In this document: positions 1-64,000 of the stretch, piece by piece
How positions within the stretch are numbered: position 1 is the first letter of the stretch
How the letters are laid out: every line of letters starts with the position of its first letter
Source of the DNA: Nocardioides marmoriginsengisoli
GTDB lineage: Bacteria; Actinomycetota; Actinomycetes; Propionibacteriales; Nocardioidaceae
Length of the DNA stretch: 64,000 nucleotides
Assembly (NCBI RefSeq): GCF_003725695.1
Contig: NZ_RJSE01000007.1
Coordinates: forward strand, 820,963-884,962
Direction of reading: 5' to 3'
Program-made: the position numbers and the translations under genes
The notes under the pieces: generated by a model
The model's input: the letters and a program-made list of their open reading frames with translations, nothing else
Databases searched by the model: none
What the model was told of the DNA's origin: nothing

Positions 1-843
1 GTCCAGCTGACCGCGCTGCACGCCGTGCCGGGCGCAGGTCGGGTCGGCGTGGTGCAGGTTGTGCCAGGACTCGCCCATCGACGGGATCGCCAGCCACCAG
101 ACGTTGGCGGACTTGTCGCGGGAGACGAACGGGCGGTCGCCGATGGTGTGGCAGATCGAGTTGATCGACCAGGTCACGTGGTGCAGCAGCGCGACCCGGA
201 CCAGGGAGCCCCAGAAGAACGCGGTCAGCGCGCCCTGCCAGGACCAGGTGATCAGGCCGCCGAGGGCGGCGGGCAGCAGCATCGAGAGCAGCACGAAGGC
301 CCAGAAGTGCCGGGAGATCCGGATCAGGTCGCGGTCCTTGAGCAGGTCCGGGGCGTACTTGCGCTGCACGGTCTGCTCGGAGTCGAAGAGCCACATCATG
401 TGCGCGTGCCAGAAGCCCTTCCAGAGCGCGCGCAGGTTGGTGCCGTACTTCCACGGGCTGTGCGGGTCGCCGTCGCGGTCGGAGAACTTGTGGTGCTTGC
501 GGTGGTCGGCGACCCAGCGCACCAGCGGCCCCTGGACGGCCATCGAGCCGGCGACGGCGAGGGCGTTCTTCACGAACCGATTGGGCTTGAAGGACTTGTG
601 CGTGAAGAGCCGGTGGAAGCCGACCGTGATGCCGTGCCCGGTGAACCAGTACATCGCCCCCATGATCAGCAGGTCCGACCAGCCGAGCCAACCGCCCCAG
701 GCGATCGGGATCGCGGCGAGCAGCGCCAGGAACGGAACGGCGATGAAGATGCCCAGAGCAACCTGTTCGGTCAGCGACTGGGTGTCGCCGCCCATGGTGG
801 CGTGCTGGGTGATCGGCTCGTCCAGGACGGGGGAGGCGGTCAT
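1..843 (-). CDS. Acyl-CoA (stearoyl-type) delta-9 desaturase, 3' part cut by window edge
   Basis: Membrane di-iron fatty acyl-CoA desaturase, inserting a cis double bond into acyl chains using oxygen and a reductase. About 281 residues are present; the C-terminus lies outside the window. The three histidine boxes are all visible: HRLFTH near residues 77-82, HRKHH near 114-118 and HNLHH near 261-265. Hydrophobic stretches at about 30-65 and 180-225 fit the two membrane hairpins of the family. The ATG at 843 is preceded by an AAGGA element. A perfect palindrome at 916-933 lies in its promoter region. DesA3-like by architecture; the electron-donor reductase is not in the window. Confidence 0.93.
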   Translation of the reverse strand, partial: MTASPVLDEPITQHATMGGDTQSLTEQVALGIFIAVPFLALLAAIPIAWGGWLGWSDLLIMGAMYWFTGHGITVGFHRLFTHKSFKPNRFVKNALAVAGSMAVQGPLVRWVADHRKHHKFSDRDGDPHSPWKYGTNLRALWKGFWHAHMMWLFDSEQTVQRKYAPDLLKDRDLIRISRHFWAFVLLSMLLPAALGGLITWSWQGALTAFFWGSLVRVALLHHVTWSINSICHTIGDRPFVSRDKSANVWWLAIPSMGESWHNLHHADPTCARHGVQRGQLD

Positions 844-915
844 CGTTCATCCTTCACGGAGGTGCCCCTACGGGCAGGTCTCCACCGGCATGGAGACGCA
901 GATGCGAAAACCGTA

Positions 916-933
916 ACCTACGGCTGCGTAGGT
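916..933. promoter_or_regulatory. 18-bp palindrome upstream of the desaturase, candidate repressor operator
   Basis: The sequence shows ACCTACG-GCTG-CGTAGGT, a perfect inverted repeat with 7-nt arms. It lies 73 nt upstream of the desaturase start and about 80 nt upstream of the thioesterase gene on the other strand, so it could control either. Short symmetric sites of this shape are typical of TetR-family regulators, and fatty-acid desaturase genes in actinobacteria are commonly regulated this way. The cognate regulator is not adjacent. Assignment is inference. Confidence 0.5.
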
Positions 934-1010
934 CGGGAATCGATGAGGCCTATTGCACATCGGGCCGGGGTCCGTGACGGGGTCCGTTAGCTCGCCGGGA
1001 GAATGGCGCC

Positions 1011-1871
1011 ATGACGCAGAGCACGCCGGCCGCCACGAAGTACGCGCTGTTCCGGGCCGAGGGAGACCTGCTGGTTCCCCAGGACATCGCCCGCAGCCTC
1101 TGGCGCGAGGACCAGATGCACGGGGTCGCCACCAGTGGCGCGCTCGCCCGTGAGCTGGAGCGGGCGGTGGCCGCGGCGGGTCGCGACGACCTGCGGCCGG
1201 CGCGCTACACCGTGGACCTCTTCCGGGCGCCGAGCATGGGTCCGTGCCGCCTGGAGTCGACCGTGGTCCGGGAGGGCTCGCGGCTGATGCTGGTCGACGC
1301 GACCCTCTCCCAGGACGGCGACATCGTGGCCCGGGGGAGCGCGATGTTCCTCAAGGCCACCGAGAACCCGCCCGGCCAGGTCTGGGCGCCCACCGACGAG
1401 CCGACCCCGCCACCGCTGGAGATCGCCCCCGTCTCCGAGGAGCCGCGGGTGCCGATCTTCTTCAGCGACGGCATCGGCTGGTCGCAGAACTTCGCCGAGC
1501 ACCAGAACGGCGGCCGCAAGCAGACCTGGCAGTCGGCGCTGGCGATCGTGGTCGGGGAGAAGCCGACCCCGTTCCAGGGCCTCGCGGGTGCGGCCGACTC
1601 GACCAGCATGGTGGTGAACTGGGGCACCGAGGGCGTGCAGTACATCAACACCGACATCACCCTGGCGATCTCCCGGGTGCCGGTCAGCCAGGAGATCGGG
1701 CTGTCCGCGACCAGCTGGACCTCGCACGACGGCATCTCCACCGGTACGGCGCGGGTCTTCGACCGCCAGGGGCCGATCGGCACCAGCACGGTCACCTCGG
1801 TCTCGAACGCCCGTCGGGCGGTCGACTTCACCCAGCACGACTTCACCGAGGACTCGATCAACGGCGCCTAG
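1011..1871 (+). CDS. TesB-like acyl-CoA thioesterase family protein
   Basis: 286-residue cytoplasmic protein that looks like the double-hotdog thioesterase superfamily (4HBT_3/TesB-like), which hydrolyses acyl-CoA thioesters. Family signs are the N-terminal segment with the YTVDLFRAPSMGP stretch followed by strands ending in GSAMFLKA, and the C-terminal repeat holding DGISTGTARVFD. It lacks a signal peptide. A GGGAG sequence precedes the ATG. It is divergent from the desaturase and convergent with the next gene (2 nt between stops), so a lipid-metabolism role is reasonable, but the substrate is unknown. A second protein of the same broad family lies at 53611-54471. Confidence 0.72.
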   Translation: MTQSTPAATKYALFRAEGDLLVPQDIARSLWREDQMHGVATSGALARELERAVAAAGRDDLRPARYTVDLFRAPSMGPCRLESTVVREGSRLMLVDATLSQDGDIVARGSAMFLKATENPPGQVWAPTDEPTPPPLEIAPVSEEPRVPIFFSDGIGWSQNFAEHQNGGRKQTWQSALAIVVGEKPTPFQGLAGAADSTSMVVNWGTEGVQYINTDITLAISRVPVSQEIGLSATSWTSHDGISTGTARVFDRQGPIGTSTVTSVSNARRAVDFTQHDFTEDSINGA

Positions 1872-1873
1872 GG

Positions 1874-2863
1874 TCAGCGCCGGGTGAGCGCCCGTCGTAC
1901 GGCGTCGGCGGCGCGCTTCCCGGGCCGCCGGTCCACCTGGGCGCGCAGCCGCGCCGAGCGGTCCCGCTCGACCGCGAGCTTCCGGGTGAGGCGGTCGACC
2001 CGCTTGAGCAGCCGCTCGACCCGGGCACGCAGGTGGGCGACGCGCTCCAGCGCCTTGCGTGAGCGCTCCTGCTCCGCGTCGAGCTCCGCCCGGAGCGATG
2101 CGATCTCCGCGTTCAGCGTGGTCGTGGCGGCGAGAGGGGCGCGGATCGAGGTGCGGAACGAGTTGTTGCGCATCGAGTAGTCCCGCGCGATCACGTCCTG
2201 GTCGCTGATCCAGGTGTGCCAGGAGGACTTGTAGTTGTCCAGGTCGAGGGCGAGCACCCGCGGGACGCCGTCGAGCGCGTACCGCATCGAGAGCTGGTCG
2301 CGGCGCGAGTACCGCAGCACGTGGTTGAGCCAGGTCTGCATCGCGTCCCGGATCGACGGGGTCCAGCGCCGGGCGATGAACGCGCCCCAGTACGGACGCA
2401 GGTCGAGTACGTGCTGCTTGGACTCGGCGTAGTGGATCAGCTGCTCGTAGATCCGGGCCGGGTCGTCGAGGCCGGCGCGGGTCACCTCGTCGAACTCGGC
2501 GACCACCGTCTCCCGGTAGCTGTGGTGGATCACCGCGAGGTCGGCGTCCGCCAGCACCTCGTCCAGGATGACGGCGGGATCCTCGCTGAGCACGATCCGG
2601 TTGTCGATCCACAGCGTCTCGTCGTACTCGTCGAGCGGGTGCCCGCCTCCCATGATCTTGAGGAAGCGGCTGGAGCGGGAGGCGTCCCTCAGGAAGGCGG
2701 GTTCGATCAGGCGCACCTGCCAGGTGTTGCTGGTCAGGTCGGGGTCGTCGGTGAGGCAGATGAACGGCACGTCGGAGGTGATGGCGGCGGGCTGCTCCAG
2801 CAGCCGTTCGTAGCTGCCGATCAGCGCGGTGTACACCGCCCGCTTCGGCGGGTGGTCTGTCAT
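1874..2863 (-). CDS. Glycosyltransferase-like protein (DUF616/TOD1-MUCI70 type) with C-terminal coiled coil
   Basis: 329 residues from the ATG at 2863, which has a GAGGAG ribosome site; an in-frame start 54 nt upstream lacks one. The N-terminus (RAVYTALIGSYERL, then FICLTDDPDL) and the central DEYDETLWIDNRIVL segment with an aspartate-rich core resemble DUF616 glycosyltransferase-like proteins, thought to use nucleotide sugars. From about residue 255 onward the sequence is highly charged with heptad-like leucines, predicting a coiled coil, and ends in a basic tail. It is divergent from a sugar-nucleotide epimerase gene, consistent with glycan assembly. The exact reaction is unknown. Confidence 0.6.
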   Translation of the reverse strand: MTDHPPKRAVYTALIGSYERLLEQPAAITSDVPFICLTDDPDLTSNTWQVRLIEPAFLRDASRSSRFLKIMGGGHPLDEYDETLWIDNRIVLSEDPAVILDEVLADADLAVIHHSYRETVVAEFDEVTRAGLDDPARIYEQLIHYAESKQHVLDLRPYWGAFIARRWTPSIRDAMQTWLNHVLRYSRRDQLSMRYALDGVPRVLALDLDNYKSSWHTWISDQDVIARDYSMRNNSFRTSIRAPLAATTTLNAEIASLRAELDAEQERSRKALERVAHLRARVERLLKRVDRLTRKLAVERDRSARLRAQVDRRPGKRAADAVRRALTRR

Positions 2864-2957
2864 CGGTTCTCCTCGAAAATCTGGTGGGGCCAAGGCTCGC
2901 ACAAGCGCTGCCCCCACCTCCCGGAATCGCTAGAGTTCGCCCGGAGGGGGTGCGTTC

Positions 2958-3932
2958 ATGGGCGTGGCACTGGTGACCGGGGTGGCCGGTTTCGTGGGTT
3001 CGGCGGTGGCGCGCGCGTACCTCGACGCCGGGCTGGACGTGCTGGGAGTCGACGCGATGAGGGCGACCTACTCGCCCGACCTCAAGCGCGACAACCTTCG
3101 CAGCCTGCTCCGAGATCCCCGATTCACCTTCCACGAGCGCGACCTGGTCCGGGATTCGGTCGCCGATCTCGTCGCCGGCGTCGACGCGGTCTCCCACCAG
3201 GCCGGCCGCGCGGGTCTGCGGGACTCCTGGCGAGGCGACTTCGGCTCCTACCTCGACGACAACGTCGCGGCCACCAAGAACCTGCTCGACGCGGTCGCCG
3301 GCGAGCCGCGGATCCGGCGGGTGGTGGTCGCGTCCTCGTCGTCGGTCTACGGCGACGCGGCGTCGTACCCGACCCGGGAGGACGCGCTGCCGACCCCGTT
3401 GAGCCCGTACGGCGTGAGCAAGCTGGCGGCCGAGCGGCTCGCCGTCGCCTACGCGTCGGCGCACGGGGTGCCGGTGGTGTGCCTGCGCTACTTCACCGTC
3501 TTCGGTCCCGGTCAGCGACCCGACATGGCGTTCCACCGGATGATCGCCGCCGCCACCGGCGGCCCGGCCTTCCCGCTCCTCGGCACCGGTGAGCAGGTCC
3601 GCGACTTCACCTACGTCGGCGACGTGGCGGAAGCGAACCTCGCCGCCCTTGCCGCGGACCCGGAGCCCGGCACGGTGCTGAACATCGCCGGCGGGGTGCA
3701 GGCGAGCGTGCTGGAGGCGCTCGACGTCGTCGCCGAGCTGGCCGGGTCCCCGGTGCGGCTGAAGCGCCGGCCGGCCGCGACGGGCGAGGCGCGCCGTACG
3801 TCCGGCGCCACCGACGCGGCGCGGGCGCTGCTCGGTTGGGAACCGCGCACGAGTCTGCGCGCCGGTCTCGAGGCGCAGTACGCCGCGCACGTGGATCAGG
3901 TCGCGCGCCTCGGTGGGTCGGTTGAGTCGTAG
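2958..3932 (+). CDS. NAD-dependent epimerase/dehydratase (extended SDR, nucleotide-sugar type)
   Basis: 324-residue Rossmann enzyme. It opens with the nucleotide-binding glycine motif GVAGFVG at about residues 8-14, has the catalytic serine region VASSSSVYG and the YxxxK pair within SPYGVSK. The downstream RDFTYVGDVAEAN segment is typical of UDP-glucose/UDP-glucuronate 4-epimerases. It would act on a nucleotide sugar in the cytoplasm for cell-surface polysaccharide. A GGAGGGGG ribosome site precedes the ATG. It sits divergent from the glycosyltransferase-like gene. Which sugar it acts on cannot be told from sequence. Confidence 0.85.
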   Translation: MGVALVTGVAGFVGSAVARAYLDAGLDVLGVDAMRATYSPDLKRDNLRSLLRDPRFTFHERDLVRDSVADLVAGVDAVSHQAGRAGLRDSWRGDFGSYLDDNVAATKNLLDAVAGEPRIRRVVVASSSSVYGDAASYPTREDALPTPLSPYGVSKLAAERLAVAYASAHGVPVVCLRYFTVFGPGQRPDMAFHRMIAAATGGPAFPLLGTGEQVRDFTYVGDVAEANLAALAADPEPGTVLNIAGGVQASVLEALDVVAELAGSPVRLKRRPAATGEARRTSGATDAARALLGWEPRTSLRAGLEAQYAAHVDQVARLGGSVES

Positions 3933-4006
3933 CCGCCCCAGAATGTGCGCCGCCCCGCAGGCGGGCGCTGTCGGCGGACCAACTCCCGATAGCCTGTGCC
4001 CTACAT

Positions 4007-4085
4007 TCCCCGGTTGGTCTGCCGGCAGGGCCCGCCTGACTTTGAATCAGGACTAGCGACGTAGGTTCGACTCCTACCCGGGGAG
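4007..4085 (+). tRNA. tRNA-Gln, anticodon TTG
   Basis: Cloverleaf read directly: acceptor TCCCCGG (4007-4013) pairs with CCGGGGA (4078-4084); anticodon stem CCTGA/TCAGG encloses loop CTTTGAA with anticodon TTG at 4042-4044; T stem GTAGG/CCTAC encloses TTCGACT. The discriminator base is G at 4085, followed by CA but not by an encoded CCA. The D arm pairs weakly and the region between the anticodon and T stems is about 9 nt, longer than the usual 5. A tRNA-Gln just upstream of glmU is the arrangement I recall for other actinobacteria. Confidence 0.82.
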
Positions 4086-4122
4086 CAAAGCGCCCGCTCC
4101 GCTCCTGTGCCAGGATCCTGCG

Positions 4123-4572
4123 GTGGCAACCATCGTGGAGCAGAGCGTCGAGATCGCGGCACCGGTCGACGAGGTGTTCGCCTACGTCGACGACTTCAGC
4201 ACCACCCGGGACTGGATGTACGGGCTGCACAAGATCGAGCCGGTCACCGAGCAGCTCCGCGGCGTCGGGGCCGAGTACGACGGGGTGATGAAGGTCGGCG
4301 TCTCGCTGACCTCGCGGATCAGGTGCACCGGCTGGGAGCTGGACCGGCTGATCGAGCTCACCTCCGTCAAGGGGATCCGCAACACCCAGCGATGGACCTT
4401 CTCCGCCCTCGACGGCGACCGGACCCGCGTCGACGCCTGGATCTCCTACACCCTCCCCGGCGGGCCGGCCGGCGCCGCGATGGCCGCGGCGATGAAGCCG
4501 TTCGTCGGGATCGCGATCAAGCACACCAGCGAGACCCTGGTGCGGATGGTCGAGAGTCGGCGCGGAGCCTGA
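4123..4572 (+). CDS. SRPBCC family (polyketide cyclase/dehydrase-like) protein
   Basis: 149-residue soluble protein starting at GTG. The opening VEQSVEIAAPVDEVFAYVDDF followed by a tryptophan-containing turn is the classic start of SRPBCC/START-like lipid-binding proteins; the central strands and the long C-terminal helix holding MKPFVGIAIKHTSETL complete the helix-grip fold. These bind hydrophobic ligands, and the role is rarely predictable. It follows the tRNA directly and is convergent with the next gene with 3 nt between stops. Confidence 0.72.
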   Translation: MATIVEQSVEIAAPVDEVFAYVDDFSTTRDWMYGLHKIEPVTEQLRGVGAEYDGVMKVGVSLTSRIRCTGWELDRLIELTSVKGIRNTQRWTFSALDGDRTRVDAWISYTLPGGPAGAAMAAAMKPFVGIAIKHTSETLVRMVESRRGA

Positions 4573-4575
4573 CCG

Positions 4576-5592
4576 CTACGCCAGGATCGCGGCGACCTCG
4601 GGCGAGCTGAAGAACGGCTCCAGCCGCGCCCGCAGCAGCGGCTCGAGCTCGCCCGCCTCGTGCGCGGCCCCGATGATCCGCGGGACCAGCACCTGCGCGT
4701 GCCCGACCAAGTCGTCCCGGGTGAGGCCCAGCTCCTCGACCAGGGTCGTCGCGGTGCTGTCGCCGTACACCGAGAAGAAGCCGTCGATGAGCGCATCCAC
4801 GAGTGCCAGCACCGGCTCGGTCGGGGCACCGGCGATCACGATGTCCTGGAGCAGGCCGGCGACCCGCCGGGCGTCCTCCCGGTCGCCGAGCTGGTCGAGC
4901 CGGACGACGGGCTTGTCGGCGTACAGGTCGAAGACCTCCAGCACGGCGTCGCGCGCGGTCGGGTCCTTCAGGGTGTCGATGACGACCTTGTTGAGGCGCC
5001 GCATCGCGAACGCGGCGCCCTTGCCGGCCGTGTCGCCGAGCACCTGCTGGAGCTGCTTGTCGGCGGCGCCGACCACCTTGCCGGCGGCGCTGGTGCCGAA
5101 GGAGACCAGCGAGCCGAGGCCGGGGATCTTGTCCGCCATCGCCTGGTTCGCCTGGACCATGTCGCCGACGATCCGGCCGACGAACCGCGAGGCCAGCGTC
5201 GCCACCAGCGGGCTCGCGGTCAGCTCGTCGAGGAACCGTTCCGCCAGGTCGGTCATCCCGAGGGCTTCGTCGACCAGGCTCTCGACGTTCTCGCGGTCGA
5301 TCAGGTCGGCCAGCGCGAACGACTCGGTCGGCCCGTCGTACGCGACGTCGGCCGCGGTCGCGACCAGGGTGCTGGCGGCGGTGCTGGGCGGCACCGCGGT
5401 CACGATCAGCCGGGCCAGCTGCTTGACCTCGCCGGCGTCGACCAGCTCGCCGACGGTGGCCCTGGAGCCGATCGCCAGCAGGGCGTCGACGTCGCGGGCG
5501 ATCGCGTCCGGAAGGCCGGGACCCGTCAGCTGGCCGAGCAGCCAGCCCACCTGAGCGTCGAGGAGGCGATCGGCCAAGGAGTCAGCGGGCAT
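4576..5592 (-). CDS. Conserved-looking hypothetical protein, helical, 338 aa
   Basis: I do not recognise a family. The protein is soluble-looking, without signal peptide, acidic and dominated by predicted helices with repeated LVD/LLD-type turns; a central segment (about residues 160-190, with GSLVSFGTSAAGKVVGAADK) is glycine/serine rich. The ATG at 5592 lies 6 nt after a TAGGAT -10 box on the minus strand, so the mRNA is probably leaderless, which supports this start. It is divergent from glmU with overlapping promoter space (glmU has its own TAGGGT box at about 5620). Codon use matches its neighbours, so it is likely a real resident gene. Confidence 0.7.
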   Translation of the reverse strand: MPADSLADRLLDAQVGWLLGQLTGPGLPDAIARDVDALLAIGSRATVGELVDAGEVKQLARLIVTAVPPSTAASTLVATAADVAYDGPTESFALADLIDRENVESLVDEALGMTDLAERFLDELTASPLVATLASRFVGRIVGDMVQANQAMADKIPGLGSLVSFGTSAAGKVVGAADKQLQQVLGDTAGKGAAFAMRRLNKVVIDTLKDPTARDAVLEVFDLYADKPVVRLDQLGDREDARRVAGLLQDIVIAGAPTEPVLALVDALIDGFFSVYGDSTATTLVEELGLTRDDLVGHAQVLVPRIIGAAHEAGELEPLLRARLEPFFSSPEVAAILA

Positions 5593-5659
5593 GGACGAAT
5601 CCTAGGCAGTGCCGGGCGGATAGGGTTGTGGGACCGATCCACCGACCCTGGAGGACACC

Positions 5660-7105
5660 TTGTCGCAGGACCTGACGATCATCGTCCTCGCCGCTGGTGG
5701 CGGCACCCGGATGAAGTCGAAGACGATGAAGGTGCTGCACCCGATCGCGGGACGCAGCATGATCGGGCACGTCCTGCACGCGGCCGTCACGCTGGAGCCG
5801 ACCCGGATCGTCGCGGTCGTCGGCAACCAGCGCGAGCAGGTGGCGCCGCACATCGAGGCGCTCGTCCCCGGGGTCGTGCTCGCCGTCCAGGAGGCGCAGG
5901 ACGGGACCGGTCACGCCGTCCGGATGGCCTGGGAGGCGCTGCCCGCGGAGGCCCGGACCGGCACCGTGATCGTCGCGTACGGCGACACCCCCTTGCTGCA
6001 GGGCGAGAGCCTGCGGGCGTTCGCGGACTTCCACCGGTCCTCGGCCGACGCGATGAGCATCCTGACCGGCGTGGTCGGCAACCCGACCGGGTACGGCCGG
6101 ATCCTCCGCGACGCCGACGGCGGGGTGCAGGCGATCGTCGAGCAGAAGGACACCTCCGACGAGCAGGCCGCGATCCGCGAGATCAACAGCGGCATCCTCG
6201 CCTTCGACGCCGACTTCCTGGACGCCGCACTGCCCCGGATCGGCAACGAGAACGCCAACGGCGAGTACTACCTGACCGACACCGTGCACCTGGCCCGGGA
6301 GGACGGGCGCACCGTCGGCGCCTTCGAGCTCGACGACGTGATGCAGACCGAGGGCGCCAACGACCGGGCCCAGCTGGCCGCGCTCGCCGCGGAGATGAAC
6401 CAGCGGATCCTGGACGCCTGGATGCGCGCCGGCGTCACGATCGTCGACCCGACCAGCACCTGGATCGACGTCGACGTGAAGCTGGCCGCCGACGTCACCC
6501 TGCTCCCCGGGGTGCAGCTGCTCGGTGCCACCGTCGTCGCCGAGGACGCGGTGATCGGGCCGGACAGCACCTTGAAGGACGTCGAGGTCGGCGCCGGGGC
6601 CCGCGTCGTCCGGACCCACGGCGAGCTGGCGGTGATCGGCGCCGGCGCGAACGTCGGCCCGTTCTCCTACCTGCGACCCGGGACCGAGCTCGGCGCCGGC
6701 GGCAAGATCGGCGCGTTCGTGGAGACCAAGAACGCCCAGATCGGCGACGGCGCCAAGGTGCCGCACCTCTCGTACGTCGGGGACGCCACCATCGGCGAGG
6801 GCGCGAACATCGGCGCCGGCACGATCTTCGCCAACTACGACGGCGTCGAGAAGCACCGCACCGTGATCGGGGCGCACGCCAAGACCGCCAGCAACAACAC
6901 CTTCGTCGCTCCGGTGACCGTCGGCGACGGCGCGTCCACCGGGGCCGGCAGCGTGATCCGCCGCGACGTACCCCCGGGATCGCTGGCCGTGACCAGCGGA
7001 CCGCAGCGGCACTTCGACGAGTGGGCCCAGCGCAAGCGCGCCGGCACCGCCCAGGCGAAGGCCGCCGCCGACGCGGCCCGGCGCGCGCCCGCCGACCCCG
7101 AGTAG
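5660..7105 (+). CDS. glmU: Bifunctional UDP-GlcNAc pyrophosphorylase / glucosamine-1-P acetyltransferase
   Basis: Makes UDP-N-acetylglucosamine for peptidoglycan and mycothiol. The 481-residue length is typical of actinobacterial GlmU. The N-terminal uridyltransferase half starts with IVLAAGGGTRMKS and K (about residues 8-25); QDGTGHAV and YGDTPLL follow. The C-terminal half from about residue 255 shows left-handed beta-helix hexapeptides (VIGPDS, IGDGAKVPH, IGAGTIFANYDG). The start is TTG at 5660 with GGAGG 8 nt upstream. The gene follows a TAGGGT -10 element and leads into prs, a conserved pairing. Confidence 0.97.
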   Translation: MSQDLTIIVLAAGGGTRMKSKTMKVLHPIAGRSMIGHVLHAAVTLEPTRIVAVVGNQREQVAPHIEALVPGVVLAVQEAQDGTGHAVRMAWEALPAEARTGTVIVAYGDTPLLQGESLRAFADFHRSSADAMSILTGVVGNPTGYGRILRDADGGVQAIVEQKDTSDEQAAIREINSGILAFDADFLDAALPRIGNENANGEYYLTDTVHLAREDGRTVGAFELDDVMQTEGANDRAQLAALAAEMNQRILDAWMRAGVTIVDPTSTWIDVDVKLAADVTLLPGVQLLGATVVAEDAVIGPDSTLKDVEVGAGARVVRTHGELAVIGAGANVGPFSYLRPGTELGAGGKIGAFVETKNAQIGDGAKVPHLSYVGDATIGEGANIGAGTIFANYDGVEKHRTVIGAHAKTASNNTFVAPVTVGDGASTGAGSVIRRDVPPGSLAVTSGPQRHFDEWAQRKRAGTAQAKAAADAARRAPADPE

Positions 7106-7215
7106 CGTCCAGATGCTGGCACGACCCCGACTCGGTGTTGGGCGACGTCGTGTCGGTGGGTGACAATCTGACAGACGAACGTTGAACGCCGAGGGTCCGC
7201 GAGGAGTTAGCCAGC

Positions 7216-8196
7216 GTGAGCGGAATGAAGAAAGCCACCGAGAAGAACCTGATGGTCTTCAGCGGACGGGCGCACCCCGATCTCGCGACTGAGGTGGCCG
7301 AGGCCCTCGGCACCCCGCTGGTCCCGACGTCGGCGTACGAGTTCGCCAACTCGGAGATCTACGTCCGCTACGAGGAGTCCGTGCGCGGGTGCGACGCCTT
7401 CGTGATCCAGAGCCACACCGCCCCGGTGAACGAGTGGATCATGGAGCACCTGATCATGGTGGACGCGCTCAAGCGTGCCTCGGCCAAGCGGATCACCGTG
7501 GTGATGCCGTTCTGGGGCTACAGCCGCCAGGACAAGAAGCACCGCGGCCGCGAGCCGATCTCGGCTCGCCTGATGGCCGACCTGTTCAAGACCGCGGGCG
7601 CCGACCGGATCATCACGGTCGACCTGCACGCCGACCAGCTCCAGGGCTTCTTCGACGGCCCGGTCGACCACCTGATGGCGCTGCCGATCCTGGCCGACTA
7701 CATCAAGGAGAAGTACGGCGACCAGGAGCTCGCCGTGGTGTCGCCGGACGCCGGCCGGATCAAGGTCGCCGAGCGCTGGTCCGAGCGCCTGGGCGGCGTG
7801 CCGCTGGCCTTCATCCACAAGACCCGGGACATCACCCGGCCGAACGAGACCGTCGCGAACCGGGTCGTCGGTGACATCACCGGCAAGATGTGCGTCCTCA
7901 CCGACGACATCATCGACACCGGCGGCACCATCGTGAAGGCCGCCGAAGCCCTCATGAAGGACGGCGCTGCCGGGGTGATCATCGCCGCGACGCACGCGAT
8001 CCTCTCCGACCCCGCCGTCGACCGCCTGAAGAACTCCTCGGCGGTCGAGGTCGTGGTGACCAACACGCTGCCGCTCTCCGCGGACTGCGAGTTCGACAAG
8101 CTGACCTGCCTCTCGATCGCCCCGCTGCTCTCGCGGGCGATCAAGGAGGTCTTCGAGGACGGCTCGGTCACCTCGATGTTCGACGGTCACGCCTGA
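7216..8196 (+). CDS. prs: Ribose-phosphate pyrophosphokinase (PRPP synthetase)
   Basis: Makes PRPP from ribose 5-phosphate and ATP for nucleotide, histidine and tryptophan synthesis. 326 residues, normal length for class I. Visible signatures are FANSEIYVRYEESVRG near the N-terminus, the flexible-loop and Mg site segment ITVDLHADQLQGFF, and the PRPP motif VLTDDIIDTGGTI near residue 230. The GTG start at 7216 has a GAGGAG site. It lies 110 nt after glmU. Its TGA stop directly abuts the stop of the convergent gene, forming TGATCA at 8194-8199. Confidence 0.97.
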   Translation: MSGMKKATEKNLMVFSGRAHPDLATEVAEALGTPLVPTSAYEFANSEIYVRYEESVRGCDAFVIQSHTAPVNEWIMEHLIMVDALKRASAKRITVVMPFWGYSRQDKKHRGREPISARLMADLFKTAGADRIITVDLHADQLQGFFDGPVDHLMALPILADYIKEKYGDQELAVVSPDAGRIKVAERWSERLGGVPLAFIHKTRDITRPNETVANRVVGDITGKMCVLTDDIIDTGGTIVKAAEALMKDGAAGVIIAATHAILSDPAVDRLKNSSAVEVVVTNTLPLSADCEFDKLTCLSIAPLLSRAIKEVFEDGSVTSMFDGHA

Positions 8197-8814
8197 TCAG
8201 TTGGCTTTGACCACCTCGGTGGCGACCAGCATGGCGTCGCCGAGCGTGGAGGCGTTGCCCATGCACTTCAGGGCGATGGTGCGCGTGCTGGTGTAGGTCG
8301 GTCGCGCCATCAGGGTGAGGGTCTGGACCTGGTACGTGTTGACGGTGCCGTTGTTGAAGCCGCTGGCCGCCTCCGAGTCGTCCCACTCGAATCCGTCGTC
8401 GAGCGTGCAGTAGGTGTTGGTCGTCGTCCCGGCCAAGTAGGTGCCGACCTTGGCGGTGACCATCCAGGTGCCCGCGGGCAGCGAGATCGTGGCGACGTTC
8501 GTCAGGGTGTTCACCGTGTCGCCCAGGAACCCCTTCTTCCGGACCATGTAGGCGCGCGGCAGCCGCGGCCGGGCGCTCGCGGCCAGGTCCGCGGTGCCCA
8601 GCGAGCCGTCGCGGACCTTCGCGCCGGTGACCGCGCTGGCGCGCAGCTTCGGGGTGGTGACGGCACCGGTCTTGAGCTCGCGGGTGCCGACGCTGCCCGC
8701 GCCGAGCCGTTCCGCGATCGCCTGAGCGGGCTGGACCGAGGCGACGACCAGGGCGAGGCCGCCGAGCACGGTCCCGGGGGTGATCCAGCGACGGCGGCGG
8801 GTCTGCTCACTCAT
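8197..8814 (-). CDS. Secreted protein with short N-terminal repeats
   Basis: 205 residues. A basic start (EQTRRRRW) and a hydrophobic segment ending in QPAQA predict an exported protein with cleavage near residue 32. After it come three or four roughly 10-12-residue repeats of the form GTRELKTGAVTTPKLRASAV, seen in many actinobacterial surface proteins. The C-terminal domain (about 90-205) is beta-rich with two cysteines (YCTLDDG and LKCMGN) that could form a disulfide. No enzymatic motif. Its ATG overlaps the end of the upstream gene by 8 nt (ATGAGTGA), so the two are co-transcribed. Confidence 0.7.
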   Translation of the reverse strand: MSEQTRRRRWITPGTVLGGLALVVASVQPAQAIAERLGAGSVGTRELKTGAVTTPKLRASAVTGAKVRDGSLGTADLAASARPRLPRAYMVRKKGFLGDTVNTLTNVATISLPAGTWMVTAKVGTYLAGTTTNTYCTLDDGFEWDDSEAASGFNNGTVNTYQVQTLTLMARPTYTSTRTIALKCMGNASTLGDAMLVATEVVKAN

Positions 8815-9436
8815 GGGAGATCAGCTCCCGTCCGTCGCCGCTGACCAGCGCGGGATCAGGGGCCCGTCCGGTGCTGATCATCAGCAGCTCCTGGATCGGG
8901 CCGCGAACGGTCGGACCGTTGCCGCGGGTCCAGTCGGTGTCGGTGGCCTCCAGGCGCACCTTCCGTGCCGACCGCCAGCCCATCATCACCGCGTGCAGCC
9001 GGGCCCGGTCGGCCGCGACGACGGCAGCCTCGGGCGGCATCTCGTGCCGGATCCCGAGCGGCCGGAGGATGTCCTGGGTGTGCACGAGCACGTCGAGCAA
9101 CGGCTCGACGGTCGTGGTGATCGGCACCTTGCGGCGCGAGTCGGCGTACGTCGAGAAGTCGGCGAGCACGGTGGCCGGCGTCTGGTCGCGGCCGCGGCGC
9201 CTGGTCTCCCGGTCGATCATCGTGTTGTAGCCGCGGCCGAGGTTGCGACCCATCATCACGGCCACGTCGCGCGCCCGGACCTGCGGATTGCTGATCACGT
9301 GCGCCGCGACGTCCTTGACGCTCCAGCCGGGGCAGAGCGTCGGGTGCTCCCAGTCCGGAGGAGCGAGTCCGGCGAGGTGGGTGGCCAGCGCCGCCCGCTG
9401 CTCATGGATGTGCCGCCACAGCGTGTCGTGGTCCAT
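8807..9436 (-). CDS. Maleylpyruvate isomerase-family (MDMPI/DinB) mycothiol-dependent protein
   Basis: 209 residues. The N-terminal helix bundle with LCPGWSVKDVAAHV near residues 34-47 is the hallmark of the actinobacterial TIGR03083 family; the histidine in AAHV and those in DVLVHTQDILRPLG are the expected metal ligands of the DinB-like fold. Characterised members use mycothiol as cofactor. It is first in a two-gene unit and divergent from a MarR gene, whose product may control it through the AT-rich intergenic stretch. The substrate is unknown. Confidence 0.78.
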   Translation of the reverse strand: MDHDTLWRHIHEQRAALATHLAGLAPPDWEHPTLCPGWSVKDVAAHVISNPQVRARDVAVMMGRNLGRGYNTMIDRETRRRGRDQTPATVLADFSTYADSRRKVPITTTVEPLLDVLVHTQDILRPLGIRHEMPPEAAVVAADRARLHAVMMGWRSARKVRLEATDTDWTRGNGPTVRGPIQELLMISTGRAPDPALVSGDGRELISHE

Positions 9437-9457
9437 GTGTCGCCTCCGAGAGAGATC

Positions 9458-9508
9458 TAGTCAGATAGACTTATCAAAATAGTCAGTCGGTCTGATCAAC
9501 TTGTCAAG
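9458..9508. promoter_or_regulatory. AT-rich divergent promoter/operator region of the MarR gene
   Basis: Between the divergent starts at 9436 and 9518 is an island far poorer in GC than its surroundings. It contains three related heptamers, TTATCAA, TGATCAA and TTGTCAA, and the short palindrome CTTG-T-CAAG. MarR repressors commonly bind such sites between their own gene and the divergent target. Binding is inferred. Confidence 0.45.
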
Positions 9509-9517
9509 AGGTGTCCT

Positions 9518-9955
9518 GTGCCCGATCCGCGGCTGCATCCGGCGTTGCTGATGTTCATCGCGTTCCGGTCCGCGGAGGCGCGGATCGTCGCCGACGTCGC
9601 CGCCGCGGGTTTCGACGACCTGACCCTGGCGCAGGGGCGCGTGGCCGCCCGGATCGGCCCGAACGGCACCCGGCTGACCGACCTGGCCGAGCAGGCCCAG
9701 ATCACCAAGCAGAGCGCCGGGTTCCTCGTCGACCAGCTGGAGAAGGCCGGGTACGTCGAGCGGGTGCCCGACCCCACCGATGCACGGGCCCGCCTGGTCC
9801 GCCTGGCACCGCGCGGCGCCGCCGTACAGGCTCGGGCGCGGAGGACCGAGCGGGCGATCGAGCGGGACTGGGAGCGACACCTCGGCAAGGAGCAGATGGA
9901 GGCGCTGCGGTCCGCCTTGGAGGCGCTGCGCGAGATCACCGATCCGTACGCCTGA
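9518..9955 (+). CDS. MarR family transcriptional regulator
   Basis: 145 residues from GTG at 9518. The winged helix lies at about 45-105: helix LTLAQGRVAARI, the recognition region LTDLAEQAQITKQSAGFLVDQLEKAGYV, and the wing RVPDPTDARARLVRL, a canonical MarR wing. Flanking helices give the dimer interface. It is divergent from the MDMPI/secreted-protein pair, its likely target, and probably represses itself. No cysteine-based redox switch is evident. Confidence 0.9.
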   Translation: MPDPRLHPALLMFIAFRSAEARIVADVAAAGFDDLTLAQGRVAARIGPNGTRLTDLAEQAQITKQSAGFLVDQLEKAGYVERVPDPTDARARLVRLAPRGAAVQARARRTERAIERDWERHLGKEQMEALRSALEALREITDPYA

Positions 9956-9997
9956 TCTCGATTTCCCATGCCTCGGCGGGCGGGCTAGTATTTCCAG

Positions 9998-10166
9998 GTT
10001 GCCTCGGCGAGGGAGCGCCCCGACAGGGATGTTCCGTGATCGACGCGGTCGGTTCGTGAAGTCATGCACCGTGCCCGTCGTGCGCGGTGCATTTCGTGTC
10101 TCCGGGCGGTCTCGCACCGGACAGCCACCGACTTGAATCCACCGAACCACGTTCCAGGAGAGCACC
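9998..10166 (+). promoter_or_regulatory. rplY promoter and structured 5' leader
   Basis: A TAGTAT -10 box at 9986-9991 predicts a start near 9998, giving a leader of about 169 nt before rplY, long for this window where most genes are leaderless or have short leaders. It can form a hairpin with arms ATGCACCG (10064-10071) and CGGTGCAT (10085-10092). Autogenous regulation by the ribosomal protein L25 is known in other bacteria; here it is only a possibility. Confidence 0.4.
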
Positions 10167-10814
10167 ATGTCTGAAGACCTGATCAAGGCCGAGGCCCGCA
10201 CCGAGTTCGGCAAGGGCGCGGCCCGCCGCATCCGCCGCGACAACAAGGTCCCCGCGGTCATCTACGGCCACGGCGAGGCCCCCGTCCACGTGACGCTGCC
10301 GGCGCACGACACCCTGATGGCCCTCAAGCACGGCGGCGCCAACGCGGTCCTCAACATCGAGGTCGACGGCACCGTCCAGCTCGCGCTGACCAAGCAGGTC
10401 CAGGCCGACCCGCTGAAGGGCTTCCTCGAGCACGTCGACTTCGTCGCGGTGAAGAAGGGCGAGAAGGTCACCGTCGAGGTGCCCGTCCACCTCGTCGGCG
10501 AGGCCAACAAGGAGGCCTTCGTCCAGCTCGAGAACAACGTGGTCACCCTCGAGGCCGAGGCCACCCACATCCCCGAGCAGATCGAGGTCTCGGTCGAGGG
10601 TGCCGAGCCGGGCCTGCAGATCCACGCCTCCGAGCTGACGCTGCCGAAGGGCTCGACCCTGATCAGCGACGCCGAGCTGCTGATCGTCAACGTCACCCAG
10701 GCCAAGAGCGCCGCGGCTGCCGAGGCCGAGCTGGCCGAGGCCACCGCCGAGGTTGCCGGCGACGCCCCGGCGGCTGAGGAGCCCGCCGCCGAGGAGTCCA
10801 GCGACTCCGAGTGA
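10167..10814 (+). CDS. rplY: 50S ribosomal protein L25/general stress protein Ctc
   Basis: Binds 5S rRNA in the large subunit. 215 residues: the L25 domain occupies about 1-95 (opening [28 protein letters not shown]), followed by the TL5/CTC C-terminal domain up to about 185, and an alanine/glutamate-rich acidic tail often seen in actinobacterial copies. AGGAG precedes the ATG. The stop overlaps the start of pth by 4 nt (GTGA), so the two are translationally coupled, matching the conserved rplY-pth pair. Confidence 0.95.
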
Positions 10815-11413
10815 GTCCGGTGAACGACGCGGATGTCTGGCTGATCGTCGGGCTGGGTAACCCCGGCCCGGCGTACGCCGGCACCCGCCACAACATCGGC
10901 TACCTCGTCGTCGACGAGCTGGTACGTCGGATGGGCGGGTCGCTCAAGGCGCACAAGTCCGGCCGCGCCGAGGTGCTCGAGGGCCGGCTCGCCCCGCCCG
11001 GGGCGCCGGCCCCGAAGGTCGTCCTCGGCCGGGCCCGGACCTACATGAACGAGTCCGGCGGCCCGGTCTCGACGCTGGCCAAGTTCTACAGCGTCGACCC
11101 GGCGCACATCATCGCGATCCACGACGAGCTGGACATCGACTTCGGCACCCTGCGCACCAAGTTCGGGGGTGGCGACAACGGCCACAACGGCCTGAAGTCG
11201 ATGCGCGCCTCCCTGGGCACCGGCGACTTCTACCGGGTGCGCGCCGGTGTCGGCCGCCCTCCGGGTCGTCAGGACCCGGCCGACTTCGTGCTCGGCAACT
11301 ACTCGACGGTCGAGCGCAAGGAGCTGCCGTTCCAGATCGACTCGGCCGCGGATGCCGTCGAGTGCCTGATCGAGAAGGGCCTCGAGGAGACGCAGCAGCG
11401 GTTCAACCGCTGA
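10811..11413 (+). CDS. pth: Peptidyl-tRNA hydrolase
   Basis: Releases peptides from prematurely dissociated peptidyl-tRNA. 200 residues. Family signatures are [19 protein letters not shown] with the catalytic histidine in TRHN, the [10 protein letters not shown] segment, and HDELDIDFG followed by [12 protein letters not shown]. The GTG at 10811 overlaps the rplY stop; a second GTG at 10820 is an alternative start. Confidence 0.96.
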
Positions 11414-11531
11414 AAGGTGCCCGAACTCTCCCGGTTTAGGGGACTAGGCAGGACCGTAAGGCGGGAGTAGCGTCCGAAACCTGCACTGCGTGTCGTGAAT
11501 CCTGGGAGGGATCTCACGAGAGGCTCCCACC

Positions 11532-12296
11532 GTGGCTCGAACCAGCCGTATCTCGGGACGCATGGTCGTCCTGGCGCTCTTCACCGTCCTCGTCGCCGCC
11601 TTCGCGTACGCCGTACCGGCCCAGGCCGCGACGCCCAACGCCACCACGACCCGCGTGCACGCGGCCAAGAGCGGTGCCGACCTGGTGCTCACCGCCAGCG
11701 TCTGGTCGGCTGCCGGCGTCCCGGCCGGCACGGTGACCTTCTACCCGCGCCCCAGCCCGGGAGGCCCGCCGCCCTCGCCGCTCGGTGGTCCGGTCGCCGT
11801 CGACAGCGCCGGCGCGGCCTCGATCACGCTTCCGAACACGCCGGACTGGCCGCTGAACTACATGGCCGAGTTCACCGGCGCCGAGGGCTGGGCGAACAGC
11901 ACCGGCTACGTGAACCCGTTCGGGGAGTCGGTGAAGATGAAGCCGATCGGCACCATCCTGCACATCGGCGGCCCGCTCGGGCTGAAGATCCTCACCCGCA
12001 CCTTCAGCGTCAAGGTGAACTACGCCTCGGACGGGGCGCCGGCGGTGGGCGAGGCCATCCTCTTCACCGAGAAGAACCGCGCCGCGGGAGCCAGCGGGCA
12101 CCCGGGGATGGATCCGAACTACGTCGAGCCGGTCGACGTCTGCGTCGGAATCGTCGATGCCTCCGGCTACGCCAGCTGCACCGCGCCGGCGCCGATGGCG
12201 TCGATCGTGACGCTGCTGACGACCTCGGCCTGGGCCAACCACGCGGTGTTCCCGGTGTACGAGAGCGTGCGGATGCCGATCCTCGGCCTCGGCTGA
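11532..12296 (+). CDS. Secreted Ig-like-domain protein
   Basis: 254 residues from GTG. A signal peptide is clear: basic start, hydrophobic core around VVLALFTVLVAAFAYA and an AQAA cleavage region near residue 32. The mature part begins with a bacterial Ig-like (Big_3_5-type) pattern, TTTRVHAAKSGADLVLTASVWSAAGVPAGTVTFY. The C-terminal half has two cysteines (DVCVG and ASCTAP) that could pair. No catalytic motif. Extracellular or surface role presumed; function unknown. Confidence 0.72.
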   Translation: MARTSRISGRMVVLALFTVLVAAFAYAVPAQAATPNATTTRVHAAKSGADLVLTASVWSAAGVPAGTVTFYPRPSPGGPPPSPLGGPVAVDSAGAASITLPNTPDWPLNYMAEFTGAEGWANSTGYVNPFGESVKMKPIGTILHIGGPLGLKILTRTFSVKVNYASDGAPAVGEAILFTEKNRAAGASGHPGMDPNYVEPVDVCVGIVDASGYASCTAPAPMASIVTLLTTSAWANHAVFPVYESVRMPILGLG

Positions 12297-12342
12297 GCCG
12301 GTACGCCGCGGGGCGGCGGCGTACCGACGATAGGGTCTGCAC

Positions 12343-13137
12343 GTGACTGACTTCGATCCTGGTACGCCGCCCGCCGAGGCGCTCGAGAACGACCACCTGT
12401 TCGCCGCCTGGACTGCCACCGTCGCGGGCGAGCTGCTGCTCAAGGTCCGCACCAGCGGCCTGGAGGGCAAGGAGCTCAAGGACGCCGGTGACCTGGCCTC
12501 GCACGAGCTGCTGATGGGTCTGTTCGCGCAGTACAAGCCCGAGGACGCGGTCCTGTCCGAGGAGGAGCACCGCGGCACGGCGGGGGAGCGCGACCGGCTG
12601 AGCACCCCGCGCGTCTGGATCATCGACCCGGTCGACGGGACCCGCGAGTACTCCGAGCCTCCCCGCGACGACTGGGCCGTGCACGTCGCGCTCTGGCAGG
12701 AAGGCGCCCTGGTCGCAGGTGCCGTCGCGCAGCCGGGGCTCGGCCGTACCTTCCACACCGGCCAGCCGCTGGTCGTCCCCGCGCGGACCGCCCCGCGTCC
12801 CCGGATCGCCGTCTCGCGGACCCGCCCGCCGGCTTTCGTGCAGGCGCTCGCCGAGGAGATCGGCGCCGACCTGGTGGCGATGGGCTCGGCCGGTGCGAAG
12901 GTGATCTCGGTGGCGCGGGACGTCACCGACGCCTACGTCCACGCCGGCGGTCAGTACGAGTGGGACTCCGCCGCCCCGGTGGCGGTCGCCCGTGCGGCCG
13001 GCCTCTTCACCAGCCGGGTCGACGGCACCGAGCTGTTGTACAACCAGAAGGAAGTGCGGCTGCCGGACCTGATCGTCTGCCGCCCCGAGCTGGCGGAGCC
13101 GATCCTGGCGTTCATCCGCGAGCACGGGGTCGACTAG
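12343..13137 (+). CDS. cysQ: 3'(2'),5'-bisphosphate nucleotidase, inositol-monophosphatase fold
   Basis: Hydrolyses 3'-phosphoadenosine 5'-phosphate in sulfate assimilation and may dephosphorylate inositol or fructose phosphates. 264 residues. Metal-binding motifs are in place: SEEE near residue 72, WIIDPVDGTREY near 90-101, and EWDSAAPVAV near 206-215. The YNQ...LPDLIVCRPE tail matches mycobacterial CysQ as I remember it. A TAGGGT -10 element ends 6 nt before the GTG at 12343, supporting a leaderless transcript and this start. The next gene starts 5 nt after its stop. Confidence 0.93.
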   Translation: MTDFDPGTPPAEALENDHLFAAWTATVAGELLLKVRTSGLEGKELKDAGDLASHELLMGLFAQYKPEDAVLSEEEHRGTAGERDRLSTPRVWIIDPVDGTREYSEPPRDDWAVHVALWQEGALVAGAVAQPGLGRTFHTGQPLVVPARTAPRPRIAVSRTRPPAFVQALAEEIGADLVAMGSAGAKVISVARDVTDAYVHAGGQYEWDSAAPVAVARAAGLFTSRVDGTELLYNQKEVRLPDLIVCRPELAEPILAFIREHGVD

Positions 13138-13141
13138 GTCG

Positions 13142-14095
13142 ATGAGCGCCGCGATCGAGCTGGAGATCGAGAACCGGGTCGTCCGGATCTCGAACCCCGA
13201 TCGCGTCTACTTCCCGGCGCGCGGCGAGACCAAGCTCGACCTGGTCGAGTACTACCTCGCGGTCGGCGACGGCATCGTCAACGCGCTGCGCGAGCGGCCG
13301 TGCATGCTGCACCGGTTCCCGAAGGGCGTGACCGGTGACAAGGTGCACCAGAAGCGGCTGCCCTCCGGCGCTCCGGAGTGGATGGAGACCGTGCAGGTCT
13401 TCTTCCCGCGGTGGAAGCGGACGGCCGACGAGCTCTGCGTCACCGAGATCGCCCAGGTGGTCTGGGCGGTGCAGATGAGCACCGTCGAGTTCCATCCCTG
13501 GAACAGCCGCCGGGCCGACGTCGAGATCCCCGACGAGTGGCGGATCGACCTCGACCCGGGACCCGAGTGCGACTGGTCGACGGTGCGCGAGGTCGCGCAC
13601 GTCAGCCGGGAGGTGCTCGACGAGCTCGGCGCCGTCGGCTACCCGAAGACCAGCGGTGGTTCCGGCATGCACATCTACGTACGGATCCAGCCGGACGGAG
13701 ACCACAAGGTCGTACGCCGGGCCGCACTGGCCTTCGCCCGCGAGGTCGAGCGCCGCTGCGACAAGGTGACCACCGCCTGGTGGCGCAAGGACCGCGACCC
13801 GGCCGACCTCTTCGTCGACTACAACCAGAACGCCCGCGACCACACCATCGCGGCGGCGTACTCGGTCCGCGGCAACGCCGAGGCGACGGTGAGCGCGCCG
13901 ATCGCCTGGGACGAGATCGACACGGTGGTGCCCGGGGACTTCACGATCGCGACGATGCCGGACCGGTTCGCCGAGCTCGGCGACCTGCACCACGACATCG
14001 ACGACCACGTCTTCGACCTCGCGCCGCTGCTGGAGTGGGCCGCTCGGGACGAGGCGGCCGGCAGCGAGACGCCGCCGGAGCCCGAGCAGTCGTGA
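13142..14095 (+). CDS. Stand-alone LigD-type polymerase domain (PrimPol/AEP superfamily)
   Basis: 317-residue DNA/RNA polymerase of the NHEJ LigD-Pol family, lacking fused ligase and nuclease domains. The archaeo-eukaryotic primase signatures are present: the metal-binding DLDPG near residue 139, SGGSGMHIY near 173, and the third aspartate in FVDYNQN near 222. Relatives of this size add nucleotides, preferentially ribonucleotides, at gaps or ends and work with separately encoded Ku and ligase, or in excision repair. It is in the same transcription unit as cysQ; no Ku or ligase gene is in the window. Confidence 0.88.
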   Translation: MSAAIELEIENRVVRISNPDRVYFPARGETKLDLVEYYLAVGDGIVNALRERPCMLHRFPKGVTGDKVHQKRLPSGAPEWMETVQVFFPRWKRTADELCVTEIAQVVWAVQMSTVEFHPWNSRRADVEIPDEWRIDLDPGPECDWSTVREVAHVSREVLDELGAVGYPKTSGGSGMHIYVRIQPDGDHKVVRRAALAFAREVERRCDKVTTAWWRKDRDPADLFVDYNQNARDHTIAAAYSVRGNAEATVSAPIAWDEIDTVVPGDFTIATMPDRFAELGDLHHDIDDHVFDLAPLLEWAARDEAAGSETPPEPEQS

Positions 14096-14125
14096 CTTGT
14101 TCGCCCGTTTTGCGTTGATCAGTCC

Positions 14126-14827
14126 ATGAGGCGTCCGGCCGTACTGATCGCGCTGGTGCTGACGTGCGCCCTGAGCGGGATGGCGCCGGCGAGTGCGGAG
14201 GATCCGCCGCCGTCGGTCACGATGACCAAGGACCGGGCGTACTACGTGTCCGGTCAGACCGAGAAGATCACCGTGGTCGCGAGCGGCATCGAGGGCGGCA
14301 ACCCCGAGGCGTTGCGGATCACGCTGCTGCTGCCCAACGGCACCAGCAAGGTCCTCGAGGAGAGCAGCATCGTCAACGAGGTCCCGTCGCGCTTCTCCTA
14401 CGCGCCGTACGTCAACCACGTCCTGCGCGCCGACCTCGTCGACACCACCACCGACGAGCTGCTGGACTCCGCACAGCTCACCGTCGTCCAGCTGGCCAAC
14501 CTCAGTACCGATCCCAAGGGCGGGTTCCTCGGCTACTCGGGCGCCTATGCGGTCTTCCCGAAGCGCAGCAGGCCGGTCTTCCGCAGCCGCGACCTCACCG
14601 GCAAGGTGGCGCCGCGCTGCCTGCGGCACCAGGTCCAGCGCCGCTACGCCTCCGGGTGGAAGCCGGTCTTCACCAGCGCGTGCCGGGCCGAGCAGCGCTC
14701 GGTCGTCGACTGGAAGTGGCTGGGCAAGCACCCCTCCGGCGTCCGCTTCCGGGTCCGCGCCACCTTCGCCGGGGACAAGTGGAACCGCGGGAACCGGGCG
14801 GCCTGGCAGTACTTCCGGCTGCGCTGA
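14126..14827 (+). CDS. Secreted hypothetical protein
   Basis: 233 residues with a clear signal peptide (VLIALVLTCALSGMAPASA, cleavage near residue 25). The mature part begins with a beta-sandwich-like stretch TMTKDRAYYVSGQTEKITVVASG and ends in a basic, tryptophan-rich domain with two cysteines (APRCLRHQ and TSACRAEQ). No known catalytic motif. It follows the polymerase gene with a 30-nt gap. Function unknown; likely extracytoplasmic. Confidence 0.65.
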   Translation: MRRPAVLIALVLTCALSGMAPASAEDPPPSVTMTKDRAYYVSGQTEKITVVASGIEGGNPEALRITLLLPNGTSKVLEESSIVNEVPSRFSYAPYVNHVLRADLVDTTTDELLDSAQLTVVQLANLSTDPKGGFLGYSGAYAVFPKRSRPVFRSRDLTGKVAPRCLRHQVQRRYASGWKPVFTSACRAEQRSVVDWKWLGKHPSGVRFRVRATFAGDKWNRGNRAAWQYFRLR

Positions 14828-14894
14828 CCGCGAGGGCTCCCGCTTTACAAGACGCTCTATTGTGTCAAGTTACCCGCGGGTTTAGGCTCCGGTC

Positions 14895-16496
14895 ATGAGT
14901 GTGAACCCCTCGACCCAGCTCCCTGCCGACCCCGAGCACGACCCGCGGGCGTCGTACGCGTTCGAGCCGGAGTACGTCGCTGCGCTGACCGACCGGCTGA
15001 TCGCCACCGCCGGCACCGGCGTGACGTCGTACGCGCCTGCCACCGGCAAGCCGCTCGCGGTCATTCCGCAGTCGACCGAGGCGGACGTCAAGGAGGCCTA
15101 CGCCCGTGCCCGGCGCGCGCAGCAGTCGTGGCAGCGCACCTCGCTCGACCACCGCGCCGAGCTGCTGCTCCGGCTGCACGACCTCGTGCTGGACCGTCAG
15201 GACGAGATCATCGACCTGATCTGCTGGGAGTCCGGCAAGGCGCGCAAGCACGCCTTCGACGAGCCGCTGCACATCGCGCTCACCGCCCGCTACTACGCCC
15301 GTACGGCGCACCAGCACCTCGACACCGAGGGCCGGATGGGGGTGATCCCGGGCCTGACCCGGGCCGAGGTCAACCGTGTCCCCAAGGGCGTCGTCGGGAT
15401 CATCTCGCCGTGGAACTACCCGTTCACGATGGCGCTGTGCGACGGCCTGCCGGCGCTGCTCGCCGGCAACGCGGTCGTCACCAAGCCGGACGCGCAGACG
15501 ATGCTCTCCGCGCTGCTCGGCGCGCAGCTCCTCGAGGAGGCCGGCTTCCCGCGCGACCTCTGGAACGTCGTGGCCGGCCCGGGCCGCGAGCTCGGTACGC
15601 CGATCATCGACCGCGCCGACTACATCTGCTTCACCGGCTCGACCGCCACCGGCAAGATCATCGCCAAGCAGGCCGCCGACCGCCTGATCGGCTGCTCGCT
15701 GGAGCTCGGCGGCAAGAACCCGATCATGATCCTGCGCGACGCCGACCTCGACAAGGCGGCCGAGGGCGCGGTCCGGGCCTGCTTCTCCAACGCGGGCCAG
15801 CTCTGCGTCTCCACCGAGCGGATGTTCGTCGCGGACCAGGTCTACGACCGGTTCAAGGAGAAGTTCGTCGCCGCGACCAAGGCGATGAACCTCTCCGCCG
15901 GCCTGGAGTGGGGCAGCGACATGGGCTCGCTGATCAGCCAGGACCAGCTCGACACGGTGACCGCGCACGTGGACGACGCCGTCGCGAAGGGCGCGGTCGT
16001 CCTCGCCGGCGGCAAGGCCCGTCCTGACCTCGGCCCGTTCTACTACGAGCCGACCATCCTCGAGGGCGTCACCCCGGAGATGACCTGCTTCGGCAACGAG
16101 ACCTTCGGGCCGGTGATCAGCCTGTACCGGTTCAGCGACGAGTCTGAGGCGATCGCGCGCGCTAACGACGGCGAGTACGGCCTGAACGCGTCGATCTACA
16201 GCCGCGACGTCAAGCGCGCCCGGATCATCGCGCGCCAGATCAAGTGCGGCACCGTCAACATCAACGAGGCCTTCGGGGCCACCTTCGCCAGCATCGACGC
16301 CCCGATGGGCGGCATGCGCGAGTCCGGCATGGGACGTCGTCAGGGCAGCGAGGGGATCCACCGCTACACCGAGACCCAGGCCGTCGCCTCGCAGTCGGTG
16401 CTCCGGTTCAGTGCGCAGTTCGGGCTGAGCGACGAGCAGTACGCCAAGATGATGACGGTCAGCCTGCGGGTGATGAAGAAGTTGGGGCGCGCCTGA
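14895..16496 (+). CDS. Succinate-semialdehyde dehydrogenase (NADP-type, GabD2-like)
   Basis: 533-residue aldehyde dehydrogenase. The nucleotide site (IISPWNYPFT, FTGSTATGK), the catalytic glutamate in LELGGKNPI and the catalytic cysteine in NAGQLCVSTE are all present. The long N-terminal extension and the AYARARRAQQSW region fit actinobacterial succinic semialdehyde dehydrogenases. A TTAGGCT -10-like element precedes the ATG closely. Its TGA overlaps the next ATG by one base (TGATG), so it is coupled to the GMC oxidoreductase. Substrate assignment is by family resemblance only. Confidence 0.85.
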   Translation: MSVNPSTQLPADPEHDPRASYAFEPEYVAALTDRLIATAGTGVTSYAPATGKPLAVIPQSTEADVKEAYARARRAQQSWQRTSLDHRAELLLRLHDLVLDRQDEIIDLICWESGKARKHAFDEPLHIALTARYYARTAHQHLDTEGRMGVIPGLTRAEVNRVPKGVVGIISPWNYPFTMALCDGLPALLAGNAVVTKPDAQTMLSALLGAQLLEEAGFPRDLWNVVAGPGRELGTPIIDRADYICFTGSTATGKIIAKQAADRLIGCSLELGGKNPIMILRDADLDKAAEGAVRACFSNAGQLCVSTERMFVADQVYDRFKEKFVAATKAMNLSAGLEWGSDMGSLISQDQLDTVTAHVDDAVAKGAVVLAGGKARPDLGPFYYEPTILEGVTPEMTCFGNETFGPVISLYRFSDESEAIARANDGEYGLNASIYSRDVKRARIIARQIKCGTVNINEAFGATFASIDAPMGGMRESGMGRRQGSEGIHRYTETQAVASQSVLRFSAQFGLSDEQYAKMMTVSLRVMKKLGRA

Positions 16497-18244
16497 TGCC
16501 GGCGAAGATCGACGGATCCGGTACGCCGGCTTCCGAGTTCGACTTCGACGTGATCATCGTCGGGTCGGGGTTCGGGGGCTCGGTCAGTGCGCTTCGGCTG
16601 GCGGAGAAGGGCTACAAGGTCGCCGTACTGGAGGCCGGGGCGCGGTTCCGCGACGAGGACTTCGCCGACAACTCGTGGGACGTGAAGCGCTACCTCTTCC
16701 GTCCCGAGGTCGGCTGCTACGGCATCCAGCGGATCGACGCGCTCAAGGACTGCATGATCGTCTCCGGCGCCGGGGTCGGCGGCGGCTCGCTGGTCTACGC
16801 GAACACGCTCTACGAGCCGCTGGACGCGTTCTACCGCGACCCGTCGTGGGCGCACATCACCGACTGGAAGTCCGAGCTGGCGCCGTACTACGACCAGGCG
16901 AAGCGGATGCTCGGGGTGGTCGAGAACCCGCTCCGCACGGCGGCCGACGACGTGATGTACCAGGTCGCCCAGGACATGGGCGTCGAGGAGAGCTACCACC
17001 CGACTCCCGTCGGCGTCTTCTTCGGCGGACCGGGGGAGACTCACCACGACACCATCAAGGACCCGTTCTTCGGCGGGGCCGGCCCGGACCGGGTGCCGTG
17101 CAAGGCCTGCGGCGAGTGCATGACCGGCTGCCGGCACAACTCCAAGAACACCCTGGTCAAGAACTACCTGTACCTGGCCGAGGCCAAGGGTGCCCGGGTG
17201 ATGCCGCTGACCACGGTCACCCGGATCACGCCGAAGGGGTCGGGCTACGAGCTCAAGGTCAAGTTCACCAAGGCCAAGCGTTCGACGGCTCGCTCGACCC
17301 GCACCCTGACCGCCCAGCAGGTCATCGTCGCGGCCGCGTCCCTGGGCACGCAGCGGCTGCTGCACACGATGAAGGACGAGGGTCACCTCCCCGGGCTGTC
17401 GGACCGGCTGGGCTACCTGTCCCGGACCAACTCCGAGTCGATCCTCGGCGCGATCGCCCCCTCCGACAGCAAGATCGACTACTCCCGCGGCGTCGCGATC
17501 ACGTCGTCGTTCCACCCCGACGAGCACACCCACATCGAGCCGGTCCGCTACGGCAAGGGCTCGAACTTCATGTCGCTGATGCAGACGGTGCTCACCGACG
17601 ACTCCGGTCCGGAGCCGCGCTGGCAGAAGTGGCTGAAGGAGATGTGGAGCAAGCGCCGCGAGGTCCGCGAGCTCTACGACTTCAAGCACTGGTCCGAGCG
17701 CACCGTGATCGCCCTGGTGATGCAGACCGTCGACAACTCGATCACCACGTTCAACAAGAAGATCCCGGGCACGAACATCCGGTACATGTCCTCGCGCCAG
17801 GGCCACGGCACCCCGAACCCGACCTGGATCCCGGTCGCCAACGAGGCCGTCACCAAGATGGCCGAGATCGTCGGCGGCACCGCGGGCGGGTCGATCGGCG
17901 AGCCCTTCAACCGGCCGCTGACCGCCCACTTCATCGGCGGCTGCACGATCGGCGACTCGCCTGCGACCGGTGTGATCGACCCGTACCAGCGGGTCTACGG
18001 CCACCCCGGTCTGCACATCGCGGACGGCTCGGCGATCTCGGCGAACCTGGGCGTGAACCCGTCGCTGACCATCACGGCTCAGGCGGAGCGGGCGATGTCG
18101 TTCTGGCCCAACAAGGGCGAGGTCGACCCGCGCCCGACCCTCGGGTCGGCGTACGAGCGGATCGCGCCGGTGCAGCCGGTGTCACCGGCGGTTCCGACCG
18201 GAGCCCCGGGGGCGTTGCACCTGCCGATCGTGGCGGTCTCGTAA
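16496..18244 (+). CDS. GMC-family oxidoreductase, ChoD-like (cholesterol oxidase family)
   Basis: 582 residues from the ATG at 16496; a longer in-frame reading begins inside the previous gene and is not credible. FAD-binding Rossmann motif VIIVGSGFGGSVSALRLAEKG at the N-terminus, the GVGGGSLVYANTL GMC signature near 90, a cysteine cluster CKACGECMTGC near 203-213, and the C-terminal HIADGSAISANLGVNPSLTI. It closely resembles mycobacterial ChoD, which lies near guaB/guaA genes as here. ChoD-type proteins affect sterol-related phenotypes, but some do not oxidise cholesterol, so the substrate is left open. Confidence 0.85.
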   Translation: MPAKIDGSGTPASEFDFDVIIVGSGFGGSVSALRLAEKGYKVAVLEAGARFRDEDFADNSWDVKRYLFRPEVGCYGIQRIDALKDCMIVSGAGVGGGSLVYANTLYEPLDAFYRDPSWAHITDWKSELAPYYDQAKRMLGVVENPLRTAADDVMYQVAQDMGVEESYHPTPVGVFFGGPGETHHDTIKDPFFGGAGPDRVPCKACGECMTGCRHNSKNTLVKNYLYLAEAKGARVMPLTTVTRITPKGSGYELKVKFTKAKRSTARSTRTLTAQQVIVAAASLGTQRLLHTMKDEGHLPGLSDRLGYLSRTNSESILGAIAPSDSKIDYSRGVAITSSFHPDEHTHIEPVRYGKGSNFMSLMQTVLTDDSGPEPRWQKWLKEMWSKRREVRELYDFKHWSERTVIALVMQTVDNSITTFNKKIPGTNIRYMSSRQGHGTPNPTWIPVANEAVTKMAEIVGGTAGGSIGEPFNRPLTAHFIGGCTIGDSPATGVIDPYQRVYGHPGLHIADGSAISANLGVNPSLTITAQAERAMSFWPNKGEVDPRPTLGSAYERIAPVQPVSPAVPTGAPGALHLPIVAVS

Positions 18245-18337
18245 AGCCCGTTTCCTCCCGAAATCCGTTATCGGGCGGTTCCTCGAAAATATTTCAGCAA
18301 CCGGCATAACCCGGGTGCGGAGCGGTCGTTTATCAGT

Positions 18338-18448
18338 GCAGATCGGGTGCATCGCTCCCTCCCAGGCCCGATCTCGACACGGTTCACACCACGTGGACAA
18401 TCAGGACCCAGCCTCCCTCCCTCCCCGGCTGGGTCCTGAGTCGTTTTC
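18338..18448 (+). ncRNA. 6C-type small RNA (two C-rich-loop hairpins), also ends as a terminator
   Basis: Two consecutive hairpins with C-rich loops fit the actinobacterial 6C RNA family. Hairpin 1: arms AGATCGGG (18340-18347) and CCCGATCT (18367-18374), loop containing CTCCCTCCC. Hairpin 2: 13-nt arms TCAGGACCCAGCC (18401-18413) and GGCTGGGTCCTGA (18427-18439), loop TCCCTCCCTCCCC, followed by a short T-rich run. The linker between them holds CACGGTTCACACCACGTGGA. Known 6C RNAs base-pair through the C-rich loops with G-rich ribosome sites. A weak -10 candidate TTTATC lies at 18329-18334. Confidence 0.75.
18401..18447 (+). terminator. Strong hairpin terminator closing the 6C RNA
   Basis: A perfect 13-bp stem (18401-18413 with 18427-18439) is followed by GTCGTTTTCC. 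The run of T is short, as usual in high-GC actinobacteria. It ends the small RNA and would also stop read-through from the ChoD-like gene. Confidence 0.65.
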
Positions 18449-18532
18449 CGGCGCAGTTCAGGAGTTCGGGCCCGAGCCCGACACTCGCCACCGCGCCCGC
18501 GAAACCTCGACCAGATGGTTAGTGTCCTCGGC

Positions 18533-18940
18533 ATGAAGACGATGCCTCGGGTGCTGCTGCTGACCGTCACCGCTCTCGCTGTCTCGTCCTGCGGTGCGGA
18601 GTCCGCTCCGATCCCGAGCCCGGAGGACGCCCGCACGGCGGCCTGCCGCGGTTACGTGCTGCAGATCGGCGACGACGACCTGACGCTGCTGAAGGGGATG
18701 CGCGACGACGCGTCGTACGGCACCTCCAACGACTACAGCGAGGGCCTCGGCCAGGTCCACGCCGCGGCCGTCACCGCCGGTCTCGCGGCAGGCCTCAGCG
18801 ACGCCGACTTCCAGCTGTTCCGGGTGCTCGCGGAGAGCACAGGTGCGGTCGGCCGCGCTGGTCCCGACCAGGCCGACGGTGTCAAGGCGATCACGGCGTT
18901 CGACAAGGCTGTCAACGCCGTCCACCGCCGCTGCTCCTGA
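18533..18940 (+). CDS. Small putative lipoprotein
   Basis: 135 residues from the ATG at 18533, which follows a TTAGTGT -10-like element by about 7 nt (leaderless pattern); an upstream in-frame ATG at 18515 is less likely. The N-terminus is a lipoprotein signal: TMPRVLLLTVTALAV followed by SSC, giving a lipidated cysteine near residue 20. The mature part is helical and has two further cysteines (AACRGY and the C-terminal HRRCS). No known domain recognised. Anchored to the outer face of the membrane. Confidence 0.68.
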   Translation: MKTMPRVLLLTVTALAVSSCGAESAPIPSPEDARTAACRGYVLQIGDDDLTLLKGMRDDASYGTSNDYSEGLGQVHAAAVTAGLAAGLSDADFQLFRVLAESTGAVGRAGPDQADGVKAITAFDKAVNAVHRRCS

Positions 18941-19019
18941 GCCTGGACGCGACGACGCCAGGTCGATCGGCACCGATTAGACTCCGGCTATCCCACACGC
19001 GCTGCAGAAGGGGCCGGTT

Positions 19020-20576
19020 TTGACCGACCACGACCTCGTCCTCGTCGTCGACTTCGGGGCGCAGTACGCCCAGTTGATCGCCCGCCGCGTCCGCGAAGCC
19101 CAGGTGTACTCGGAGATCGTTCCGCACACCATGCCGGCGGCGGACATGCTGGCGAAGAACCCGACCGCGATCATCCTCTCCGGCGGTCCGTCGTCGGTCT
19201 ACGAGGAAGGCGCCCCGCGCCTCGACGCATCGCTGGTCGACGGGACGGTGCCGGTCTTCGGCATCTGCTACGGCTTCATGGCGCTGGCCCAGACGCTCGG
19301 CGGCGAGGTCGCGCACACGGGCCAGCGGGAGTACGGGCGCACCGACGTCTCGGTGCTCGAGGCCGGGACCCTGCTCGACGGGCTCCCCGAGACGCTGGTC
19401 TCCTGGATGTCGCACGGCGACGAGGTCACCGCGGCGCCCGAGGGGTTCACCGTCAACGCCCGGTCCCCGCGCGCGACCGTGGCCGCCTTCGAGCACGTCG
19501 AGCGCCGGATCGCCGGGGTCCAGTGGCACCCCGAGGTGCTGCACAGCGAGCACGGCCAGGAGATCCTCCAGCACTTCCTCTACGACATCGCCGGCTGCAA
19601 GCCGACCTGGACGAGCGCGAACATCGTCGATGAACAAGTCGAGCGGATCCGTGCCGAGGTCGGTGACGCGCGGGTCATCTCGGCGCTCTCCGGCGGGGTG
19701 GACTCGGCGGTCTCCACCGCCCTGGTCCAGCGCGCCATCGGTGACCAGCTGACGGCCGTCTTCGTCGACCACGGCCTGCTGCGCCAGGGCGAGGCCGAGC
19801 AGGTCGAGAAGGACTACGTCGAGGCGACCGGGGTCGACCTGAAGGTCGTCGACGCCGCCGAGCAGTTCCTCGGCTTCCTCGACGGCGTCACCGACCCCGA
19901 GGAGAAGCGGAAGATCATCGGCCGCGAGTTCATCCGGGTCTTCGAGGCCGCCGAGCGCGAGGTCCTCGCGACCCCCGGCGCGCCGGTGAAGTTCCTGGTC
20001 CAGGGCACCCTGTACCCCGACGTGGTCGAGTCCGGCGGCGGCGAGGGCGCGGCGAACATCAAGAGCCACCACAACGTCGGCGGTCTGCCCGACGACCTGG
20101 AGTTCAGCCTGATCGAGCCGCTGCGCACCCTGTTCAAAGACGAGGTGCGTGAGGTCGGTCGCCAGCTCGGGATCCCCGAGGCGATCGTCGGCCGGCACCC
20201 GTTCCCCGGTCCCGGACTGGCGATCCGGATCGTCGGCGCGGTCAGCGCCGAGCGTCTGGAGATCCTCCGCGCCGCCGACGCGATCGTCCGCGAGGAGACC
20301 GCGCTCGCGGGACTCGACGGCGACATCTGGCAGCTCCCCGTCGTCCTCCTCGCCGACGTCCGTTCCGTCGGCGTCCAGGGCGACGGCCGCACCTACGGCC
20401 ACCCGATCGTGCTCCGCCCGGTCTCCAGCGAGGACGCGATGACGGCCGACTGGAGCCGCCTCCCGTACGACGTCCTGGAGAAGATATCGACCCGGATCAC
20501 CAACGAGGTCAAGGACGTCAACCGCGTCGTGCTGGACATCACCAGCAAGCCGCCGGGGACGATCGAGTGGGAATGA
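19020..20576 (+). CDS. guaA: GMP synthase (glutamine-hydrolysing)
   Basis: Converts XMP to GMP with glutamine and ATP. 518 residues. The N-terminal class I glutaminase has the nucleophile Cys83 in GICYG and the His/Glu pair in WHPEV. The ATP pyrophosphatase P-loop is SGGVDS, and the C-terminal dimerisation domain carries [12 protein letters not shown] and KPPGTIEWE. The start is TTG at 19020, in agreement with the expected N-terminus ([21 protein letters not shown]). A TTAGACT -10-like element lies about 40 nt upstream. Confidence 0.97.
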
Positions 20577-20663
20577 GCCACCGGCTCTGACCTGGGGGTT
20601 TGCTTGCCTCGGGCAGGGGATCTCGGATGTCGAGCTCCTCGACTCCTATGCGCGTGCTGAGGA

Positions 20664-21167
20664 CTACGGAGAGCTCGGCGGCGCGGCCCGGTAGCCGGGG
20701 TGGACGTCTGCTGCGAGGCCGTGGCTGGCAGCGACCTTGGCGAGCAGCTCGCCGAGGACGAGCCGCTCGTCCTCGCTGAGAGCCTGGACCACGTGCCGCT
20801 CGTGGGCGGACCCGATGTCCCGCATCCGACCCATGATCTGTCCGCCGTACTCGGTCAGGTGGAGCTCCTGGTTGCGGCGGTCTCGCGTACTCCGCCGACG
20901 TTCTACCAGGCCCTTGCTCTCCAGCCCGTCGACCAGCGACACCACGCGGCTGGGCACGACGCCGAGCTTGGAGGCCAGGTCCTGCTGGCTCATCCCGGGG
21001 TTCAGCAGGATCAGGCGCAGGATGCCGATGTCGCTGGGTTGGAGGCCCAGGTCGGCGAGCCGATCCGCGAACTGGGACGCGGCCATCGAGCCGACCTGGG
21101 AGAGCAGGAACGCGACGCGAGTCGACGGGTCCCGGCCGAAGACCGGGCCTGGTTCTTGCTCGCTCAT
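20664..21167 (-). CDS. MarR family transcriptional regulator
   Basis: 167 residues. The winged helix is at about 55-120: LQPSDIGILRLILLNPGMSQQ, recognition helix VVPSRVVSLVDGLESKGLV, wing ERRRSTRDRRNQELHLTEYG. It is divergent from an SDR/membrane protein/SGNH hydrolase operon, with palindromic elements between them, so it is the probable repressor of that operon. Typical MarR ligands are small aromatic or lipophilic molecules. Confidence 0.9.
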   Translation of the reverse strand: MSEQEPGPVFGRDPSTRVAFLLSQVGSMAASQFADRLADLGLQPSDIGILRLILLNPGMSQQDLASKLGVVPSRVVSLVDGLESKGLVERRRSTRDRRNQELHLTEYGGQIMGRMRDIGSAHERHVVQALSEDERLVLGELLAKVAASHGLAADVHPGYRAAPPSSP

Positions 21168-21186
21168 GGGAAAGAGACTAACGCAG

Positions 21187-21215
21187 CAGAATCATTCTGT
21201 GCTATGAATGATTCT
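21187..21215. promoter_or_regulatory. Tandem palindromes between the MarR gene and the SDR operon
   Basis: CAGAAT-C-ATTCTG at 21187-21199 is a perfect palindrome around one central base. GAAT-G-ATTC at 21206-21214 is a second half-size copy. Together AGAATCATT and AATGATTCT form a 9-nt inverted repeat with a 10-nt gap (21188-21215). The element covers the earliest ATG of the SDR gene, so bound repressor would block transcription from both sides. Confidence 0.6.
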
Positions 21216-22001
21216 ATGACAAGAACGAATATGGATCGACAGGCACCGGAGGCCTGGTCCCTGCGGGGCCGGGTCGCCCTGGTGACGGGAGCGTCCGGAT
21301 CGCTGGGCGCGGAAGTCAGCCGGGTATTCGCATCCCGTGGCGCGTCGGTCGCCGTCCACGGTCGGCAGGAGGCGAGGCTGGCCCGCCTGGTGGAGGAGAT
21401 CAGTGCCGCCGGTGGCACCGCGCGTGCCTTCGTCGGAGACGTCACCGACGCGAGCCACCTCGCCGGCACGGCGCGCGCCGTGGAGGCGGAGCTCGGCTCT
21501 ATCGACACGTTGGTGACCTTGGCCGGCGGAGACGGATCGCCCGAGCGTTCCGCCGACCTGGCCCCCGATCGCTGGCGGGAGGTCATCGAGACCGACCTGA
21601 CCTCGACCTTCCTGACGATCCACGCCGCCCTGCCCCAGCTCCTCAAGGCCGGGGACAGCTCGATCGTCACCGTCGCCTCGACGGCCGGCCGGCGTGCGTC
21701 CCGGGCGAACGCTGCCTACGCGGCCGCAAAGGCAGGCGTGGTCATGCTCACCGAGCACCTGGCCAAGGAGTACGCGGCCGCCGGAGTCCGGGTGAACTGC
21801 GTGGCGCCGTCGGTCGTGGAGACCGACACCCTGCGGTCACGGATGCCGGCGGACCAGCTCGATGCGCTCGCGGCCCACGTGCCGCTGGGGCGTCTCGGCC
21901 AGTCCGCGGACGTCGCCCAGGCGATCGCCTACCTGTCCGCGGGCGCATCGTCCTGGATCACCGGAACGACTCTCGACATCACTGGAGGAATGACGCTATG
22001 A
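21204..22001 (+). CDS. SDR family oxidoreductase (FabG-like)
   Basis: About 265 residues from the ATG at 21204; ATGs at 21216 and 21231 are alternatives and the true one is uncertain because the operator covers the first. Classical SDR signs: the cofactor motif TGASGSLG, the structural LAGGDG in place of the more usual NNAG, catalytic serine in TVASTAG and YAAAK with tyrosine and lysine. C-terminal SSWITGTTLDITGG is typical of FabG-type enzymes. First gene of a three-gene operon with 4-nt overlaps. Substrate unknown. Confidence 0.85.
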   Translation: MNDSMTRTNMDRQAPEAWSLRGRVALVTGASGSLGAEVSRVFASRGASVAVHGRQEARLARLVEEISAAGGTARAFVGDVTDASHLAGTARAVEAELGSIDTLVTLAGGDGSPERSADLAPDRWREVIETDLTSTFLTIHAALPQLLKAGDSSIVTVASTAGRRASRANAAYAAAKAGVVMLTEHLAKEYAAAGVRVNCVAPSVVETDTLRSRMPADQLDALAAHVPLGRLGQSADVAQAIAYLSAGASSWITGTTLDITGGMTL

Positions 22002-22708
22002 GTACCGACAACCAGTCCCGCCGCATCGCCCAAGGAGGGCCGCCGCTCGCGCCGGTGGCCATCGCCGCCGTCGCACTCTTCATGGCCTCCCTGGTGGTCC
22101 CGACGATCATCGCCGGCGGCGACGTCTACCCCTCGCCGTTCGGCAGCGGACAGGCCGCGCTCGACTACTTCGCCGACCATCGGTCGTCGGTGCAGCTGAT
22201 GGCACTTCTCCAGTTCGCGGCCGCCATTCCGTTCGCGGTCTTCGCCGCAACGGTCTCGGTCCGCCTGAACCGCCTGGGTGTCCGCGCTCCCGGCGCGACG
22301 ATCGCCCTGGCCGGCGGGGTGCTCGCCGCGGGTTCGATGCTGCTCAGCGCCATGCTCACCTGGGCGGTCGGTCGACCCGAGACGCTCGAGCACGCCGAGC
22401 TCGTCCGGTTGCTGCACGACCTGGCCTTCATCTCGGGCGGTCCCGGCGTCGTGGTGCCCGGTGGCCTCCTTGTCGCGGGCATCGCCGTACCCGGTCTCCT
22501 GGCGGGCCTGCTGCCTCGGTGGTTCGCGCTCGCCGGGCTCGTGCTGGCGGGCATCGCCATGATCTCGATCCTCGCCGTCCGGTTCTCGGACCTCGCGTTC
22601 CTGCTCCCGATCGCACGGTTCCCCGGCTTCCTCTGGCTCATCGCGTCCGCCGTCCTGCTTCCGCAGCACCGTGCCGCCGCCAACCGCACGGCAGGAGAGG
22701 TCGCATGA
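21998..22708 (+). CDS. Multi-pass membrane protein (about 6 TM helices)
   Basis: 236 residues. Hydrophobic segments at about 20-40, 70-85, 100-125, 145-165, 167-190 and 205-222 suggest six membrane spans. The cytoplasmic N-terminus is polar. The organisation resembles small DUF4386-like integral membrane proteins, but I cannot name a family with confidence. ATG overlaps the SDR stop by 4 nt and its own stop overlaps the next ATG by 4 nt, so it is translated as part of the operon. Confidence 0.75.
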   Translation: MSTDNQSRRIAQGGPPLAPVAIAAVALFMASLVVPTIIAGGDVYPSPFGSGQAALDYFADHRSSVQLMALLQFAAAIPFAVFAATVSVRLNRLGVRAPGATIALAGGVLAAGSMLLSAMLTWAVGRPETLEHAELVRLLHDLAFISGGPGVVVPGGLLVAGIAVPGLLAGLLPRWFALAGLVLAGIAMISILAVRFSDLAFLLPIARFPGFLWLIASAVLLPQHRAAANRTAGEVA

Positions 22709-23520
22709 CGAGCGCCATGATCGAGAAGCTCGTCCGGTTCCAGGATCCCGAACGCACGCTGGGGTACGCCCGGGGCCTGGACGACACGACGCGTGCCGCG
22801 ATCTTCGGGACCGACCCGGCGACGTACCTCCAGGTCGTGGCGAGCCTCGAGGAGCAGCGGAGGGAGGCAGCCGCCCAGCTGGCCGCGGATCCGGCCGTCC
22901 GGCTCCACCTGGACCGGCTGCCGTTCGAACGAGGGCAGCGAATCGTCGCGATCGGTGAGAGTACGACGGCAGATCGGTTGTCCTGGTTCGAGATCCTCTC
23001 GACTCTCGTCGCCGCCGAACGGCCCGACCTCGAGCTGAGCCTCGTCAACGCGGCCGTCTCGGGCGCGACCACGACCCAGACCTTGGCCGGCCTGCCGGCC
23101 CTCCGGCGCGTGCAGGGGGACTGGACCTTCTGCATGCTCGGGAGCAACGATCTGCAGCGCTTCGACGGTGCCGACGGTCCGCGCCTGGTCCGGAACGAGG
23201 AGACCGTCCGCAACCTGACGGAGTTGCGGCGGCGGCAGCCTTCTGGCGGGACGACCTGGGTGTGGGTCACGCCGACGAGGGTCGACGAGGCGGCGGTCGC
23301 ACGCTTCCCGTTCTTCGGCGCGGCCGGGATCAGCTGGTCGAACGCGGACGTCGACGACCTGGCCGCCTCGATCGGCGGGCTGGGAGATCTCCGCATCGAC
23401 ACGGCGGCGGTCACCTACGGCCCCGGCGCGTTCATCGAGGACGGTGTGCACCCCTCGGTCGAGACCCAGAAGCGACTGGTCGTCGCGGTCCTCGCGGGCA
23501 TCGCGGCGGACGAGGGCTGA
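22705..23520 (+). CDS. SGNH/GDSL-type hydrolase
   Basis: 271 residues from the ATG at 22705. The four invariant SGNH positions are visible: the nucleophilic serine in AIGESTT (a GES variant of GDS), glycine in AVSGATT, asparagine in GSNDLQRF and the Asp-His pair in EDGVHPS. No signal peptide, so it probably acts in the cytoplasm as an esterase. The first about 90 residues are helical and precede the catalytic domain. Last gene of the MarR-adjacent operon. Confidence 0.82.
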   Translation: MTSAMIEKLVRFQDPERTLGYARGLDDTTRAAIFGTDPATYLQVVASLEEQRREAAAQLAADPAVRLHLDRLPFERGQRIVAIGESTTADRLSWFEILSTLVAAERPDLELSLVNAAVSGATTTQTLAGLPALRRVQGDWTFCMLGSNDLQRFDGADGPRLVRNEETVRNLTELRRRQPSGGTTWVWVTPTRVDEAAVARFPFFGAAGISWSNADVDDLAASIGGLGDLRIDTAAVTYGPGAFIEDGVHPSVETQKRLVVAVLAGIAADEG

Positions 23521-23532
23521 CGGGCGAAGTGC

Positions 23533-24294
23533 CTACGAGGTGACCGGGGGAGGCATCTCGATAGGCGCCCGGCTGACCGACGCACTCTTCGCGAGCACCT
23601 TGAGCACGTCGCGACGCACCCGCTCGCACCGCTTCGCCATGGCCTCTCGAGCGCCTTCCTCGTTGCGCTCGCGGAGCTGCTCCGCGATGGCCCGGAGCTC
23701 GCCGGGAGGGCTCGACGCGTTCGGAGCGATCAAGGCGACCATTCGCAGGACTCGCTCCAGCTCGTCGATCACGTCGACGATCGCCTTGCCGAGCCGGTTG
23801 TTCTCGGCACCGTTGGCGACGATGGCTTCGAAGCCGATCCCTGCTCGCAGCGACTCCTCCAGACCTGTGTCGCCCTGGGCCAGGGCCACCGGTACCTCGG
23901 CGAACGCGTCCAGCTGGTCGAGCGCCAGGTTGTCGAGTCCGTTCCGAGCGGCCACGGCCGCACCTTCGCTGGAGAGCAGGGTGCGCAGGCCGCAGAGGTC
24001 GTCGGTGTCCTCGAGGGTCACCGGGCTGACGACGTAGCCGGCACGGGGCATCGCGTTCACCAGGCCGTCCCGCCGGAGGCGGGCGAGGGCCTCGCGCACG
24101 GGGGTCTTGCTGATGTTCCACTGCTGGGCGAGTGAGGACTCGGTGAAGCTGCTGCCCGGCGGCAGCGTCAGGTCGATGATCTGGCGCCGGATCGCACGAT
24201 AGGCCTGGCTGGTTCGGTCGAGGTTGGTGTCGTCCGTGCCGACCAGGAGAAGCGCGGGGACGTGGGTCATTCCGGTGATGACAGAGTCGGGCAT
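23533..24294 (-). CDS. GntR family regulator, FadR subfamily (FCD domain)
   Basis: 253 residues. The winged helix covers about 25-95 (RTSQAYRAIRRQIIDLTLPPG, then LAQQWNISKTPVREALARLRRDGLV and the wing PRAGYVVSPV). The remaining helical FCD domain starts with LCGLRTLLSSEGAAVAARNG; the metal-ligand histidines common in FCD proteins are not obvious, so the ligand may be bound without metal. A TATGCT box ends 6 nt before the ATG at 24294, implying a leaderless transcript. An operator-like repeat sits just upstream, so self-regulation is likely. Presumed regulator of the adjacent catabolic cluster. Confidence 0.9.
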   Translation of the reverse strand: MPDSVITGMTHVPALLLVGTDDTNLDRTSQAYRAIRRQIIDLTLPPGSSFTESSLAQQWNISKTPVREALARLRRDGLVNAMPRAGYVVSPVTLEDTDDLCGLRTLLSSEGAAVAARNGLDNLALDQLDAFAEVPVALAQGDTGLEESLRAGIGFEAIVANGAENNRLGKAIVDVIDELERVLRMVALIAPNASSPPGELRAIAEQLRERNEEGAREAMAKRCERVRRDVLKVLAKSASVSRAPIEMPPPVTS

Positions 24295-24310
24295 CGCGCG
24301 AGCATACCAG

Positions 24311-24366
24311 TATCAGATATTGATATGGCAACGTCTGAGATATGTAGTGCGACGATTAGTATCTCA
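24311..24366. promoter_or_regulatory. Inverted-repeat operators between GntR and aminotransferase genes
   Basis: TATCA-GATAT-TGATA lies at 24311-24325, directly upstream of the GntR -10 box. TGAGATA (24336-24342) and TATCTCA (24360-24366) form a second, perfect 7-nt inverted repeat with a 17-nt gap. All copies share AGATAY. The stretch is strikingly AT-rich compared with flanking genes. The same motif recurs at about 26203 and 33170, which suggests a common regulator, most simply the GntR protein. Confidence 0.6.
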
Positions 24367-24382
24367 ATGGTACCTTCCCTGC

Positions 24383-25555
24383 ATGCAGACAAGCAGAACA
24401 GAATCCTGGGTGCTGCCTCCGACGGCCGGGCTCCCGGTGATGGGCGCGATGAGCGCGCGCGAGCGCGCGATGCGTGCGGGCCGAGACGGTGCTCGCATGC
24501 TTCCCCTCGTCGGTGCTCCGATCCTCCCGATGCCCCTGCACGTGCGACGGGCGGCAGCCGAGGCCTTGAACCGGCCGGATCCGCGCGACAGTCGCGGCCT
24601 CCCCGAGCTGCGCACGGCGATCGCCGACGACCTGGCACGCGTGCACGACTTGGACGTCGATCCGGAGCGGCGCCTCATCGTCACCCACGGTGCGATGCAG
24701 GGCCTCTCCCTGGTGTTCCGCACCGTGCTCGCTCCGGGGGACGAGGTCGTCGTGCCCACGCCCACGTTCTTCTTCGACGGTCTCCTGAGGGAGAGCGGCG
24801 CCCGTCCTGTCCATGTTCCGACCCTGGCGTCCGACGGGTGGGCTCTGGACGTAGCGAGGCTCGAAGCCGCGATCACGACCCGGACCCGTGCCTTGCTGAT
24901 CTGCAACCCGAACAACCCGACCGGGCACCTTCCGGACGCTGCGACGCTGGAGGCGGTGGTCGCCCTCGCGGCTCGACACGGGCTGCTGATCATCTCCGAC
25001 GACTCATGGCAGCACTTCACCTACGACGGCCGCGAGTACACGCCGCTGGAGTCCTTCGCCGATCGCTGGCCGCACATCATCACGGTGATGAGTCTGAGCA
25101 AGTACTACGCGTTGGCCAGCTGGCGGGTCGGCTACGTGATCGCCCCGCCCGAGGTCGTCGACGCACTCGAGTGCCGCCTCCAGTGGGAAGCGGTGTGTTG
25201 CGGAATCGTGTCCCAGTCGGCCGCGACTGCGACCCTGACGGGGCCCCGCGACTGGTTGGAATCGGCACGTGCGACCTACCAGGTCAAGCGTGACTACGTC
25301 TGCGACGGCATCGCAGCGAGCGGCCTCAGCGTGCCCGAGCGACCAGAGGCGGGGGCCTTCCTGCTCGTCGACTGCGCCCGCCTCGGGGAGACCGCCGAGG
25401 CCATCGACGCCGCCCTCCTGCGCAACGGCATCTCCTCCATCCGCGGTGCTGACCTGCACGCGCCCGGGAACTACGTCCGGCTGGTCTTCGGCTCGGACGA
25501 AGACGTCCTGGCCGACGTGGTCCGCGGTATCACCCGGGCGGTCCAGGAGGCGTAG
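24383..25555 (+). CDS. PLP-dependent aminotransferase, class I/II
   Basis: 390 residues from the ATG at 24383 (an in-frame extension runs back through the promoter and is rejected). Fold-type I signatures: THGAMQGLSLVF for the cofactor phosphate region, CNPNNPTG, SDDSWQHFTY with the pyridine-nitrogen aspartate, the Schiff-base lysine in MSLSKYYALASWRVGY, and C-terminal YVRLVFG supplying the carboxylate-binding arginine. Amino donor and acceptor are unknown. Divergent from the GntR regulator and close to the glycine-releasing genes, so it probably handles an amino-acid intermediate. Confidence 0.88.
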   Translation: MQTSRTESWVLPPTAGLPVMGAMSARERAMRAGRDGARMLPLVGAPILPMPLHVRRAAAEALNRPDPRDSRGLPELRTAIADDLARVHDLDVDPERRLIVTHGAMQGLSLVFRTVLAPGDEVVVPTPTFFFDGLLRESGARPVHVPTLASDGWALDVARLEAAITTRTRALLICNPNNPTGHLPDAATLEAVVALAARHGLLIISDDSWQHFTYDGREYTPLESFADRWPHIITVMSLSKYYALASWRVGYVIAPPEVVDALECRLQWEAVCCGIVSQSAATATLTGPRDWLESARATYQVKRDYVCDGIAASGLSVPERPEAGAFLLVDCARLGETAEAIDAALLRNGISSIRGADLHAPGNYVRLVFGSDEDVLADVVRGITRAVQEA

Positions 25556-25731
25556 CGTCAGCCGCCGAGCCGGTGCTCCGCGCTCGACGGGGACGACAGC
25601 GCCGGCCTCGTGCAGCTCACCGCTCGCGCCTTGCTCCGGCTCGGCGAGCCGTTATTGCCGGCGGGATCGGGAGGGGCCGCGTCGGGGTCCCCGGGAGGTG
25701 TCGGCCCGGCGCAGGTGATCTCGGACAAGGA

Positions 25732-26109
25732 TCAGCGCTCCCCGACGTGGGAGTCGTAGGCGGCCGCATCGAGCAGGCCGTCGGCCCGCGAGATGCGCAG
25801 CTCAAACAGCCAGCCAGCGCCGTACGGATCGGAGTTGACCAGCCCGGGATCCTCCTGCGCTGCGTGGTTCACCGCGACCACCTCGCCGTCGGCGGGCGCG
25901 AACAGCTCGTTGACGGACTTGGTCGACTCCAGCTCGCCGCAGGTCGATCCGGTGGTCACGAGGGCGCCGACCTCGGGCAGCTCGACGAAGACGATGTCGC
26001 CCAGGGCGTCGGCGGCGAAGCGGGTGATGCCGACGCGCGCCCTGGTGCCGTCGACGTCGAGCCACTCGTGCTCGGCGGTGTACTTCAGGTCGGCAGGGCT
26101 CGGCGCCAT
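25732..26109 (-). CDS. gcvH: Glycine cleavage system H protein (stand-alone copy)
   Basis: 125-residue lipoyl-carrier protein. The lipoylated lysine is in GELESTKSVNELFAP near residue 65, with the flanking YTAEHEWLDVDG start and VNSDPYGAGWLFEL end typical of H proteins. The ATG at 26109 has AGGAG 7 nt upstream; an upstream in-frame extension to 26190 is rejected. No P, T or L protein gene is nearby. It is divergent from the hyuA operon and shares its AT-rich promoter region. It may serve glycine produced by the cluster, or be a dedicated lipoyl carrier. The 176 nt between the aminotransferase stop and this gene show nothing recognisable. Confidence 0.92.
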   Translation of the reverse strand: MAPSPADLKYTAEHEWLDVDGTRARVGITRFAADALGDIVFVELPEVGALVTTGSTCGELESTKSVNELFAPADGEVVAVNHAAQEDPGLVNSDPYGAGWLFELRISRADGLLDAAAYDSHVGER

Positions 26110-26202
26110 GGGCACTCCTAGGGGCTGGTCGGTCGGCGTGGGCTGCGGTGCTCGATCGACCACGTCGCAGCAGGGATTCAAATAGTACAACAGCTGGGCT
26201 TG

Positions 26203-26215
26203 TTAAGATATTAAG
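26203..26215. promoter_or_regulatory. AGATAT-type operator between gcvH and hyuA
   Basis: TTAAGATATTAAG in an AT-rich island (about 26178-26235) between divergent gcvH and hyuA. The core AAGATAT matches the sites at 24311-24366 and at 33170-33180. It lies about 45 nt before the hyuA start and 95 nt before the gcvH start, so it can serve both. Common regulation by the GntR protein is inferred. Confidence 0.5.
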
Positions 26216-26260
26216 AAACCTCTACTCTGATCTCACTCACGCCTATCGAAGGAGTTCCAA

Positions 26261-28339
26261 GTGCCTGGCAGTCACGATCTGCGATCCAGCGGCTGGCGAG
26301 TCGGCGCCGACATCGGCGGCACGTTCACCGACGTGATCGCCTTGGGCCCGGCGGGCGAGGTCGTCCCGATGAAGGTGCCGTCCACGCCGCCCGACTACGG
26401 AGCCGGCGTGGTGTCGGCGACCATGTCCGTCCTTGCGGCGGCTTCCGTCGAGCCGCGGGACGTGGTGGCGATGCTGCACGGCACGACCGTCGCGACCAAC
26501 GCGATCCTCTCCAAGAACGGCGCCCTCACGGCGGTCGTCACCACCCGTGGCTTTCGGGACGTGCTCGAGATCGGTCGGTTGCGCCGTCCATCCCTCTACG
26601 ACCTGTCGTGGTCCCGGCCCGAGCCGCTGGCGCGGCGGCGCCACCGCTACGAGCTCGACCAGCGGATCACGTCCGGTGGGCTGCTCGAGCCTGCGGCCGA
26701 GGAGAACGAGGTCCGCGCTCTCGCGAGCCGGCTGCGCGCAGACGGGATCGAAGCCGTTGCCGTGTGCCTGCTCAACTCCTACGTCCGGCCCGATGAGGAG
26801 CGCCGAGTCGCCGACCTGCTGCGTGCTGAGCTGCCCGGCGTCTACGTCACGGCCTCGGTCGACGTGTCGCCGCAGCTCCAGGAGTACGAACGCACCAGCA
26901 CGGCGGCGGTCAACTCGTACGTCGGTCCCGCGGTGCACGGGTATCTAACCCGTCTGGAGGCCGGACTGCGCAATGAAGGCGTGGTCGCCCCGCTGCTCGT
27001 CATGCAGTCCAGCGGAGGCCTGATGGACGCTGGCTCGGTCGCGGAGCGCCCGGTGCAGATCATCGAGTCGGGGCCCGCGGCTGGCGTGACCGCGGTCCAG
27101 AAGCTCGCCGAGATGATCGGGCTGTCGACGGTGGTCGCGTTCGACATGGGCGGTACGACGGCGAAGGCCTCGCTGATCGAGGACGGTGAGCCGTTCGTGT
27201 CGGCCGACTACGAGGTGGGTGGCGGCATGAACATCGCCCGCGGACTGGCCTCGGGGGCCGGGTACCCCGTGCGCGCGCCTTCCATCGACATCGCGGAGGT
27301 CGGTTCCGGTGGTGGCAGCATCATCGCTGTCGACCCTGCCGGCGCCCTGCACGTCGGGCCTTCGAGTGCGGGCTCCCGGCCCGGCCCGGCGTGCTACGGC
27401 CACGGCGGTGAGCTGCCGACGCTGACCGACGCGAACGTCACTCTCGGCTACCTCAGCCAGACGTCGCTCGCCGGCGGCACGGTGACGATCCATCCCGACC
27501 TCGCCGCCAAGGCGCTGGCCCCCGTTGCCGACCAGCTCGGTGCGGACGTGCAGGAGACGGCGCGCGGTGCCTACCAGGTGGCCGTGTCCAACATGACCAC
27601 CGCGGTCAAGGCGGTCACCAGCGAACGCGGACGGGACCCGCGTGACGCGACGATGGTCGCGTTCGGTGGTGCCGGTCCGCTGTACGCTGCTTCGCTCGCG
27701 CGTGAGCTCGGGATCACGACGGTGATCGTGCCGGTCTACCCGGGCTTGTTCAGCAGCCTCGGACTGCTGGTCGCGGACACCGAGCACCACGAGCTGACGT
27801 CCTATCGTCCGGAGCACGCTGAGCTGCGGGTGCTCGCCGGTGAGTTCGACAGGCTCGCGGCGAAGGTCGTCGACGAGCTGGGCGGCGATGCCGAGATCGA
27901 CCGTCTGGTCGACATGAGGTACCGGGGCCAGCGATTCGAGCTGCGGGTTCGGGTCCCGGACGGCGAGCTGACCGAGGAGCTGCTCGCCGAGACCCGGGCA
28001 CGGTTCCACGCCGAGCACCAGCGAACCTACGGGCGCGTCGGAGCCGACGACCTCGTGGAGCTGGTCAACCTGCGGGTACGCGGATGGATACCGACCGCAG
28101 TCGCCGTCGCCGACGTCCTCGACCTGCCTGCCGATCCGGGCCGCGCGGCGGCCACGCGGTCGTGCCGGTTCGACGAGCTCGTGGCGACGCCGGTGATCGG
28201 ACGGGCCGACCTCGGCTCGGATCCCGTCGAAGGGCCGCTCGTCATCGAGGACATGGACGCCACCACGCTTGTTCCACCCGGTGCGCGGGTCTTCCGCGAC
28301 CGGTTCAACAACATCGTGATCACCTGGAGCGCACCTTGA
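26261..28339 (+). CDS. ATP-dependent hydantoinase/5-oxoprolinase family, subunit A (HyuA)
   Basis: 692 residues. Family of ATP-driven cyclic-amide hydrolases and related carboxylases, paired with a B subunit. The N-terminal actin/hexokinase-like nucleotide site begins with GADIGGTFTDVIA (about 10-22); HGTTVATNAIL, the second phosphate segment FDMGGTTAKASLI and VGSGGGSI are all typical. The GTG at 26261 has AAGGAG 6 nt upstream. It overlaps subunit B by 4 nt. Members act on N-methylhydantoin, 5-oxoproline, hydantoins or (as carboxylases) ketones; sequence by eye does not choose between these. Confidence 0.92.
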   Translation: MPGSHDLRSSGWRVGADIGGTFTDVIALGPAGEVVPMKVPSTPPDYGAGVVSATMSVLAAASVEPRDVVAMLHGTTVATNAILSKNGALTAVVTTRGFRDVLEIGRLRRPSLYDLSWSRPEPLARRRHRYELDQRITSGGLLEPAAEENEVRALASRLRADGIEAVAVCLLNSYVRPDEERRVADLLRAELPGVYVTASVDVSPQLQEYERTSTAAVNSYVGPAVHGYLTRLEAGLRNEGVVAPLLVMQSSGGLMDAGSVAERPVQIIESGPAAGVTAVQKLAEMIGLSTVVAFDMGGTTAKASLIEDGEPFVSADYEVGGGMNIARGLASGAGYPVRAPSIDIAEVGSGGGSIIAVDPAGALHVGPSSAGSRPGPACYGHGGELPTLTDANVTLGYLSQTSLAGGTVTIHPDLAAKALAPVADQLGADVQETARGAYQVAVSNMTTAVKAVTSERGRDPRDATMVAFGGAGPLYAASLARELGITTVIVPVYPGLFSSLGLLVADTEHHELTSYRPEHAELRVLAGEFDRLAAKVVDELGGDAEIDRLVDMRYRGQRFELRVRVPDGELTEELLAETRARFHAEHQRTYGRVGADDLVELVNLRVRGWIPTAVAVADVLDLPADPGRAAATRSCRFDELVATPVIGRADLGSDPVEGPLVIEDMDATTLVPPGARVFRDRFNNIVITWSAP

Positions 28340-30066
28340 TTCGCGACGCCGTGACCTTCGAGGTCTTCCGCAATGCCGTGACCGGACTGGCTGACGAGAT
28401 GGCGATCACGGTCCTCCGGACAGCGCACTCGCAGCTGGTCGCCACCAGCATGGACTTCTCCGCGGCCCTGTGTGACCGGGAGGGCAGGATCATCGCCCAG
28501 GCGAACACCCTCCCGGTGCACCTAGGCTCGATCCCCGGCGCGATGGACGCGATCTTCGACGAGTTCGAGGGCAGGATCCAGCCGGGCGACATCTACCTGC
28601 TCAACGACCCGTCCCTCGGCGGGATGCACCTCCCCGACATCTTCGTCATCGCTCCTGTCTTCGAGGGTCCGACCCTGCTGGGCTTCTCGGTCACGGTCGT
28701 CAATCACACCGACGTCGGTGGCTGGGCTGCTGGTTCGATGGCGGTGCAGTCGACGAGCATCTTCGCCGAGGGCATCCAGATCCCGCCGCTGCGTCTCCTC
28801 GAGGCCGGGGTGCTGAACGAGACCTTCCTGCAGCTGGTCCTCCGCAACGTGCGTGAGCCGGACCTGTTGCGCGGAGATCTCGAGTCGCAGCTGGCGGCGT
28901 GCCACACCGGAGCCGAGGGTCTGCGCGCGCTGGCCGCCAAGCACGGTGTCGAGCACTACGAATCCCTGATCGACGAACTGCTCGACTACTCCGAGACCTT
29001 GTTCCGAGCAGCGCTCGCGGAAGCGACCGCGGGCACCTACGAGTTCACCGACCACATCGACGACGACGGCCTCGGGTCCGGCCCCATCCCCATCCGGGTG
29101 CAAGTGACGCTGTCGGGGTCGGGGATCGAGCTCGACTTCACGGGGTCTGCGCCCCAGGTTGCCTCCGCCCTCAATGCGACCGAGTCGTTCACCCGGTCGG
29201 CCTGCTACGCCGCGCTCCAAGGCGTCATTCCGTCGGACATCCCTGCCAACAGCGGCTTCTACCGGCCGTTCAGCTTCGTCATCCCGGATGCCTCCATCCT
29301 CAACGGGCGGCGCCCGTCCGCCCGAGGCGCTCGCGGCCTGGTCGGGTTCCGGATCGTGGACGCCGTGCTCGGTGCGCTGGCTCCGGTCTTCCCCGGCCGG
29401 GTTCCGGCTGCCGGCGACGGCGGTCCGAACGGCATCGCGATCGGCATCGTCCGCGACGACGGCGGATCGGTCGTGCTCTGGGATCCCCTGTCCGGTGCCT
29501 GGGGCGCGCGGCCGGACCGGGACGGCGTCGACGGCATCAGCTCCCTGGGCGCCAACCTCACCAACACGCCGATCGAGGAGCTCGAGCAATCGGGCTACAT
29601 CCGGATCGATGGCTACGGGTACGTCCCGGACACCGGTGGCGCGGGCCGCTGGCGCGGGGGTATGTCGACCTTCCGTGACATGACGATGCTGGCGCCGGAG
29701 GCAAGCGTGCAGATCAGGTCCGATCGACGGATGTTCCTGCCGTACGGGCTTGCCGGCGGCGCGCCGGGCTCGCCCTCGCTGAACATGCTCGACCCGAACG
29801 GGCCCGATGAGCGCATGCTGAGCTCGAAGCCGCAGTTCGTGATGACCGCGGGGACCTCGCACCGGCACGTGACGGCAGGCGGCGGTGGGCACGGCGATCC
29901 GTTCGACCGGGACCCGGACCGCGTCCTGGAGGACGTCCTCGACGGCAAGGTCACCCACGCGGGCGCCGCGCGTGACTATGGCGTCCTGATCGATCCGGAC
30001 GGCACGATCGATTCCAGCGGAACCTCACGGCTGCGCGCCGACCGCCTCGAAGGGAGCAGGGCATGA
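28336..30066 (+). CDS. ATP-dependent hydantoinase/5-oxoprolinase family, subunit B (HyuB)
   Basis: 576 residues from a TTG start at 28336 that overlaps the hyuA stop (TTGA). Subunit B signatures: EVFRNAVTGLADEMAITVLRTAHS at the N-terminus, DREGRIIAQANTLPVHLGS, NDPSLGGMHLPDIFV and VNHTDVGGWAAGS with conserved metal-type histidine and aspartates, and the C-terminal TAGGGGHGDPFDRDP. With HyuA it forms the active complex. The stop overlaps the next ATG (ATGA). Confidence 0.92.
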   Translation: MIRDAVTFEVFRNAVTGLADEMAITVLRTAHSQLVATSMDFSAALCDREGRIIAQANTLPVHLGSIPGAMDAIFDEFEGRIQPGDIYLLNDPSLGGMHLPDIFVIAPVFEGPTLLGFSVTVVNHTDVGGWAAGSMAVQSTSIFAEGIQIPPLRLLEAGVLNETFLQLVLRNVREPDLLRGDLESQLAACHTGAEGLRALAAKHGVEHYESLIDELLDYSETLFRAALAEATAGTYEFTDHIDDDGLGSGPIPIRVQVTLSGSGIELDFTGSAPQVASALNATESFTRSACYAALQGVIPSDIPANSGFYRPFSFVIPDASILNGRRPSARGARGLVGFRIVDAVLGALAPVFPGRVPAAGDGGPNGIAIGIVRDDGGSVVLWDPLSGAWGARPDRDGVDGISSLGANLTNTPIEELEQSGYIRIDGYGYVPDTGGAGRWRGGMSTFRDMTMLAPEASVQIRSDRRMFLPYGLAGGAPGSPSLNMLDPNGPDERMLSSKPQFVMTAGTSHRHVTAGGGGHGDPFDRDPDRVLEDVLDGKVTHAGAARDYGVLIDPDGTIDSSGTSRLRADRLEGSRA

Positions 30067-30608
30067 CTACCGCACTGATCATCGGAGACGTCCAGGAGGG
30101 GATCACGGGCGCGTACCCGTTCGCGGAACGCGTCGTCCCGCCCCTCGCCGAGCTGCTTCCACGAGCCCGTACGGCGGGCGCGCTCGTCGTCTTCGTGCGG
30201 TTCGCCTTTCGCGGCAACGGATCCGACGTACCGCCGGCGAGTCCGCTGCTCCGGGGGTTCTTCGAGGCGGGCAGCGACTTCCACGAAGGGTCGGCGGGCA
30301 CCGAGATCGCCCTGGCGGTCTCTGACGAGGACGTCGTCGTGCTCAAGCGACGTGCGAGCGCGTTCCACGGCACCGACCTCGACCTGGTCCTTCGCGCGGC
30401 AGGGGTGGACCACGTCGTGATCGCCGGCGTGGCGACCAGTGCGATGGTGGCGGCTACGGTCTACGGCGCTGCAGACCGGGGCTACGGGGTCACCGTGCTG
30501 CGTGACGGCTGCGGTGATGCGGACCCGGCGATGCACGAGTTCTTCATGAGCGAGGTCTTCCCGAGTCGTGGCGTCGAGGTCGTGCGCTGTGCCGAGTGGC
30601 ACGCATGA
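30063..30608 (+). CDS. Isochorismatase-fold hydrolase with Met in place of the catalytic Cys
   Basis: 181 residues of the cysteine-hydrolase fold that includes N-carbamoylsarcosine amidase, nicotinamidase and isochorismatase. Asp9 (IIGDVQEG) and Lys95 (VVVLKRRASAF) are in place, but the usual GVATNVCVEST segment reads GVATSAMVAAT, so position 128 is methionine where the nucleophilic cysteine belongs. Isochorismatases such as EntB and PhzD also lack this cysteine and cleave vinyl ethers. Hence this is probably not an amidase; it could be a non-amide hydrolase or a non-catalytic partner. Tightly overlapped with hyuB and the next gene. Confidence 0.82.
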   Translation: MTTALIIGDVQEGITGAYPFAERVVPPLAELLPRARTAGALVVFVRFAFRGNGSDVPPASPLLRGFFEAGSDFHEGSAGTEIALAVSDEDVVVLKRRASAFHGTDLDLVLRAAGVDHVVIAGVATSAMVAATVYGAADRGYGVTVLRDGCGDADPAMHEFFMSEVFPSRGVEVVRCAEWHA

Positions 30609-31789
30609 ACCAGGCGTTCCTGGATCGGCTCCGTGTCGACCTCGACGTGCGTCGCGACGGGGTCGGCCTGCGTGAGGACTTGGTGGTGTCCGGGCCGCAA
30701 GGTCCGCTGGTCGGTCTCGGCGGCCAGCAGGTGGTGAACCTCGCATCCAATGACTACCTCGGTCTCGCCGGTGACCCTGAGGTGCTCGAATCGGCTCGCC
30801 AGGCGGTGACGGAGCTGGGCCTCGGGACGACTGCGGGAAGGGTTCTGTGCGGGAATCGAGAGGTCCACCACCGGCTCGAGGAACGCCTCGCCGCGCTCGT
30901 CGGAACCGAGGGAGCGGTCCTGTACGGGTCATGCTTCGACGCGAACTTGGGGGTCTTCGACGCACTGCTGGGGCCCGAGGACGTGGTTCTCAGCGATGCG
31001 CTCAACCACGCCAGTCTGATCGACGGCATCCGGCTCGCGTCGGCGCGACGGCGGGTCTACGCGCATGGCGACCTCGAGGAGCTGGAGCGTCACCTCGCAG
31101 GATCTGCCGACGCGCGTCATCGCGTGATCGTGACGGACGGCGTCTTCAGCATGGACGGCGACCTGGCCGACCTGCCGGCACTGGAAGAGCTGGTGCGTCG
31201 CTACGACGCCGTGCTGGTGGTCGACGACTCGCACGCGACCGGCATCCTCGGAGCGACGGGTGCCGGGACGGCGGAGCACTTCGGACTGGTCGGCGGCATC
31301 GATGTCCTGACCGGTACGTTGGGGAAGGCCCTGGGAGGCGCCGCCGGTGGCTTCGCCGCCGGCTCCCGCGCCGTCGTGGACACGCTGCGCCAGGTCTCCC
31401 GGCCGTACGTCTTCACGAATGCGATGGCTCCGGCCCTGTGCGCGGCGGTCCTGTCCGCCCTGCAGATCGCGCACGATCGGCCGGCGCTCCGGCAGCAGCT
31501 GGCAGCCAACGCCCGGTGGTTGCGGCAGGCGCTGGGCGACCTCGGGTACGAGGTGGTTCCGGGTGAGCATCCGATCATCCCGGTCATGCTGCGGGGAGGT
31601 TCGTTGGCACGCGACCTGGCCGCAGAGCTGCGCCTCCAAGGCATCCTGGTCCTGGCTCTCGCCCATCCGGTCGTGCAGCCGGGCGAGGAGCGGATCAGGG
31701 TGCAGGTCTCCGCGTCCCACACGCCCGAGCAGCTCGAGCAGGTGGTCGCCGCCTTCGGCCGCACTCGGCGAATGCTCGGTGCGGCATGA
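30605..31789 (+). CDS. Alpha-oxoamine synthase, glycine C-acetyltransferase (KBL)-like
   Basis: 394 residues from the ATG at 30605, overlapping the previous stop by 4 nt. PLP fold-type I: DGVFSMDGDLADLPAL, DDSHATGILG, and the Schiff-base Lys241 in GTLGKALGGAAGGF. The last motif is the form seen in 2-amino-3-ketobutyrate CoA ligases more than in BioF. Such enzymes cleave a 2-amino-3-oxoacid with CoA to glycine plus acyl-CoA, or run the reverse condensation. No biotin genes are nearby, and gcvH belongs to the same cluster, which favours the glycine-releasing role. BioF-like activity is not excluded. Confidence 0.82.
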   Translation: MNQAFLDRLRVDLDVRRDGVGLREDLVVSGPQGPLVGLGGQQVVNLASNDYLGLAGDPEVLESARQAVTELGLGTTAGRVLCGNREVHHRLEERLAALVGTEGAVLYGSCFDANLGVFDALLGPEDVVLSDALNHASLIDGIRLASARRRVYAHGDLEELERHLAGSADARHRVIVTDGVFSMDGDLADLPALEELVRRYDAVLVVDDSHATGILGATGAGTAEHFGLVGGIDVLTGTLGKALGGAAGGFAAGSRAVVDTLRQVSRPYVFTNAMAPALCAAVLSALQIAHDRPALRQQLAANARWLRQALGDLGYEVVPGEHPIIPVMLRGGSLARDLAAELRLQGILVLALAHPVVQPGEERIRVQVSASHTPEQLEQVVAAFGRTRRMLGAA

Positions 31790-32592
31790 GCGCCGGAGCA
31801 GAGTCCGGAACCGGACTGGCTGCACCGACGGCTGCGGACAGCCGCGAGTTCGAGGGGCGGGTCGCGGTCGTCACCGGTGGGGCGAGCGGCATGGGTCTGG
31901 CGACCGTCCACGCTTTGGCCCGGCGCGGCGCGACTGTAGCCGTGCTCGACCTGGTGGCGCCGGACCCCGCCGAGCTCGCGCTGCGCCTGGACGCGCTCCC
32001 GGAACGGATTCTGACGCTCTCCGTCGACATCACCGAGCGCTCGCAGGTGGTCGGCGCGTTCGCCTCGGTGCTCGCCGGATCGTCCCGGATCGACATCCTG
32101 GTCAATGCGGCCGGAATCGCACCGTCCACCTCGTTCGAAACGATCGACGACGACGAATGGGACCGGGTGCTCGCCGTCAACGTGAACGGCACCTTCCTCT
32201 GCGCCCAACAGGCTCTTCCTGGCATGCGGGGCCGAGGCTGGGGACGGATCGTGAACTTCTCCTCGACGGCGGGCAAGACCATCAGCACGGCCGGCGGAGC
32301 TCACTACACGACGGCCAAGCACGGAGTCCTCGGGCTGACCAGGCACTTGGCGAAGGCCTACGGTCCTGACGGGATCACGGTCAACGCCGTCTGTCCGGGC
32401 CTGATCGACACGCCGATGGCGCGCGCGCTCCTTCCGCAAGACGACCTGGAGCGGGCCGCGAGCGCCTTCCCGGTTCCTCGGGTGGGGCTGCCCTGGGAGG
32501 TCGCGGAACTGGTGGCCTTCCTCGCGTCCGACCGCGCGGCGTACATCACCGGCGCCGCTGTCGACATCAACGGCGGCGACCTGATCGTCTGA
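31786..32592 (+). CDS. SDR family dehydrogenase in the hydantoinase cluster
   Basis: 268 residues. Cofactor motif TGGASGMG near 29-36, NAAG near 105, catalytic serine in NFSSTAG, and YTTAK. The aspartate in VAVLDL at the end of the second strand suggests NAD rather than NADP. An N-terminal tail of about 22 polar residues precedes the fold; internal starts are possible. It overlaps the KBL-like gene by 4 nt. Its position just downstream of an alpha-oxoamine synthase suggests oxidation of a beta-hydroxy-alpha-amino acid to the 2-amino-3-oxo form; this is inference. Confidence 0.86.
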   Translation: MSAGAESGTGLAAPTAADSREFEGRVAVVTGGASGMGLATVHALARRGATVAVLDLVAPDPAELALRLDALPERILTLSVDITERSQVVGAFASVLAGSSRIDILVNAAGIAPSTSFETIDDDEWDRVLAVNVNGTFLCAQQALPGMRGRGWGRIVNFSSTAGKTISTAGGAHYTTAKHGVLGLTRHLAKAYGPDGITVNAVCPGLIDTPMARALLPQDDLERAASAFPVPRVGLPWEVAELVAFLASDRAAYITGAAVDINGGDLIV

Positions 32593-32620
32593 CCGGCGAC
32601 GAGACATCGAAGGAGTGGAG

Positions 32621-33121
32621 ATGGTGAGGAAGGTACGACGCGTCGTCGTCGGCGCGCTCGGCGGCCACGAGTCCACGATGACGCACGTCGAGGAGGTGGC
32701 GCCGGTCGAGACCGAGGACGGTTCGATGCTGTCGTGGCCGATCTGGGGCTGGGACGAGTTGCCGACCGTTCCGCGTGCCGAGGGCTCCGGCCCCGACCTG
32801 CAACCTGCGTTTCCGGCAGCCGGTGGCGTCCGCGTCGTCGCGTTGCGCGGGCACGGCGGCACGGTCGGCGCGTTGGAGGATCTGGGGAGGGTGCTGCCGG
32901 GCTTCGTCCACGACGCCGCACGACCCGGGATGCACGCGACCGACACGATTGATATCGCGATGGTGATCGAGGGGAGGGCCGTCATCGAAGCGGGCGACGG
33001 TACGCGAACGACCCTTGGCCCCGGTGACGTGTACGTCTGCAACGGCGCCCTGCACCGGTGGCTGTACGAGGAGCCGACGCACATCGTGTTCGTCGTGGTC
33101 GGCGCGAATCGCGAGCGCTGA
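32621..33121 (+). CDS. Cupin-domain protein
   Basis: 166 residues from the ATG at 32621, which has AAGGAG 5 nt upstream. The C-terminal half shows the cupin pattern: DIAMVIEGRAVIEAGDGTRTTLGPGD, then NGALHRW with the conserved histidine. The first cupin box is atypical (HATDTIDIAMV). The N-terminal half (WPIWGWDELPTVP) is not recognised. Similar proteins are often encoded next to dehydrogenases in catabolic operons. No function assigned; it may bind metal and act as an isomerase or small-molecule binding protein. Confidence 0.72.
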   Translation: MVRKVRRVVVGALGGHESTMTHVEEVAPVETEDGSMLSWPIWGWDELPTVPRAEGSGPDLQPAFPAAGGVRVVALRGHGGTVGALEDLGRVLPGFVHDAARPGMHATDTIDIAMVIEGRAVIEAGDGTRTTLGPGDVYVCNGALHRWLYEEPTHIVFVVVGANRER

Positions 33122-33169
33122 CGGGGCCGCTCGACCGCCGGAAACGGCGTGTTGCTCTGCGCCGGATCG

Positions 33170-33212
33170 TAAGATATCAAGTCTTGACTTTGAGATCGCA
33201 CGAACGTAAGAA
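33170..33212 (+). promoter_or_regulatory. Promoter and operator of the ABC importer genes
   Basis: TTGACT (33184-33189), a 17-nt spacer and TAAGAA (33207-33212) make a good sigma-A-type promoter. Upstream and overlapping the -35 are TAAGATATCAA (33170-33180), matching the cluster motif AGATAY, and the palindrome CAAG-T-CTTG (33178-33186). A repressor bound here would block the promoter directly. Transcription would start near 33219. Confidence 0.6.
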
Positions 33213-33246
33213 TGCCGTACCAATCGACGTCTAGAGGAGAATGATG

Positions 33247-34449
33247 ATGAGGCGAACCATGCTGCTGCTGGTCGCAGCGATCCTGGCGGTCGTCGCCGCA
33301 GGCTGCGGCAACGACAAGGGAACATCCGGAAGCTCGCCTTCCGTCGCGCTTCCTGACGGACCGATCGAGATCGGGATGGCGATCGCCCGATCGGGTCTGG
33401 CGGCGCCGTACGACCTCGGCCCTGCCCGGGGCGCGGAGCTGGCCGTCGCGGACATCAACGCCAAGGGCGGTGTTCTCGGCCACCCGCTCAAGCTGGTCTA
33501 CGGCGACACCAAGTCGGACCGTGCGCTGGGCACGACCGTGGCACTCGACCTCCTGGCCAAGTCCGCGAAGGTCATGGTCGTCACCTGTGACTTCGACCTC
33601 GGAAGCCCCGCCGCTATCGCTGCCACGAGCAAGGACGTCGTCGCCTTCACGCCGTGCGCAGGTTCCTCGCAGTTCGACGTGCCGACGCTCGGGCCGCTCG
33701 CGTACTCGATGGGCACCGAAGCCGGGGCTGCGGCCGAGAACGTCGCCCAGTTCGCCTACGACCAGGGCTACCGCAAGGCCTACCTCTGGCTCGACCCGAG
33801 CATCTCGCAGACGAAGAACACCTGTGCTGCTTTCGACTCGGCCTTCGGGGCGAAGCCGGATGCGGAGGTGGTGGGCAGCGACACCATCCAGCAGCAGGAC
33901 ACCTCGTTCGCGGTCCAGATCGCCAAGGTCCGCGACTCCGGCGCCGACGTTCTCGAGCTGTGCAGTTACAACCCGGGTGCTGGCGCTGCCCTCCGCGAGC
34001 TCCGTGCCTCCGGGATCGACATTCCGGTGACGTCGCACCTGGCCATGGACGGCAACTACTGGCTCAAGGCCGTGCCGAACCTCAGCAAGTTCTACTACGA
34101 CGCCTTCGGCTCGCTCTACGGCAACGACCCGCGCGCGGACGTGAACACCTTCTTCGACCGCTACCGGGAGAAGTTCGGCGAGCCCGCGGTGACGTCGTAC
34201 GCCCTGACCGGTTACGCGACGATCGAGGTGATCGCGAAGGCGATCGAGTCGGCCGAGACCACCGAGGGTGCCGCGCTCGCCAAGGCGATCGACGGCCTGG
34301 GCGAGTTGGACACGATCCTCGGACGCACCGGCTACGACGCCGAGCACCACATCGTCGCCGACCGGCCGTCGGTGATCATGAGCATCGACAACGGCACGTT
34401 CGACCCGGTCGCGACGTACGTCCGTGGCGCCAAGAGCAAGGTCGGCTGA
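33247..34449 (+). CDS. ABC transporter substrate-binding lipoprotein, LIV/urea/amide type
   Basis: 400 residues. Three ATGs stand in a row at 33241, 33244 and 33247; the AGAGGAG site is correctly spaced (7 nt) only for 33247. Lipoprotein signal MLLLVAAILAVVAAGC with lipidated cysteine near residue 21. The mature part has the periplasmic type-1 binding fold seen in LivK: IEIGMAIARSGLAAPYDLGPARGAELAVADINAKGG opening the first lobe. It begins a five-gene importer unit. The ligand is unknown; the family binds branched-chain amino acids, urea and short amides. Confidence 0.9.
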   Translation: MRRTMLLLVAAILAVVAAGCGNDKGTSGSSPSVALPDGPIEIGMAIARSGLAAPYDLGPARGAELAVADINAKGGVLGHPLKLVYGDTKSDRALGTTVALDLLAKSAKVMVVTCDFDLGSPAAIAATSKDVVAFTPCAGSSQFDVPTLGPLAYSMGTEAGAAAENVAQFAYDQGYRKAYLWLDPSISQTKNTCAAFDSAFGAKPDAEVVGSDTIQQQDTSFAVQIAKVRDSGADVLELCSYNPGAGAALRELRASGIDIPVTSHLAMDGNYWLKAVPNLSKFYYDAFGSLYGNDPRADVNTFFDRYREKFGEPAVTSYALTGYATIEVIAKAIESAETTEGAALAKAIDGLGELDTILGRTGYDAEHHIVADRPSVIMSIDNGTFDPVATYVRGAKSKVG

Positions 34450-34454
34450 CAGGA

Positions 34455-35183
34455 ATGTCCCTGCTCCTGCGCACCCGCCAGCTCAGCGTTCGTTTCGGCG
34501 GACTCTGTGCTCTCGACGGCGTCGAGCTCGAGCTCGGTGCCGGTGAGATTCTCGGGCTGATCGGGCCGAACGGAGCCGGCAAGACGACTCTGCTCAACGT
34601 GCTGTCCGGTTTCCAGCGGCCCACGGTCGGGGAGGTCGAGCTCGACGGACGCACGATCACCCGGTGGGATGCGCCGCGTCGGGCCAGGGCCGGCATCAGT
34701 CGGACCTTTCAGGACGTGCGCCTGTTCGAGGAGATGAGCGTGCAGGAGAACTGCGAGGTCGCCGTGGTCGGCTGCGGGGGACGTCGTTCCACGGCGCGCA
34801 CGCAGGCGACGCAGGCCCTCGAGCTGCTGGACCTCCAAGGCAGTGCTCACGTCCTGGCGCGAGACCTGCCGTACGGGCTCCAGAGACGTGTCGGCCTGGC
34901 GCGCGCGCTGTGCGCCAGGCCGCGCGTGCTCCTGCTCGACGAGCCGGCGGCCGGCCTGAACGACGACGAGAGCGCCGCGATGGCCGAGACGGTACGGGCC
35001 ATCCACGCTGAGCTCGGGTGCGGGGTGGTCGTCATCGAGCACGACGTCCGGATGATCCTCGGGCTCAGTCACCGCGTGCACGTGCTCGATCACGGCGTCA
35101 CCCTCCGCGTGGGCAGTCCGGACGAGATCAGGACGGACCCGGACGTGGTCACGGCCTACCTGGGGGAGGAGGTGCACGCATGA
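34455..35183 (+). CDS. ABC transporter ATP-binding protein, LivG type
   Basis: 242 residues from the ATG at 34455. Walker A GPNGAGKTT, Q-loop in FQDVRLF, ABC signature region LPYGLQRRVGLARAL (a LivG-like YGxQRR form) and Walker B VLLLDEPAAGL followed by H-loop VIEHDV are present. It starts 5 nt after the binding-protein stop and overlaps the LivF-type gene by 4 nt. Powers uptake together with the second ATPase. Confidence 0.93.
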   Translation: MSLLLRTRQLSVRFGGLCALDGVELELGAGEILGLIGPNGAGKTTLLNVLSGFQRPTVGEVELDGRTITRWDAPRRARAGISRTFQDVRLFEEMSVQENCEVAVVGCGGRRSTARTQATQALELLDLQGSAHVLARDLPYGLQRRVGLARALCARPRVLLLDEPAAGLNDDESAAMAETVRAIHAELGCGVVVIEHDVRMILGLSHRVHVLDHGVTLRVGSPDEIRTDPDVVTAYLGEEVHA

Positions 35184-35893
35184 CCCTGCTCGAGATAGCG
35201 GACCTGCACATCTCCTACGGGCCCGTTGATGCCGTCCGGGGGGTCACCCTGGACGTGGAGAAGGGTGGCGTCGTCGCGATCGTCGGGCCGAACGGGGCCG
35301 GCAAGACGAGCATCCTCTCCGCAGTCCAGGGCCTCGTTCGAACGCGGAGCGGAACGATTCGCCTGCGAGGTGCGGAGATCACGGACTGGTCGCCCGAGCG
35401 ACGGGCGCGGGCGGGGATCGCCTTCGTCCCCGAGTCGCGCGGCATCTTCGGCTCGCTCTCGATCGCGGAGAACCTGAGCCTCGCCGCCTGTGCCCTGGCC
35501 GAGAAGGCGACGGCGGCTGCGCAGATCGAGCGGTCGCTCGAGCTCTTCCCGGTCCTGGCCGACCGGCTGAACCAGCGCGCATCCGTGCTGTCCGGAGGAG
35601 AGAGGCAGCAGCTGGCCATCGGTCGGGCGCTCGTCTCCTCACCGGACCTGCTGGTCCTCGACGAACCTTCGCTGGGCCTGGCGCCGGTGATCCTTGACGG
35701 GCTCTTCGCCAGCCTCGCCGCGCTACGGGACGAGGGTCGGACGATTCTCGTGGTCGAGCAGAACGTCAGCCGCGCCGTGAGGCTCGCCGACCACGTGTAC
35801 TCCCTGCGCGGCGGCCTGCTGGAGCGGCTGGAGAACCCCCAGGACCTGGTCGGCGATCCGGCGTTCCGCGCCAAGCACCTCGGAATGGAGTGA
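35180..35893 (+). CDS. ABC transporter ATP-binding protein, LivF type
   Basis: 237 residues from the ATG at 35180. Walker A GPNGAGKTS, the LivF-type PESRGIFGSLSIAENL segment, signature LSGGERQQLAIGRAL, Walker B LLVLDEPSLGL and VVEQNV for the H-loop position, in which the histidine is replaced by glutamine as usual in LivF. Forms a heterodimer with the preceding ATPase. The permease gene starts 4 nt after its stop. Confidence 0.93.
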   Translation: MTLLEIADLHISYGPVDAVRGVTLDVEKGGVVAIVGPNGAGKTSILSAVQGLVRTRSGTIRLRGAEITDWSPERRARAGIAFVPESRGIFGSLSIAENLSLAACALAEKATAAAQIERSLELFPVLADRLNQRASVLSGGERQQLAIGRALVSSPDLLVLDEPSLGLAPVILDGLFASLAALRDEGRTILVVEQNVSRAVRLADHVYSLRGGLLERLENPQDLVGDPAFRAKHLGME

Positions 35894-35897
35894 GCAC

Positions 35898-36770
35898 ATG
35901 GCTCAGAACCTCATCAACGCGCTCAGCCTCGGCAGTCTCTACGCCTTGATCGCTCTCGGAATCGCGCTGCTGTTCAGCATCATGGGCCTGATCAACTTCG
36001 CACACGGCGAGCTGATCACCATCGGCGGCTACACCCTGCTGGCGTTCCACGGCCTGCCGTTGGCCGTGGCCGTCGCGCTGACCGTCGCGGTCGTCGTCGC
36101 CGCTGCGCTGACCATGGAACGGCTCGCGTTCCGTCCTGCCCGCGGAGCCAGCGGCGAGACGTTGCTGATGACGTCCTTCGCGCTGAGCCTGCTCGTCCAG
36201 GGTGGCGTGCTCCTGAAGGAGGGCGCCGACCCGCAGAGCGTGAACGTACTCGGAAGCCTGGGCGCGAGCGTCGACGTGGGTGGCATGACCATCGGCAAGC
36301 TGGATGTCGCCATCATCGGAGTGACGGGCGTGCTGCTGATCGGGCTCGCGTGGTTCCTGCGGGCCACGCCGCTCGGGGTGCAGATGCGCGCCGCGGCCGA
36401 GGACTTCACCATGGCTCGCGCGCTCGGGGTCCGGGCGGATCGGGTCGTCGCGACTGCCTTCGGGGTGAGTGGCGCGTTCGCGGCCGTGGCCGCCGTCTTC
36501 CTCGTCGCCCGTACCGGCACGCTCACCCCGAGCATGGGTCTGACGCCGGTCCTGCTCGGGTTCGTGGCGATCGTGCTCGGTGGGCTCGGGCGGCTCTGGG
36601 CCGCCGCGATCGGCGCGTACGTGCTTGCTCTCCTCTCCGTGATGCTGCAGGCATACCTACCCACAGGGCTGGCCGCCTACCGCGACGCCCTGGTCTACCT
36701 CGGCATCATCGTCATCCTGCTCTTCCGGCCGCACGGGATCGCCGGTCGACCGCAGGGGGTGCGGGTATGA
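35898..36770 (+). CDS. ABC transporter permease, LivH type
   Basis: 290 residues with about eight membrane spans. Typical LivH pattern: NALSLGSLYALIALGIALLF, then MGLINFAHGELITIGGY near residues 30-46, and a cytoplasmic coupling region RAAAEDFTMARALGVRADRV. One of two permeases of the importer; its stop overlaps the LivM-type start by 4 nt. Confidence 0.93.
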   Translation: MAQNLINALSLGSLYALIALGIALLFSIMGLINFAHGELITIGGYTLLAFHGLPLAVAVALTVAVVVAAALTMERLAFRPARGASGETLLMTSFALSLLVQGGVLLKEGADPQSVNVLGSLGASVDVGGMTIGKLDVAIIGVTGVLLIGLAWFLRATPLGVQMRAAAEDFTMARALGVRADRVVATAFGVSGAFAAVAAVFLVARTGTLTPSMGLTPVLLGFVAIVLGGLGRLWAAAIGAYVLALLSVMLQAYLPTGLAAYRDALVYLGIIVILLFRPHGIAGRPQGVRV

Positions 36771-37846
36771 GGAACAGAGCGATCACGCTGGTGGCCGGGA
36801 GTGCCCCCGCAGCGCTGTCCACGCTGCTCGTGCTCGTGATCAGCGGCCTGGCCATGCTGGGTTCGGAGACGACCCAGCGGACTGCGGCGCAGATGCTGGT
36901 GATGGGGGTGATCTGTGTCGGCACCTACATCTTCGTCGGCAACTCAGGGGTGCTGTCCTTCGGCCACGTCGTCTTCGTCGCCGTGGGTGCGTACAGCACC
37001 GCACTGATGACCATGGAGCCCGGTCTGAAGCGAGCACTGCTCCCGGACCTTCCGGGCTGGATCGTCGACCTGCACCTCGGGATGGCTGCCGCACTCCCGG
37101 TCGCGGGTCTGCTCGCTCTCCTCGTCAGCGTGCTCTGCTCACCCTTGGTGCTCCGGCTGGACGGGATGGCAGCAGGCATCGCGAGCCTCGCGCTCCTGAT
37201 CAGCGTCAACGTGGTGATCGGCAACTGGGACCAGGTGACCCGGGGTTCGCAAGGCATCGTCGGGATCCCCGCCGACCTCACCGTCGGCACAGCGCTGCCC
37301 TGGTTGATCGGTGCGATCGTGCTCGCTCTCGCCTACCAGGTGAGCGCCTCCGGGTTCCGGCTACGGGCCTCCCGGGAAGATGCGGTCGCGGCGGCATCGC
37401 TGGGTGTCCGGGTCGGCCGCGAGCGCACGATCGCTCTGGTGATCAGTGCTTTCGTCTGCGGGATCGGCGGCGGCCTGTATGCGCACTTCCTCGGAGCGCT
37501 CACGCCAGGGGACGTCTCGCTCAAGCTCACCTTGCTGGCGCTGCTGATGCTGATCGTCGGTGGCCTGAGGAGCCTGAGCGGGGCTGTGATCGGGACGATC
37601 TTCATCTCCGTGCTGGCCGAGCTGCTGCGCCGGGTCGAAGCCGGCGGCGACTTCGGTCCGATCGCGCTCGCCCCGCATCCCGGGATCGAGCAGGTAGTCC
37701 TCGCCCTGACGCTCCTCTTCACTCTGCTGCTCCGGCCTGGAGGGATCACCTCGGGAAGGGAGCTCGGCCACCGACTGGTACGACGGTCGAGTCGGGACGT
37801 TGAGACCGCCCGCACCGAGATCGTGGCCGCGCCCGAGCCGGGGTGA
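36767..37846 (+). CDS. ABC transporter permease, LivM type
   Basis: 359 residues from the ATG at 36767 with about ten hydrophobic segments. LivM signatures are GNSGVLSFGHVVFVAVGAYS near 61-80 and the coupling helix ASREDAVAAASLGVRVGRER. The C-terminal tail is charged and cytoplasmic. Last gene of the importer; the next gene has its own promoter. With the binding protein, two ATPases and LivH it completes a LIV-type uptake system. Confidence 0.93.
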   Translation: MRNRAITLVAGSAPAALSTLLVLVISGLAMLGSETTQRTAAQMLVMGVICVGTYIFVGNSGVLSFGHVVFVAVGAYSTALMTMEPGLKRALLPDLPGWIVDLHLGMAAALPVAGLLALLVSVLCSPLVLRLDGMAAGIASLALLISVNVVIGNWDQVTRGSQGIVGIPADLTVGTALPWLIGAIVLALAYQVSASGFRLRASREDAVAAASLGVRVGRERTIALVISAFVCGIGGGLYAHFLGALTPGDVSLKLTLLALLMLIVGGLRSLSGAVIGTIFISVLAELLRRVEAGGDFGPIALAPHPGIEQVVLALTLLFTLLLRPGGITSGRELGHRLVRRSSRDVETARTEIVAAPEPG

Positions 37847-37909
37847 CGTGGGCCACGGGCCGTAGGCCGGGGATCCCGCGGCCGCCGGGCATCCTGGGTA
37901 GAGTCCTGC

Positions 37910-39217
37910 GTGCCGATCCCCACCCCGGAAGGGCCACGTCGACCGATGAGCCTGCTGTCCTCCTTCAAGTCCGCCGTCATGAAGCGCATCGTCGCGCGCA
38001 CCGGCGGGGTGGACTTCACCAAGCTCGACAAGATCCCGGACAGCCTCGCCTGGCCGCTGATCCGCGACGGCGTCGACCCGACCGACCGGCTGCTCGCCGC
38101 CCAGGCGCAGGACCCGGTGCAGAAGCTGACCTCGTTCATGGGGCTGGAGCTCTGGCTCATCACCGGGTACGACGAAGCCCGCGAGGTGCTCGGCAACGTC
38201 AACCACTCCACCGACATCCGCCCGTACATGGGCAAGAGCGGCGACGTCGAGAAGGGCGACATCGGCGGTCTCGGCTTCACCGACCCGCCGGAGCACACCC
38301 GCCAGCGCAAGCTGCTCACGCCGGAGTTCACGATGCGGCGGCTGGCCCGGCTGAAGCCGGCGATCGCGGACATCATCGACAAGCAGCTCGACGAGACCGC
38401 AGCCGGTGCCGAGGCGGGCGACGGCGTGGTGGACCTGGTCCAGACCTTCGCGTTCCCGGTGCCGTTCCGGGTGATCTGCGACCTGCTCGGGCTGCCCGAC
38501 GAGCAGCGCGAGACGTTCCGCAAGCTCGGAGCGGCCCGGTTCGACATGTCCGAGGGCGGGGCCGGCTCGATCGGCTCGATCGGCGCCTCCCGGGAGTTCC
38601 TGCTCGCCGAGACCGCCCGTCAGCGCCACGACCCCGGTCCGGGTCTGATCGGCCAGATCATCCGGGACAGCGGCGACCAGATCAACGACTTCGACCTCGG
38701 CGGCCTCGCCGACGGCGCCTTCAACGGCGGCATGGAGACCAGTGCCTCGATGCTGGCGCTCGGCACCGTGCTGCTGCTGCAGAACCCCGAGCTCTGGAAG
38801 TCGCTGGCCGAGGACCCGGACAGCGTCGACGACATCGTCGAGGAGCTGCTCCGTCAGCTGGCCGTCGTCCAGATCGCCTTCCCGCGGTTCGCCAAGGAGG
38901 ACGTGGTCGTCGGCGGGCACAAGATCAAGAAGGGCTCGATCATGCTGGCGCACCTGCCGACGGCGAGCCGGGACCCGCGCTCGACCCCCGGTGCCGGGCT
39001 GTGCCCGATGAAGGAGTCCTCCAACCACCTCGCCTTCGGGCACGGGCTGCACCGCTGCGTCGGTGCCGAGCTGGCGCGGATGGAGCTGCGGGCGGCGTAC
39101 CCGGCCCTGGCGAAGCGGTTCCCGAACATGCGGCTTGCGGTCGACCCGAGCGAGCTCCAGTACCACGCCAAGTCGATCGTCTACGGCCTCGAGGCGCTCC
39201 CCGTCCGCCTCTCCTGA
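37910..39217 (+). CDS. Cytochrome P450
   Basis: 435-residue haem monooxygenase. The haem loop reads FGHGLHRCVGAEL with the cysteine ligand; ExxR is EELLR, and the I-helix carries GGMETS in place of the usual AGxxT. Bacterial soluble type, needs a ferredoxin and reductase. A TAGAGT box ends 5 nt before the GTG at 37910, indicating a leaderless transcript and supporting this start; an ATG at 37946 is possible. Its TGA abuts the stop of the convergent GMC gene (TGATCA). Family and substrate not identified. Confidence 0.92.
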   Translation: MPIPTPEGPRRPMSLLSSFKSAVMKRIVARTGGVDFTKLDKIPDSLAWPLIRDGVDPTDRLLAAQAQDPVQKLTSFMGLELWLITGYDEAREVLGNVNHSTDIRPYMGKSGDVEKGDIGGLGFTDPPEHTRQRKLLTPEFTMRRLARLKPAIADIIDKQLDETAAGAEAGDGVVDLVQTFAFPVPFRVICDLLGLPDEQRETFRKLGAARFDMSEGGAGSIGSIGASREFLLAETARQRHDPGPGLIGQIIRDSGDQINDFDLGGLADGAFNGGMETSASMLALGTVLLLQNPELWKSLAEDPDSVDDIVEELLRQLAVVQIAFPRFAKEDVVVGGHKIKKGSIMLAHLPTASRDPRSTPGAGLCPMKESSNHLAFGHGLHRCVGAELARMELRAAYPALAKRFPNMRLAVDPSELQYHAKSIVYGLEALPVRLS

Positions 39218-41161
39218 TCAACGGGTCAGGCGGGCGGCAAGACGAGTCGCGTTCATGTAGGCGATGGATTCGATCGAGATCATCGGGTTGACGCCGGAGG
39301 CGGTGGGGAAGCAGGACGCGTCGGCGACGACCAGGTCCTTGACGTCCCAGGTCTCGCCGTCCGGGTTAACCGCGGACATCTGCGGCGAGCCGCCCATCCG
39401 CGCGCTGCCCATGATGTGCAGCGCGGCGAGCGTCAACCGGGCCGGCGCGGCGCCCTCGGCGCGGATCGCCTTCACGAACGACTCCAGGTTGCCCTTCCTG
39501 CCGGGCGCGTAGCCCATCGTCCGGTGGTGGGTCGTGTAGATCTGGGTGGCGCCGGCGGCCTCGGCGATCCGGGCCGCCCCCTCGAGACCCTTCATCAGCA
39601 GGTCGGTGTCGCCGGGGGAGAGGGTGTAGCTGACGATCGGCTCGCCGTCCTTGCCGATCTTCACGGTGCCGCCCGGTCCCTTGTCGCGGACCACGATCGC
39701 CACGCCGAGCATGTTCTTCAGCTCGCGCATCCGGCGCAGGTGCTCGGCCCCGCCGCGCCAGTTCACGAAGCCGGACCCGAACGCCGGGGTCAGCGGGGCG
39801 GTCTCGTAGAGCACCCCGTAGCCGTCCCCGTCGAGGTCGGTCCACTCGTCGACGTACCGCGCCTGCATTGCCCCCTCCCACGGGTTCACGAGCTCGGGCA
39901 TCAGACCCCAGAGCGCGGTCGCGGGGTGCAGGCGCAGGTGCTTGCCGATGTTCGGGTTGGTCAGCCCGGACCGCTTGAGCAGGGCGGGGGTCTGGATCGC
40001 ACCGGCGGCGACCACCACCGCGCGGGCCTTGACCGACAGGGTGTGGCCGTCGGCGGAGACCGCGGCGACGCCGGTGGCGCGGCCGTTCTCGACGGTCACC
40101 TTCGTCGCCCGGGCGCCGGTGTAGATCCGGGCGCCGTGCTCGGCCGCGTCCGCGAGCCAGGTCTTGGTGACCGACTGCTTGGCGCCGATCCGGCAGCCCA
40201 TCCCGCAACGGCCGCACTCGATCCCGGCGTCGCAGCCGATCACGTTGCGCGGCATCGCTCCGCGGCTCCAGCCGATCTTCTCGGCCCCCTTCTCCAGCAG
40301 CCGGTCCCGGACGCCCGCACCCGGGTGGTCCTTGTTGACGCCAAGCCGGGCGTTCACGGCCGCCATCGCGTCGTCGTACTCGGAGGTGGCGAACTGCGGC
40401 GTCCCCAGCGCGGCCCACTCGGCGCGGACGTGGTCAGGGGTCGGGAACGAGGTGGTGTAGTTGACGACGGTGCCGCCGCCGAGGCCGCGGCCCGCCACCA
40501 GCTGCACCTGACCTTCGGAGGTCACGCCCGGCGAACCGGCGTACAGCTGGCTGAAGCCGGTCCGCTCGCTGCCGTCGAAGTCGCGGTCGTCGTGGTACTC
40601 GCCGGCCTCGAGCACGACCACGTCGAGCCCGGCGGTCGCGAGCACCCCGGCCGCGGTGCCGCCGCCGGCACCGGAGCCGACGACCACCACGTCGCAGACG
40701 ATCGACTCGTCCTGGGTGACCCCCTCGGGCTTGAGCGCCGGGTCCGGCGCGTTCTCCAGCGGTCCCGGAGGTCCGGCGTACCCGATGCTGTCCCAGAGCA
40801 CCGGTCCGCCGGTGACGTAGTACGGCGCCAGGCAGGCCCCCTTGAGGGCCGCGAACAGGGCGCGCTTGGCGGCGACCCGGGAGTCCGAGAGCGAGAGCAG
40901 CACCCGCTCGCGGCCGGCCTGGTCCAGGCTGGAGAACTTGCGGGGGCGACCGGTGAGCACCAGGCCGAGGAACCGGGTGTCCCAGAGTCGCAGGACCAGC
41001 CTGAGCTGCTGGAGCTCGCTCTTCCGCGGGTTGGTGCCGGCGAGCTCCAGGGCGAACTCGGGCCCGCCGACCTTGCTGGCCGGCGGAACGGCGCCATCAC
41101 CGGGGGCGAAGGTGTCGCTGATCAACCGGAGCGCGGCGAGATGCTGGTCGGTGAACGTCAT
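39218..41161 (-). CDS. GMC oxidoreductase, long-chain alcohol oxidase-like, with N-terminal extension
   Basis: 647 residues from the ATG at 41161. The first about 170 residues are helical and resemble the extra N-terminal domain of long-chain fatty alcohol oxidases. Then comes the FAD motif VVVVGSGAGGGTAAGVLATAG, GRGLGGGTVVNYT, a cysteine group CGRCGMGC in the middle, and the C-terminal HIMGSARMGG and SGVNPMISIESIAYMNA regions. It probably oxidises a hydrophobic alcohol or sterol. An in-frame reading that starts further upstream inside the TetR gene is rejected. Confidence 0.85.
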   Translation of the reverse strand: MTFTDQHLAALRLISDTFAPGDGAVPPASKVGGPEFALELAGTNPRKSELQQLRLVLRLWDTRFLGLVLTGRPRKFSSLDQAGRERVLLSLSDSRVAAKRALFAALKGACLAPYYVTGGPVLWDSIGYAGPPGPLENAPDPALKPEGVTQDESIVCDVVVVGSGAGGGTAAGVLATAGLDVVVLEAGEYHDDRDFDGSERTGFSQLYAGSPGVTSEGQVQLVAGRGLGGGTVVNYTTSFPTPDHVRAEWAALGTPQFATSEYDDAMAAVNARLGVNKDHPGAGVRDRLLEKGAEKIGWSRGAMPRNVIGCDAGIECGRCGMGCRIGAKQSVTKTWLADAAEHGARIYTGARATKVTVENGRATGVAAVSADGHTLSVKARAVVVAAGAIQTPALLKRSGLTNPNIGKHLRLHPATALWGLMPELVNPWEGAMQARYVDEWTDLDGDGYGVLYETAPLTPAFGSGFVNWRGGAEHLRRMRELKNMLGVAIVVRDKGPGGTVKIGKDGEPIVSYTLSPGDTDLLMKGLEGAARIAEAAGATQIYTTHHRTMGYAPGRKGNLESFVKAIRAEGAAPARLTLAALHIMGSARMGGSPQMSAVNPDGETWDVKDLVVADASCFPTASGVNPMISIESIAYMNATRLAARLTR

Positions 41162-41224
41162 GAGGGGACCGTACTGGCGTCCCGGTGCGCTGCGAAAGAG
41201 ACGCGCGTCCAGGGTTCTGCGGAA

Positions 41225-41248
41225 GGTTTGGTCACGAACCCCTAGGGT
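41225..41248. promoter_or_regulatory. Operator and -10 box of the TetR gene
   Basis: GGTTTG-GTCA-CGAACC at 41225-41240 is an inverted repeat with 5 of 6 paired positions per arm. It directly precedes a TAGGGT -10 box (41243-41248). The TetR gene starts 7 nt later at GTG 41255 and is probably leaderless. The site lies between divergent TetR and GMC genes, so it may control both. Confidence 0.5.
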
Positions 41249-41254
41249 GTGGCC

Positions 41255-41896
41255 GTGACCGACAACCAGCGACGCCGCGGCCCCCGGGTCGACGTCGACG
41301 TGCCGACCGTGCTGCTGAACACGGCGGAGGAGCTTTTCGGCACCCACGGCGTCGACAACGTCTCGCTGCGCGCGATCGCACGCGAGGCCGGGGTGGCGCC
41401 GGCCGCGCTGACGCACCACTTCCCGACCAAGCGGGACCTGCTCGACTCGGTCGTCTGGCGCCGCGGTGACCGGGTCGCCGAAGACGTCCGCGGCCGGCTG
41501 CGCGCGCTCGGCGGTCGCGCCGACGTCTCCACCCGGGAGCTCGTCGAGGCGGTGCTGTTCCCGTTCGTCGACGAGGTCAACCGCGATCCGGCCGACGCGG
41601 TGCGCTGGTTGCGGATCGTGATCACCCTGGCGCTGTCGGGCGACGAGATCATCGCCTCGGGGGTGGCCGGCGAAGGCGACATCACCGACCTGTTCACCTC
41701 CGCCGCGACCGGCGTACCGGCGCTGCAGGCGAACTCGGTCGAGCTGCGCGCACCGATCGCGATGTTCTCGATGCTGACCGCGCTGGCCGCCGCCGACCTC
41801 GGCGGCTACGGCCGCCCGATCGGCCCCGCCGGCCTGGATCCCGAGTACGTCGAGCAGCTGGCCCTGTTCACCAGCAGCGGTCTCCAGGCGGGCTGA
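41255..41896 (+). CDS. TetR family transcriptional regulator
   Basis: 213 residues from GTG 41255. N-terminal helix-turn-helix: LLNTAEELFGTHGVDNVSLR, AIAREAGVAPAALTHHFPTKRDLLDSV, the standard TetR form. C-terminal ligand-binding helices follow. Divergent from the GMC oxidoreductase, its likely target, with an inverted repeat in between. Confidence 0.92.
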   Translation: MTDNQRRRGPRVDVDVPTVLLNTAEELFGTHGVDNVSLRAIAREAGVAPAALTHHFPTKRDLLDSVVWRRGDRVAEDVRGRLRALGGRADVSTRELVEAVLFPFVDEVNRDPADAVRWLRIVITLALSGDEIIASGVAGEGDITDLFTSAATGVPALQANSVELRAPIAMFSMLTALAAADLGGYGRPIGPAGLDPEYVEQLALFTSSGLQAG

Positions 41897-41903
41897 CCGC
41901 GGC

Positions 41904-41984
41904 CATCGAGCCTGTCGAGGCCATCGAGCCTGTCGCGGACATCGAGCTTGTCGAGATGCAGTGAGCGTCTCGACAAGCTCGACG
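41904..41984. repeat. Short direct repeats and a perfect 15-bp hairpin between convergent genes
   Basis: CATCGAGCCTGTCG occurs twice (about 41904 and 41922), then a third variant CATCGAGCTTGTCG begins an inverted repeat: TCGAGCTTGTCGAGA (41942-41956) pairs perfectly with TCTCGACAAGCTCGA (41968-41982) around an 11-nt loop. It lies between the 3' ends of the TetR and P450 genes. It may act as a two-way terminator, and the sequence looks like a dispersed intergenic palindrome. Confidence 0.7.
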
Positions 41985-41995
41985 TCCGGCGTCGC

Positions 41996-43228
41996 TCAGG
42001 ACAGCCGGACCCGCATCTCCTTGATGCCGTTGATCCAGCTGTGGCGCAGCCGGACGGCCTCGCCGAGGCGCTCGATGCTGGTGCACTGGTCGGCGAGGGC
42101 GTCGAACATGATCTTGACTTCCTGGCGGGCCAGGTTGGCGCCGATGCAGTAGTGCGCGCCGTGGCCGCCGAAGGCGAGGTGCGGGTTGTGCTCGCGGGCG
42201 ATGTCGAAGGTGTACGGGTCGGTGAAGACGTCCTCGTCGTGGTTGCCCGAGGCGTAGAACAGCCCGACCCGCTGGCCGGCCTTGATCAGCTGCCCGCCGA
42301 CCTCGACGTCGTTGATCGCGGTGCGCTGGAAGACGTTCACCGGGGTCGCCCAGCGGATCACCTCGTCCACCATGGTGGTGGGGCGCTCCTTGACCCACAG
42401 GTCCCACTGCTCGGGGTTGTTCAGGAACGCGTTCATGCCGTGGGTGATCGCGTTCCGGGTGGTCTCGTTGCCGGCCACGGTCAGGATGATCACGAAGTAG
42501 CCGAACTCGTCGTCGGTCAGACCGCGACCGTCCTTGTCGGCGCTGATCAGCTTGGTGACGATGTCGTCGCGCGGGTTCTCCTTGCGGTCCGCCGCCATCA
42601 TCATCGAGTACGCCAGGATCTCCGCGGCGGCCACGTCGGCCTGGCCCTCGAACTCCGGGTCCTCGCCGGCCAGCATCTGGTTGGACCAGTCGAAGAGCTT
42701 CTGGCGGTCCTCCTGCGGGACGCCGAGGAGGTCGGCGATGGCCTGCAGCGGCAGCTCGGCCGCCACGTCGGTGACGAAGTCGATGTCACCCTTGGCGAGC
42801 GCGTCCGCGACGATCTTGGAGGCACGCTCGATCATGATGCCGTCGAGGGCGGCGATCGACCGCGGCGTGAAGCCGCGGCTGATGATCTGGCGGGTCGAGG
42901 AGTGCTCCGGCGGGTCCTGGTTGAGCAGCATCACCCGCTGGAACTCGATCATCTCGCGCAGCATCCCCTCGGGGAACCGGATGATCGCGGAGTTCTCGGC
43001 GCTGGAGAAGTTCTTGCTGTCCTTGGAGACGCGGAGCACGTCGGCGTGCCGGGAGATCGCCCAGTAGCCGGTCCCGCCCTCCATGCCGTCGCGGGAGGCC
43101 TGCGGCTGCTCGACCCAGTGCACCGGCGAGGTCTGGCGGGCCAGCGCGTGCTCGCTGAGCGGTACGCCGACGAGCATCGTGTCCGGGTCGGTGAAGTCGA
43201 ATCCCTCGGGCAGTTCGGTGATCGTCAT
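41996..43228 (-). CDS. Cytochrome P450, CYP125/CYP142-like
   Basis: 410 residues from the ATG at 43228. Haem loop FGGHGAHYCIGANLAR with the cysteine ligand; I-helix VAGNETTRNAITHGM, very close to the form I know from steroid C26/C27 hydroxylases of the CYP125 type; ExxR as EVIR. Likely oxidises a sterol or lipid side chain. A leaderless start is unlikely; an AAGGA lies upstream. A 28-bp palindrome at 43261-43288 covers its leader or promoter. The family assignment is by motif resemblance. Confidence 0.88.
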   Translation of the reverse strand: MTITELPEGFDFTDPDTMLVGVPLSEHALARQTSPVHWVEQPQASRDGMEGGTGYWAISRHADVLRVSKDSKNFSSAENSAIIRFPEGMLREMIEFQRVMLLNQDPPEHSSTRQIISRGFTPRSIAALDGIMIERASKIVADALAKGDIDFVTDVAAELPLQAIADLLGVPQEDRQKLFDWSNQMLAGEDPEFEGQADVAAAEILAYSMMMAADRKENPRDDIVTKLISADKDGRGLTDDEFGYFVIILTVAGNETTRNAITHGMNAFLNNPEQWDLWVKERPTTMVDEVIRWATPVNVFQRTAINDVEVGGQLIKAGQRVGLFYASGNHDEDVFTDPYTFDIAREHNPHLAFGGHGAHYCIGANLARQEVKIMFDALADQCTSIERLGEAVRLRHSWINGIKEMRVRLS

Positions 43229-43260
43229 CTCGCGGTATTCCTTGTCTCGTTGACGGTGAG

Positions 43261-43288
43261 GGCTATTTGCGCAGGCGAGCAAATAGCC
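43261..43288. promoter_or_regulatory. 28-bp perfect palindrome upstream of the CYP125-like gene
   Basis: GGCTATTTGC (43261-43270) and GCAAATAGCC (43279-43288) are exact inverted 10-nt arms with an 8-nt spacer. It is 33 nt upstream of the P450 start and about 95 nt from the divergent TetR gene. Size and symmetry fit a TetR-family operator bound by two dimers or one long dimer; the adjacent TetR protein is the obvious candidate. Confidence 0.65.
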
Positions 43289-43383
43289 GTGAAGAAATCT
43301 AACATGGGTGACCTAGGCCACGGAACAATTCGGTACTGCTCGGGACCGTCCCGATCGCGGTCCCAGTGACTATGCTCCGGCGG

Positions 43384-43983
43384 GTGACCCGTCCCAACCG
43401 CCGAGGGAGCCAGACCCGGCAGAACATGCTGGACGCGGCACTGCGCGCGCTGGCCACCGGCGACCCGAAGGCGGTGTCGGCCAACCACATCGCCAAGGAG
43501 GTCGGCGTCACCTGGGGTGCGGTGAAGTACCAGTTCGGCGACGTCGACGACCTCTGGGCCGCCGTACTCGGGTACATCGGGGAGCGCCGCGGCGAGCTCG
43601 ACCTGCGCAGCGACGCCGACGCCGGGCTCGAGGACCGGGTCGGTCAGATCGTGGACCTGCTCTGGCGCGGTCTCGACACGATCGACGCGCGCGCGATGGA
43701 CACGCTGCGCGGCGCGCTGCCCCGGGAGCGCGACGAGCTGGAGCGGTCCTTCCCGAAGACGGCCGCCGAGCTGGCCGCCGCCCAGGCCGGTTGGACGAAG
43801 GCCTGCCAGCAGGCGTTCGCCGACCTCGACGTCGATCCGGTCCGGGTCCGGGAGATGGCGGCGATGATCCCCGGAGCGATGAAGGGGCTCACCGCCGAGC
43901 GGCACCTCAGCACCTACTCGGACATGGACGACGCCAAGCGCGGGCTGCGCAACGCGATCGCCGCCTACCTGTCTAGCCGTTGA
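43384..43983 (+). CDS. TetR family transcriptional regulator
   Basis: 199 residues from GTG 43384, which lies 7 nt after a TATGCT -10 box (leaderless); the longer start at 43366 would place that box inside the gene. Helix-turn-helix: QTRQNMLDAALRALA, then ANHIAKEVGVTWGAVKYQFGDVDDLWAAV. Divergent from the CYP125-like gene. Its 3' end overlaps the convergent LLM gene by 11 nt. Confidence 0.88.
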   Translation: MTRPNRRGSQTRQNMLDAALRALATGDPKAVSANHIAKEVGVTWGAVKYQFGDVDDLWAAVLGYIGERRGELDLRSDADAGLEDRVGQIVDLLWRGLDTIDARAMDTLRGALPRERDELERSFPKTAAELAAAQAGWTKACQQAFADLDVDPVRVREMAAMIPGAMKGLTAERHLSTYSDMDDAKRGLRNAIAAYLSSR

Positions 43984-44839
43984 GCGGCCGGAGCACGTCC
44001 CGGGCGAACCGCTCCATCCCGTCGATCTTCTGATCCAGGGTGGCCTTGAAGCCGTGGTAGAAGAGCCACGGCATCGTCATCGCGTCGGTGACCCCGCCGG
44101 CCTCGGCGGCCGCGAACTGCTCCGGGGTGACCGCGTCGTTCAGCGCCACGACGATGTCCGCCTTCTCGGTCACGCCGGACTCGGCGCGGAGGTCGCGCAG
44201 GCGCGCGGCGTACCCGATCGCGTCCTCGGTGGAGCAGACGTCGCCGATCCAGCCGTCGTACCGGGCGGCTCGGCGGAGCGCCACGTCGGTCATGCCGCCG
44301 ATCAGGATCGGTACCTTCGTCGCCGGCCGGGGCCGCATCGTCAGTCGCGGCGTCGGGTACAGCGGCCCGTCCGAGGAGGCCCACTCCTCGGTCCAGAGCG
44401 TGCGGATCAGGTCGAGGCCCTCGTCGGTGCGCTTGCCGCGGGTGCCGAAGTCCTGGCCGAGCAGGTCGAACTCCTCGCGGCACCAGCCGGCACCGACGCC
44501 GAGCCGCACCCGGCCGCCGGACATCACCGCGGCGGTGCCGACCGACTTGGCGACCTGGTACGGGCTGCGCAGCGCCGCGACGTAGATCGAGGTGTAGAAG
44601 GTCAGCCGGGTGGTCACCGCGGAGAGCGCGCCGACCAGCACCCAGGGGTCGGGCCACTCGCAGCTGCTGTCCCAGCGGCGCGAGCCGTCCGCCTCGTACG
44701 GGTACGGCGTCGCCAGCGTCTCCAGGTCGACGACGTGGTCGGCGATCGCGAAGCTCGCGTACCCGAGCTCGTCGGCGGCCACCGCGATCGGCAGTAGCTC
44801 GTCGGTGGGCAGCATGGCGCCTACGATCGCGAAGTCCAC
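43973..44839 (-). CDS. LLM-class F420-dependent oxidoreductase
   Basis: 288-residue TIM-barrel enzyme of the luciferase-like superfamily. Motifs: the N-terminal ADELGYASFAIADHVV, FYTSIYVAALRSPYQVAKSVGTAAVMSGGRVRLGVGAGW in the middle and EEFDLLGQDFGTRGKRTDEGL, all typical of F420 type. The GTG at 44839 follows a TAGCCT box by 6 nt on the minus strand. It is divergent from the DapB-like gene with an operator between them. Substrate unknown; lipid or steroid-type oxidation is likely from context. Confidence 0.88.
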   Translation of the reverse strand: MDFAIVGAMLPTDELLPIAVAADELGYASFAIADHVVDLETLATPYPYEADGSRRWDSSCEWPDPWVLVGALSAVTTRLTFYTSIYVAALRSPYQVAKSVGTAAVMSGGRVRLGVGAGWCREEFDLLGQDFGTRGKRTDEGLDLIRTLWTEEWASSDGPLYPTPRLTMRPRPATKVPILIGGMTDVALRRAARYDGWIGDVCSTEDAIGYAARLRDLRAESGVTEKADIVVALNDAVTPEQFAAAEAGGVTDAMTMPWLFYHGFKATLDQKIDGMERFARDVLRPLNG

Positions 44840-44857
44840 CCCGCGAGGCTACCGCAG

Positions 44858-44881
44858 TTTTCATAGAACCCTCTGTGAAAA
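44858..44881. promoter_or_regulatory. 24-bp operator between LLM and DapB-like genes
   Basis: TTTTCATAGA-ACCC-TCTGTGAAAA: the 10-nt arms pair at 9 of 10 positions. It sits just upstream of the LLM gene -10 box (44846-44851), in the place of its spacer and -35, and about 40 nt before the divergent gene. It differs in sequence from the palindrome at 43261, so a different regulator may be involved. Confidence 0.6.
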
Positions 44882-44919
44882 GTCTTGATGCGCGTCCCGC
44901 GGTGTGCGAACCTCAGCCC

Positions 44920-46020
44920 ATGGCTGACCCTTACCCCTCCACGTCCGGACGACGCGTCCGGATCTTCCAGGTCGCGACCGGCAACGTCGGCACCGAGATG
45001 ATCGGCCGGATCCAGCGCCACCCGGACCTCGAGCTGGTCGGCCTGCACTGCTACACCGCGGACAAGATCGGACGCGACGCCGGCGAGATCGTCGGGATCG
45101 ACCCGATCGGCCTGGTCGCCACCGGCACGATCGAGGAGATCATCGACGCCGCTCCCGACTGCGTCACCTTCCACGGCGTCTGGCCGGACTTCGAGCTCTA
45201 CGAACGGGTCCTCGAAGCCGGCATCGACATCGTCACCACCGCCGACCAGGTCACCGGCCACCACCGCGACAAGAACCACCCGCTCCCCGACGGCCGGGTG
45301 CCGACCGAGGTCCTCGAAGCCGCCTGCCAGCGCGGCGGATCGACCTTCTACGGCACCGGGATGAACCCGGGCCTGGCGCAGGTCCTGAGCATCGTGCACA
45401 CCAGCGACGTCGCCGACATCGAGAAGGTCACCTGCATCGAGTCCGTCGACGTGTCCTGCCACCACTCCGTCGACACCTGGGTGAACTGCGGCTTCGGCGC
45501 GCCGGCCGACGACCCCGAGCAGCTGCGCAAGCTCGAGCTCGGGACGACGGTCTTCGGCGACGGCGTGCACCTGATGGCCGACGCCCTCGGCCTGGAGCTG
45601 GACTCCGTGGACTTCGAGGGCGAGCTCGGCGCCTGCACCGAGGACGTCGACCTCGGCTGGTTCCGGTTGCCGAAGGGCTCCGTCGGCGGAGCCGCGTTCC
45701 GGTACGTCGGCAAGGTCGGCGGCGTTCCGCGGGTCGTGCTCGGCCTGGAGTGGCAGATGACCCCGAAGACCGAGCCGAGCTGGGACGTCAAGGGCTGCTA
45801 CATCACCCAGATCGACGGCGACCCGATCGTCTACAGCAAGCACATGATCATCCCCCGGCCGGGCACCCCGTTCGACGCGGACGCCTTCGCCGCGATCGGG
45901 ATGACCGTGACCGGGATGCCGGCACTGAACGCGATCCGCGCGGTCGTCGAGGCCCGGCCCGGGCTGATCACCAGCGCCGACCTGCCGCTGCGAGCCTTCG
46001 GTGGCAGGTTCCGTGCCTGA
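44920..46020 (+). CDS. DapB-like NAD(P)-dependent dehydrogenase (diaminopentanoate dehydrogenase-like)
   Basis: 366 residues from the ATG at 44920. A Rossmann domain starts VRIFQVATGNVGTEMIGRI, followed by the DapB-type pattern GTIEEIIDAAPDCVTF and the middle GTGMNPGLAQVLSIV. Such proteins, often called dihydrodipicolinate-reductase-like or amine dehydrogenases, occur in actinobacterial lipid and steroid loci. It cannot be the DapB of lysine synthesis because the C-terminal domain differs. It overlaps the next gene by 8 nt. Confidence 0.78.
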   Translation: MADPYPSTSGRRVRIFQVATGNVGTEMIGRIQRHPDLELVGLHCYTADKIGRDAGEIVGIDPIGLVATGTIEEIIDAAPDCVTFHGVWPDFELYERVLEAGIDIVTTADQVTGHHRDKNHPLPDGRVPTEVLEAACQRGGSTFYGTGMNPGLAQVLSIVHTSDVADIEKVTCIESVDVSCHHSVDTWVNCGFGAPADDPEQLRKLELGTTVFGDGVHLMADALGLELDSVDFEGELGACTEDVDLGWFRLPKGSVGGAAFRYVGKVGGVPRVVLGLEWQMTPKTEPSWDVKGCYITQIDGDPIVYSKHMIIPRPGTPFDADAFAAIGMTVTGMPALNAIRAVVEARPGLITSADLPLRAFGGRFRA

Positions 46021-47968
46021 CTACCCGCACCTGCTCGCTCCTGGCCGGATCGGGTCGATGGAGCTGCGCAACCGGCTGGTGATGTCGCCGATGGAGACGA
46101 TGTACGGCACCCCGGACGGCCTGCCCTCGGCGCGGACGATCGCCTACTTCGCGGAACGCGCGGCGGGCGGCGTCGGTCTGATCACCGTCGGCGCCACCGG
46201 GATCGACCACCAGCACCCGGAGACGCCGGGAGGCCTGCACCTCGGCACCGACGCCTCGGTCGCGGCGCACCGGGCACTGGTCGAGGCGGTGCACGCGCAC
46301 GGGGCGAGGATCCAGCCGCAGATCGTGCATGCCGGACCGGACGGACTCGGCCCGGAGATGCACGGGGTGACCTCGCTCGGCCCGTCGGTGATCCCGTCGT
46401 ACCTGACCGGGCGGCCGTCGGAGGAGATCAGCGTCGAGCAGTTCGGCGCGGTGCTGGACCTCTACAAGGCGGCGGTCCGGCGCGCCCGCGAGGCCGGGTA
46501 CGACGGCATCGAGCTGCACGCCGCGCACGGCTACATGATGCTCGGCTCGTTCCTGGCGCCGCAGCGCAACCGGCGCACCGACGCCTATCGCGGGGACACC
46601 CCGCAGGGTCGTCTCCGCGCGGTCTTCGAGGCGCTCGCCGCGATCCGCGCCGAGGTCGGCGACGACTTCCCGGTCACGCTGCGGATCTCCGGGTTCGAAC
46701 GCGTCGCCGGAGGCCGGCCGATGTACGAGACCGCCCAGTCGGCGCCCGCGCTGGTCGAGGCCGGCGTGGACGCGTTCCACGTCAGCGGCGGGGTGATCGA
46801 CCGGCTGGTCAGCAAGATGGTCAACGGGTCCGACGACGGCGACGGCCTCAACCTCGGTGCCGCGGCCGCGGTGCGCCAAGTCGTCGACGTGCCGGTGATC
46901 GCGGTCGGCCGGCTGCACGACCCGGACCTGGCGGAGCAGGCTCTCGCCGACGGTCGTGCCGACTTCGTGGCGATGGGCAGGCCGCTGCTGGCTGACCCGG
47001 AGCTGCCCCGCAAGCTCCGCGACGGCGGCCGGGTCCGCCGCTGCATCTCGTGCGAGAACTGCATCGACTCGCTGGAGCAGCGGTTCTCGGTCGACTGCGC
47101 CGTCAACCCGCGGACCGGCGCCGAGGCCGACCTCCCGCTCGGGCCGACCCGCGCGGTGCGGCACGTCGTCGTGGTCGGCGGCGGCCCCGGCGGGATGGAG
47201 GCGGCACGGACCGCGGCCGGCAAGGGCCACCGGGTCACGCTGCTGGAGGCCGACGGCGAGCTCGGCGGTGCGTTCCGCTGGGCCAGCGCCGCGCATCCGG
47301 ACAACGCGCCGTTCATCGAGTACCTGCGCGCCGAGCTGGCGGCCGCCGCGGTCGACGTACGGCTCGGCGAGCGGGCGACGGCGGACACCATCGCCGCGCT
47401 CGACCCGGACGCCGTGATCGTCGCAACCGGTGCCCGGATCGCCGGTGCCGCGATCCCCGGCAGCGACCTGCCGCACGTCGTGGACGGTGCCGGGATGCGT
47501 GCCCTGCTGGCCGGCCCGGACCTCGCGCTGGGCAGGAGGGTGACGGTGCTCGGCGGCGACCTGGCCGGGGTGGCTTTCGCGGTGCTCGCGGCGGAGCGGG
47601 GGCACGCGGTCGCGGTCGTCGAGCCCGGCCGGGAGCTGGCGCCGGAGATCGGCTGGAAACGGAAGACCGAGGAGATGAACCGGCTCGACCGGCTCGGCGT
47701 CACCGTGCACGTCGGCGCCGTCGTCGACCGGATCGAGGCGGGTGCCGTGGTCTTCGCGCCGTACGGGTCCGGGCCGCGGCCGCTGCCGAGCGACTCGGTG
47801 GTGATCGCCGGCGTCCTCGAACCCGAGCTCACCCTGTACGACGAGATCCGGGCCCGGCTGCCCGGCGTACCGGTCGAGGCGATCGGGGACGCGACCGGAC
47901 TGGGCCTGGTGCGCAAGGCAACAGCGGACGCCGCCCGTGCGGTGGCCGCGCTGGAGGAGGAGCAGTGA
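46013..47968 (+). CDS. NADH:flavin oxidoreductase / 2,4-dienoyl-CoA reductase-type flavoprotein
   Basis: 651 residues from GTG 46013 (GTG at 46001 is an alternative). The FMN TIM barrel covers about 1-340: GSMELRNRLVMSPMET, GIELHAAHGYMMLGSFLAPQRNRR and VAMGRPLLADPELP. A 4Fe-4S site follows (CISCENCIDS then DCAVNP). The C-terminal FAD/NAD domain begins HVVVVGGGPGGMEAARTAA near residue 385. This architecture fits reduction of conjugated enoyl-CoA or related compounds. Overlaps the thioesterase gene by 4 nt (GTGA). Confidence 0.88.
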   Translation: MPDYPHLLAPGRIGSMELRNRLVMSPMETMYGTPDGLPSARTIAYFAERAAGGVGLITVGATGIDHQHPETPGGLHLGTDASVAAHRALVEAVHAHGARIQPQIVHAGPDGLGPEMHGVTSLGPSVIPSYLTGRPSEEISVEQFGAVLDLYKAAVRRAREAGYDGIELHAAHGYMMLGSFLAPQRNRRTDAYRGDTPQGRLRAVFEALAAIRAEVGDDFPVTLRISGFERVAGGRPMYETAQSAPALVEAGVDAFHVSGGVIDRLVSKMVNGSDDGDGLNLGAAAAVRQVVDVPVIAVGRLHDPDLAEQALADGRADFVAMGRPLLADPELPRKLRDGGRVRRCISCENCIDSLEQRFSVDCAVNPRTGAEADLPLGPTRAVRHVVVVGGGPGGMEAARTAAGKGHRVTLLEADGELGGAFRWASAAHPDNAPFIEYLRAELAAAAVDVRLGERATADTIAALDPDAVIVATGARIAGAAIPGSDLPHVVDGAGMRALLAGPDLALGRRVTVLGGDLAGVAFAVLAAERGHAVAVVEPGRELAPEIGWKRKTEEMNRLDRLGVTVHVGAVVDRIEAGAVVFAPYGSGPRPLPSDSVVIAGVLEPELTLYDEIRARLPGVPVEAIGDATGLGLVRKATADAARAVAALEEEQ

Positions 47969-48591
47969 ACTCAGAGATGTTCCGGTTCGTCGACCTGAGC
48001 GACGCCGAGGTGGATGCGCTCGAAGCCCGCTACGGACCGCTGGGCGCGTCGCTGCGCGAGCTGGTCGACGCCGCGATCCGGACCAACGCCGGCGACGCCG
48101 AGGTCCGCGACGCGGTGGCCACCATCGAGGCGCTCACCGAGAAGCTGCGCATCGACCAGATCGAGGGCGCCTCGGGCGTGCACTACAACGAGGCCGGGCG
48201 CAGCTGGAGCTGGGGCAACGCCGCGATCGGGCTCCGCAACGCGGTGGCGCCGCCGATGGACGTCCAGCAGTCCGAGAACGGCGACACCTACGCCGAGGTG
48301 CACCTGGGTGCGGCCTACGAAGGCCCGCCGGGGATGGTGCACGGGGGCGTGAGCGCGCTGCTGCTCGACCACCTGATGGGGGTGACGGCGAGCCGGATGA
48401 CGAAGGTGACGTTCACCGGCACGCTCACCTTGAAGTACCGCAACCCGCTGCCGCTCGGCCGGGTGGTGCTCTCCGGCGAGGTGTCGGGGGAGGAGGGCCG
48501 CAAGGTCTTCGTGGCGGCGCGGATCGAGGGCGACCAGGGCATCGCGGTGGAGGCCGACGGGATCTTCATCGTCCCGGTCTGGTCGGAGTAG
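47965..48591 (+). CDS. Hotdog-fold PaaI-type thioesterase
   Basis: 208 residues from GTG 47965. The C-terminal hotdog domain shows YEGPPGMVHGGVSALLLDHLMG, the HGG signature of PaaI-like acyl-CoA thioesterases, and LTLKYRNPLPLG. The N-terminal about 80 residues are helical and of unknown role. Last gene of an operon with the DapB-like and flavoprotein genes, consistent with releasing a CoA ester. Confidence 0.85.
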   Translation: MNSEMFRFVDLSDAEVDALEARYGPLGASLRELVDAAIRTNAGDAEVRDAVATIEALTEKLRIDQIEGASGVHYNEAGRSWSWGNAAIGLRNAVAPPMDVQQSENGDTYAEVHLGAAYEGPPGMVHGGVSALLLDHLMGVTASRMTKVTFTGTLTLKYRNPLPLGRVVLSGEVSGEEGRKVFVAARIEGDQGIAVEADGIFIVPVWSE

Positions 48592-48594
48592 CGC

Positions 48595-48999
48595 CTACCT
48601 CCGCTGGCAGAGCACGTCGGCGGTCACGGTCTCGTCCTTCGTGATCGTCGTCCGGGCCGGATCGGTGGCGCAGCGCGCCTTGCCGCCCTGGTACGCCGGC
48701 GAGGTCGCGGTGACGACGTACGCGCCCGGCGACAGCTGGATCGCGTACCGGCCGTCGGCGCCGATGTCGGCGCGGAGCACCTCGCCGCCCGGGCCAGCGA
48801 TCCGCAGCTTGCCGGAGATCAGCTCGTCCTCGGTGCCGGCCGGTCCGCCGACCGCGAGCAGCCGGCCCTCGATGGTGCCGACCGCCGGTCCGCCGACCGG
48901 GGCGCTCGTCTGCCCAGACGGTGTCGACGCGGGCTTCTCGTCACCGCCGCATCCGGTGAGGGCGAGGGCGAGGACGGCGAGGAGCAGGGCAGGTTTCAC
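48595..48999 (-). CDS. Small lipoprotein with carboxypeptidase-regulatory-like domain
   Basis: 134 residues. Lipobox LALTGC gives a lipidated Cys17. A serine/threonine/proline linker follows. The remainder fits one small beta-sandwich (GKLRIAGPGGEVLRADIGADGRYAIQLSPGAYVVTATS), like the carboxypeptidase regulatory domain, with two cysteines (ARCAT and VLCQ) possibly paired. Cell-surface role, no enzymatic motif. Its stop is 3 nt from that of the convergent thioesterase gene. Confidence 0.68.
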   Translation of the reverse strand: MKPALLLAVLALALTGCGGDEKPASTPSGQTSAPVGGPAVGTIEGRLLAVGGPAGTEDELISGKLRIAGPGGEVLRADIGADGRYAIQLSPGAYVVTATSPAYQGGKARCATDPARTTITKDETVTADVLCQRR

Positions 49000-49011
49000 G
49001 GGAGAAGCATG

Positions 49012-50058
49012 CTACAACCGGTAGATCGCGACCTCGGTCGCCTTCACCGTCAGCTGGGCCGCCGTCCCCAGGACCAGGTCGAGCGCGGCGACCGAGTGCG
49101 CGGTGACGTCGGCGCTGAGCTGGCCGGCGCGGACCCGGATCAGGTCTCCGAGCGGCTCCAGGTCGTCGATCGTGGTGGCGAAGACGTTGCGGGGGCTGCC
49201 GACCGGGCGCTCCAGGTAGACCGCCACCGCGTGCGGCCGGAACGTCGCCACCACCAGGTCGCCGACGGCCGGCTCGGGGCCGGCGACGATTCCGTGCACC
49301 TGGCTGCCGTCGGGGAGCACCGCATGATCGCCGCGCCAGGTGCCGTGCAGCAGGTTGAGCCCGGCGAGCCTGGCGGCGAACGCGCTGCGCGGCTGGGCCA
49401 GCACCTCGCCACTGCGTCCCTCCTCCACCACGCGGCCCTCGTCGATCACCAGCACCCGGTCCGCGAGCAGCAGGGCGTCGAGCACGTCGTGGGTGACCAG
49501 GACCGTCGTCCGGTCGGCGAGCACCTGGCGCAGGGTCTGCCGCAGAGCGGGGGTGACCGCGACGTCGAGCGCGGCCATCGGCTCGTCGAGGAGCAGCAGG
49601 TGCGGTTCGGCCGCGAGCGCCCGGGCCACGGCGATCCGCTGGGCCTGTCCGCCGGAGACCTCGCCCGGCTTGCGGTCACCCAGCTCGGCCGCCCCGACGC
49701 GGTCCAGCCAGGCATCCGCGGCAGCGCGGGCCTCGGTGCGCGACCGGCCACGGCTGCGCGGCCCGAAGGCAACGTTCTCCCGGACGCTGAGGTGCGGGAA
49801 GAGCAACGGCTCCTGCGCGAGCAGCGCCACCTCGCGCAGGTGCGGCGCGAGGTCGACCCGCTCGTCGGTCGCGACCAGGGTGCGATCGTCCAGCACCACC
49901 CGGCCGGTGTCGGGACGGAGCAGGCCGGCGATCACCGAGAGCACCGTCGACTTGCCGGCTCCGTTCGGGCCGAGCAACGCCAGCGTCTCGCCGGTGGCGA
50001 CCTCGAACGCGACCTCCAGCCCGCGGTCCGCGACGGTCGCGGTGAACTCCAGGCTCAT
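49012..50058 (-). CDS. modC: Molybdate ABC transporter ATP-binding protein
   Basis: 348 residues from the ATG at 50058. Walker [10 protein letters not shown], signature [15 protein letters not shown] and Walker [13 protein letters not shown]. The C-terminal about 120 residues carry a TOBE/molybdate-binding region ([13 protein letters not shown] and the last segment [11 protein letters not shown]). Energises molybdate import with ModB and ModA. It overlaps modB by 4 nt. Confidence 0.92.
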
Positions 50059-50843
50059 CGGGCTGCTCGTTCCGGTCGCAGCCAGGCGATCACCAGGACG
50101 GCGACGACCACCAGGACCAGAGCGAGGGCGACAGCGGCGTCCGGGTCGGACTCGCGCTGCAGGTAGATCTCCAGGGGGAGCGTCCGGGTGACGCCCTGCA
50201 GGCTGCCGGCGAAGGTGATGGTCGCCCCGAACTCGCCCATCGCCCGGGCGAACGACAGCACCGCTCCGGCGAGCAGTCCGGGGAGGACCAGCGGCAGGGT
50301 GATCCGGCGCAGCACGGTCGTCGGGCGGGCGCCGAGCGAGGCGGCGACTGTCTCGTACCGGTCGCCGGCGGTCCGCAGCGATCCCTCCAGGCTGACTACC
50401 AGGAACGGGAGCGAGACGAAGGTCTGGGCGAGCACGACCGCGATCGTCGAGAACGCGATCCTGATGTCCAGGACCTCCAAGGTGTGGCCGAGCAGCCCCC
50501 GGCGCCCGAAGGTGTACAGCAGCGCCAGCCCGCCGACCACCGGCGGCAGCACCAGCGGCAGCAGCACCAGCGAGCGCAGGATTCGCTGCCCGGGGAAGGT
50601 GGTGCGCGCCAGCACCAGCGCCATCGGTACGCCGATCAGCACGCAGAGCGCCGTACTGGCGGCGGAGGTGCGCAGGCTGAGCGCGAGCGCCGCGCGGGAG
50701 GACTCCGAGGTGATCAGGTCGAGGAAGTTCGCCCAGTCGACCTTGGCGACGATGGCGACCAGGGGGAGCAGGACGAAGGCGGCCCCGAGCGCCGCGGGGG
50801 CGTAGAGCCATCCGGGCAGACCGGCGGTCCGGGTGCGGCTCAT
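50055..50843 (-). CDS. modB: Molybdate ABC transporter permease
   Basis: 262 residues with about six membrane helices. The permease coupling motif is the stretch [31 protein letters not shown], and [17 protein letters not shown] is typical of ModB/CysT-type proteins. It overlaps modC and lies 39 nt downstream of modA. Together they form a complete molybdate uptake system, supporting molybdoenzymes. Confidence 0.92.
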
Positions 50844-50882
50844 CGGGTGCGGCTCATCGGGCGGCTCTCACGCCTGGTGAGT

Positions 50883-51662
50883 CTAGGGCCGGGCGAACCC
50901 GGCGGCGGAGAGCACGCCCTGGCCGACGCTGCCCAGGACGAGCTGGACGAACGCGGCCGCGAGGTCGGCGTTCTTGCTGTCCTTGACGGTGGTGATCGGG
51001 TACAGGTTCACCGCGGAGGAGGACTCCGGGAAGACGATCCCGTCGACGGTGTCGCCGGCGGCCTTCACGTCGGTGACGTAGACCAGGCCGGCCTCGGCCT
51101 CACCCGCCGCGACCTTGGCCAGGACGTCCTTGACCGACTGCTCCTCGCTCACCGGCTTCAGGGTCACGCCGGCGGAGCTCGCGACGGTCCGGGCCGCGCT
51201 CCCGCACGGCACCTCGGGAGCGCAGATCACCAGGTCCACGCCCTTGCGGGCGAGGTCGGCAAAGGTGGCGATCTTCTCGGGGTTGCCCGGCGGGGTGACG
51301 ATCTCCAGGGTGTTGGAGGCGAAGTTCTCCGGCTCCTGACCGTCCAGGTCCGCGGCCGCCAGCTTGTCCATGTTCTTGGTGTCGGCCGAGGCGAAGACGT
51401 CGGCGGGAGCGCCCTCGGTGATCTGGCTGACCAGGTCGGAGGAGCCGGCGAAGTTGAAGGTGACCTTGACGCCGGGGTGGTCGGCCTCGAACTTCTTGCC
51501 GAGCTCGGTGAAGGTGCCGGTCAGCGACGCGGCGGCGAAGACGGTGAGGGTCTTCTCCTTCGTCGATCCGGAGTCGTCGGAGCCGCAGGCGGCCAACGAG
51601 GTCGTGGCGACGAGCGCGGCGAGTACGGCGGCAAGGAAGGGGGCGCGTCGGGAGGTAGTCAC
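50883..51662 (-). CDS. modA: Molybdate-binding lipoprotein
   Basis: 259 residues from GTG 51662. A lipoprotein signal (LAAVLAALVATTSLAAC) anchors it at Cys26. The mature domain begins LTVFAAASLTGTFTELGKKFE, the ModA signature, with FNFAGSSDLVSQITEGAPADVFASAD for ligand binding. Upstream, two copies of CCGCRRATGCGG 30 bp apart may be its regulatory sites. Confidence 0.93.
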   Translation of the reverse strand: MTTSRRAPFLAAVLAALVATTSLAACGSDDSGSTKEKTLTVFAAASLTGTFTELGKKFEADHPGVKVTFNFAGSSDLVSQITEGAPADVFASADTKNMDKLAAADLDGQEPENFASNTLEIVTPPGNPEKIATFADLARKGVDLVICAPEVPCGSAARTVASSAGVTLKPVSEEQSVKDVLAKVAAGEAEAGLVYVTDVKAAGDTVDGIVFPESSSAVNLYPITTVKDSKNADLAAAFVQLVLGSVGQGVLSAAGFARP

Positions 51663-51681
51663 GGAGCCATTCCACCACGTC

Positions 51682-51726
51682 GTCCGCAGATGCGGACATC
51701 AGGACCATGATGAACCGCGAATGCGG
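51682..51726. promoter_or_regulatory. Two 12-bp palindromic sites upstream of modA
   Basis: CCGCAGATGCGG at 51685-51696 (within the longer inverted repeat GTCCGCA-GA-TGCGGAC, 51682-51697) and CCGCGAATGCGG at 51715-51726. Their 30-bp spacing is close to three helical turns, so bound proteins would face the same side. A molybdate-responsive regulator is a reasonable reader. The sites also lie within the divergent flavoenzyme promoter region. Confidence 0.55.
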
Positions 51727-51750
51727 ATAGAGATTGACCGCCGTCAAAAC

Positions 51751-51764
51751 TGAAACGAGTTACA
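51751..51764 (+). promoter_or_regulatory. KstR-type box before the flavin oxidoreductase gene
   Basis: TGAAACGAGTTACA matches the published mycobacterial KstR consensus TnnAACnnGTTnnA at every fixed position; the extended form ACTGaAAC-GA-GTTaCAGT is an 18-bp inverted repeat with one mismatched pair. It overlaps a TACAGT -10 box (51761-51766), so a bound repressor would block initiation. KstR controls sterol catabolism; its gene is not in the window. Confidence 0.65.
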
Positions 51765-51772
51765 GTTTCGCC

Positions 51773-52966
51773 ATGGTGAACAACGTCTTCGAGCCCGCTG
51801 ACCTGGGCCCCGTCCGGCTGCGCAACCGGACCGTCAAAGCAGCCACCTTCGAGGGGCGGACGCCGTACGGGCTGGTCACCGACGAGCTCATCGACTACCA
51901 CCTGGCGCCGGCCCGCGGCGGTGTCGGCCTGACCACCGTCGCATACCTGGCGGTCGCGCCCGAGGGCCGCACCCAGAAGGAGGTCATCGTCGTCAACGAC
52001 GAGTCGGCCCCCGGCCTGGCCCGGCTCACCGACGCGATCCACGAGACCGGTGCCAAGGTCGCCGGCCAGCTCGGCCACGCCGGCCCGGTCGCCAACGGGC
52101 GCTCCAACGGAGTCCGGGCCCTGGCCGCCTCCAAGATGCCGTCGCCGCTGAGCATGCAGATGATCAAGTCCTGCACGGCCGCGGACATCGACCGGATCAC
52201 CGAGGACTACGTCCGGACGGCCCGGATCATGAAGGCCAGCGGGTTCGACGTGCTGGAGATCCACATGGCGCACGGCTACCTGCTCAGCTCGTTCCTGGCG
52301 CCGGGACAGAACCGCCGCAAGGACCAGTGGGGCGGCTCGCTGGAGAACCGCGCCGCCTTCGCCCGGCAGGTGGCGAAGGCGGTCCGCGAGGAGGTCGGCG
52401 ACAGCGTCGCGGTCACCGCGAAGATCGGGATGACCGAGGGGTCGCCGGTGGGCTTCTCGATGCCCGAGAGCCTGGAGTTCGCCAAGATGCTCGAGGCCGA
52501 CGGCCACCTGGACGGGCTGGAGCTCAGCGCCGGCTCCTCGCTGCTCAACCCGATGTACCTGTTCCGCGGCGACGTCCCGCTCAAGGAGTTCGCCGCGTCG
52601 ATGCCGATGGCCGTACGACTCGGGTTGCGGACCCCGGTCGGCAAGCGTTTCTTCAAGGCGTACCCGTTCGAGGAGGCCTACCTGCGGGAGAAGGCGCTCG
52701 CGTTCCGGGAGGCCGTCTCGATGCCGCTGATCATGCTCGGCGGCATCAACGACAAGGAGACCATGGACCGCGCGATGGCCGAGGGGTTCGAGTTCGTGGC
52801 GATGGGCAGGGCGCTGCTGCGCGAACCCGACCTGGTCAACCGGATGCAGGCCGGCGAGGCGAGCCGCGGCAAGTGCATCCACTGCAACCAGTGCATGCCG
52901 ACGATCTACAACGGCACCCGGTGCACGATCGTGACGCCGGAGCCGCTGAACATCGTCCCCGTCTGA
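51773..52966 (+). CDS. Old-yellow-enzyme-type NADH:flavin oxidoreductase, KstR-box-controlled
   Basis: 397 residues from the ATG at 51773, 6 nt after the TACAGT -10 box (leaderless). FMN TIM barrel: LGPVRLRNRTVKAATFEGRTP at the start, VLEIHMAHGYLLSSFLAP with active-site histidine, QWGGSLENRAAFARQV and FVAMGRALLREPDL. Cysteines near the C-terminus (GKCIHCNQCMPT) suggest a remnant or real iron-sulfur site. Reduces activated C=C bonds, possibly of a steroid intermediate given the KstR-type box. Confidence 0.87.
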   Translation: MVNNVFEPADLGPVRLRNRTVKAATFEGRTPYGLVTDELIDYHLAPARGGVGLTTVAYLAVAPEGRTQKEVIVVNDESAPGLARLTDAIHETGAKVAGQLGHAGPVANGRSNGVRALAASKMPSPLSMQMIKSCTAADIDRITEDYVRTARIMKASGFDVLEIHMAHGYLLSSFLAPGQNRRKDQWGGSLENRAAFARQVAKAVREEVGDSVAVTAKIGMTEGSPVGFSMPESLEFAKMLEADGHLDGLELSAGSSLLNPMYLFRGDVPLKEFAASMPMAVRLGLRTPVGKRFFKAYPFEEAYLREKALAFREAVSMPLIMLGGINDKETMDRAMAEGFEFVAMGRALLREPDLVNRMQAGEASRGKCIHCNQCMPTIYNGTRCTIVTPEPLNIVPV

Positions 52967-52969
52967 GCC

Positions 52970-53551
52970 CTACTCGTCGCCGGCGAACGCCGGCTGCCCG
53001 GGCGGGTTGACCACGACGAAGACCGTCTCGTCGGACGGGTCGGTCGCCATCGATCCGGAGACCGGGCCGTCGAAGACGACGTCCCAGTGCACCTTCTCGT
53101 AGGCCAGCGTGTAGGTGACGTCGGTCCGGACCGTGTAGCCCATCTGCGGCAGCACCCGCTTGTAGAACGCGAGCACCTCCGCCGGGTCGGTGGTGTGGAT
53201 GTCGAACTGCCAGGTCTCCTCGATCGCGCCCGGGTCCTTGACCTTCGCGCCCTTCGGGATCGGGAAGCCCTGGATCGTCCGGGGCGCCTCGCCGCCGGCG
53301 GTGAGCTCGGAGGCGCCGGGGACGGCGGTCAGCGTCGCGGTCGGCTTGATCGTCGCGCGGGCCTTGGGCTTCTCGAGCTTCACGTTGCCCGGGAGGTCGC
53401 TCTCCTCGGTCGCCGTCGCCGAGGGAGTCGGGCTCGGCGCGGGGGTGTCGCCGACCGCGGCAGGCGCGTGCTCGTCGGCGCCGCAACCGGGGAGGAGGAG
53501 GCATGTGAGCAGCGCGACAGCCGCTACGGGCAGCCTGCCTCGAACGGACAC
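52970..53551 (-). CDS. Putative lipoprotein
   Basis: 193 residues from GTG 53551, which follows a TAGGGG -10-like box by about 8 nt; a longer reading frame upstream is less likely. Lipoprotein signal RLPVAAVALLTCLLLPGC with the lipidated cysteine near residue 21, then a proline/serine/threonine linker. The C-terminal domain has WQFDIHTTDPAEVLAFYKRVLPQMGY, a pattern seen in small extracytoplasmic proteins that modify or bind ligands. Function unknown. Confidence 0.68.
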   Translation of the reverse strand: MSVRGRLPVAAVALLTCLLLPGCGADEHAPAAVGDTPAPSPTPSATATEESDLPGNVKLEKPKARATIKPTATLTAVPGASELTAGGEAPRTIQGFPIPKGAKVKDPGAIEETWQFDIHTTDPAEVLAFYKRVLPQMGYTVRTDVTYTLAYEKVHWDVVFDGPVSGSMATDPSDETVFVVVNPPGQPAFAGDE

Positions 53552-53610
53552 CGCGGTTCCCCCTACAGTCGATCTGGATCGATTCGACCGTACCGGACAG
53601 GTGAGCCTTG

Positions 53611-54471
53611 ATGACATTCGAGTACGACCGGGACACCGCGCTGCGGCCCCGCGGCGACGGCGCCTATGACGCGGACCTCGCCCCGGGGTGGCTGGTCGGT
53701 GGCGGCGTCAACGGCGGCTACCTGCTCGCGATCATCGGCAACGCCGTCGCCGCCGAGCTCGGTACGGCGCAGCCGGCGAAGCAGCACGTCGACCCGTTCT
53801 CGGTCAGCGCGCACTACCTGAGCGCCTCGACCGCCGGGCCGGCGTACGTGCGCACCGAGGTGGTCCGCTCGGGCGGCCGGTTCTCCACGGTCGCCGCCAC
53901 CCTGCTCCAGGACGTGGACGGTACGCCGGTGCCGCGGATCGCCGCGCACGCCACCTTCGGGAACCTCGACAGCGCCCACGACGCGAAGAGCGACCTGGAG
54001 GCGAGCGCCTTGGGCCTGGCCCTGGAGGCGCCGGTGCTGCCGCCGCCGGAGGAGTGCCTCGAGTCCCGGGACGCGCCGCCCGAGGTCAAGAAGATCGCCC
54101 CGCTGCTGGACCGGTTCGGGACCCGGTTCGACCCGGAGACCGCCGGGTGGGCGGTCGGTGAACCGAGTCGCCGCGGGGTGATCCAGGGCTGGTTCAAGCT
54201 CGCCGACGACCGGCCGCTCGACCCGATCTCGCTGCTGATGGTGGTCGACGCGCTGCCGCCGACGACCTTCGACCTCGGCATGCCCGGCTGGGCTCCGACC
54301 CTGGAGCTGACCGCGCACGTGCGGGCCAAGCCGGCCCCCGGGTGGGCCATCGTGCGGCACCGGACCCGGACGGTGGCCGGCGGACTCTTCGAGGAGGACT
54401 GCGAGGTCTGGGACTCGACCGGCACGCTTGTCGCCCAGTCCCGCCAGCTGGCCCTGCAGCCGCGGTCCTGA
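53611..54471 (+). CDS. TesB-like acyl-CoA thioesterase family protein
   Basis: 286 residues from the ATG at 53611 (TTG 53608 is adjacent). N-terminal hotdog unit with WLVGGGVNGGYLLAIIGNAV, the typical opening of this family, and a second unit in the C-terminal half (RRGVIQGWFKLADDRP, then SLLMVVDALPP). Probably hydrolyses an acyl-CoA. One-base overlap of its stop with the Nudix start makes it translationally coupled to the next gene. Confidence 0.8.
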   Translation: MTFEYDRDTALRPRGDGAYDADLAPGWLVGGGVNGGYLLAIIGNAVAAELGTAQPAKQHVDPFSVSAHYLSASTAGPAYVRTEVVRSGGRFSTVAATLLQDVDGTPVPRIAAHATFGNLDSAHDAKSDLEASALGLALEAPVLPPPEECLESRDAPPEVKKIAPLLDRFGTRFDPETAGWAVGEPSRRGVIQGWFKLADDRPLDPISLLMVVDALPPTTFDLGMPGWAPTLELTAHVRAKPAPGWAIVRHRTRTVAGGLFEEDCEVWDSTGTLVAQSRQLALQPRS

Positions 54472-54851
54472 TGCTCGTCGTCGGGGTCGCGATCGTGCGC
54501 GCCGGGCGGGTGCTCGCCGCGCGTCGTACCTCCGGGGGCTGGGAGTTCCCCGGCGGCAAGGTCGAGCCCGGTGAGGATCCGGCTGCGACCGCGGTGCGCG
54601 AGATCGCCGAGGAGCTCGGCTGCGTCGTCGAGGTCACCGGCTGGCTCGACGGCGTCGTCCCGATCCGTGAGGGTCTGGAGCTCCGGGTTGCCACCGCGCA
54701 GCTGGTCGACGGCGAGCCCGTCCCGAACGCCGGCGACCACGACGAGCTGCGCTGGTTGGCGGGTCCGGAGATCGGCGCGGTGGAGTGGCTGGCGGCGGAC
54801 CGGCCGTTCGTGGTCGAAATCACCGCGCTGATTGTCGAGGGGCCCGACTAG
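54471..54851 (+). CDS. Nudix hydrolase (MutT-like)
   Basis: 126 residues from the ATG at 54471, which overlaps the thioesterase stop by one base (TGATG). The Nudix box is intact: GGKVEPGE followed by AVREIAEELG, matching GX5EX7REUXEEXGU. MutT-like proteins remove oxidised nucleotides such as 8-oxo-dGTP; other diphosphate substrates are possible. Confidence 0.9.
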   Translation: MLVVGVAIVRAGRVLAARRTSGGWEFPGGKVEPGEDPAATAVREIAEELGCVVEVTGWLDGVVPIREGLELRVATAQLVDGEPVPNAGDHDELRWLAGPEIGAVEWLAADRPFVVEITALIVEGPD

Positions 54852-54861
54852 GGTTTCGGGC

Positions 54862-55764
54862 ATGACCAAGCACATCCTGCTCGTGCACGCCCACCCCGAC
54901 GACGAGAGCATCGGCCAGGGCGCCACCATGGCCAAGTACGTCGACGAGGGAGTCGGCGTCACGCTGGTGACCTGCACCGGCGGCGAGATGGGCGAGATCC
55001 TGGTCCCGGAGCTGGCGCACATGGCGGCCGACCAGGACGACACCCTCGGCGAGCAGCGCAAGATCGAGCTGGCGAACGCGATGGCCGAGCTCGGCGTCAC
55101 CGACTTCCGCTACCTCGGCGGCTTCGGGACCTACCGCGACTCCGGGATGAAGTGGCACGACGACGGGCACGCGGTCGCCGCCGACGACGTCCACGAGAAC
55201 GCCTTCTGGCACGCCGACCTGACCGAGGCGGCCAGCCACCTGGTCTCGGTGATCCGGGAGGTCCGGCCGCAGGTGCTGGTCACCTACGACGAGTTCGGCG
55301 GCTACGGCCACCCCGACCACATCCAGGCGCACCGGGTCGCCACCTACGCCGTTGCGCTGGCGGCGGTGCCGTCGTACCGGCCGGACCTGGGGGAGGCGCA
55401 CGACGTCGCCAAGGTCTACTGGGGCGCGATGTCGGCCAGCCGGATGCGCGACGGGCTGCGCCGGCTCCGCGACGCCGGCGACACCACCACCTTCGAGGGC
55501 ATGGACCCGGACAACCTGCCGCCGTTCGTCACCGAGGACGAGAACCTGGCCGCGATGGTCGACGGCAACAAGTACTACGAGCAGAAGATGGCCGCGCTCA
55601 AGGCGCACGCCACCCAGATCACCACCGACGGCCCGTTCTTCGCGCTGAGCAACAACCAGGGCAGCGAGGTCTGGGGGAACGAGTTCTTCCGGATCGCCAA
55701 GGGGAGCAAGGCCGGTCCGTTCAACGAGTTCGGGCTGGAGACGGACCTCTTCAACGGGGTCTAG
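54862..55764 (+). CDS. mshB: Mycothiol biosynthesis deacetylase (GlcNAc-Ins deacetylase)
   Basis: Removes acetate from GlcNAc-inositol in mycothiol synthesis. 300 residues from ATG 54862, 7 nt after a TAGGGT box. LmbE fold: zinc motif HAHPDDES at residues 10-17, ITGATMA-like GQGATMAKY, and GYGHPDHIQAH with the third ligand. The ATM and GEMGEILVPELAHMAAD segments favour MshB over the related amidase Mca. The order mshB-fdx-dapC-dapD-dapE nearby mirrors mycobacteria. Confidence 0.88.
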   Translation: MTKHILLVHAHPDDESIGQGATMAKYVDEGVGVTLVTCTGGEMGEILVPELAHMAADQDDTLGEQRKIELANAMAELGVTDFRYLGGFGTYRDSGMKWHDDGHAVAADDVHENAFWHADLTEAASHLVSVIREVRPQVLVTYDEFGGYGHPDHIQAHRVATYAVALAAVPSYRPDLGEAHDVAKVYWGAMSASRMRDGLRRLRDAGDTTTFEGMDPDNLPPFVTEDENLAAMVDGNKYYEQKMAALKAHATQITTDGPFFALSNNQGSEVWGNEFFRIAKGSKAGPFNEFGLETDLFNGV

Positions 55765-56798
55765 CCCGCCGGCGCAGTCAGGTGGCGGTACGCGTGGTGC
55801 CGCTCGAAGCCGAGCCCGGCGTACAACGCCTGGGCGGCAACGTTGTCGGCGACCACCTGGAGCAGGAGCACGCTCGCGCCGCGCTCGGCCGCCCACTCGA
55901 CCAGCCCCGCCATCATCGTGCGGGCGAGCCCCCGGCGGCGGTGCTCCTTCGCGACCAGCAGGTCCGCCACGAACGCCCAGTCGTCGCGCAGGCCGATCCT
56001 GCCGTGCGCGAGCTGCTCGCCGTCCGCGTCGATGGTCGCGAAGGTGGCGTCCGACAGGGCCAGTGAGGCCGCCACGGCGTCGTAGTTGGCGAGCGCGTGC
56101 TCGTTGCCGGTCAGCCACTCCCGGCTGATCCGGTCGGCGTGGGTGACGATGCCGGTGTCGACCGGTCCCAAGGCGCGCTGGACCGCGGCCACCCCGGCGA
56201 GCAGCACCTCGGTGTCCGCCTCGCCGGGCCGGAGCACGGTCCAGCCGCGCTCCTCCAGGGCGATCTGGACCTCGGACCCGACGATCACCTGGGCGCAGGC
56301 GGCCCGGCCCCGGTCGGCGTAGAACTGCACGGTGTGCGCGATCGCCTCGTCGAGCGGGACTCGGGGATCGCCAACCGGCAGCAGCGAGTTCGGCCGGGCG
56401 TTCACGCCGCCGGTGTAGCGGAGCACCCAGTCGCCGATCTGCTCGGTCTCCCGTGGCACGAAGAACGCGGTGGCGCGGTCCTCGACCTCGTCGGCGGACA
56501 GCCGGGCGAACCGCGACGGCCGGGGCGGGACCGGCTTGCCGGAGACAATGTCGGCGAGCGCAATCGTGGTCAGCACGCCGTCCTCGCCGCGGATCCCGGT
56601 CTCCGTCGGCCCCCAGGACTCGCAGATCCCGAGCAGGTCGGTCATCGCCGGACCGCCGCTCGGGCCGGTCTGCCCACGCAGCAGCCGCCGGACGACGACC
56701 CGCTTCCCGACCACGTGCGGACCCAATCCGTGGGCCCCGCCGGAGGGCTCCTCGAATTTGATCACGTGTCGAAACGCGGGACTGCCTTCAGGACTCAC
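55761..56798 (-). CDS. GNAT-family N-acetyltransferase with N-terminal extra domain
   Basis: 345 residues from GTG 56798. A TAGTAT box 7 nt upstream gives a leaderless transcript; the track of open frame continues further but is rejected. The N-terminal about 90 residues (GPHVVGKRVVVRRLLRGQTGPSGGPAMTDLLG) resemble an OB/barrel-like domain found in actinobacterial acetyltransferases. The C-terminal GNAT core shows VADLLVAKEHRRRGLARTMM, the acetyl-CoA loop, and LYAGLGFERHHAYR. Substrate unknown. It overlaps the mshB stop by 4 nt (CTAG). Confidence 0.82.
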   Translation of the reverse strand: MSPEGSPAFRHVIKFEEPSGGAHGLGPHVVGKRVVVRRLLRGQTGPSGGPAMTDLLGICESWGPTETGIRGEDGVLTTIALADIVSGKPVPPRPSRFARLSADEVEDRATAFFVPRETEQIGDWVLRYTGGVNARPNSLLPVGDPRVPLDEAIAHTVQFYADRGRAACAQVIVGSEVQIALEERGWTVLRPGEADTEVLLAGVAAVQRALGPVDTGIVTHADRISREWLTGNEHALANYDAVAASLALSDATFATIDADGEQLAHGRIGLRDDWAFVADLLVAKEHRRRGLARTMMAGLVEWAAERGASVLLLQVVADNVAAQALYAGLGFERHHAYRHLTAPAG

Positions 56799-56802
56799 GT
56801 TC

Positions 56803-56815
56803 GGGATACTAGGCT
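56803..56815. promoter_or_regulatory. Overlapping divergent -10 boxes of the GNAT and ferredoxin genes
   Basis: Reading minus, TAGTAT (complement of 56806-56811); reading plus, TAGGCT at 56810-56815. The two hexamers share two base pairs, so RNA polymerase cannot occupy both at once. The plus transcript would start near 56822 and carry an AGGAGG site before the ferredoxin gene. Confidence 0.55.
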
Positions 56816-56856
56816 TGCCCCAGTCCACTCCGGACACGTACCTCAGGAGGACCCAG

Positions 56857-57189
56857 GTGACCTACGTCATCGCCCAGCCTTGTGTAGATCTGAAGGACCG
56901 CGCCTGCGTCGACGAATGTCCCGTCGACTGCATCTACGAAGGCAAGCGGATGCTCTACATCCACCCCGACGAGTGCGTCGACTGCGGTGCCTGCGAGCCG
57001 GTCTGCCCGGTCGAGGCCATCTACTACGAAGACGACACCCCGGGTGAGTGGAAGGAGTACTACGACGCGAACGTGCACTTCTTCGACGACCTGGGCTCCC
57101 CGGGTGGCGCGGCGAAGACGGACTTCACCGAGCAGGACCACCCGATGATCGCCGCGCTGCCGCCGCAGAACCAGGACAAGGAACACTGA
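56857..57189 (+). CDS. Seven-iron-type ferredoxin (3Fe-4S/4Fe-4S)
   Basis: 110 residues from GTG 56857 with AGGAGG. The N-terminal cluster ligands are CVDLKDRACVDECPVDC and CVDCGACEPVCPVEA, the usual actinobacterial FdxC/FdxA layout, followed by an acidic tail. An electron carrier for P450s, nitrogen or sulfur metabolism; P450s in this window may use it. Its stop overlaps the next start region. Confidence 0.93.
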   Translation: MTYVIAQPCVDLKDRACVDECPVDCIYEGKRMLYIHPDECVDCGACEPVCPVEAIYYEDDTPGEWKEYYDANVHFFDDLGSPGGAAKTDFTEQDHPMIAALPPQNQDKEH

Positions 57190-58292
57190 CCGTTCTCGGT
57201 CGCGTTTCCGGCCGGCTCCCGGACTTTCCCTGGGACCACCTGACGCCGTACGGCGATCAGGCGCGCGCGCATCCTGACGGGATCGTCGACCTCTCGGTCG
57301 GCACCCCCGTCGATCCCACCCCCGAGGTGGTGCAGCGCGCCCTGATCGCCTCGGCGGACTCACCCGGCTACCCGACCACCATCGGGCTGCCCGAGACGCG
57401 GCAGGCCTGCATCGACTGGCTCGCCCGGCGCTTCGGCGTCACCGGGCTGGGCCTGGACGGCGTGCTCCCGGTGATCGGCTCGAAGGAGCTGATCGCCTCG
57501 CTGCCGACCCACCTCGGCATCGGACCGGGCGACTTGATCGTCCAGCCCGAGCTGGCGTACCCGACGTACGAGGTCAGTGCGGCGCTGGTCGGCGCGCGAG
57601 TGATCGCGACCGACTCACTGACCGCGCTGGGACCCGAGGTGCCGAAGATCCTCTGGATCAACTCGCCCTCGAACCCGACCGGCAAGGTGCTGCCCGTCGA
57701 GCACCTGCGCAAGGTCGTCGACTGGTGCCGCGAGCGCGGCGTGCTGCTGATCTCCGACGAGTGCTATCTCGAGCTGGTCTGGAACGACGAGCCTGCCGTG
57801 TCGGTGCTGCACCCGGACGTCTGCGGCGGCTCGACCGAGGGCATCCTTGCGGTGCACTCGCTCTCCAAGCGCTCCAACCTGGCCGGCTACCGCTGTGCGT
57901 TCGTCGCGGGTGACCCTGCGGTCATCGGCGAGCTGCTCGCCGTGCGCAAGAACCTCGGTCTGCAGCTGCCCGGCCCGCAGCAGGTCGCGATGGTCGCCGC
58001 GCTGAACGACGACGCGCACGTCGACGAGCAGCACGCCCGGTACGCCGCCCGTCGTACCCGGCTCAAGGCGGCGCTCGAAGCCGCCGGCTTCCGGATCGAC
58101 CACTCCGAGGGGTCGCTGTACCTCTGGTCGACCAGGGAAGAGCCCTGCTGGGACACCGTCGCCTGGCTCGCCGAGCGCGGCATCCTGGTCGCTCCCGGGT
58201 CGTTCTACGGCCCCGCCGGCAGCCAGCACGTCCGGGTCGCGCTCACCGCCACCGACGAGCGCATCGACGCCGCCATCACCCGATTGACCTAG
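57186..58292 (+). CDS. dapC: Succinyldiaminopimelate transaminase
   Basis: 368 residues; converts the N-succinyl oxo-pimelate to N-succinyl-LL-diaminopimelate in lysine and peptidoglycan synthesis. PLP class I/II motifs: GYPTTIGLPETR, NSPSNPTGKV, ISDECYLE with aspartate for the cofactor, and HSLSKRSNLAGYR with the Schiff-base lysine. No ATG, GTG or TTG lies near the expected N-terminus; CTG at 57186, overlapping the ferredoxin stop (CTGA) with an AGGA upstream, is the best start. Adjacent ferredoxin-aminotransferase order matches mycobacteria. Confidence 0.88.
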   Translation: MTVLGRVSGRLPDFPWDHLTPYGDQARAHPDGIVDLSVGTPVDPTPEVVQRALIASADSPGYPTTIGLPETRQACIDWLARRFGVTGLGLDGVLPVIGSKELIASLPTHLGIGPGDLIVQPELAYPTYEVSAALVGARVIATDSLTALGPEVPKILWINSPSNPTGKVLPVEHLRKVVDWCRERGVLLISDECYLELVWNDEPAVSVLHPDVCGGSTEGILAVHSLSKRSNLAGYRCAFVAGDPAVIGELLAVRKNLGLQLPGPQQVAMVAALNDDAHVDEQHARYAARRTRLKAALEAAGFRIDHSEGSLYLWSTREEPCWDTVAWLAERGILVAPGSFYGPAGSQHVRVALTATDERIDAAITRLT

Positions 58293-58304
58293 TTCGAACG
58301 GGCC

Positions 58305-58414
58305 CGAAGTGTCGTCGAGTGGGCCCGATCTGATTGTCGAGTGGGCCGGATCTGTCGTTCGACCGTTCCATCGCCAGACCCTCGGCCTACTCGAGGTGCA
58401 ACTCGGGCCCACTC
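58305..58414. repeat. Tandem repeats and inverted repeat between convergent dapC and muramidase-like genes
   Basis: GAGTGGGCC(C/G)GATCTG occurs twice (58317 and 58339), preceded by a degenerate copy AACGGGCCCGAAGTG near 58297. The 12-nt GAGTGGGCCCGA (58317-58328) is exactly inverted as TCGGGCCCACTC at 58403-58414, so the gap can fold into a long stem with about 74 nt between arms. Possibly a two-way termination structure. Confidence 0.6.
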
Positions 58415-58418
58415 GCGG

Positions 58419-59258
58419 TCAGCCGAGGTTGACCTCGACCCGGCTGTCGATCGCGTTCGAGCCGGTCCAGCCCTTCTCGGAGTTGCGGCCGGTGCGCCAG
58501 GTACGGCCGTCGAAGGAGACCTCCTGGATCTTCAGCGGTCCGGCGAACGCGACCAGGTACTGCGCGATCGCCCAGCCGAGCCGGTTGCCGACCTTGCCGT
58601 TCGCGACCGGGATCAGCAGGTCCTCGCGGGCGCCGGTCCGGTCGACCGCGGTGGTGCCGAACGCCTCGTCCAGGGACTTGCTGACGGCCTGGGCGCGGCC
58701 ACTGCCTTCGGGCTCATCGACGACGCAGGTGAACGCTCCGCCCGGGCTGTAGCCGGTCAGTGCCGAGGAGAGCGCGCGGGCGTCCGGGGCGTGGTCCTCG
58801 TAGGCCTCCGGGAACCCGGAGCGCTGCACCTTCTGGGCGGCCTCGGTGATCCGCATCGTCTCGTAGCCGTCGATGTGCTCCAGCGCGGCGTAGAACTTGT
58901 TGATCGAGTAGTGCTCGTCGCGGATCTGCGCCACCGTGCCCCAGCCCTGCGAGGGCCGCTGCTGGAAGATCCCGATCGAGTCCCGGTCGCCGTGCGCCAG
59001 GTTCTGGATCTTGCTCTCCTGGTACGCCGTGGCCAGGGCGATCGAGACCGCCCGCGCCGGCAGCCGGCGCTGGAGTCCGATCGCCGCGATCAGGGCGGCG
59101 TTGCGGCCCTGCTCGGAGGAGAGCGGCACCTTGCGCCCGCCGACCACGGCCGAGCACTGCTCGGGGTCGGGCAACGGGCCGGTGCCGCGCCAGATGGCCA
59201 CGCCGACCCCGGCGATGAGGGCGAGGACCGCGAGGAAGACCAGCGAACGGGTGCGCAA
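58419..59258 (-). CDS. Membrane-anchored lysozyme/transglycosylase-like protein
   Basis: 279 residues from TTG 59258; a GTG at 59321 overlapping dapD by 49 nt is the alternative. An N-terminal membrane anchor LVFLAVLALIAGVGVAIW is followed by an extracytoplasmic domain with SIALATAYQESKIQNLAHGDRDSIGIFQQRPSQGWG, recalling the catalytic glutamate and GxFQ/GLFQQRPSQGWG segments of lytic transglycosylase-like muramidases. Probably acts on peptidoglycan. Its position beside DAP genes fits, but catalysis is unproven. Confidence 0.75.
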   Translation of the reverse strand: MRTRSLVFLAVLALIAGVGVAIWRGTGPLPDPEQCSAVVGGRKVPLSSEQGRNAALIAAIGLQRRLPARAVSIALATAYQESKIQNLAHGDRDSIGIFQQRPSQGWGTVAQIRDEHYSINKFYAALEHIDGYETMRITEAAQKVQRSGFPEAYEDHAPDARALSSALTGYSPGGAFTCVVDEPEGSGRAQAVSKSLDEAFGTTAVDRTGAREDLLIPVANGKVGNRLGWAIAQYLVAFAGPLKIQEVSFDGRTWRTGRNSEKGWTGSNAIDSRVEVNLG

Positions 59259-59272
59259 GTGGGACCGCGGTC

Positions 59273-60229
59273 TCAGTTCGCGTGCAGGTCGGCGTTGAGG
59301 GTGATGCCCTCGGCCCGCCACGGCACGGCCTCGACGGTCCCGCTGACCGAGTTGCGGCGGAACAGGATGTTCGACTGACCCGACAGGGTCACCGCCTTGA
59401 TCACCTGGGGCTTGTTCTCGATGTTCCTGATCGTCACCTTGGTGCCGGCGGTGACGTAGCAGCCGGCCTCGACCACGCAGTCGTCGCCGAGCGAGATGCC
59501 GATCCCGGAGTTGGCGCCGAGCAGGCAGCGGCTGCCGATCGAGATGACCTGGGCGCCGCCGCCCGAGAGCGTGCCCATGATCGAGGCGCCGCCACCGACG
59601 TCGGAGCCGTCACCGACGACCACGCCGGCCGAGATCCGGCCCTCGACCATCGAGGCGCCCAGGGTGCCGGCGTTGAAGTTCACGAAGCCCTCGTGCATGA
59701 CGGTGGTGCCGTCCGCGAGGTGCGCGCCGAGGCGGACCCGGTCGGCGTCGGCGATCCGGACGCCGGCCGGCACGACGTAGTCGGTCATCCGCGGGAACTT
59801 GTCGACCCCGAACACCTGGACCGGGCCGCGTGCGCGGAGCGCCGTACGGACGTCTTCGAAGCCGGCCACCGCGCAGGGGCCGTGGCTGGTCCAGACGACG
59901 TTGCTGAGCAGGCCGAACACGCCCGTCAGGTTCTGCCCGTGCGGGGCGACCAGGCGGTGGCTCAGCAGGTGCAGGCGGAGGTACACGTCGGCGGCGTCGA
60001 CGGGCTCGTCGGCCAGCACGATCTCGGTGCGGACCACCTCGGTGCGGACCTTCCGGGCGTCGTCCTTGCCCTCGAGCGCGGTCAGCGAGGCAGGGGCGGC
60101 AGCGTCCGCGGGAGCCGGTCCGAGCGCGGGGGCCGGGTACCAGGTGTCGAGGGTCGAGCCGTCGTCGGCGATGGTCGCGAGACCGAAGCCCCACGCGTGG
60201 GTGGCAGGGGTGCTGGACGGCGCAGACAT
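59273..60229 (-). CDS. dapD: Tetrahydrodipicolinate N-succinyltransferase
   Basis: 318 residues; succinylates tetrahydrodipicolinate in diaminopimelate synthesis. The C-terminal left-handed beta-helix shows [45 protein letters not shown] and [20 protein letters not shown], the Mycobacterium-type DapD form. It lies between dapC and dapE but on the opposite strand, so the pathway is encoded by adjacent separate transcripts. Confidence 0.95.
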
Positions 60230-60280
60230 GTCGTTCAGGCTACCGGGCGGGACCTACCCCGTTCGTGGCAGGCTGCGGTG

Positions 60281-60985
60281 ATGGGACAGCGGACAGCCAT
60301 CGCGACCTTCAAGGAACTCTGCCTCGACAGCCACCCCGCGCGGGGTCAGGACCTGACCGCCCTGGGCCGGTTCTGGGCCGCGGCGACCGGCTGCGCGTAC
60401 GAGCGCGGCGACGTGCGGTACCCCGGTGACGTGGTCGGCGCCGAGGAGGGCATGGGCATCGCGATCTGCCCGGTCCCTGAGCCCCGGACGGTCAAGCACC
60501 GGGTGCACGTCGACGTCGCGACCGACCGCGTCGACGCTCTGGTCGCGCTCGGCGCCACCGTGCTGCGGGAGCCGACGGCCGAGGACGAGTGGACCGTGCT
60601 GGCCGACCCCGAGGGCGGTGAGTTCTGCGCGTTCGTGCGGCCCGCGGAGAAGCTGTCGTCGTACCGGACCCTGGAGCTAGCCGTGGACGCGGTCGACGCC
60701 GCGGCGATCGGCGCGTGGTGGGCGGACGTGTTCGGGGCCGAGCTGCACCGCAAGTCCGGGACGTCGTGGCACTGGATCGAGGACGTCCCCGGGATGCCCT
60801 TCGACGCCTGGGTCTTCGGTGACGTCCCCGAACCGAAGACGGTGAAGAACCGCTGGCACTGGGACCTGTACGGCGAGGTGCCGGACTTCCTCGCCCGTGG
60901 CGCCACCCTGCTCTGGGAGCAGCCCCGCTGGACCGTCCTCGCCGACCCCGAGGGCAACGAGTTCTGCGTCTTTCCCCGGACCTGA
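60281..60985 (+). CDS. VOC/glyoxalase-like protein with two tandem units
   Basis: 234 residues from the ATG at 60281 (GTG 60278 adjacent). Two repeats of the vicinal-oxygen-chelate fold: each has a TVLADPEG(G/N)EFC(A/V)F strand near its end, at about residues 108-122 and 218-233. Such glyoxalase-like proteins without obvious enzymatic pairs are common in actinobacteria. Metal ligands and substrate not identified. Divergent from dapD. Confidence 0.85.
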   Translation: MGQRTAIATFKELCLDSHPARGQDLTALGRFWAAATGCAYERGDVRYPGDVVGAEEGMGIAICPVPEPRTVKHRVHVDVATDRVDALVALGATVLREPTAEDEWTVLADPEGGEFCAFVRPAEKLSSYRTLELAVDAVDAAAIGAWWADVFGAELHRKSGTSWHWIEDVPGMPFDAWVFGDVPEPKTVKNRWHWDLYGEVPDFLARGATLLWEQPRWTVLADPEGNEFCVFPRT

Positions 60986-61043
60986 GCGCCGGATTCGGCC
61001 AGGGTGGCACGGCTGCTACCCGGAGGGCTGACAAGATGAAGAC

Positions 61044-62105
61044 ATGGCCCTGGATCTGACCGCGGACGTGGTCGCACTGACCGAGACGCTGGTGAACATC
61101 GAGTCGGTCAGCCTGGACGAGCGCGCGATCTGCGACGCGGTCGAGGCCGCGCTGGCGCCGCTGACCCACCTCAAGACCGTCCGGATCGGGAACACCCTGG
61201 TCGCCCGCACCGAGCTCGGCCGCGCGGAGCGGGTCGTGATCGCCGGTCACCTCGACACGGTTCCGCTCAACGACAACCTGCCGGCGCGCAACGACGGGAC
61301 CCTGCTGCACGGCCTCGGCACCTGCGACATGAAGGGCGGGGTCGCGGTCGCGCTGCGGCTGGCGGCAACCTTGCCCGATCCGGTCCGGGACGTCACCTAC
61401 GTCTTCTACGAGGGCGAGGAGATCGCCTCGGTGCACAACGGGTTGCGTCTGGTCGCCGAGCAGGAGCCGACCCTGCTCGAGGCCGACTTCGCGATCCTGA
61501 TGGAGCCCTCGGACGCGGTCGTCGAGGCCGGGTGCCAGGGCACCCTGCGGGTCGAGGTCACCGCGACGGGGGAGCGGGCGCACTCGGCGCGGTCGTGGCG
61601 CGGGGTCAACGCGATCCACGGCGCCGGCGAGATCCTGAACCGGCTGGCGTCGTACCAGGCCCGGCTGCCGGTGATCGACGGGCTGGAGTACCACGAGGGC
61701 CTCAACGCGGTGCTGATCAACGGCGGGGTCGCGACCAACGTGATCCCGGACCGCTGCACCGTCACCGTCAACTACCGGTTCGCCCCCGACCGGAGCGAGG
61801 ACGAGGCGCTGGCCTTCGTCCGCGACTTCTTCGCCGGGTTCGACGTGGTCGTCACCGACTCCGCTCCCGGCGCGCTGCCCGGTCTGGGCGTCCCCGCCGC
61901 GGCGGCCTTCGTGGCGGCGGTCGGCGGTGAGGTGAACCCCAAGTTCGGCTGGACCGACGTCGCCCGCTTCACCGGCCTCGGCATTCCCGCGGTCAACTTC
62001 GGACCGGGCGACCCGATGCTCGCCCACAAGCAGGAGGAATACGTGCCGATCGAGCAGCTCCGCGTTTGCGAGTCCACCCTGCGCCGCTGGCTGGGGGAGC
62101 AGTGA
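61044..62105 (+). CDS. dapE: Succinyl-diaminopimelate desuccinylase
   Basis: 353 residues; removes succinate to yield LL-diaminopimelate. M20 metallopeptidase fold: GHLDTVPLN with the first metal histidine near residue 73, GTCDMKGG, YEGEE with the catalytic glutamate, and the C-terminal HKQEEY. The LETL-VNIES opening is typical of actinobacterial DapE. The next gene starts at the overlapping GTGA. Confidence 0.95.
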   Translation: MALDLTADVVALTETLVNIESVSLDERAICDAVEAALAPLTHLKTVRIGNTLVARTELGRAERVVIAGHLDTVPLNDNLPARNDGTLLHGLGTCDMKGGVAVALRLAATLPDPVRDVTYVFYEGEEIASVHNGLRLVAEQEPTLLEADFAILMEPSDAVVEAGCQGTLRVEVTATGERAHSARSWRGVNAIHGAGEILNRLASYQARLPVIDGLEYHEGLNAVLINGGVATNVIPDRCTVTVNYRFAPDRSEDEALAFVRDFFAGFDVVVTDSAPGALPGLGVPAAAAFVAAVGGEVNPKFGWTDVARFTGLGIPAVNFGPGDPMLAHKQEEYVPIEQLRVCESTLRRWLGEQ

Positions 62106-62848
62106 GCACCGGCGAGGGCCGGCCGGTCAAGCGCAAGGGGCCGACGTTCCTGCGCGACACGCAGGTCGACCTCTCCACCACCGACCAGCGGCTGCTCGAC
62201 GACCACGGCCGGGCGGACTGGCTGCACACCGACCCCTGGCGGGTGCTCCGGATCCAGGCCGAGTTCGTCGAGGGCTTCGGCGCCCTGGCCGAGCTGGGCC
62301 CGGCGATCGCCGTCTTCGGGTCGGCGCGGACCAAGCGCGAGGACCCCTTCTACGCGAAGGGCGAGCAGATCGGCGCCAAGCTCGTCGAGGCCGGGTTCGC
62401 GGTGATCACCGGCGGCGGCCCCGGTGCCATGGAGGCCGCCAACAAGGGGGCGTCCGAGGCGGGCGGGGTCAGCGTCGGACTCGGCATCGAGCTGCCGTTC
62501 GAGGACGGCGTCAACGACTACGTGAACATCGGCGTGAACTTCCGCTACTTCTTCGCCCGCAAGACCATGTTCGTCAAGTACGCCCGCGGGTTCATCGTGC
62601 TGCCCGGCGGGATGGGCACCTTCGACGAGCTGTTCGAGGCGCTCACCCTGGCCCAGACCCAGAAGATCACCTCGTTCCCGGTGGTCCTGGTCGGCATCGA
62701 CTACTGGTCCGGTCTACTGGACTGGCTGCGCGGGACGGTGCTCGCCGACGGCAAGATCTCCGAGGCCGACCTGGGCGCGCTGGTGCTGACCGACGACGTC
62801 GACGAGGCGGTCGCGATCATGGCGGCCGGGAAGGCGACGAGCTCGTGA
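62102..62848 (+). CDS. LOG family protein (TIGR00730, nucleotide 5'-monophosphate phosphoribohydrolase-like)
   Basis: 248 residues from GTG 62102, overlapping dapE by 4 nt. Rossmann fold; AVFGSARTK at about 83-91, ITGGGPGAMEAANKGA, and LPGGMGTFDELFEAL carrying the PGGxGTxxE motif. The LOG family releases nucleobase from nucleotide 5'-monophosphates, including cytokinin riboside types. It follows dapE as in mycobacteria. Confidence 0.92.
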   Translation: MSTGEGRPVKRKGPTFLRDTQVDLSTTDQRLLDDHGRADWLHTDPWRVLRIQAEFVEGFGALAELGPAIAVFGSARTKREDPFYAKGEQIGAKLVEAGFAVITGGGPGAMEAANKGASEAGGVSVGLGIELPFEDGVNDYVNIGVNFRYFFARKTMFVKYARGFIVLPGGMGTFDELFEALTLAQTQKITSFPVVLVGIDYWSGLLDWLRGTVLADGKISEADLGALVLTDDVDEAVAIMAAGKATSS

Positions 62849-63189
62849 TGACCTGGCTGCTCGTGGTGCTGATCCTGCTGGTCATCGGCGGGGTCGCGGT
62901 GGTCGCGACCGGCGCCGGTGACCCGCTGGCGCCGGCGTACGACGACCGGCCGGACGTGCCGCTGCCGACCGACCGGCCGCTGACCGCCGAGGACCTGATG
63001 GAGGTGCGTTTCACCTCGGTCGTGCGCGGGTACCGGGCCAGCGAGGTGGACGCGCTGATCGCCCGGCTGGCGCAGCAGCTGTACGGCCAGCGCGCGGCCG
63101 GGAACGCGGCGCCCGCCCAGGGCCCCGTCCACGACCCCGCCCAGGACCCAGCCCAGGACCCCGCCCGGACCGACGAGCCGCCGGCCTAA
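62845..63189 (+). CDS. DivIVA-domain membrane protein
   Basis: 114 residues from GTG 62845, overlapping the previous stop (an ATG at 62848 is the alternative). One membrane helix TWLLVVLILLVIGGVAVVATG is followed by the DivIVA-like motif LTAEDLMEVRFTSVVRGYRASEVDALIARL, then a proline- and glutamine-rich tail with DPAQ repeats. DivIVA-like proteins localise to the pole or septum. Likely linked to cell-wall growth by position in the dap cluster. Confidence 0.82.
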   Translation: MMTWLLVVLILLVIGGVAVVATGAGDPLAPAYDDRPDVPLPTDRPLTAEDLMEVRFTSVVRGYRASEVDALIARLAQQLYGQRAAGNAAPAQGPVHDPAQDPAQDPARTDEPPA

Positions 63190-63201
63190 GGAGCTTCTCG
63201 C

Positions 63202-63960
63202 ATGCGTTTCTCGGGATCGGCGCTCGGCGTCGTACTCGTCGCCCTGATCCTCGGCCTGCTGGCCGCGCCCGTGCGCGCCGAGACCGGTACGACGGAGCGG
63301 GCCGCCGCGCCGACGGTGAACGAGATCCGGATCTTCGGGCGTTCGGTCAAGGGGCGGGCGCTGCGGGCGTACCGGGTCGGCGACCCCGCCTCGAAGACCA
63401 AGGTCGTGATGATCTCCGGCATGCACGGCAACGAGCCCGGCCCGGCGCGGATCCTGGAGCGCCTGATCCGCGGCGGCCCGATCGCCGGCGCCGACATCTG
63501 GCTGGTGCCGTACCTCAACCGGGACGGGCTCGCCCGGCACACCCGCAAGAACGCCCGCGGGGTCGACCTGAACCGCAACTTCCCGGTCAGCTGGGTCCGC
63601 CGTCCGGGGCACTACAACTCAGGTCCGCGGCCCGCCTCAGAGCCGGAGACCCGGTCGCTGATCCGGTTCCTCGGCAACGTCCGGCCGACGTACGTGATCA
63701 GCATGCACCAGCCGCTCAACGGGGTGGACACGTCGTACGGGAAGGCTCGTCCGCTGGCGCTGCGCCTGGTCGAGGGCCTGCGACTGCCGGCGAAGGTGTT
63801 CCACTGCAACAGCGGGTGCCACGGCACCATGACGCAGTGGTTCAATCGGACGTACGCCGGCGCGGCGCTGACCGTGGAGTACGGCGCTCGGATGACGACC
63901 ACTCAGGTCTACCGCACCGGTCCGACCGGTTTGCTCGGATCCGTGTTCGCATCCCGCTGA
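63202..63960 (+). CDS. Secreted M14-family zinc carboxypeptidase-like protein
   Basis: 252 residues with a signal peptide (VVLVALILGLLAAPVRA, cleavage near residue 27). Metallocarboxypeptidase features: GMHGNEPG with zinc ligands His and Glu, the GVDLNRNFPV substrate segment, the third zinc histidine in ISMHQPL, and the catalytic glutamate in TVEYGAR. Members include gamma-D-glutamyl-DAP peptidases, so peptidoglycan is a likely substrate given the nearby dap genes. Confidence 0.85.
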   Translation: MRFSGSALGVVLVALILGLLAAPVRAETGTTERAAAPTVNEIRIFGRSVKGRALRAYRVGDPASKTKVVMISGMHGNEPGPARILERLIRGGPIAGADIWLVPYLNRDGLARHTRKNARGVDLNRNFPVSWVRRPGHYNSGPRPASEPETRSLIRFLGNVRPTYVISMHQPLNGVDTSYGKARPLALRLVEGLRLPAKVFHCNSGCHGTMTQWFNRTYAGAALTVEYGARMTTTQVYRTGPTGLLGSVFASR

Positions 63961-64000
63961 TCGTTGGGGCCGGTGTTCTGGTCGCTCCAGTCGAGTGCGG

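Follow-up and report, generated by a model that had tools for sequence, protein, structure and literature searches.

A GntR-linked HyuAB gene cluster conserved among soil actinobacteria, with a putative role in the catabolism of small ring amides

Gene content of the cluster

The window analysed here comprises 64,000 nt of contig NZ_RJSE01000007.1 of Nocardioides marmoriginsengisoli, in which positions 23533 to 37846 are occupied by a contiguous set of genes specifying a GntR regulator, an aminotransferase (AT), GcvH, HyuA, HyuB, an isochorismatase-fold protein (ICH), a KBL-like α-oxoamine synthase, a short-chain dehydrogenase (SDR), a cupin and a LIV-type importer. This composition was part of the original prediction for the locus and was borne out by Pfam and NCBIfam calls, with that for the cupin being weak. 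The genes for the GntR/FCD regulator, a probable repressor of the cluster (23533..24294; PF00392 and PF07729), and for an extra GcvH copy (25732..26109) are located on the minus strand, divergent from the plus-strand genes of the cluster, with gcvH being divergent from hyuA. The plus strand encodes AT, a class I/II aminotransferase-fold PLP enzyme (24383..25555; PF00155; listed ORF from 24224), followed by hyuA, for the ATP-binding subunit of a hydantoinase/oxoprolinase-type ring-opening enzyme (26261..28339; PF01968 and PF05378), and hyuB, for its catalytic subunit (28336..30066; PF02538; ORF from 28084).

These are succeeded by the genes for ICH, which lacks the catalytic Cys (30063..30608; PF00857), the KBL-like enzyme, representing a distinct α-oxoamine synthase subfamily (30605..31789, with GTG at 30596 as a possible start), and a FabG-like SDR (31786..32592; PF13561, and NF009466 at 227.5 bits against a cut-off of 222). 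The 4-nt overlaps predicted from hyuA through to the SDR gene were all four read in the DNA, being TTGA for hyuA/hyuB and ATGA for hyuB/ICH, ICH/KBL and KBL/SDR. The putative cupin gene (32615..33121) is a weak assignment, since its PF07883 score of 22.3 bits falls under the Pfam cut-off of 27.2. The downstream genes make up a full importer, encompassing a LIV/HAAT-type substrate-binding protein (33241..34449; PF13458, 150.3 bits), two ABC ATPases resembling LivG (34455..35183; PF00005 and PF12399) and LivF (35180..35893; PF00005), and two permeases resembling LivH (35898..36770; PF02653) and LivM (36767..37846; PF02653). The presence of the substrate-binding protein suggests import rather than export.

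Conservation and predicted regulation

The original prediction hinged on conservation of the gene set in relatives, which was confirmed: of the 17 actinobacterial loci with a KBL ortholog, the window included, all 17 also contain AT, GntR, HyuA, HyuB and SDR, which points to a grouping beyond chance. The cluster is a real unit, held together across scattered soil actinobacteria, and no published description of this gene set was found in the literature searched. GntR orthologs exhibited 67-82 % identity in the 17 KBL-holding loci, two of them being truncated where the fetched stretch ends. ICH is present in 15 of these loci (missing in L012 and L015), while the cupin has an ortholog in just one (L011) of the 18 relatives' loci. 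With regard to transport, the fetched stretches encode an MFS transporter in 12 loci and a LIV system in five, never both in complete form. Two further relatives' loci hold HyuAB and AT and no KBL. The GC3 values and patchy presence suggest that the cluster is mobile and was horizontally acquired.

A gene for (methyl)malonate-semialdehyde dehydrogenase (MMSDH) lies in 13 of the 17 KBL-holding loci and was left out of the scheme first proposed for the window, whose own cluster lacks it. The motif QRCMA was found in 13 of 13 copies, and the three copies scored matched TIGR01722 at 686-705 bits. The window's genome encodes one MMSDH, outside the cluster (on C16).

An operator model was trained on the GntR/AT gaps of 14 relatives, excluding the window, with 20 shuffles serving as control. 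The first four ranks in the window were all assigned to gaps of the cluster, i.e. the gcvH/hyuA gap (26200..26217, minus strand; 21.4 bits), two sites in the GntR/AT intergenic region (24317..24370, plus strand; 17.67 and 16.09 bits) and one site upstream of the importer genes (33166..33183, minus strand; 15.24 bits; a two-mismatch match in the genome scan). The first of these exceeded the best score of all 20 shuffles (18.1), which itself, obtained in one shuffle of the 20, was higher than the other three. Across the whole genome, five of 12 loose operator matches fall inside the cluster, and a hyuA-upstream site of at least 19.4 bits was observed in 17 of 18 relatives' loci, including both that carry HyuAB and AT without KBL. 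Similar words are common in one relative (G1340; 69 matches versus 4 in the control), which raises the possibility that the motif is not specific for the GntR protein of the cluster. The co-regulation implied by the original prediction is matched by a common predicted operator at the cluster promoters, and the cluster is probably switched by its own GntR repressor, under which gcvH also seems to have come here.

Ring opening, the isochorismatase fold and the KBL-like enzyme

Both HyuAB subunits were well above the Pfam cut-offs (306.4, 156.7 and 529.5 bits versus 22.9, 25.2 and 26.8, the last for PF02538), and the HyuA motifs DIGGTFTD, DMGGTT and GxxPGP are conserved in 19 of 19 loci. A report on the caprolactamase CapA describes DxGGTxTD, DxGGT and GxxPGP sites, and the partner genes of the caprolactam route, as far as given there, differ from those of the cluster (PMC8453981). 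The cluster enzyme shares both subunits and the phosphate- and adenosine-site motifs with the ATP-dependent hydantoinase/5-oxoprolinase/caprolactamase (HyuAB/OplA/CapAB) family, but is an equivalog of none of the matched models. Its best NCBIfam matches, caprolactamase models, scored 450.2 and 271 bits against cut-offs of 1000, and identity with CapAB was rejected on these grounds. The best solved relative of HyuA is 7hk5, deposited as N-methylhydantoinase (423.6 bits), followed by 6yra, named as a 5-oxoprolinase (321.6 bits). As a family member, HyuAB would open a lactam or hydantoin ring with ATP as its putative activity.

ICH was originally assigned a trimming step following ring opening, which is not supported by its active site: Asp and Lys of the Asp-Lys-Cys triad are retained, whereas the nucleophilic Cys is replaced by Met in 16 of 16 cases. 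The protein was accordingly rejected as a cysteine amidohydrolase and is probably not a carbamoyl trimmer. The corresponding triad of EntB is Asp-Lys-Gly, and wild-type Escherichia coli YecD, with Gly at the Cys position, was reported to be inactive when assayed as a lactamase. ICH is distantly related to N-carbamoylsarcosine amidase (39.7 bits). We know of no chemistry for an isochorismatase-fold protein with Met at this position. The creatinine/N-methylhydantoin route, which uses N-carbamoylsarcosine amidase, likewise places HyuAB beside an isochorismatase-fold protein, but that of the cluster is devoid of the Cys, and no creatinine-route genes were among those identified in the cluster.

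The KBL-like enzyme was compared with glycine C-acetyltransferase models, scoring 465.3 bits with NF005394 (cut-off 460) and 435.2 with TIGR01822 (cut-off 493). That it might instead be a biotin-pathway BioF was rejected, as it scored 388.2 bits with TIGR00858 (cut-off 426.45) and is placed in the tree beside bona fide KBLs. Membership inside the latter group was also rejected: the cluster enzymes form one clade of their own (support 99/100, stem 0.77), sister to the clade containing E. coli KBL. The substitutions V79G, F81V, Y351L and F355L are present in 17 of 17 loci; residue 79, Gly in all cluster enzymes, is Val in 13 and Ser in five of 18 comparison rows. Val79, located near the amino acid, is reported to be conserved in all KBLs, and V79G in another α-oxoamine synthase broadened its substrate range. 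Of the originally proposed KBL-type cleavage, the placement of the enzyme beside KBLs and apart from BioF is supported, while a plain KBL step is doubtful. The clade seems, from its sequence, to be made for a bulkier substrate, and would represent a natural α-oxoamine synthase lineage that already carries the very change engineers made to broaden such an enzyme. Its gene adjoins that of the SDR, orthologs of which were found in 17 of 17 loci. The Tdh-Kbl threonine route similarly combines a dehydrogenase with a KBL-family enzyme, but the cluster differs in its FabG-like SDR, the loss of Val79 and Phe81, the addition of HyuAB and ICH, and MMSDH in relatives.

These observations bear on a scheme in which the hydantoin of a threonine-type β-hydroxy amino acid is opened by HyuAB, decarbamoylated by ICH, oxidised by the SDR and cleaved by an ordinary KBL reaction to glycine and acetyl-CoA. 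The HyuAB family, the adjacent SDR and KBL-like genes, the distant amidase relationship of ICH and the glycine-linked genes would fit. The scheme is nevertheless improbable in view of the missing Cys, the inactivity of YecD and the lost Val79, and it leaves MMSDH and AT without explanation. Alternatively, the cluster might serve biosynthesis or salvage, given that α-oxoamine synthases are also capable of condensation: an amino acid and an acyl-CoA would be joined by the KBL-like enzyme, the ketone reduced by the SDR, and the product tailored by HyuAB and ICH. This is very improbable, as an importer with a substrate-binding protein and the company of MMSDH and GcvH/GlyA/SdaA are catabolic signs, and no assembly-line genes were found among the genes scanned.

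Glycine cleavage and the proposed pathway

The window GcvH is full-length, scoring 142.2 bits with TIGR00527 (cut-off 115.85), with a lipoyl-Lys motif (ESTKSV) readable in the DNA, and is the second of two above-cut-off copies in the genome. Linkage of gcvH to the cluster was observed in three of the 17 loci, i.e. the window, L098 and L100, the last two being close kin. In L098 and L100 the gene lies behind tandem glycine riboswitches together with glyA and sdaA (SdaA and SHMT identities Pfam-checked in L098), which favours glycine as a product; conversely, the absence of Val79 from the KBL-like enzyme weakens that claim. The predicted link between GcvH and glycine is accordingly upheld by its recurrence in two kindred genomes, but is restricted to three loci. 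No gcvT, gcvP, glyA, sdaA or glycine riboswitch was found beside the window gcvH, which differs from a glycine cleavage system in being solitary and in having a predicted GntR operator.

The gcvH-glyA-sdaA genes of L098 and L100 may constitute a riboswitch-controlled housekeeping operon next to which the cluster landed by chance, and the linkage may reflect one event plus hitch-hiking. GcvH would then be a passenger from a donor with such an arrangement, and glycine not a product. Such an origin would agree with the few linked loci, which share a single KBL subclade provided that gcvH was lost from L011 (window and L011 group with L098 and L100, support 85/87), and with the grouping of the window GcvH with the cluster-linked copies, for which support is only 75/88 and identity to the L098 copy (63.0 %) is matched by that to the main copy of relative G161 (63.3 %). 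We consider it unlikely, given that the window gcvH is intact without the neighbouring glyA, sdaA or riboswitch, and that the best predicted operator of the window sits at its promoter.

The preferred explanation, to which we give moderate confidence, is that the cluster forms a GntR-regulated catabolic regulon, spread by horizontal transfer, whose target is a ring amide of small size and probably anionic character (a lactam, hydantoin or related compound). The sequence itself shows which genes are present, how they are conserved, where operators are predicted, what sets the subfamilies apart and which signs of acquisition there are, whereas the direction, order and chemistry of all steps are inferred. 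The ring amide would be imported by the LIV system (or MFS in 12 of 17 loci) and opened by HyuAB in an ATP-dependent manner; ICH would process the opened product, either hydrolytically or through tautomer chemistry but without cleaving an amide, with AT acting on some branch of this processing. Oxidation by the SDR would give a β-keto-α-amino acid, from which thiolytic C-C cleavage by the KBL-like enzyme would release an acyl-CoA exceeding acetyl-CoA in size, together with a small amino acid, most likely glycine but possibly serine. Glycine would enter glycine cleavage, and a semialdehyde of three or four carbons, that of malonate or methylmalonate, would be finished by MMSDH. The addition of this CoA-acylating enzyme in 13 of 17 loci means that another product needs explaining, and (methyl)malonate semialdehyde is probably among the products. 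The original interpretation is therefore retained in part: conservation, the common predicted operator and the distinction from BioF support it, whereas trimming by ICH is not supported and an ordinary KBL step is doubtful.

The uracil Rut pathway and β-alanine/valine catabolism end in malonate or methylmalonate semialdehyde. The cluster resembles them in its isochorismatase fold and, in 13 of 17 loci, MMSDH, but no RutA-like oxygenase was identified in it, and KBL-like and HyuAB enzymes play no part there.

A sharper form of the preferred explanation, compatible with it yet rather unlikely in itself, involves a natural-product-like lactam whose opened form would decompose, giving (methyl)malonate semialdehyde along with an acid of the 2-amino-3-oxo or 3-hydroxy type. 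The group hydrolysed by ICH would be an enamine, enol ether or N,O-acetal, by analogy with the vinyl ether on which true isochorismatases act. This would jointly account for MMSDH, an ICH that keeps Asp and Lys but not Cys (compare EntB), the changed KBL site and the glycine genes. The candidate compounds (for example clavam-type oxazolidines, 3-hydroxypyroglutamates or lactacystin-type γ-lactams) are put forward by reasoning on their structures and breakdown. Conversely, strained β-lactams require no ATP, and AT lacks a clear place.

A more far-reaching reading, which we regard as rather unlikely, is a new lactam-acid catabolic pathway, perhaps for natural products of other actinomycetes. It would combine ATP-driven lactam opening, a Cys-less ICH that hydrolyses an enol ether, acetal or enamine and thereby frees (methyl)malonate semialdehyde, a new α-oxoamine synthase subfamily as retro-Claisenase on bulky β-keto-α-amino acids, and glycine cleavage moved from control by a glycine riboswitch to that by the regulator of the pathway. 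Genes of the HyuA/HyuB family are widespread, and to our knowledge few of them have a known substrate; the conserved regulon narrows this chemistry down to proposed products that include, besides a small amino acid, an acyl-CoA exceeding acetyl-CoA in size and probably (methyl)malonate semialdehyde, and the predicted operators make substrate discovery practical, as the inducer can be searched for by reporter.

The proposed scheme offers no convincing role for AT. The enzyme keeps the Lys and C-terminal Arg in the alignment, and one site is Trp in the 17 KBL-holding loci as opposed to Tyr in the two KBL-less relatives. HyuA relatives at an E value of 1e-100 were present in 582 plasmid records.

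Gene content and conservation of the cluster

Family scans of the window recovered every family named in the original prediction, and the four 4-nt overlaps from hyuA through to the SDR gene were confirmed in the sequence. The gntR gene (23533-24294, minus strand) is divergent from the class I/II aminotransferase (AT) gene (24383-25555, plus strand), while gcvH (25732-26109, minus strand) is divergent from hyuA, which is followed on the plus strand, up to 37846, by hyuB, genes for an isochorismatase-fold protein (ICH), a KBL-like enzyme and a short-chain dehydrogenase (SDR), a weak cupin and five LIV importer genes. The LIV binding protein is encoded at 33241-34449.

A search of genome contigs with the KBL-like protein retained 80 loci, of which the first ten (L007-L016) exhibited 68-74% identity and the next 48% or less. 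Sampling of whole genomes gave matches in 3 of 293 from the order to which the window belongs (KBL at 71% or more, own genome counted), in 5 of 298 from the G690 family (E 1e-135; three being the previously found L008-L010) and in 5 of 397 from the G687 order (HyuA at E 1e-220; G687, carrying L007, counted), where the fetched stretch of another HyuA-matching genome, G1336, lacked the KBL gene. In a phylum-wide genome sample searched with HyuA at E 1e-200, with two candidates scored per genome shown, only the own genome was found (1 of 396). As few candidates were scored per genome, these counts may be low.

The predicted conservation of the gene set was borne out, as the core genes recur together at 17 distinct KBL-holding loci (the window, L007-L016, L088 and L096-L100; searches with HyuA yielded L098-L100 and those with KBL the remainder, and L087, on the same contig as L011, was left uncounted). 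Within the fetched stretches, AT, GntR, HyuA, HyuB and SDR were present at all 17, the GntR of L010 and L097 being cut by the stretch edge. ICH was present at 15 (missing from L012 and L015), (methyl)malonate-semialdehyde dehydrogenase (MMSDH) at 13 (missing from the window, L009, L011 and L015), GcvH at three (the window, L098 and L100) and cupin at two. The transporter was of the MFS type at 12 loci and a LIV set at five, the two never both being complete; L097 carries MFS plus fragments of a LivM gene (16855-17261), likely a relic of a transporter swap.

Two further loci, L089 (Rhodococcus qingshengii plasmid, NZ_CP077418.1, 9847-17787; AT, GntR, HyuAB, MFS and ICH) and L101 (AT, GntR, HyuAB and MFS), hold ATs with only 42-46% identity to that of the window, and no KBL, SDR or MMSDH was found in either neighbourhood. 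For this reason, HyuAB, AT and GntR with a transporter look like a core, to which KBL-SDR-MMSDH form a second block. Among plasmids, all matches to the KBL-like protein in 108 records were below 60% identity, and one of 582 records exceeded 60% with HyuA. HyuAB loci with ~45% HyuA identity from Bosea and Paraburkholderia differ from the window in carrying alanine racemase and other genes, and a Pseudosulfitobacter HyuAB locus likewise has a different gene set; a Caballeronia record lacking annotation was left out of this comparison. In the Bosea and Paraburkholderia plasmid loci (L090, 9013-16838; L091, 86-14081), genes for an ABC importer are also present, together with one for an isochorismatase-fold protein without the Cys, and apparently without the Asp and Lys, of the catalytic triad.

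The enzyme families of the cluster are already known. Among the papers listed from open-licence PMC full text, no title or abstract describing the gene set was found, nor was a description of the KBL subclade, the Cys-less ICH, the gcvH coupling or the overall combination. We class the cluster as a probable form of HyuAB-based ring-amide catabolism.

Enzymes and proposed pathway

That the KBL-like enzyme might instead be a biotin-pathway BioF, which would have undermined the original prediction, was rejected on family-model scores and phylogeny. All 17 cluster KBLs fall into one clade (99/100), whose stem spans 0.77 changes per column, beside the clade holding Escherichia coli KBL, in a tree that retains long-branch rows (two own-genome paralogs and L020). 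Comparison with 18 rows, five of them outside the KBL clade (L018, L020-L022 and L025), revealed 22 columns differing by type. Positions 78, 79, 81, 82, 351 and 355 (E. coli numbering, with the initial Met of the sequence used as 1) are altered in all 17 cluster KBLs, including V79G and F81V; by analogy with 5-aminolevulinate synthase structures, 81, 351 and 355 may lie on the acyl side. In a 2025 study (PMC11906848), Val79 is described as adjoining the amino acid and as present in all KBLs, and V79G in ThAOS as allowing more amino acids and longer acyl-CoAs to be accepted. Our matching of the two positions 79 depends on that study giving Val for E. coli KBL and Ser for SPT and AONS, in agreement with column 79 of our alignment.

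The original prediction includes a trimming step after ring opening. All 16 ICH proteins (L089 counted) retain the triad Asp and Lys but have Met in place of Cys. PMC12553813 reports Gly at the Cys position of E. coli YecD and EntB and no lactamase activity for wild-type YecD. ICH is therefore unlikely to act as the carbamoyl hydrolase required for this trimming; it might hydrolyse an enol ether, acetal or enamine by acid-base chemistry.

The AT retains the PLP Lys and the C-terminal Arg, and has Trp at the 17 KBL-holding loci where the two KBL-less relatives have Tyr; we take the Tyr/Trp and Arg sites to be residues 225 and 386 of aspartate aminotransferase. The QRCMA motif was present in 13 of 13 MMSDHs, and the three proteins scored reached 686-705 bits against a cut-off of 448.5. 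The genome of the window encodes one MMSDH, outside the cluster. A carboxylase role for HyuAB was rejected, as the acetophenone carboxylase models came nowhere near their cut-offs (216 of 1500 and 170.5 of 1250 for HyuA; 108.3 of 1500 for HyuB); no third carboxylase subunit was seen among the scanned genes.

In the proposed pathway, the substrate would be imported and its ring amide opened by HyuAB using ATP, after which ICH and AT would work on the opened product, with no relative order implied. The SDR would form or consume a ketone or aldehyde function, CoA-dependent splitting of a beta-keto-alpha-amino acid would fall to the KBL-like enzyme, and MMSDH and glycine cleavage would finish the resulting pieces. 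A hydantoin is one possible substrate, although gamma- or delta-lactams, or compounds releasing a malonate-type semialdehyde, fit the additional facts better. On chemical reasoning, candidates might include compounds resembling clavams, 3-hydroxypyroglutamates and lactacystin.

The gcvH link and predicted operators

Two gcvH copies of the genome score above cut-off; that of the window is the second, with 56% resemblance to the main copy. At L098 and L100, which are close kin, gcvH is likewise divergent from hyuA and a second copy, and is followed by glyA and sdaA (similar ORFs in both, Pfam-checked in L098), the informative ones among non-core families common to relatives. Each has two tandem glycine-riboswitch aptamers 5' of gcvH-glyA-sdaA (L098, 5595-5779; L100, 5566-5750), all four above the gathering score. 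This linkage of gcvH with glyA, sdaA and glycine riboswitches favours glycine, or serine via SdaA, as a product. Riboswitch control of the window gcvH was rejected, with no match in 18500-40000 at E 0.5; its gap lacks a riboswitch, yet holds the top-scoring predicted GntR site of the window.

The three cluster GcvH copies form one group at a weak fork (75/88), the window protein being, by plain identity, as close to the main copy of the relative G161 (63.3%) as to the L098 cluster copy (63.0%), and the KBL tree groups the window, L011, L098 and L100 (85/87). Together with the kinship of L098 and L100, these groupings suggest that gcvH may have become linked to the cluster once, with some later loss, and not on several occasions.

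GntR/AT gaps of relatives have a common word close to TTGATATCTCAA. With a matrix built on 14 of these gaps (leaving out L010, where the genes lie apart, L011, L089, L101 and the window), the four best-scoring places in the window all fall in cluster gaps: the gcvH/hyuA gap (26200-26217, 21.4 bits, the best), the gntR/AT gap (two sites, 17.67 and 16.09 bits) and 5' of the binding-protein gene (33166-33183, 15.24 bits). Next were the opposite strand of 26200-26217 (14.59 bits) and a place at 9463 (13.11 bits). The best scores of 20 windows shuffled in 200-base blocks ranged from 7.1 to 18.1, exceeding 15.24 in one and 21.4 in none. Of the 18 loci in relatives, 17 have a predicted operator of 19.4 bits or more 5' of hyuA, that of L089 being the weakest and most distant; in the remaining locus, L011, AT is directly 5' of hyuA. 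In 23400-38200, one promoter-like site precedes the importer (33184-33213; 0.5 expected), and no terminator-like sites were found, versus 2.5 expected; neither result is given weight here.

A whole-genome scan allowing at most two mismatches returned 12 matches where a control pattern gave eight; five of the 12 fall in the cluster, including one within the cupin gene. Caution is called for, since among 18 genomes or records scanned, G1340 contained 69 operator-like words versus four control words, some counted on both strands, suggesting that several of its FCD regulators may share the motif. The G1340 words are on contig C1, which contains L099. As places where further regulon members might lie, five stretches were fetched from among the matches listed, comprising exact matches away from the cluster in G1340, G694 and G687 and one G1340 stretch with looser matches; in one of these, L134, the ten ORFs scanned represent 4-hydroxyphenylacetate-type and other catabolic genes.

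Origin and flanking DNA

GC3 values of 0.835-0.929 were observed for genes from 20664 to 37846, compared with 0.926-0.976 for flanking genes other than a short ORF at 18515 (0.88); the entry for a GMC oxidoreductase at 16675 was excluded. Seven genus relatives were searched, and in all three of those inspected guaA and the P450 gene are retained, separated by 9-15 kb of DNA that differs among the three and contains no cluster genes. G161 holds the cluster elsewhere on the same contig, and a KBL ortholog was present in two of eight genus members among the matches listed. Based on the lower GC3, the cluster-free guaA-P450 interval of the three relatives and the patchy presence in the genus, the cluster is taken as acquired by transfer. 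No integrase was seen among the scanned genes of the window, and its sole tRNA is at 4007.

Between guaA and the cluster (20664-23520) are genes for a MarR regulator and an SDR, an ORF of unassigned family and a GDSL lipase-like gene, also of lower GC3, which may be part of the same insert. To the right of the cluster, 37910-47968 encodes, at native GC3, a P450, a GMC oxidoreductase, a TetR, a second P450 and a second TetR, as well as luciferase-like monooxygenase, DAP-dehydrogenase-like and old-yellow-enzyme proteins; these genes appear to form an oxidative catabolic group distinct from the cluster.
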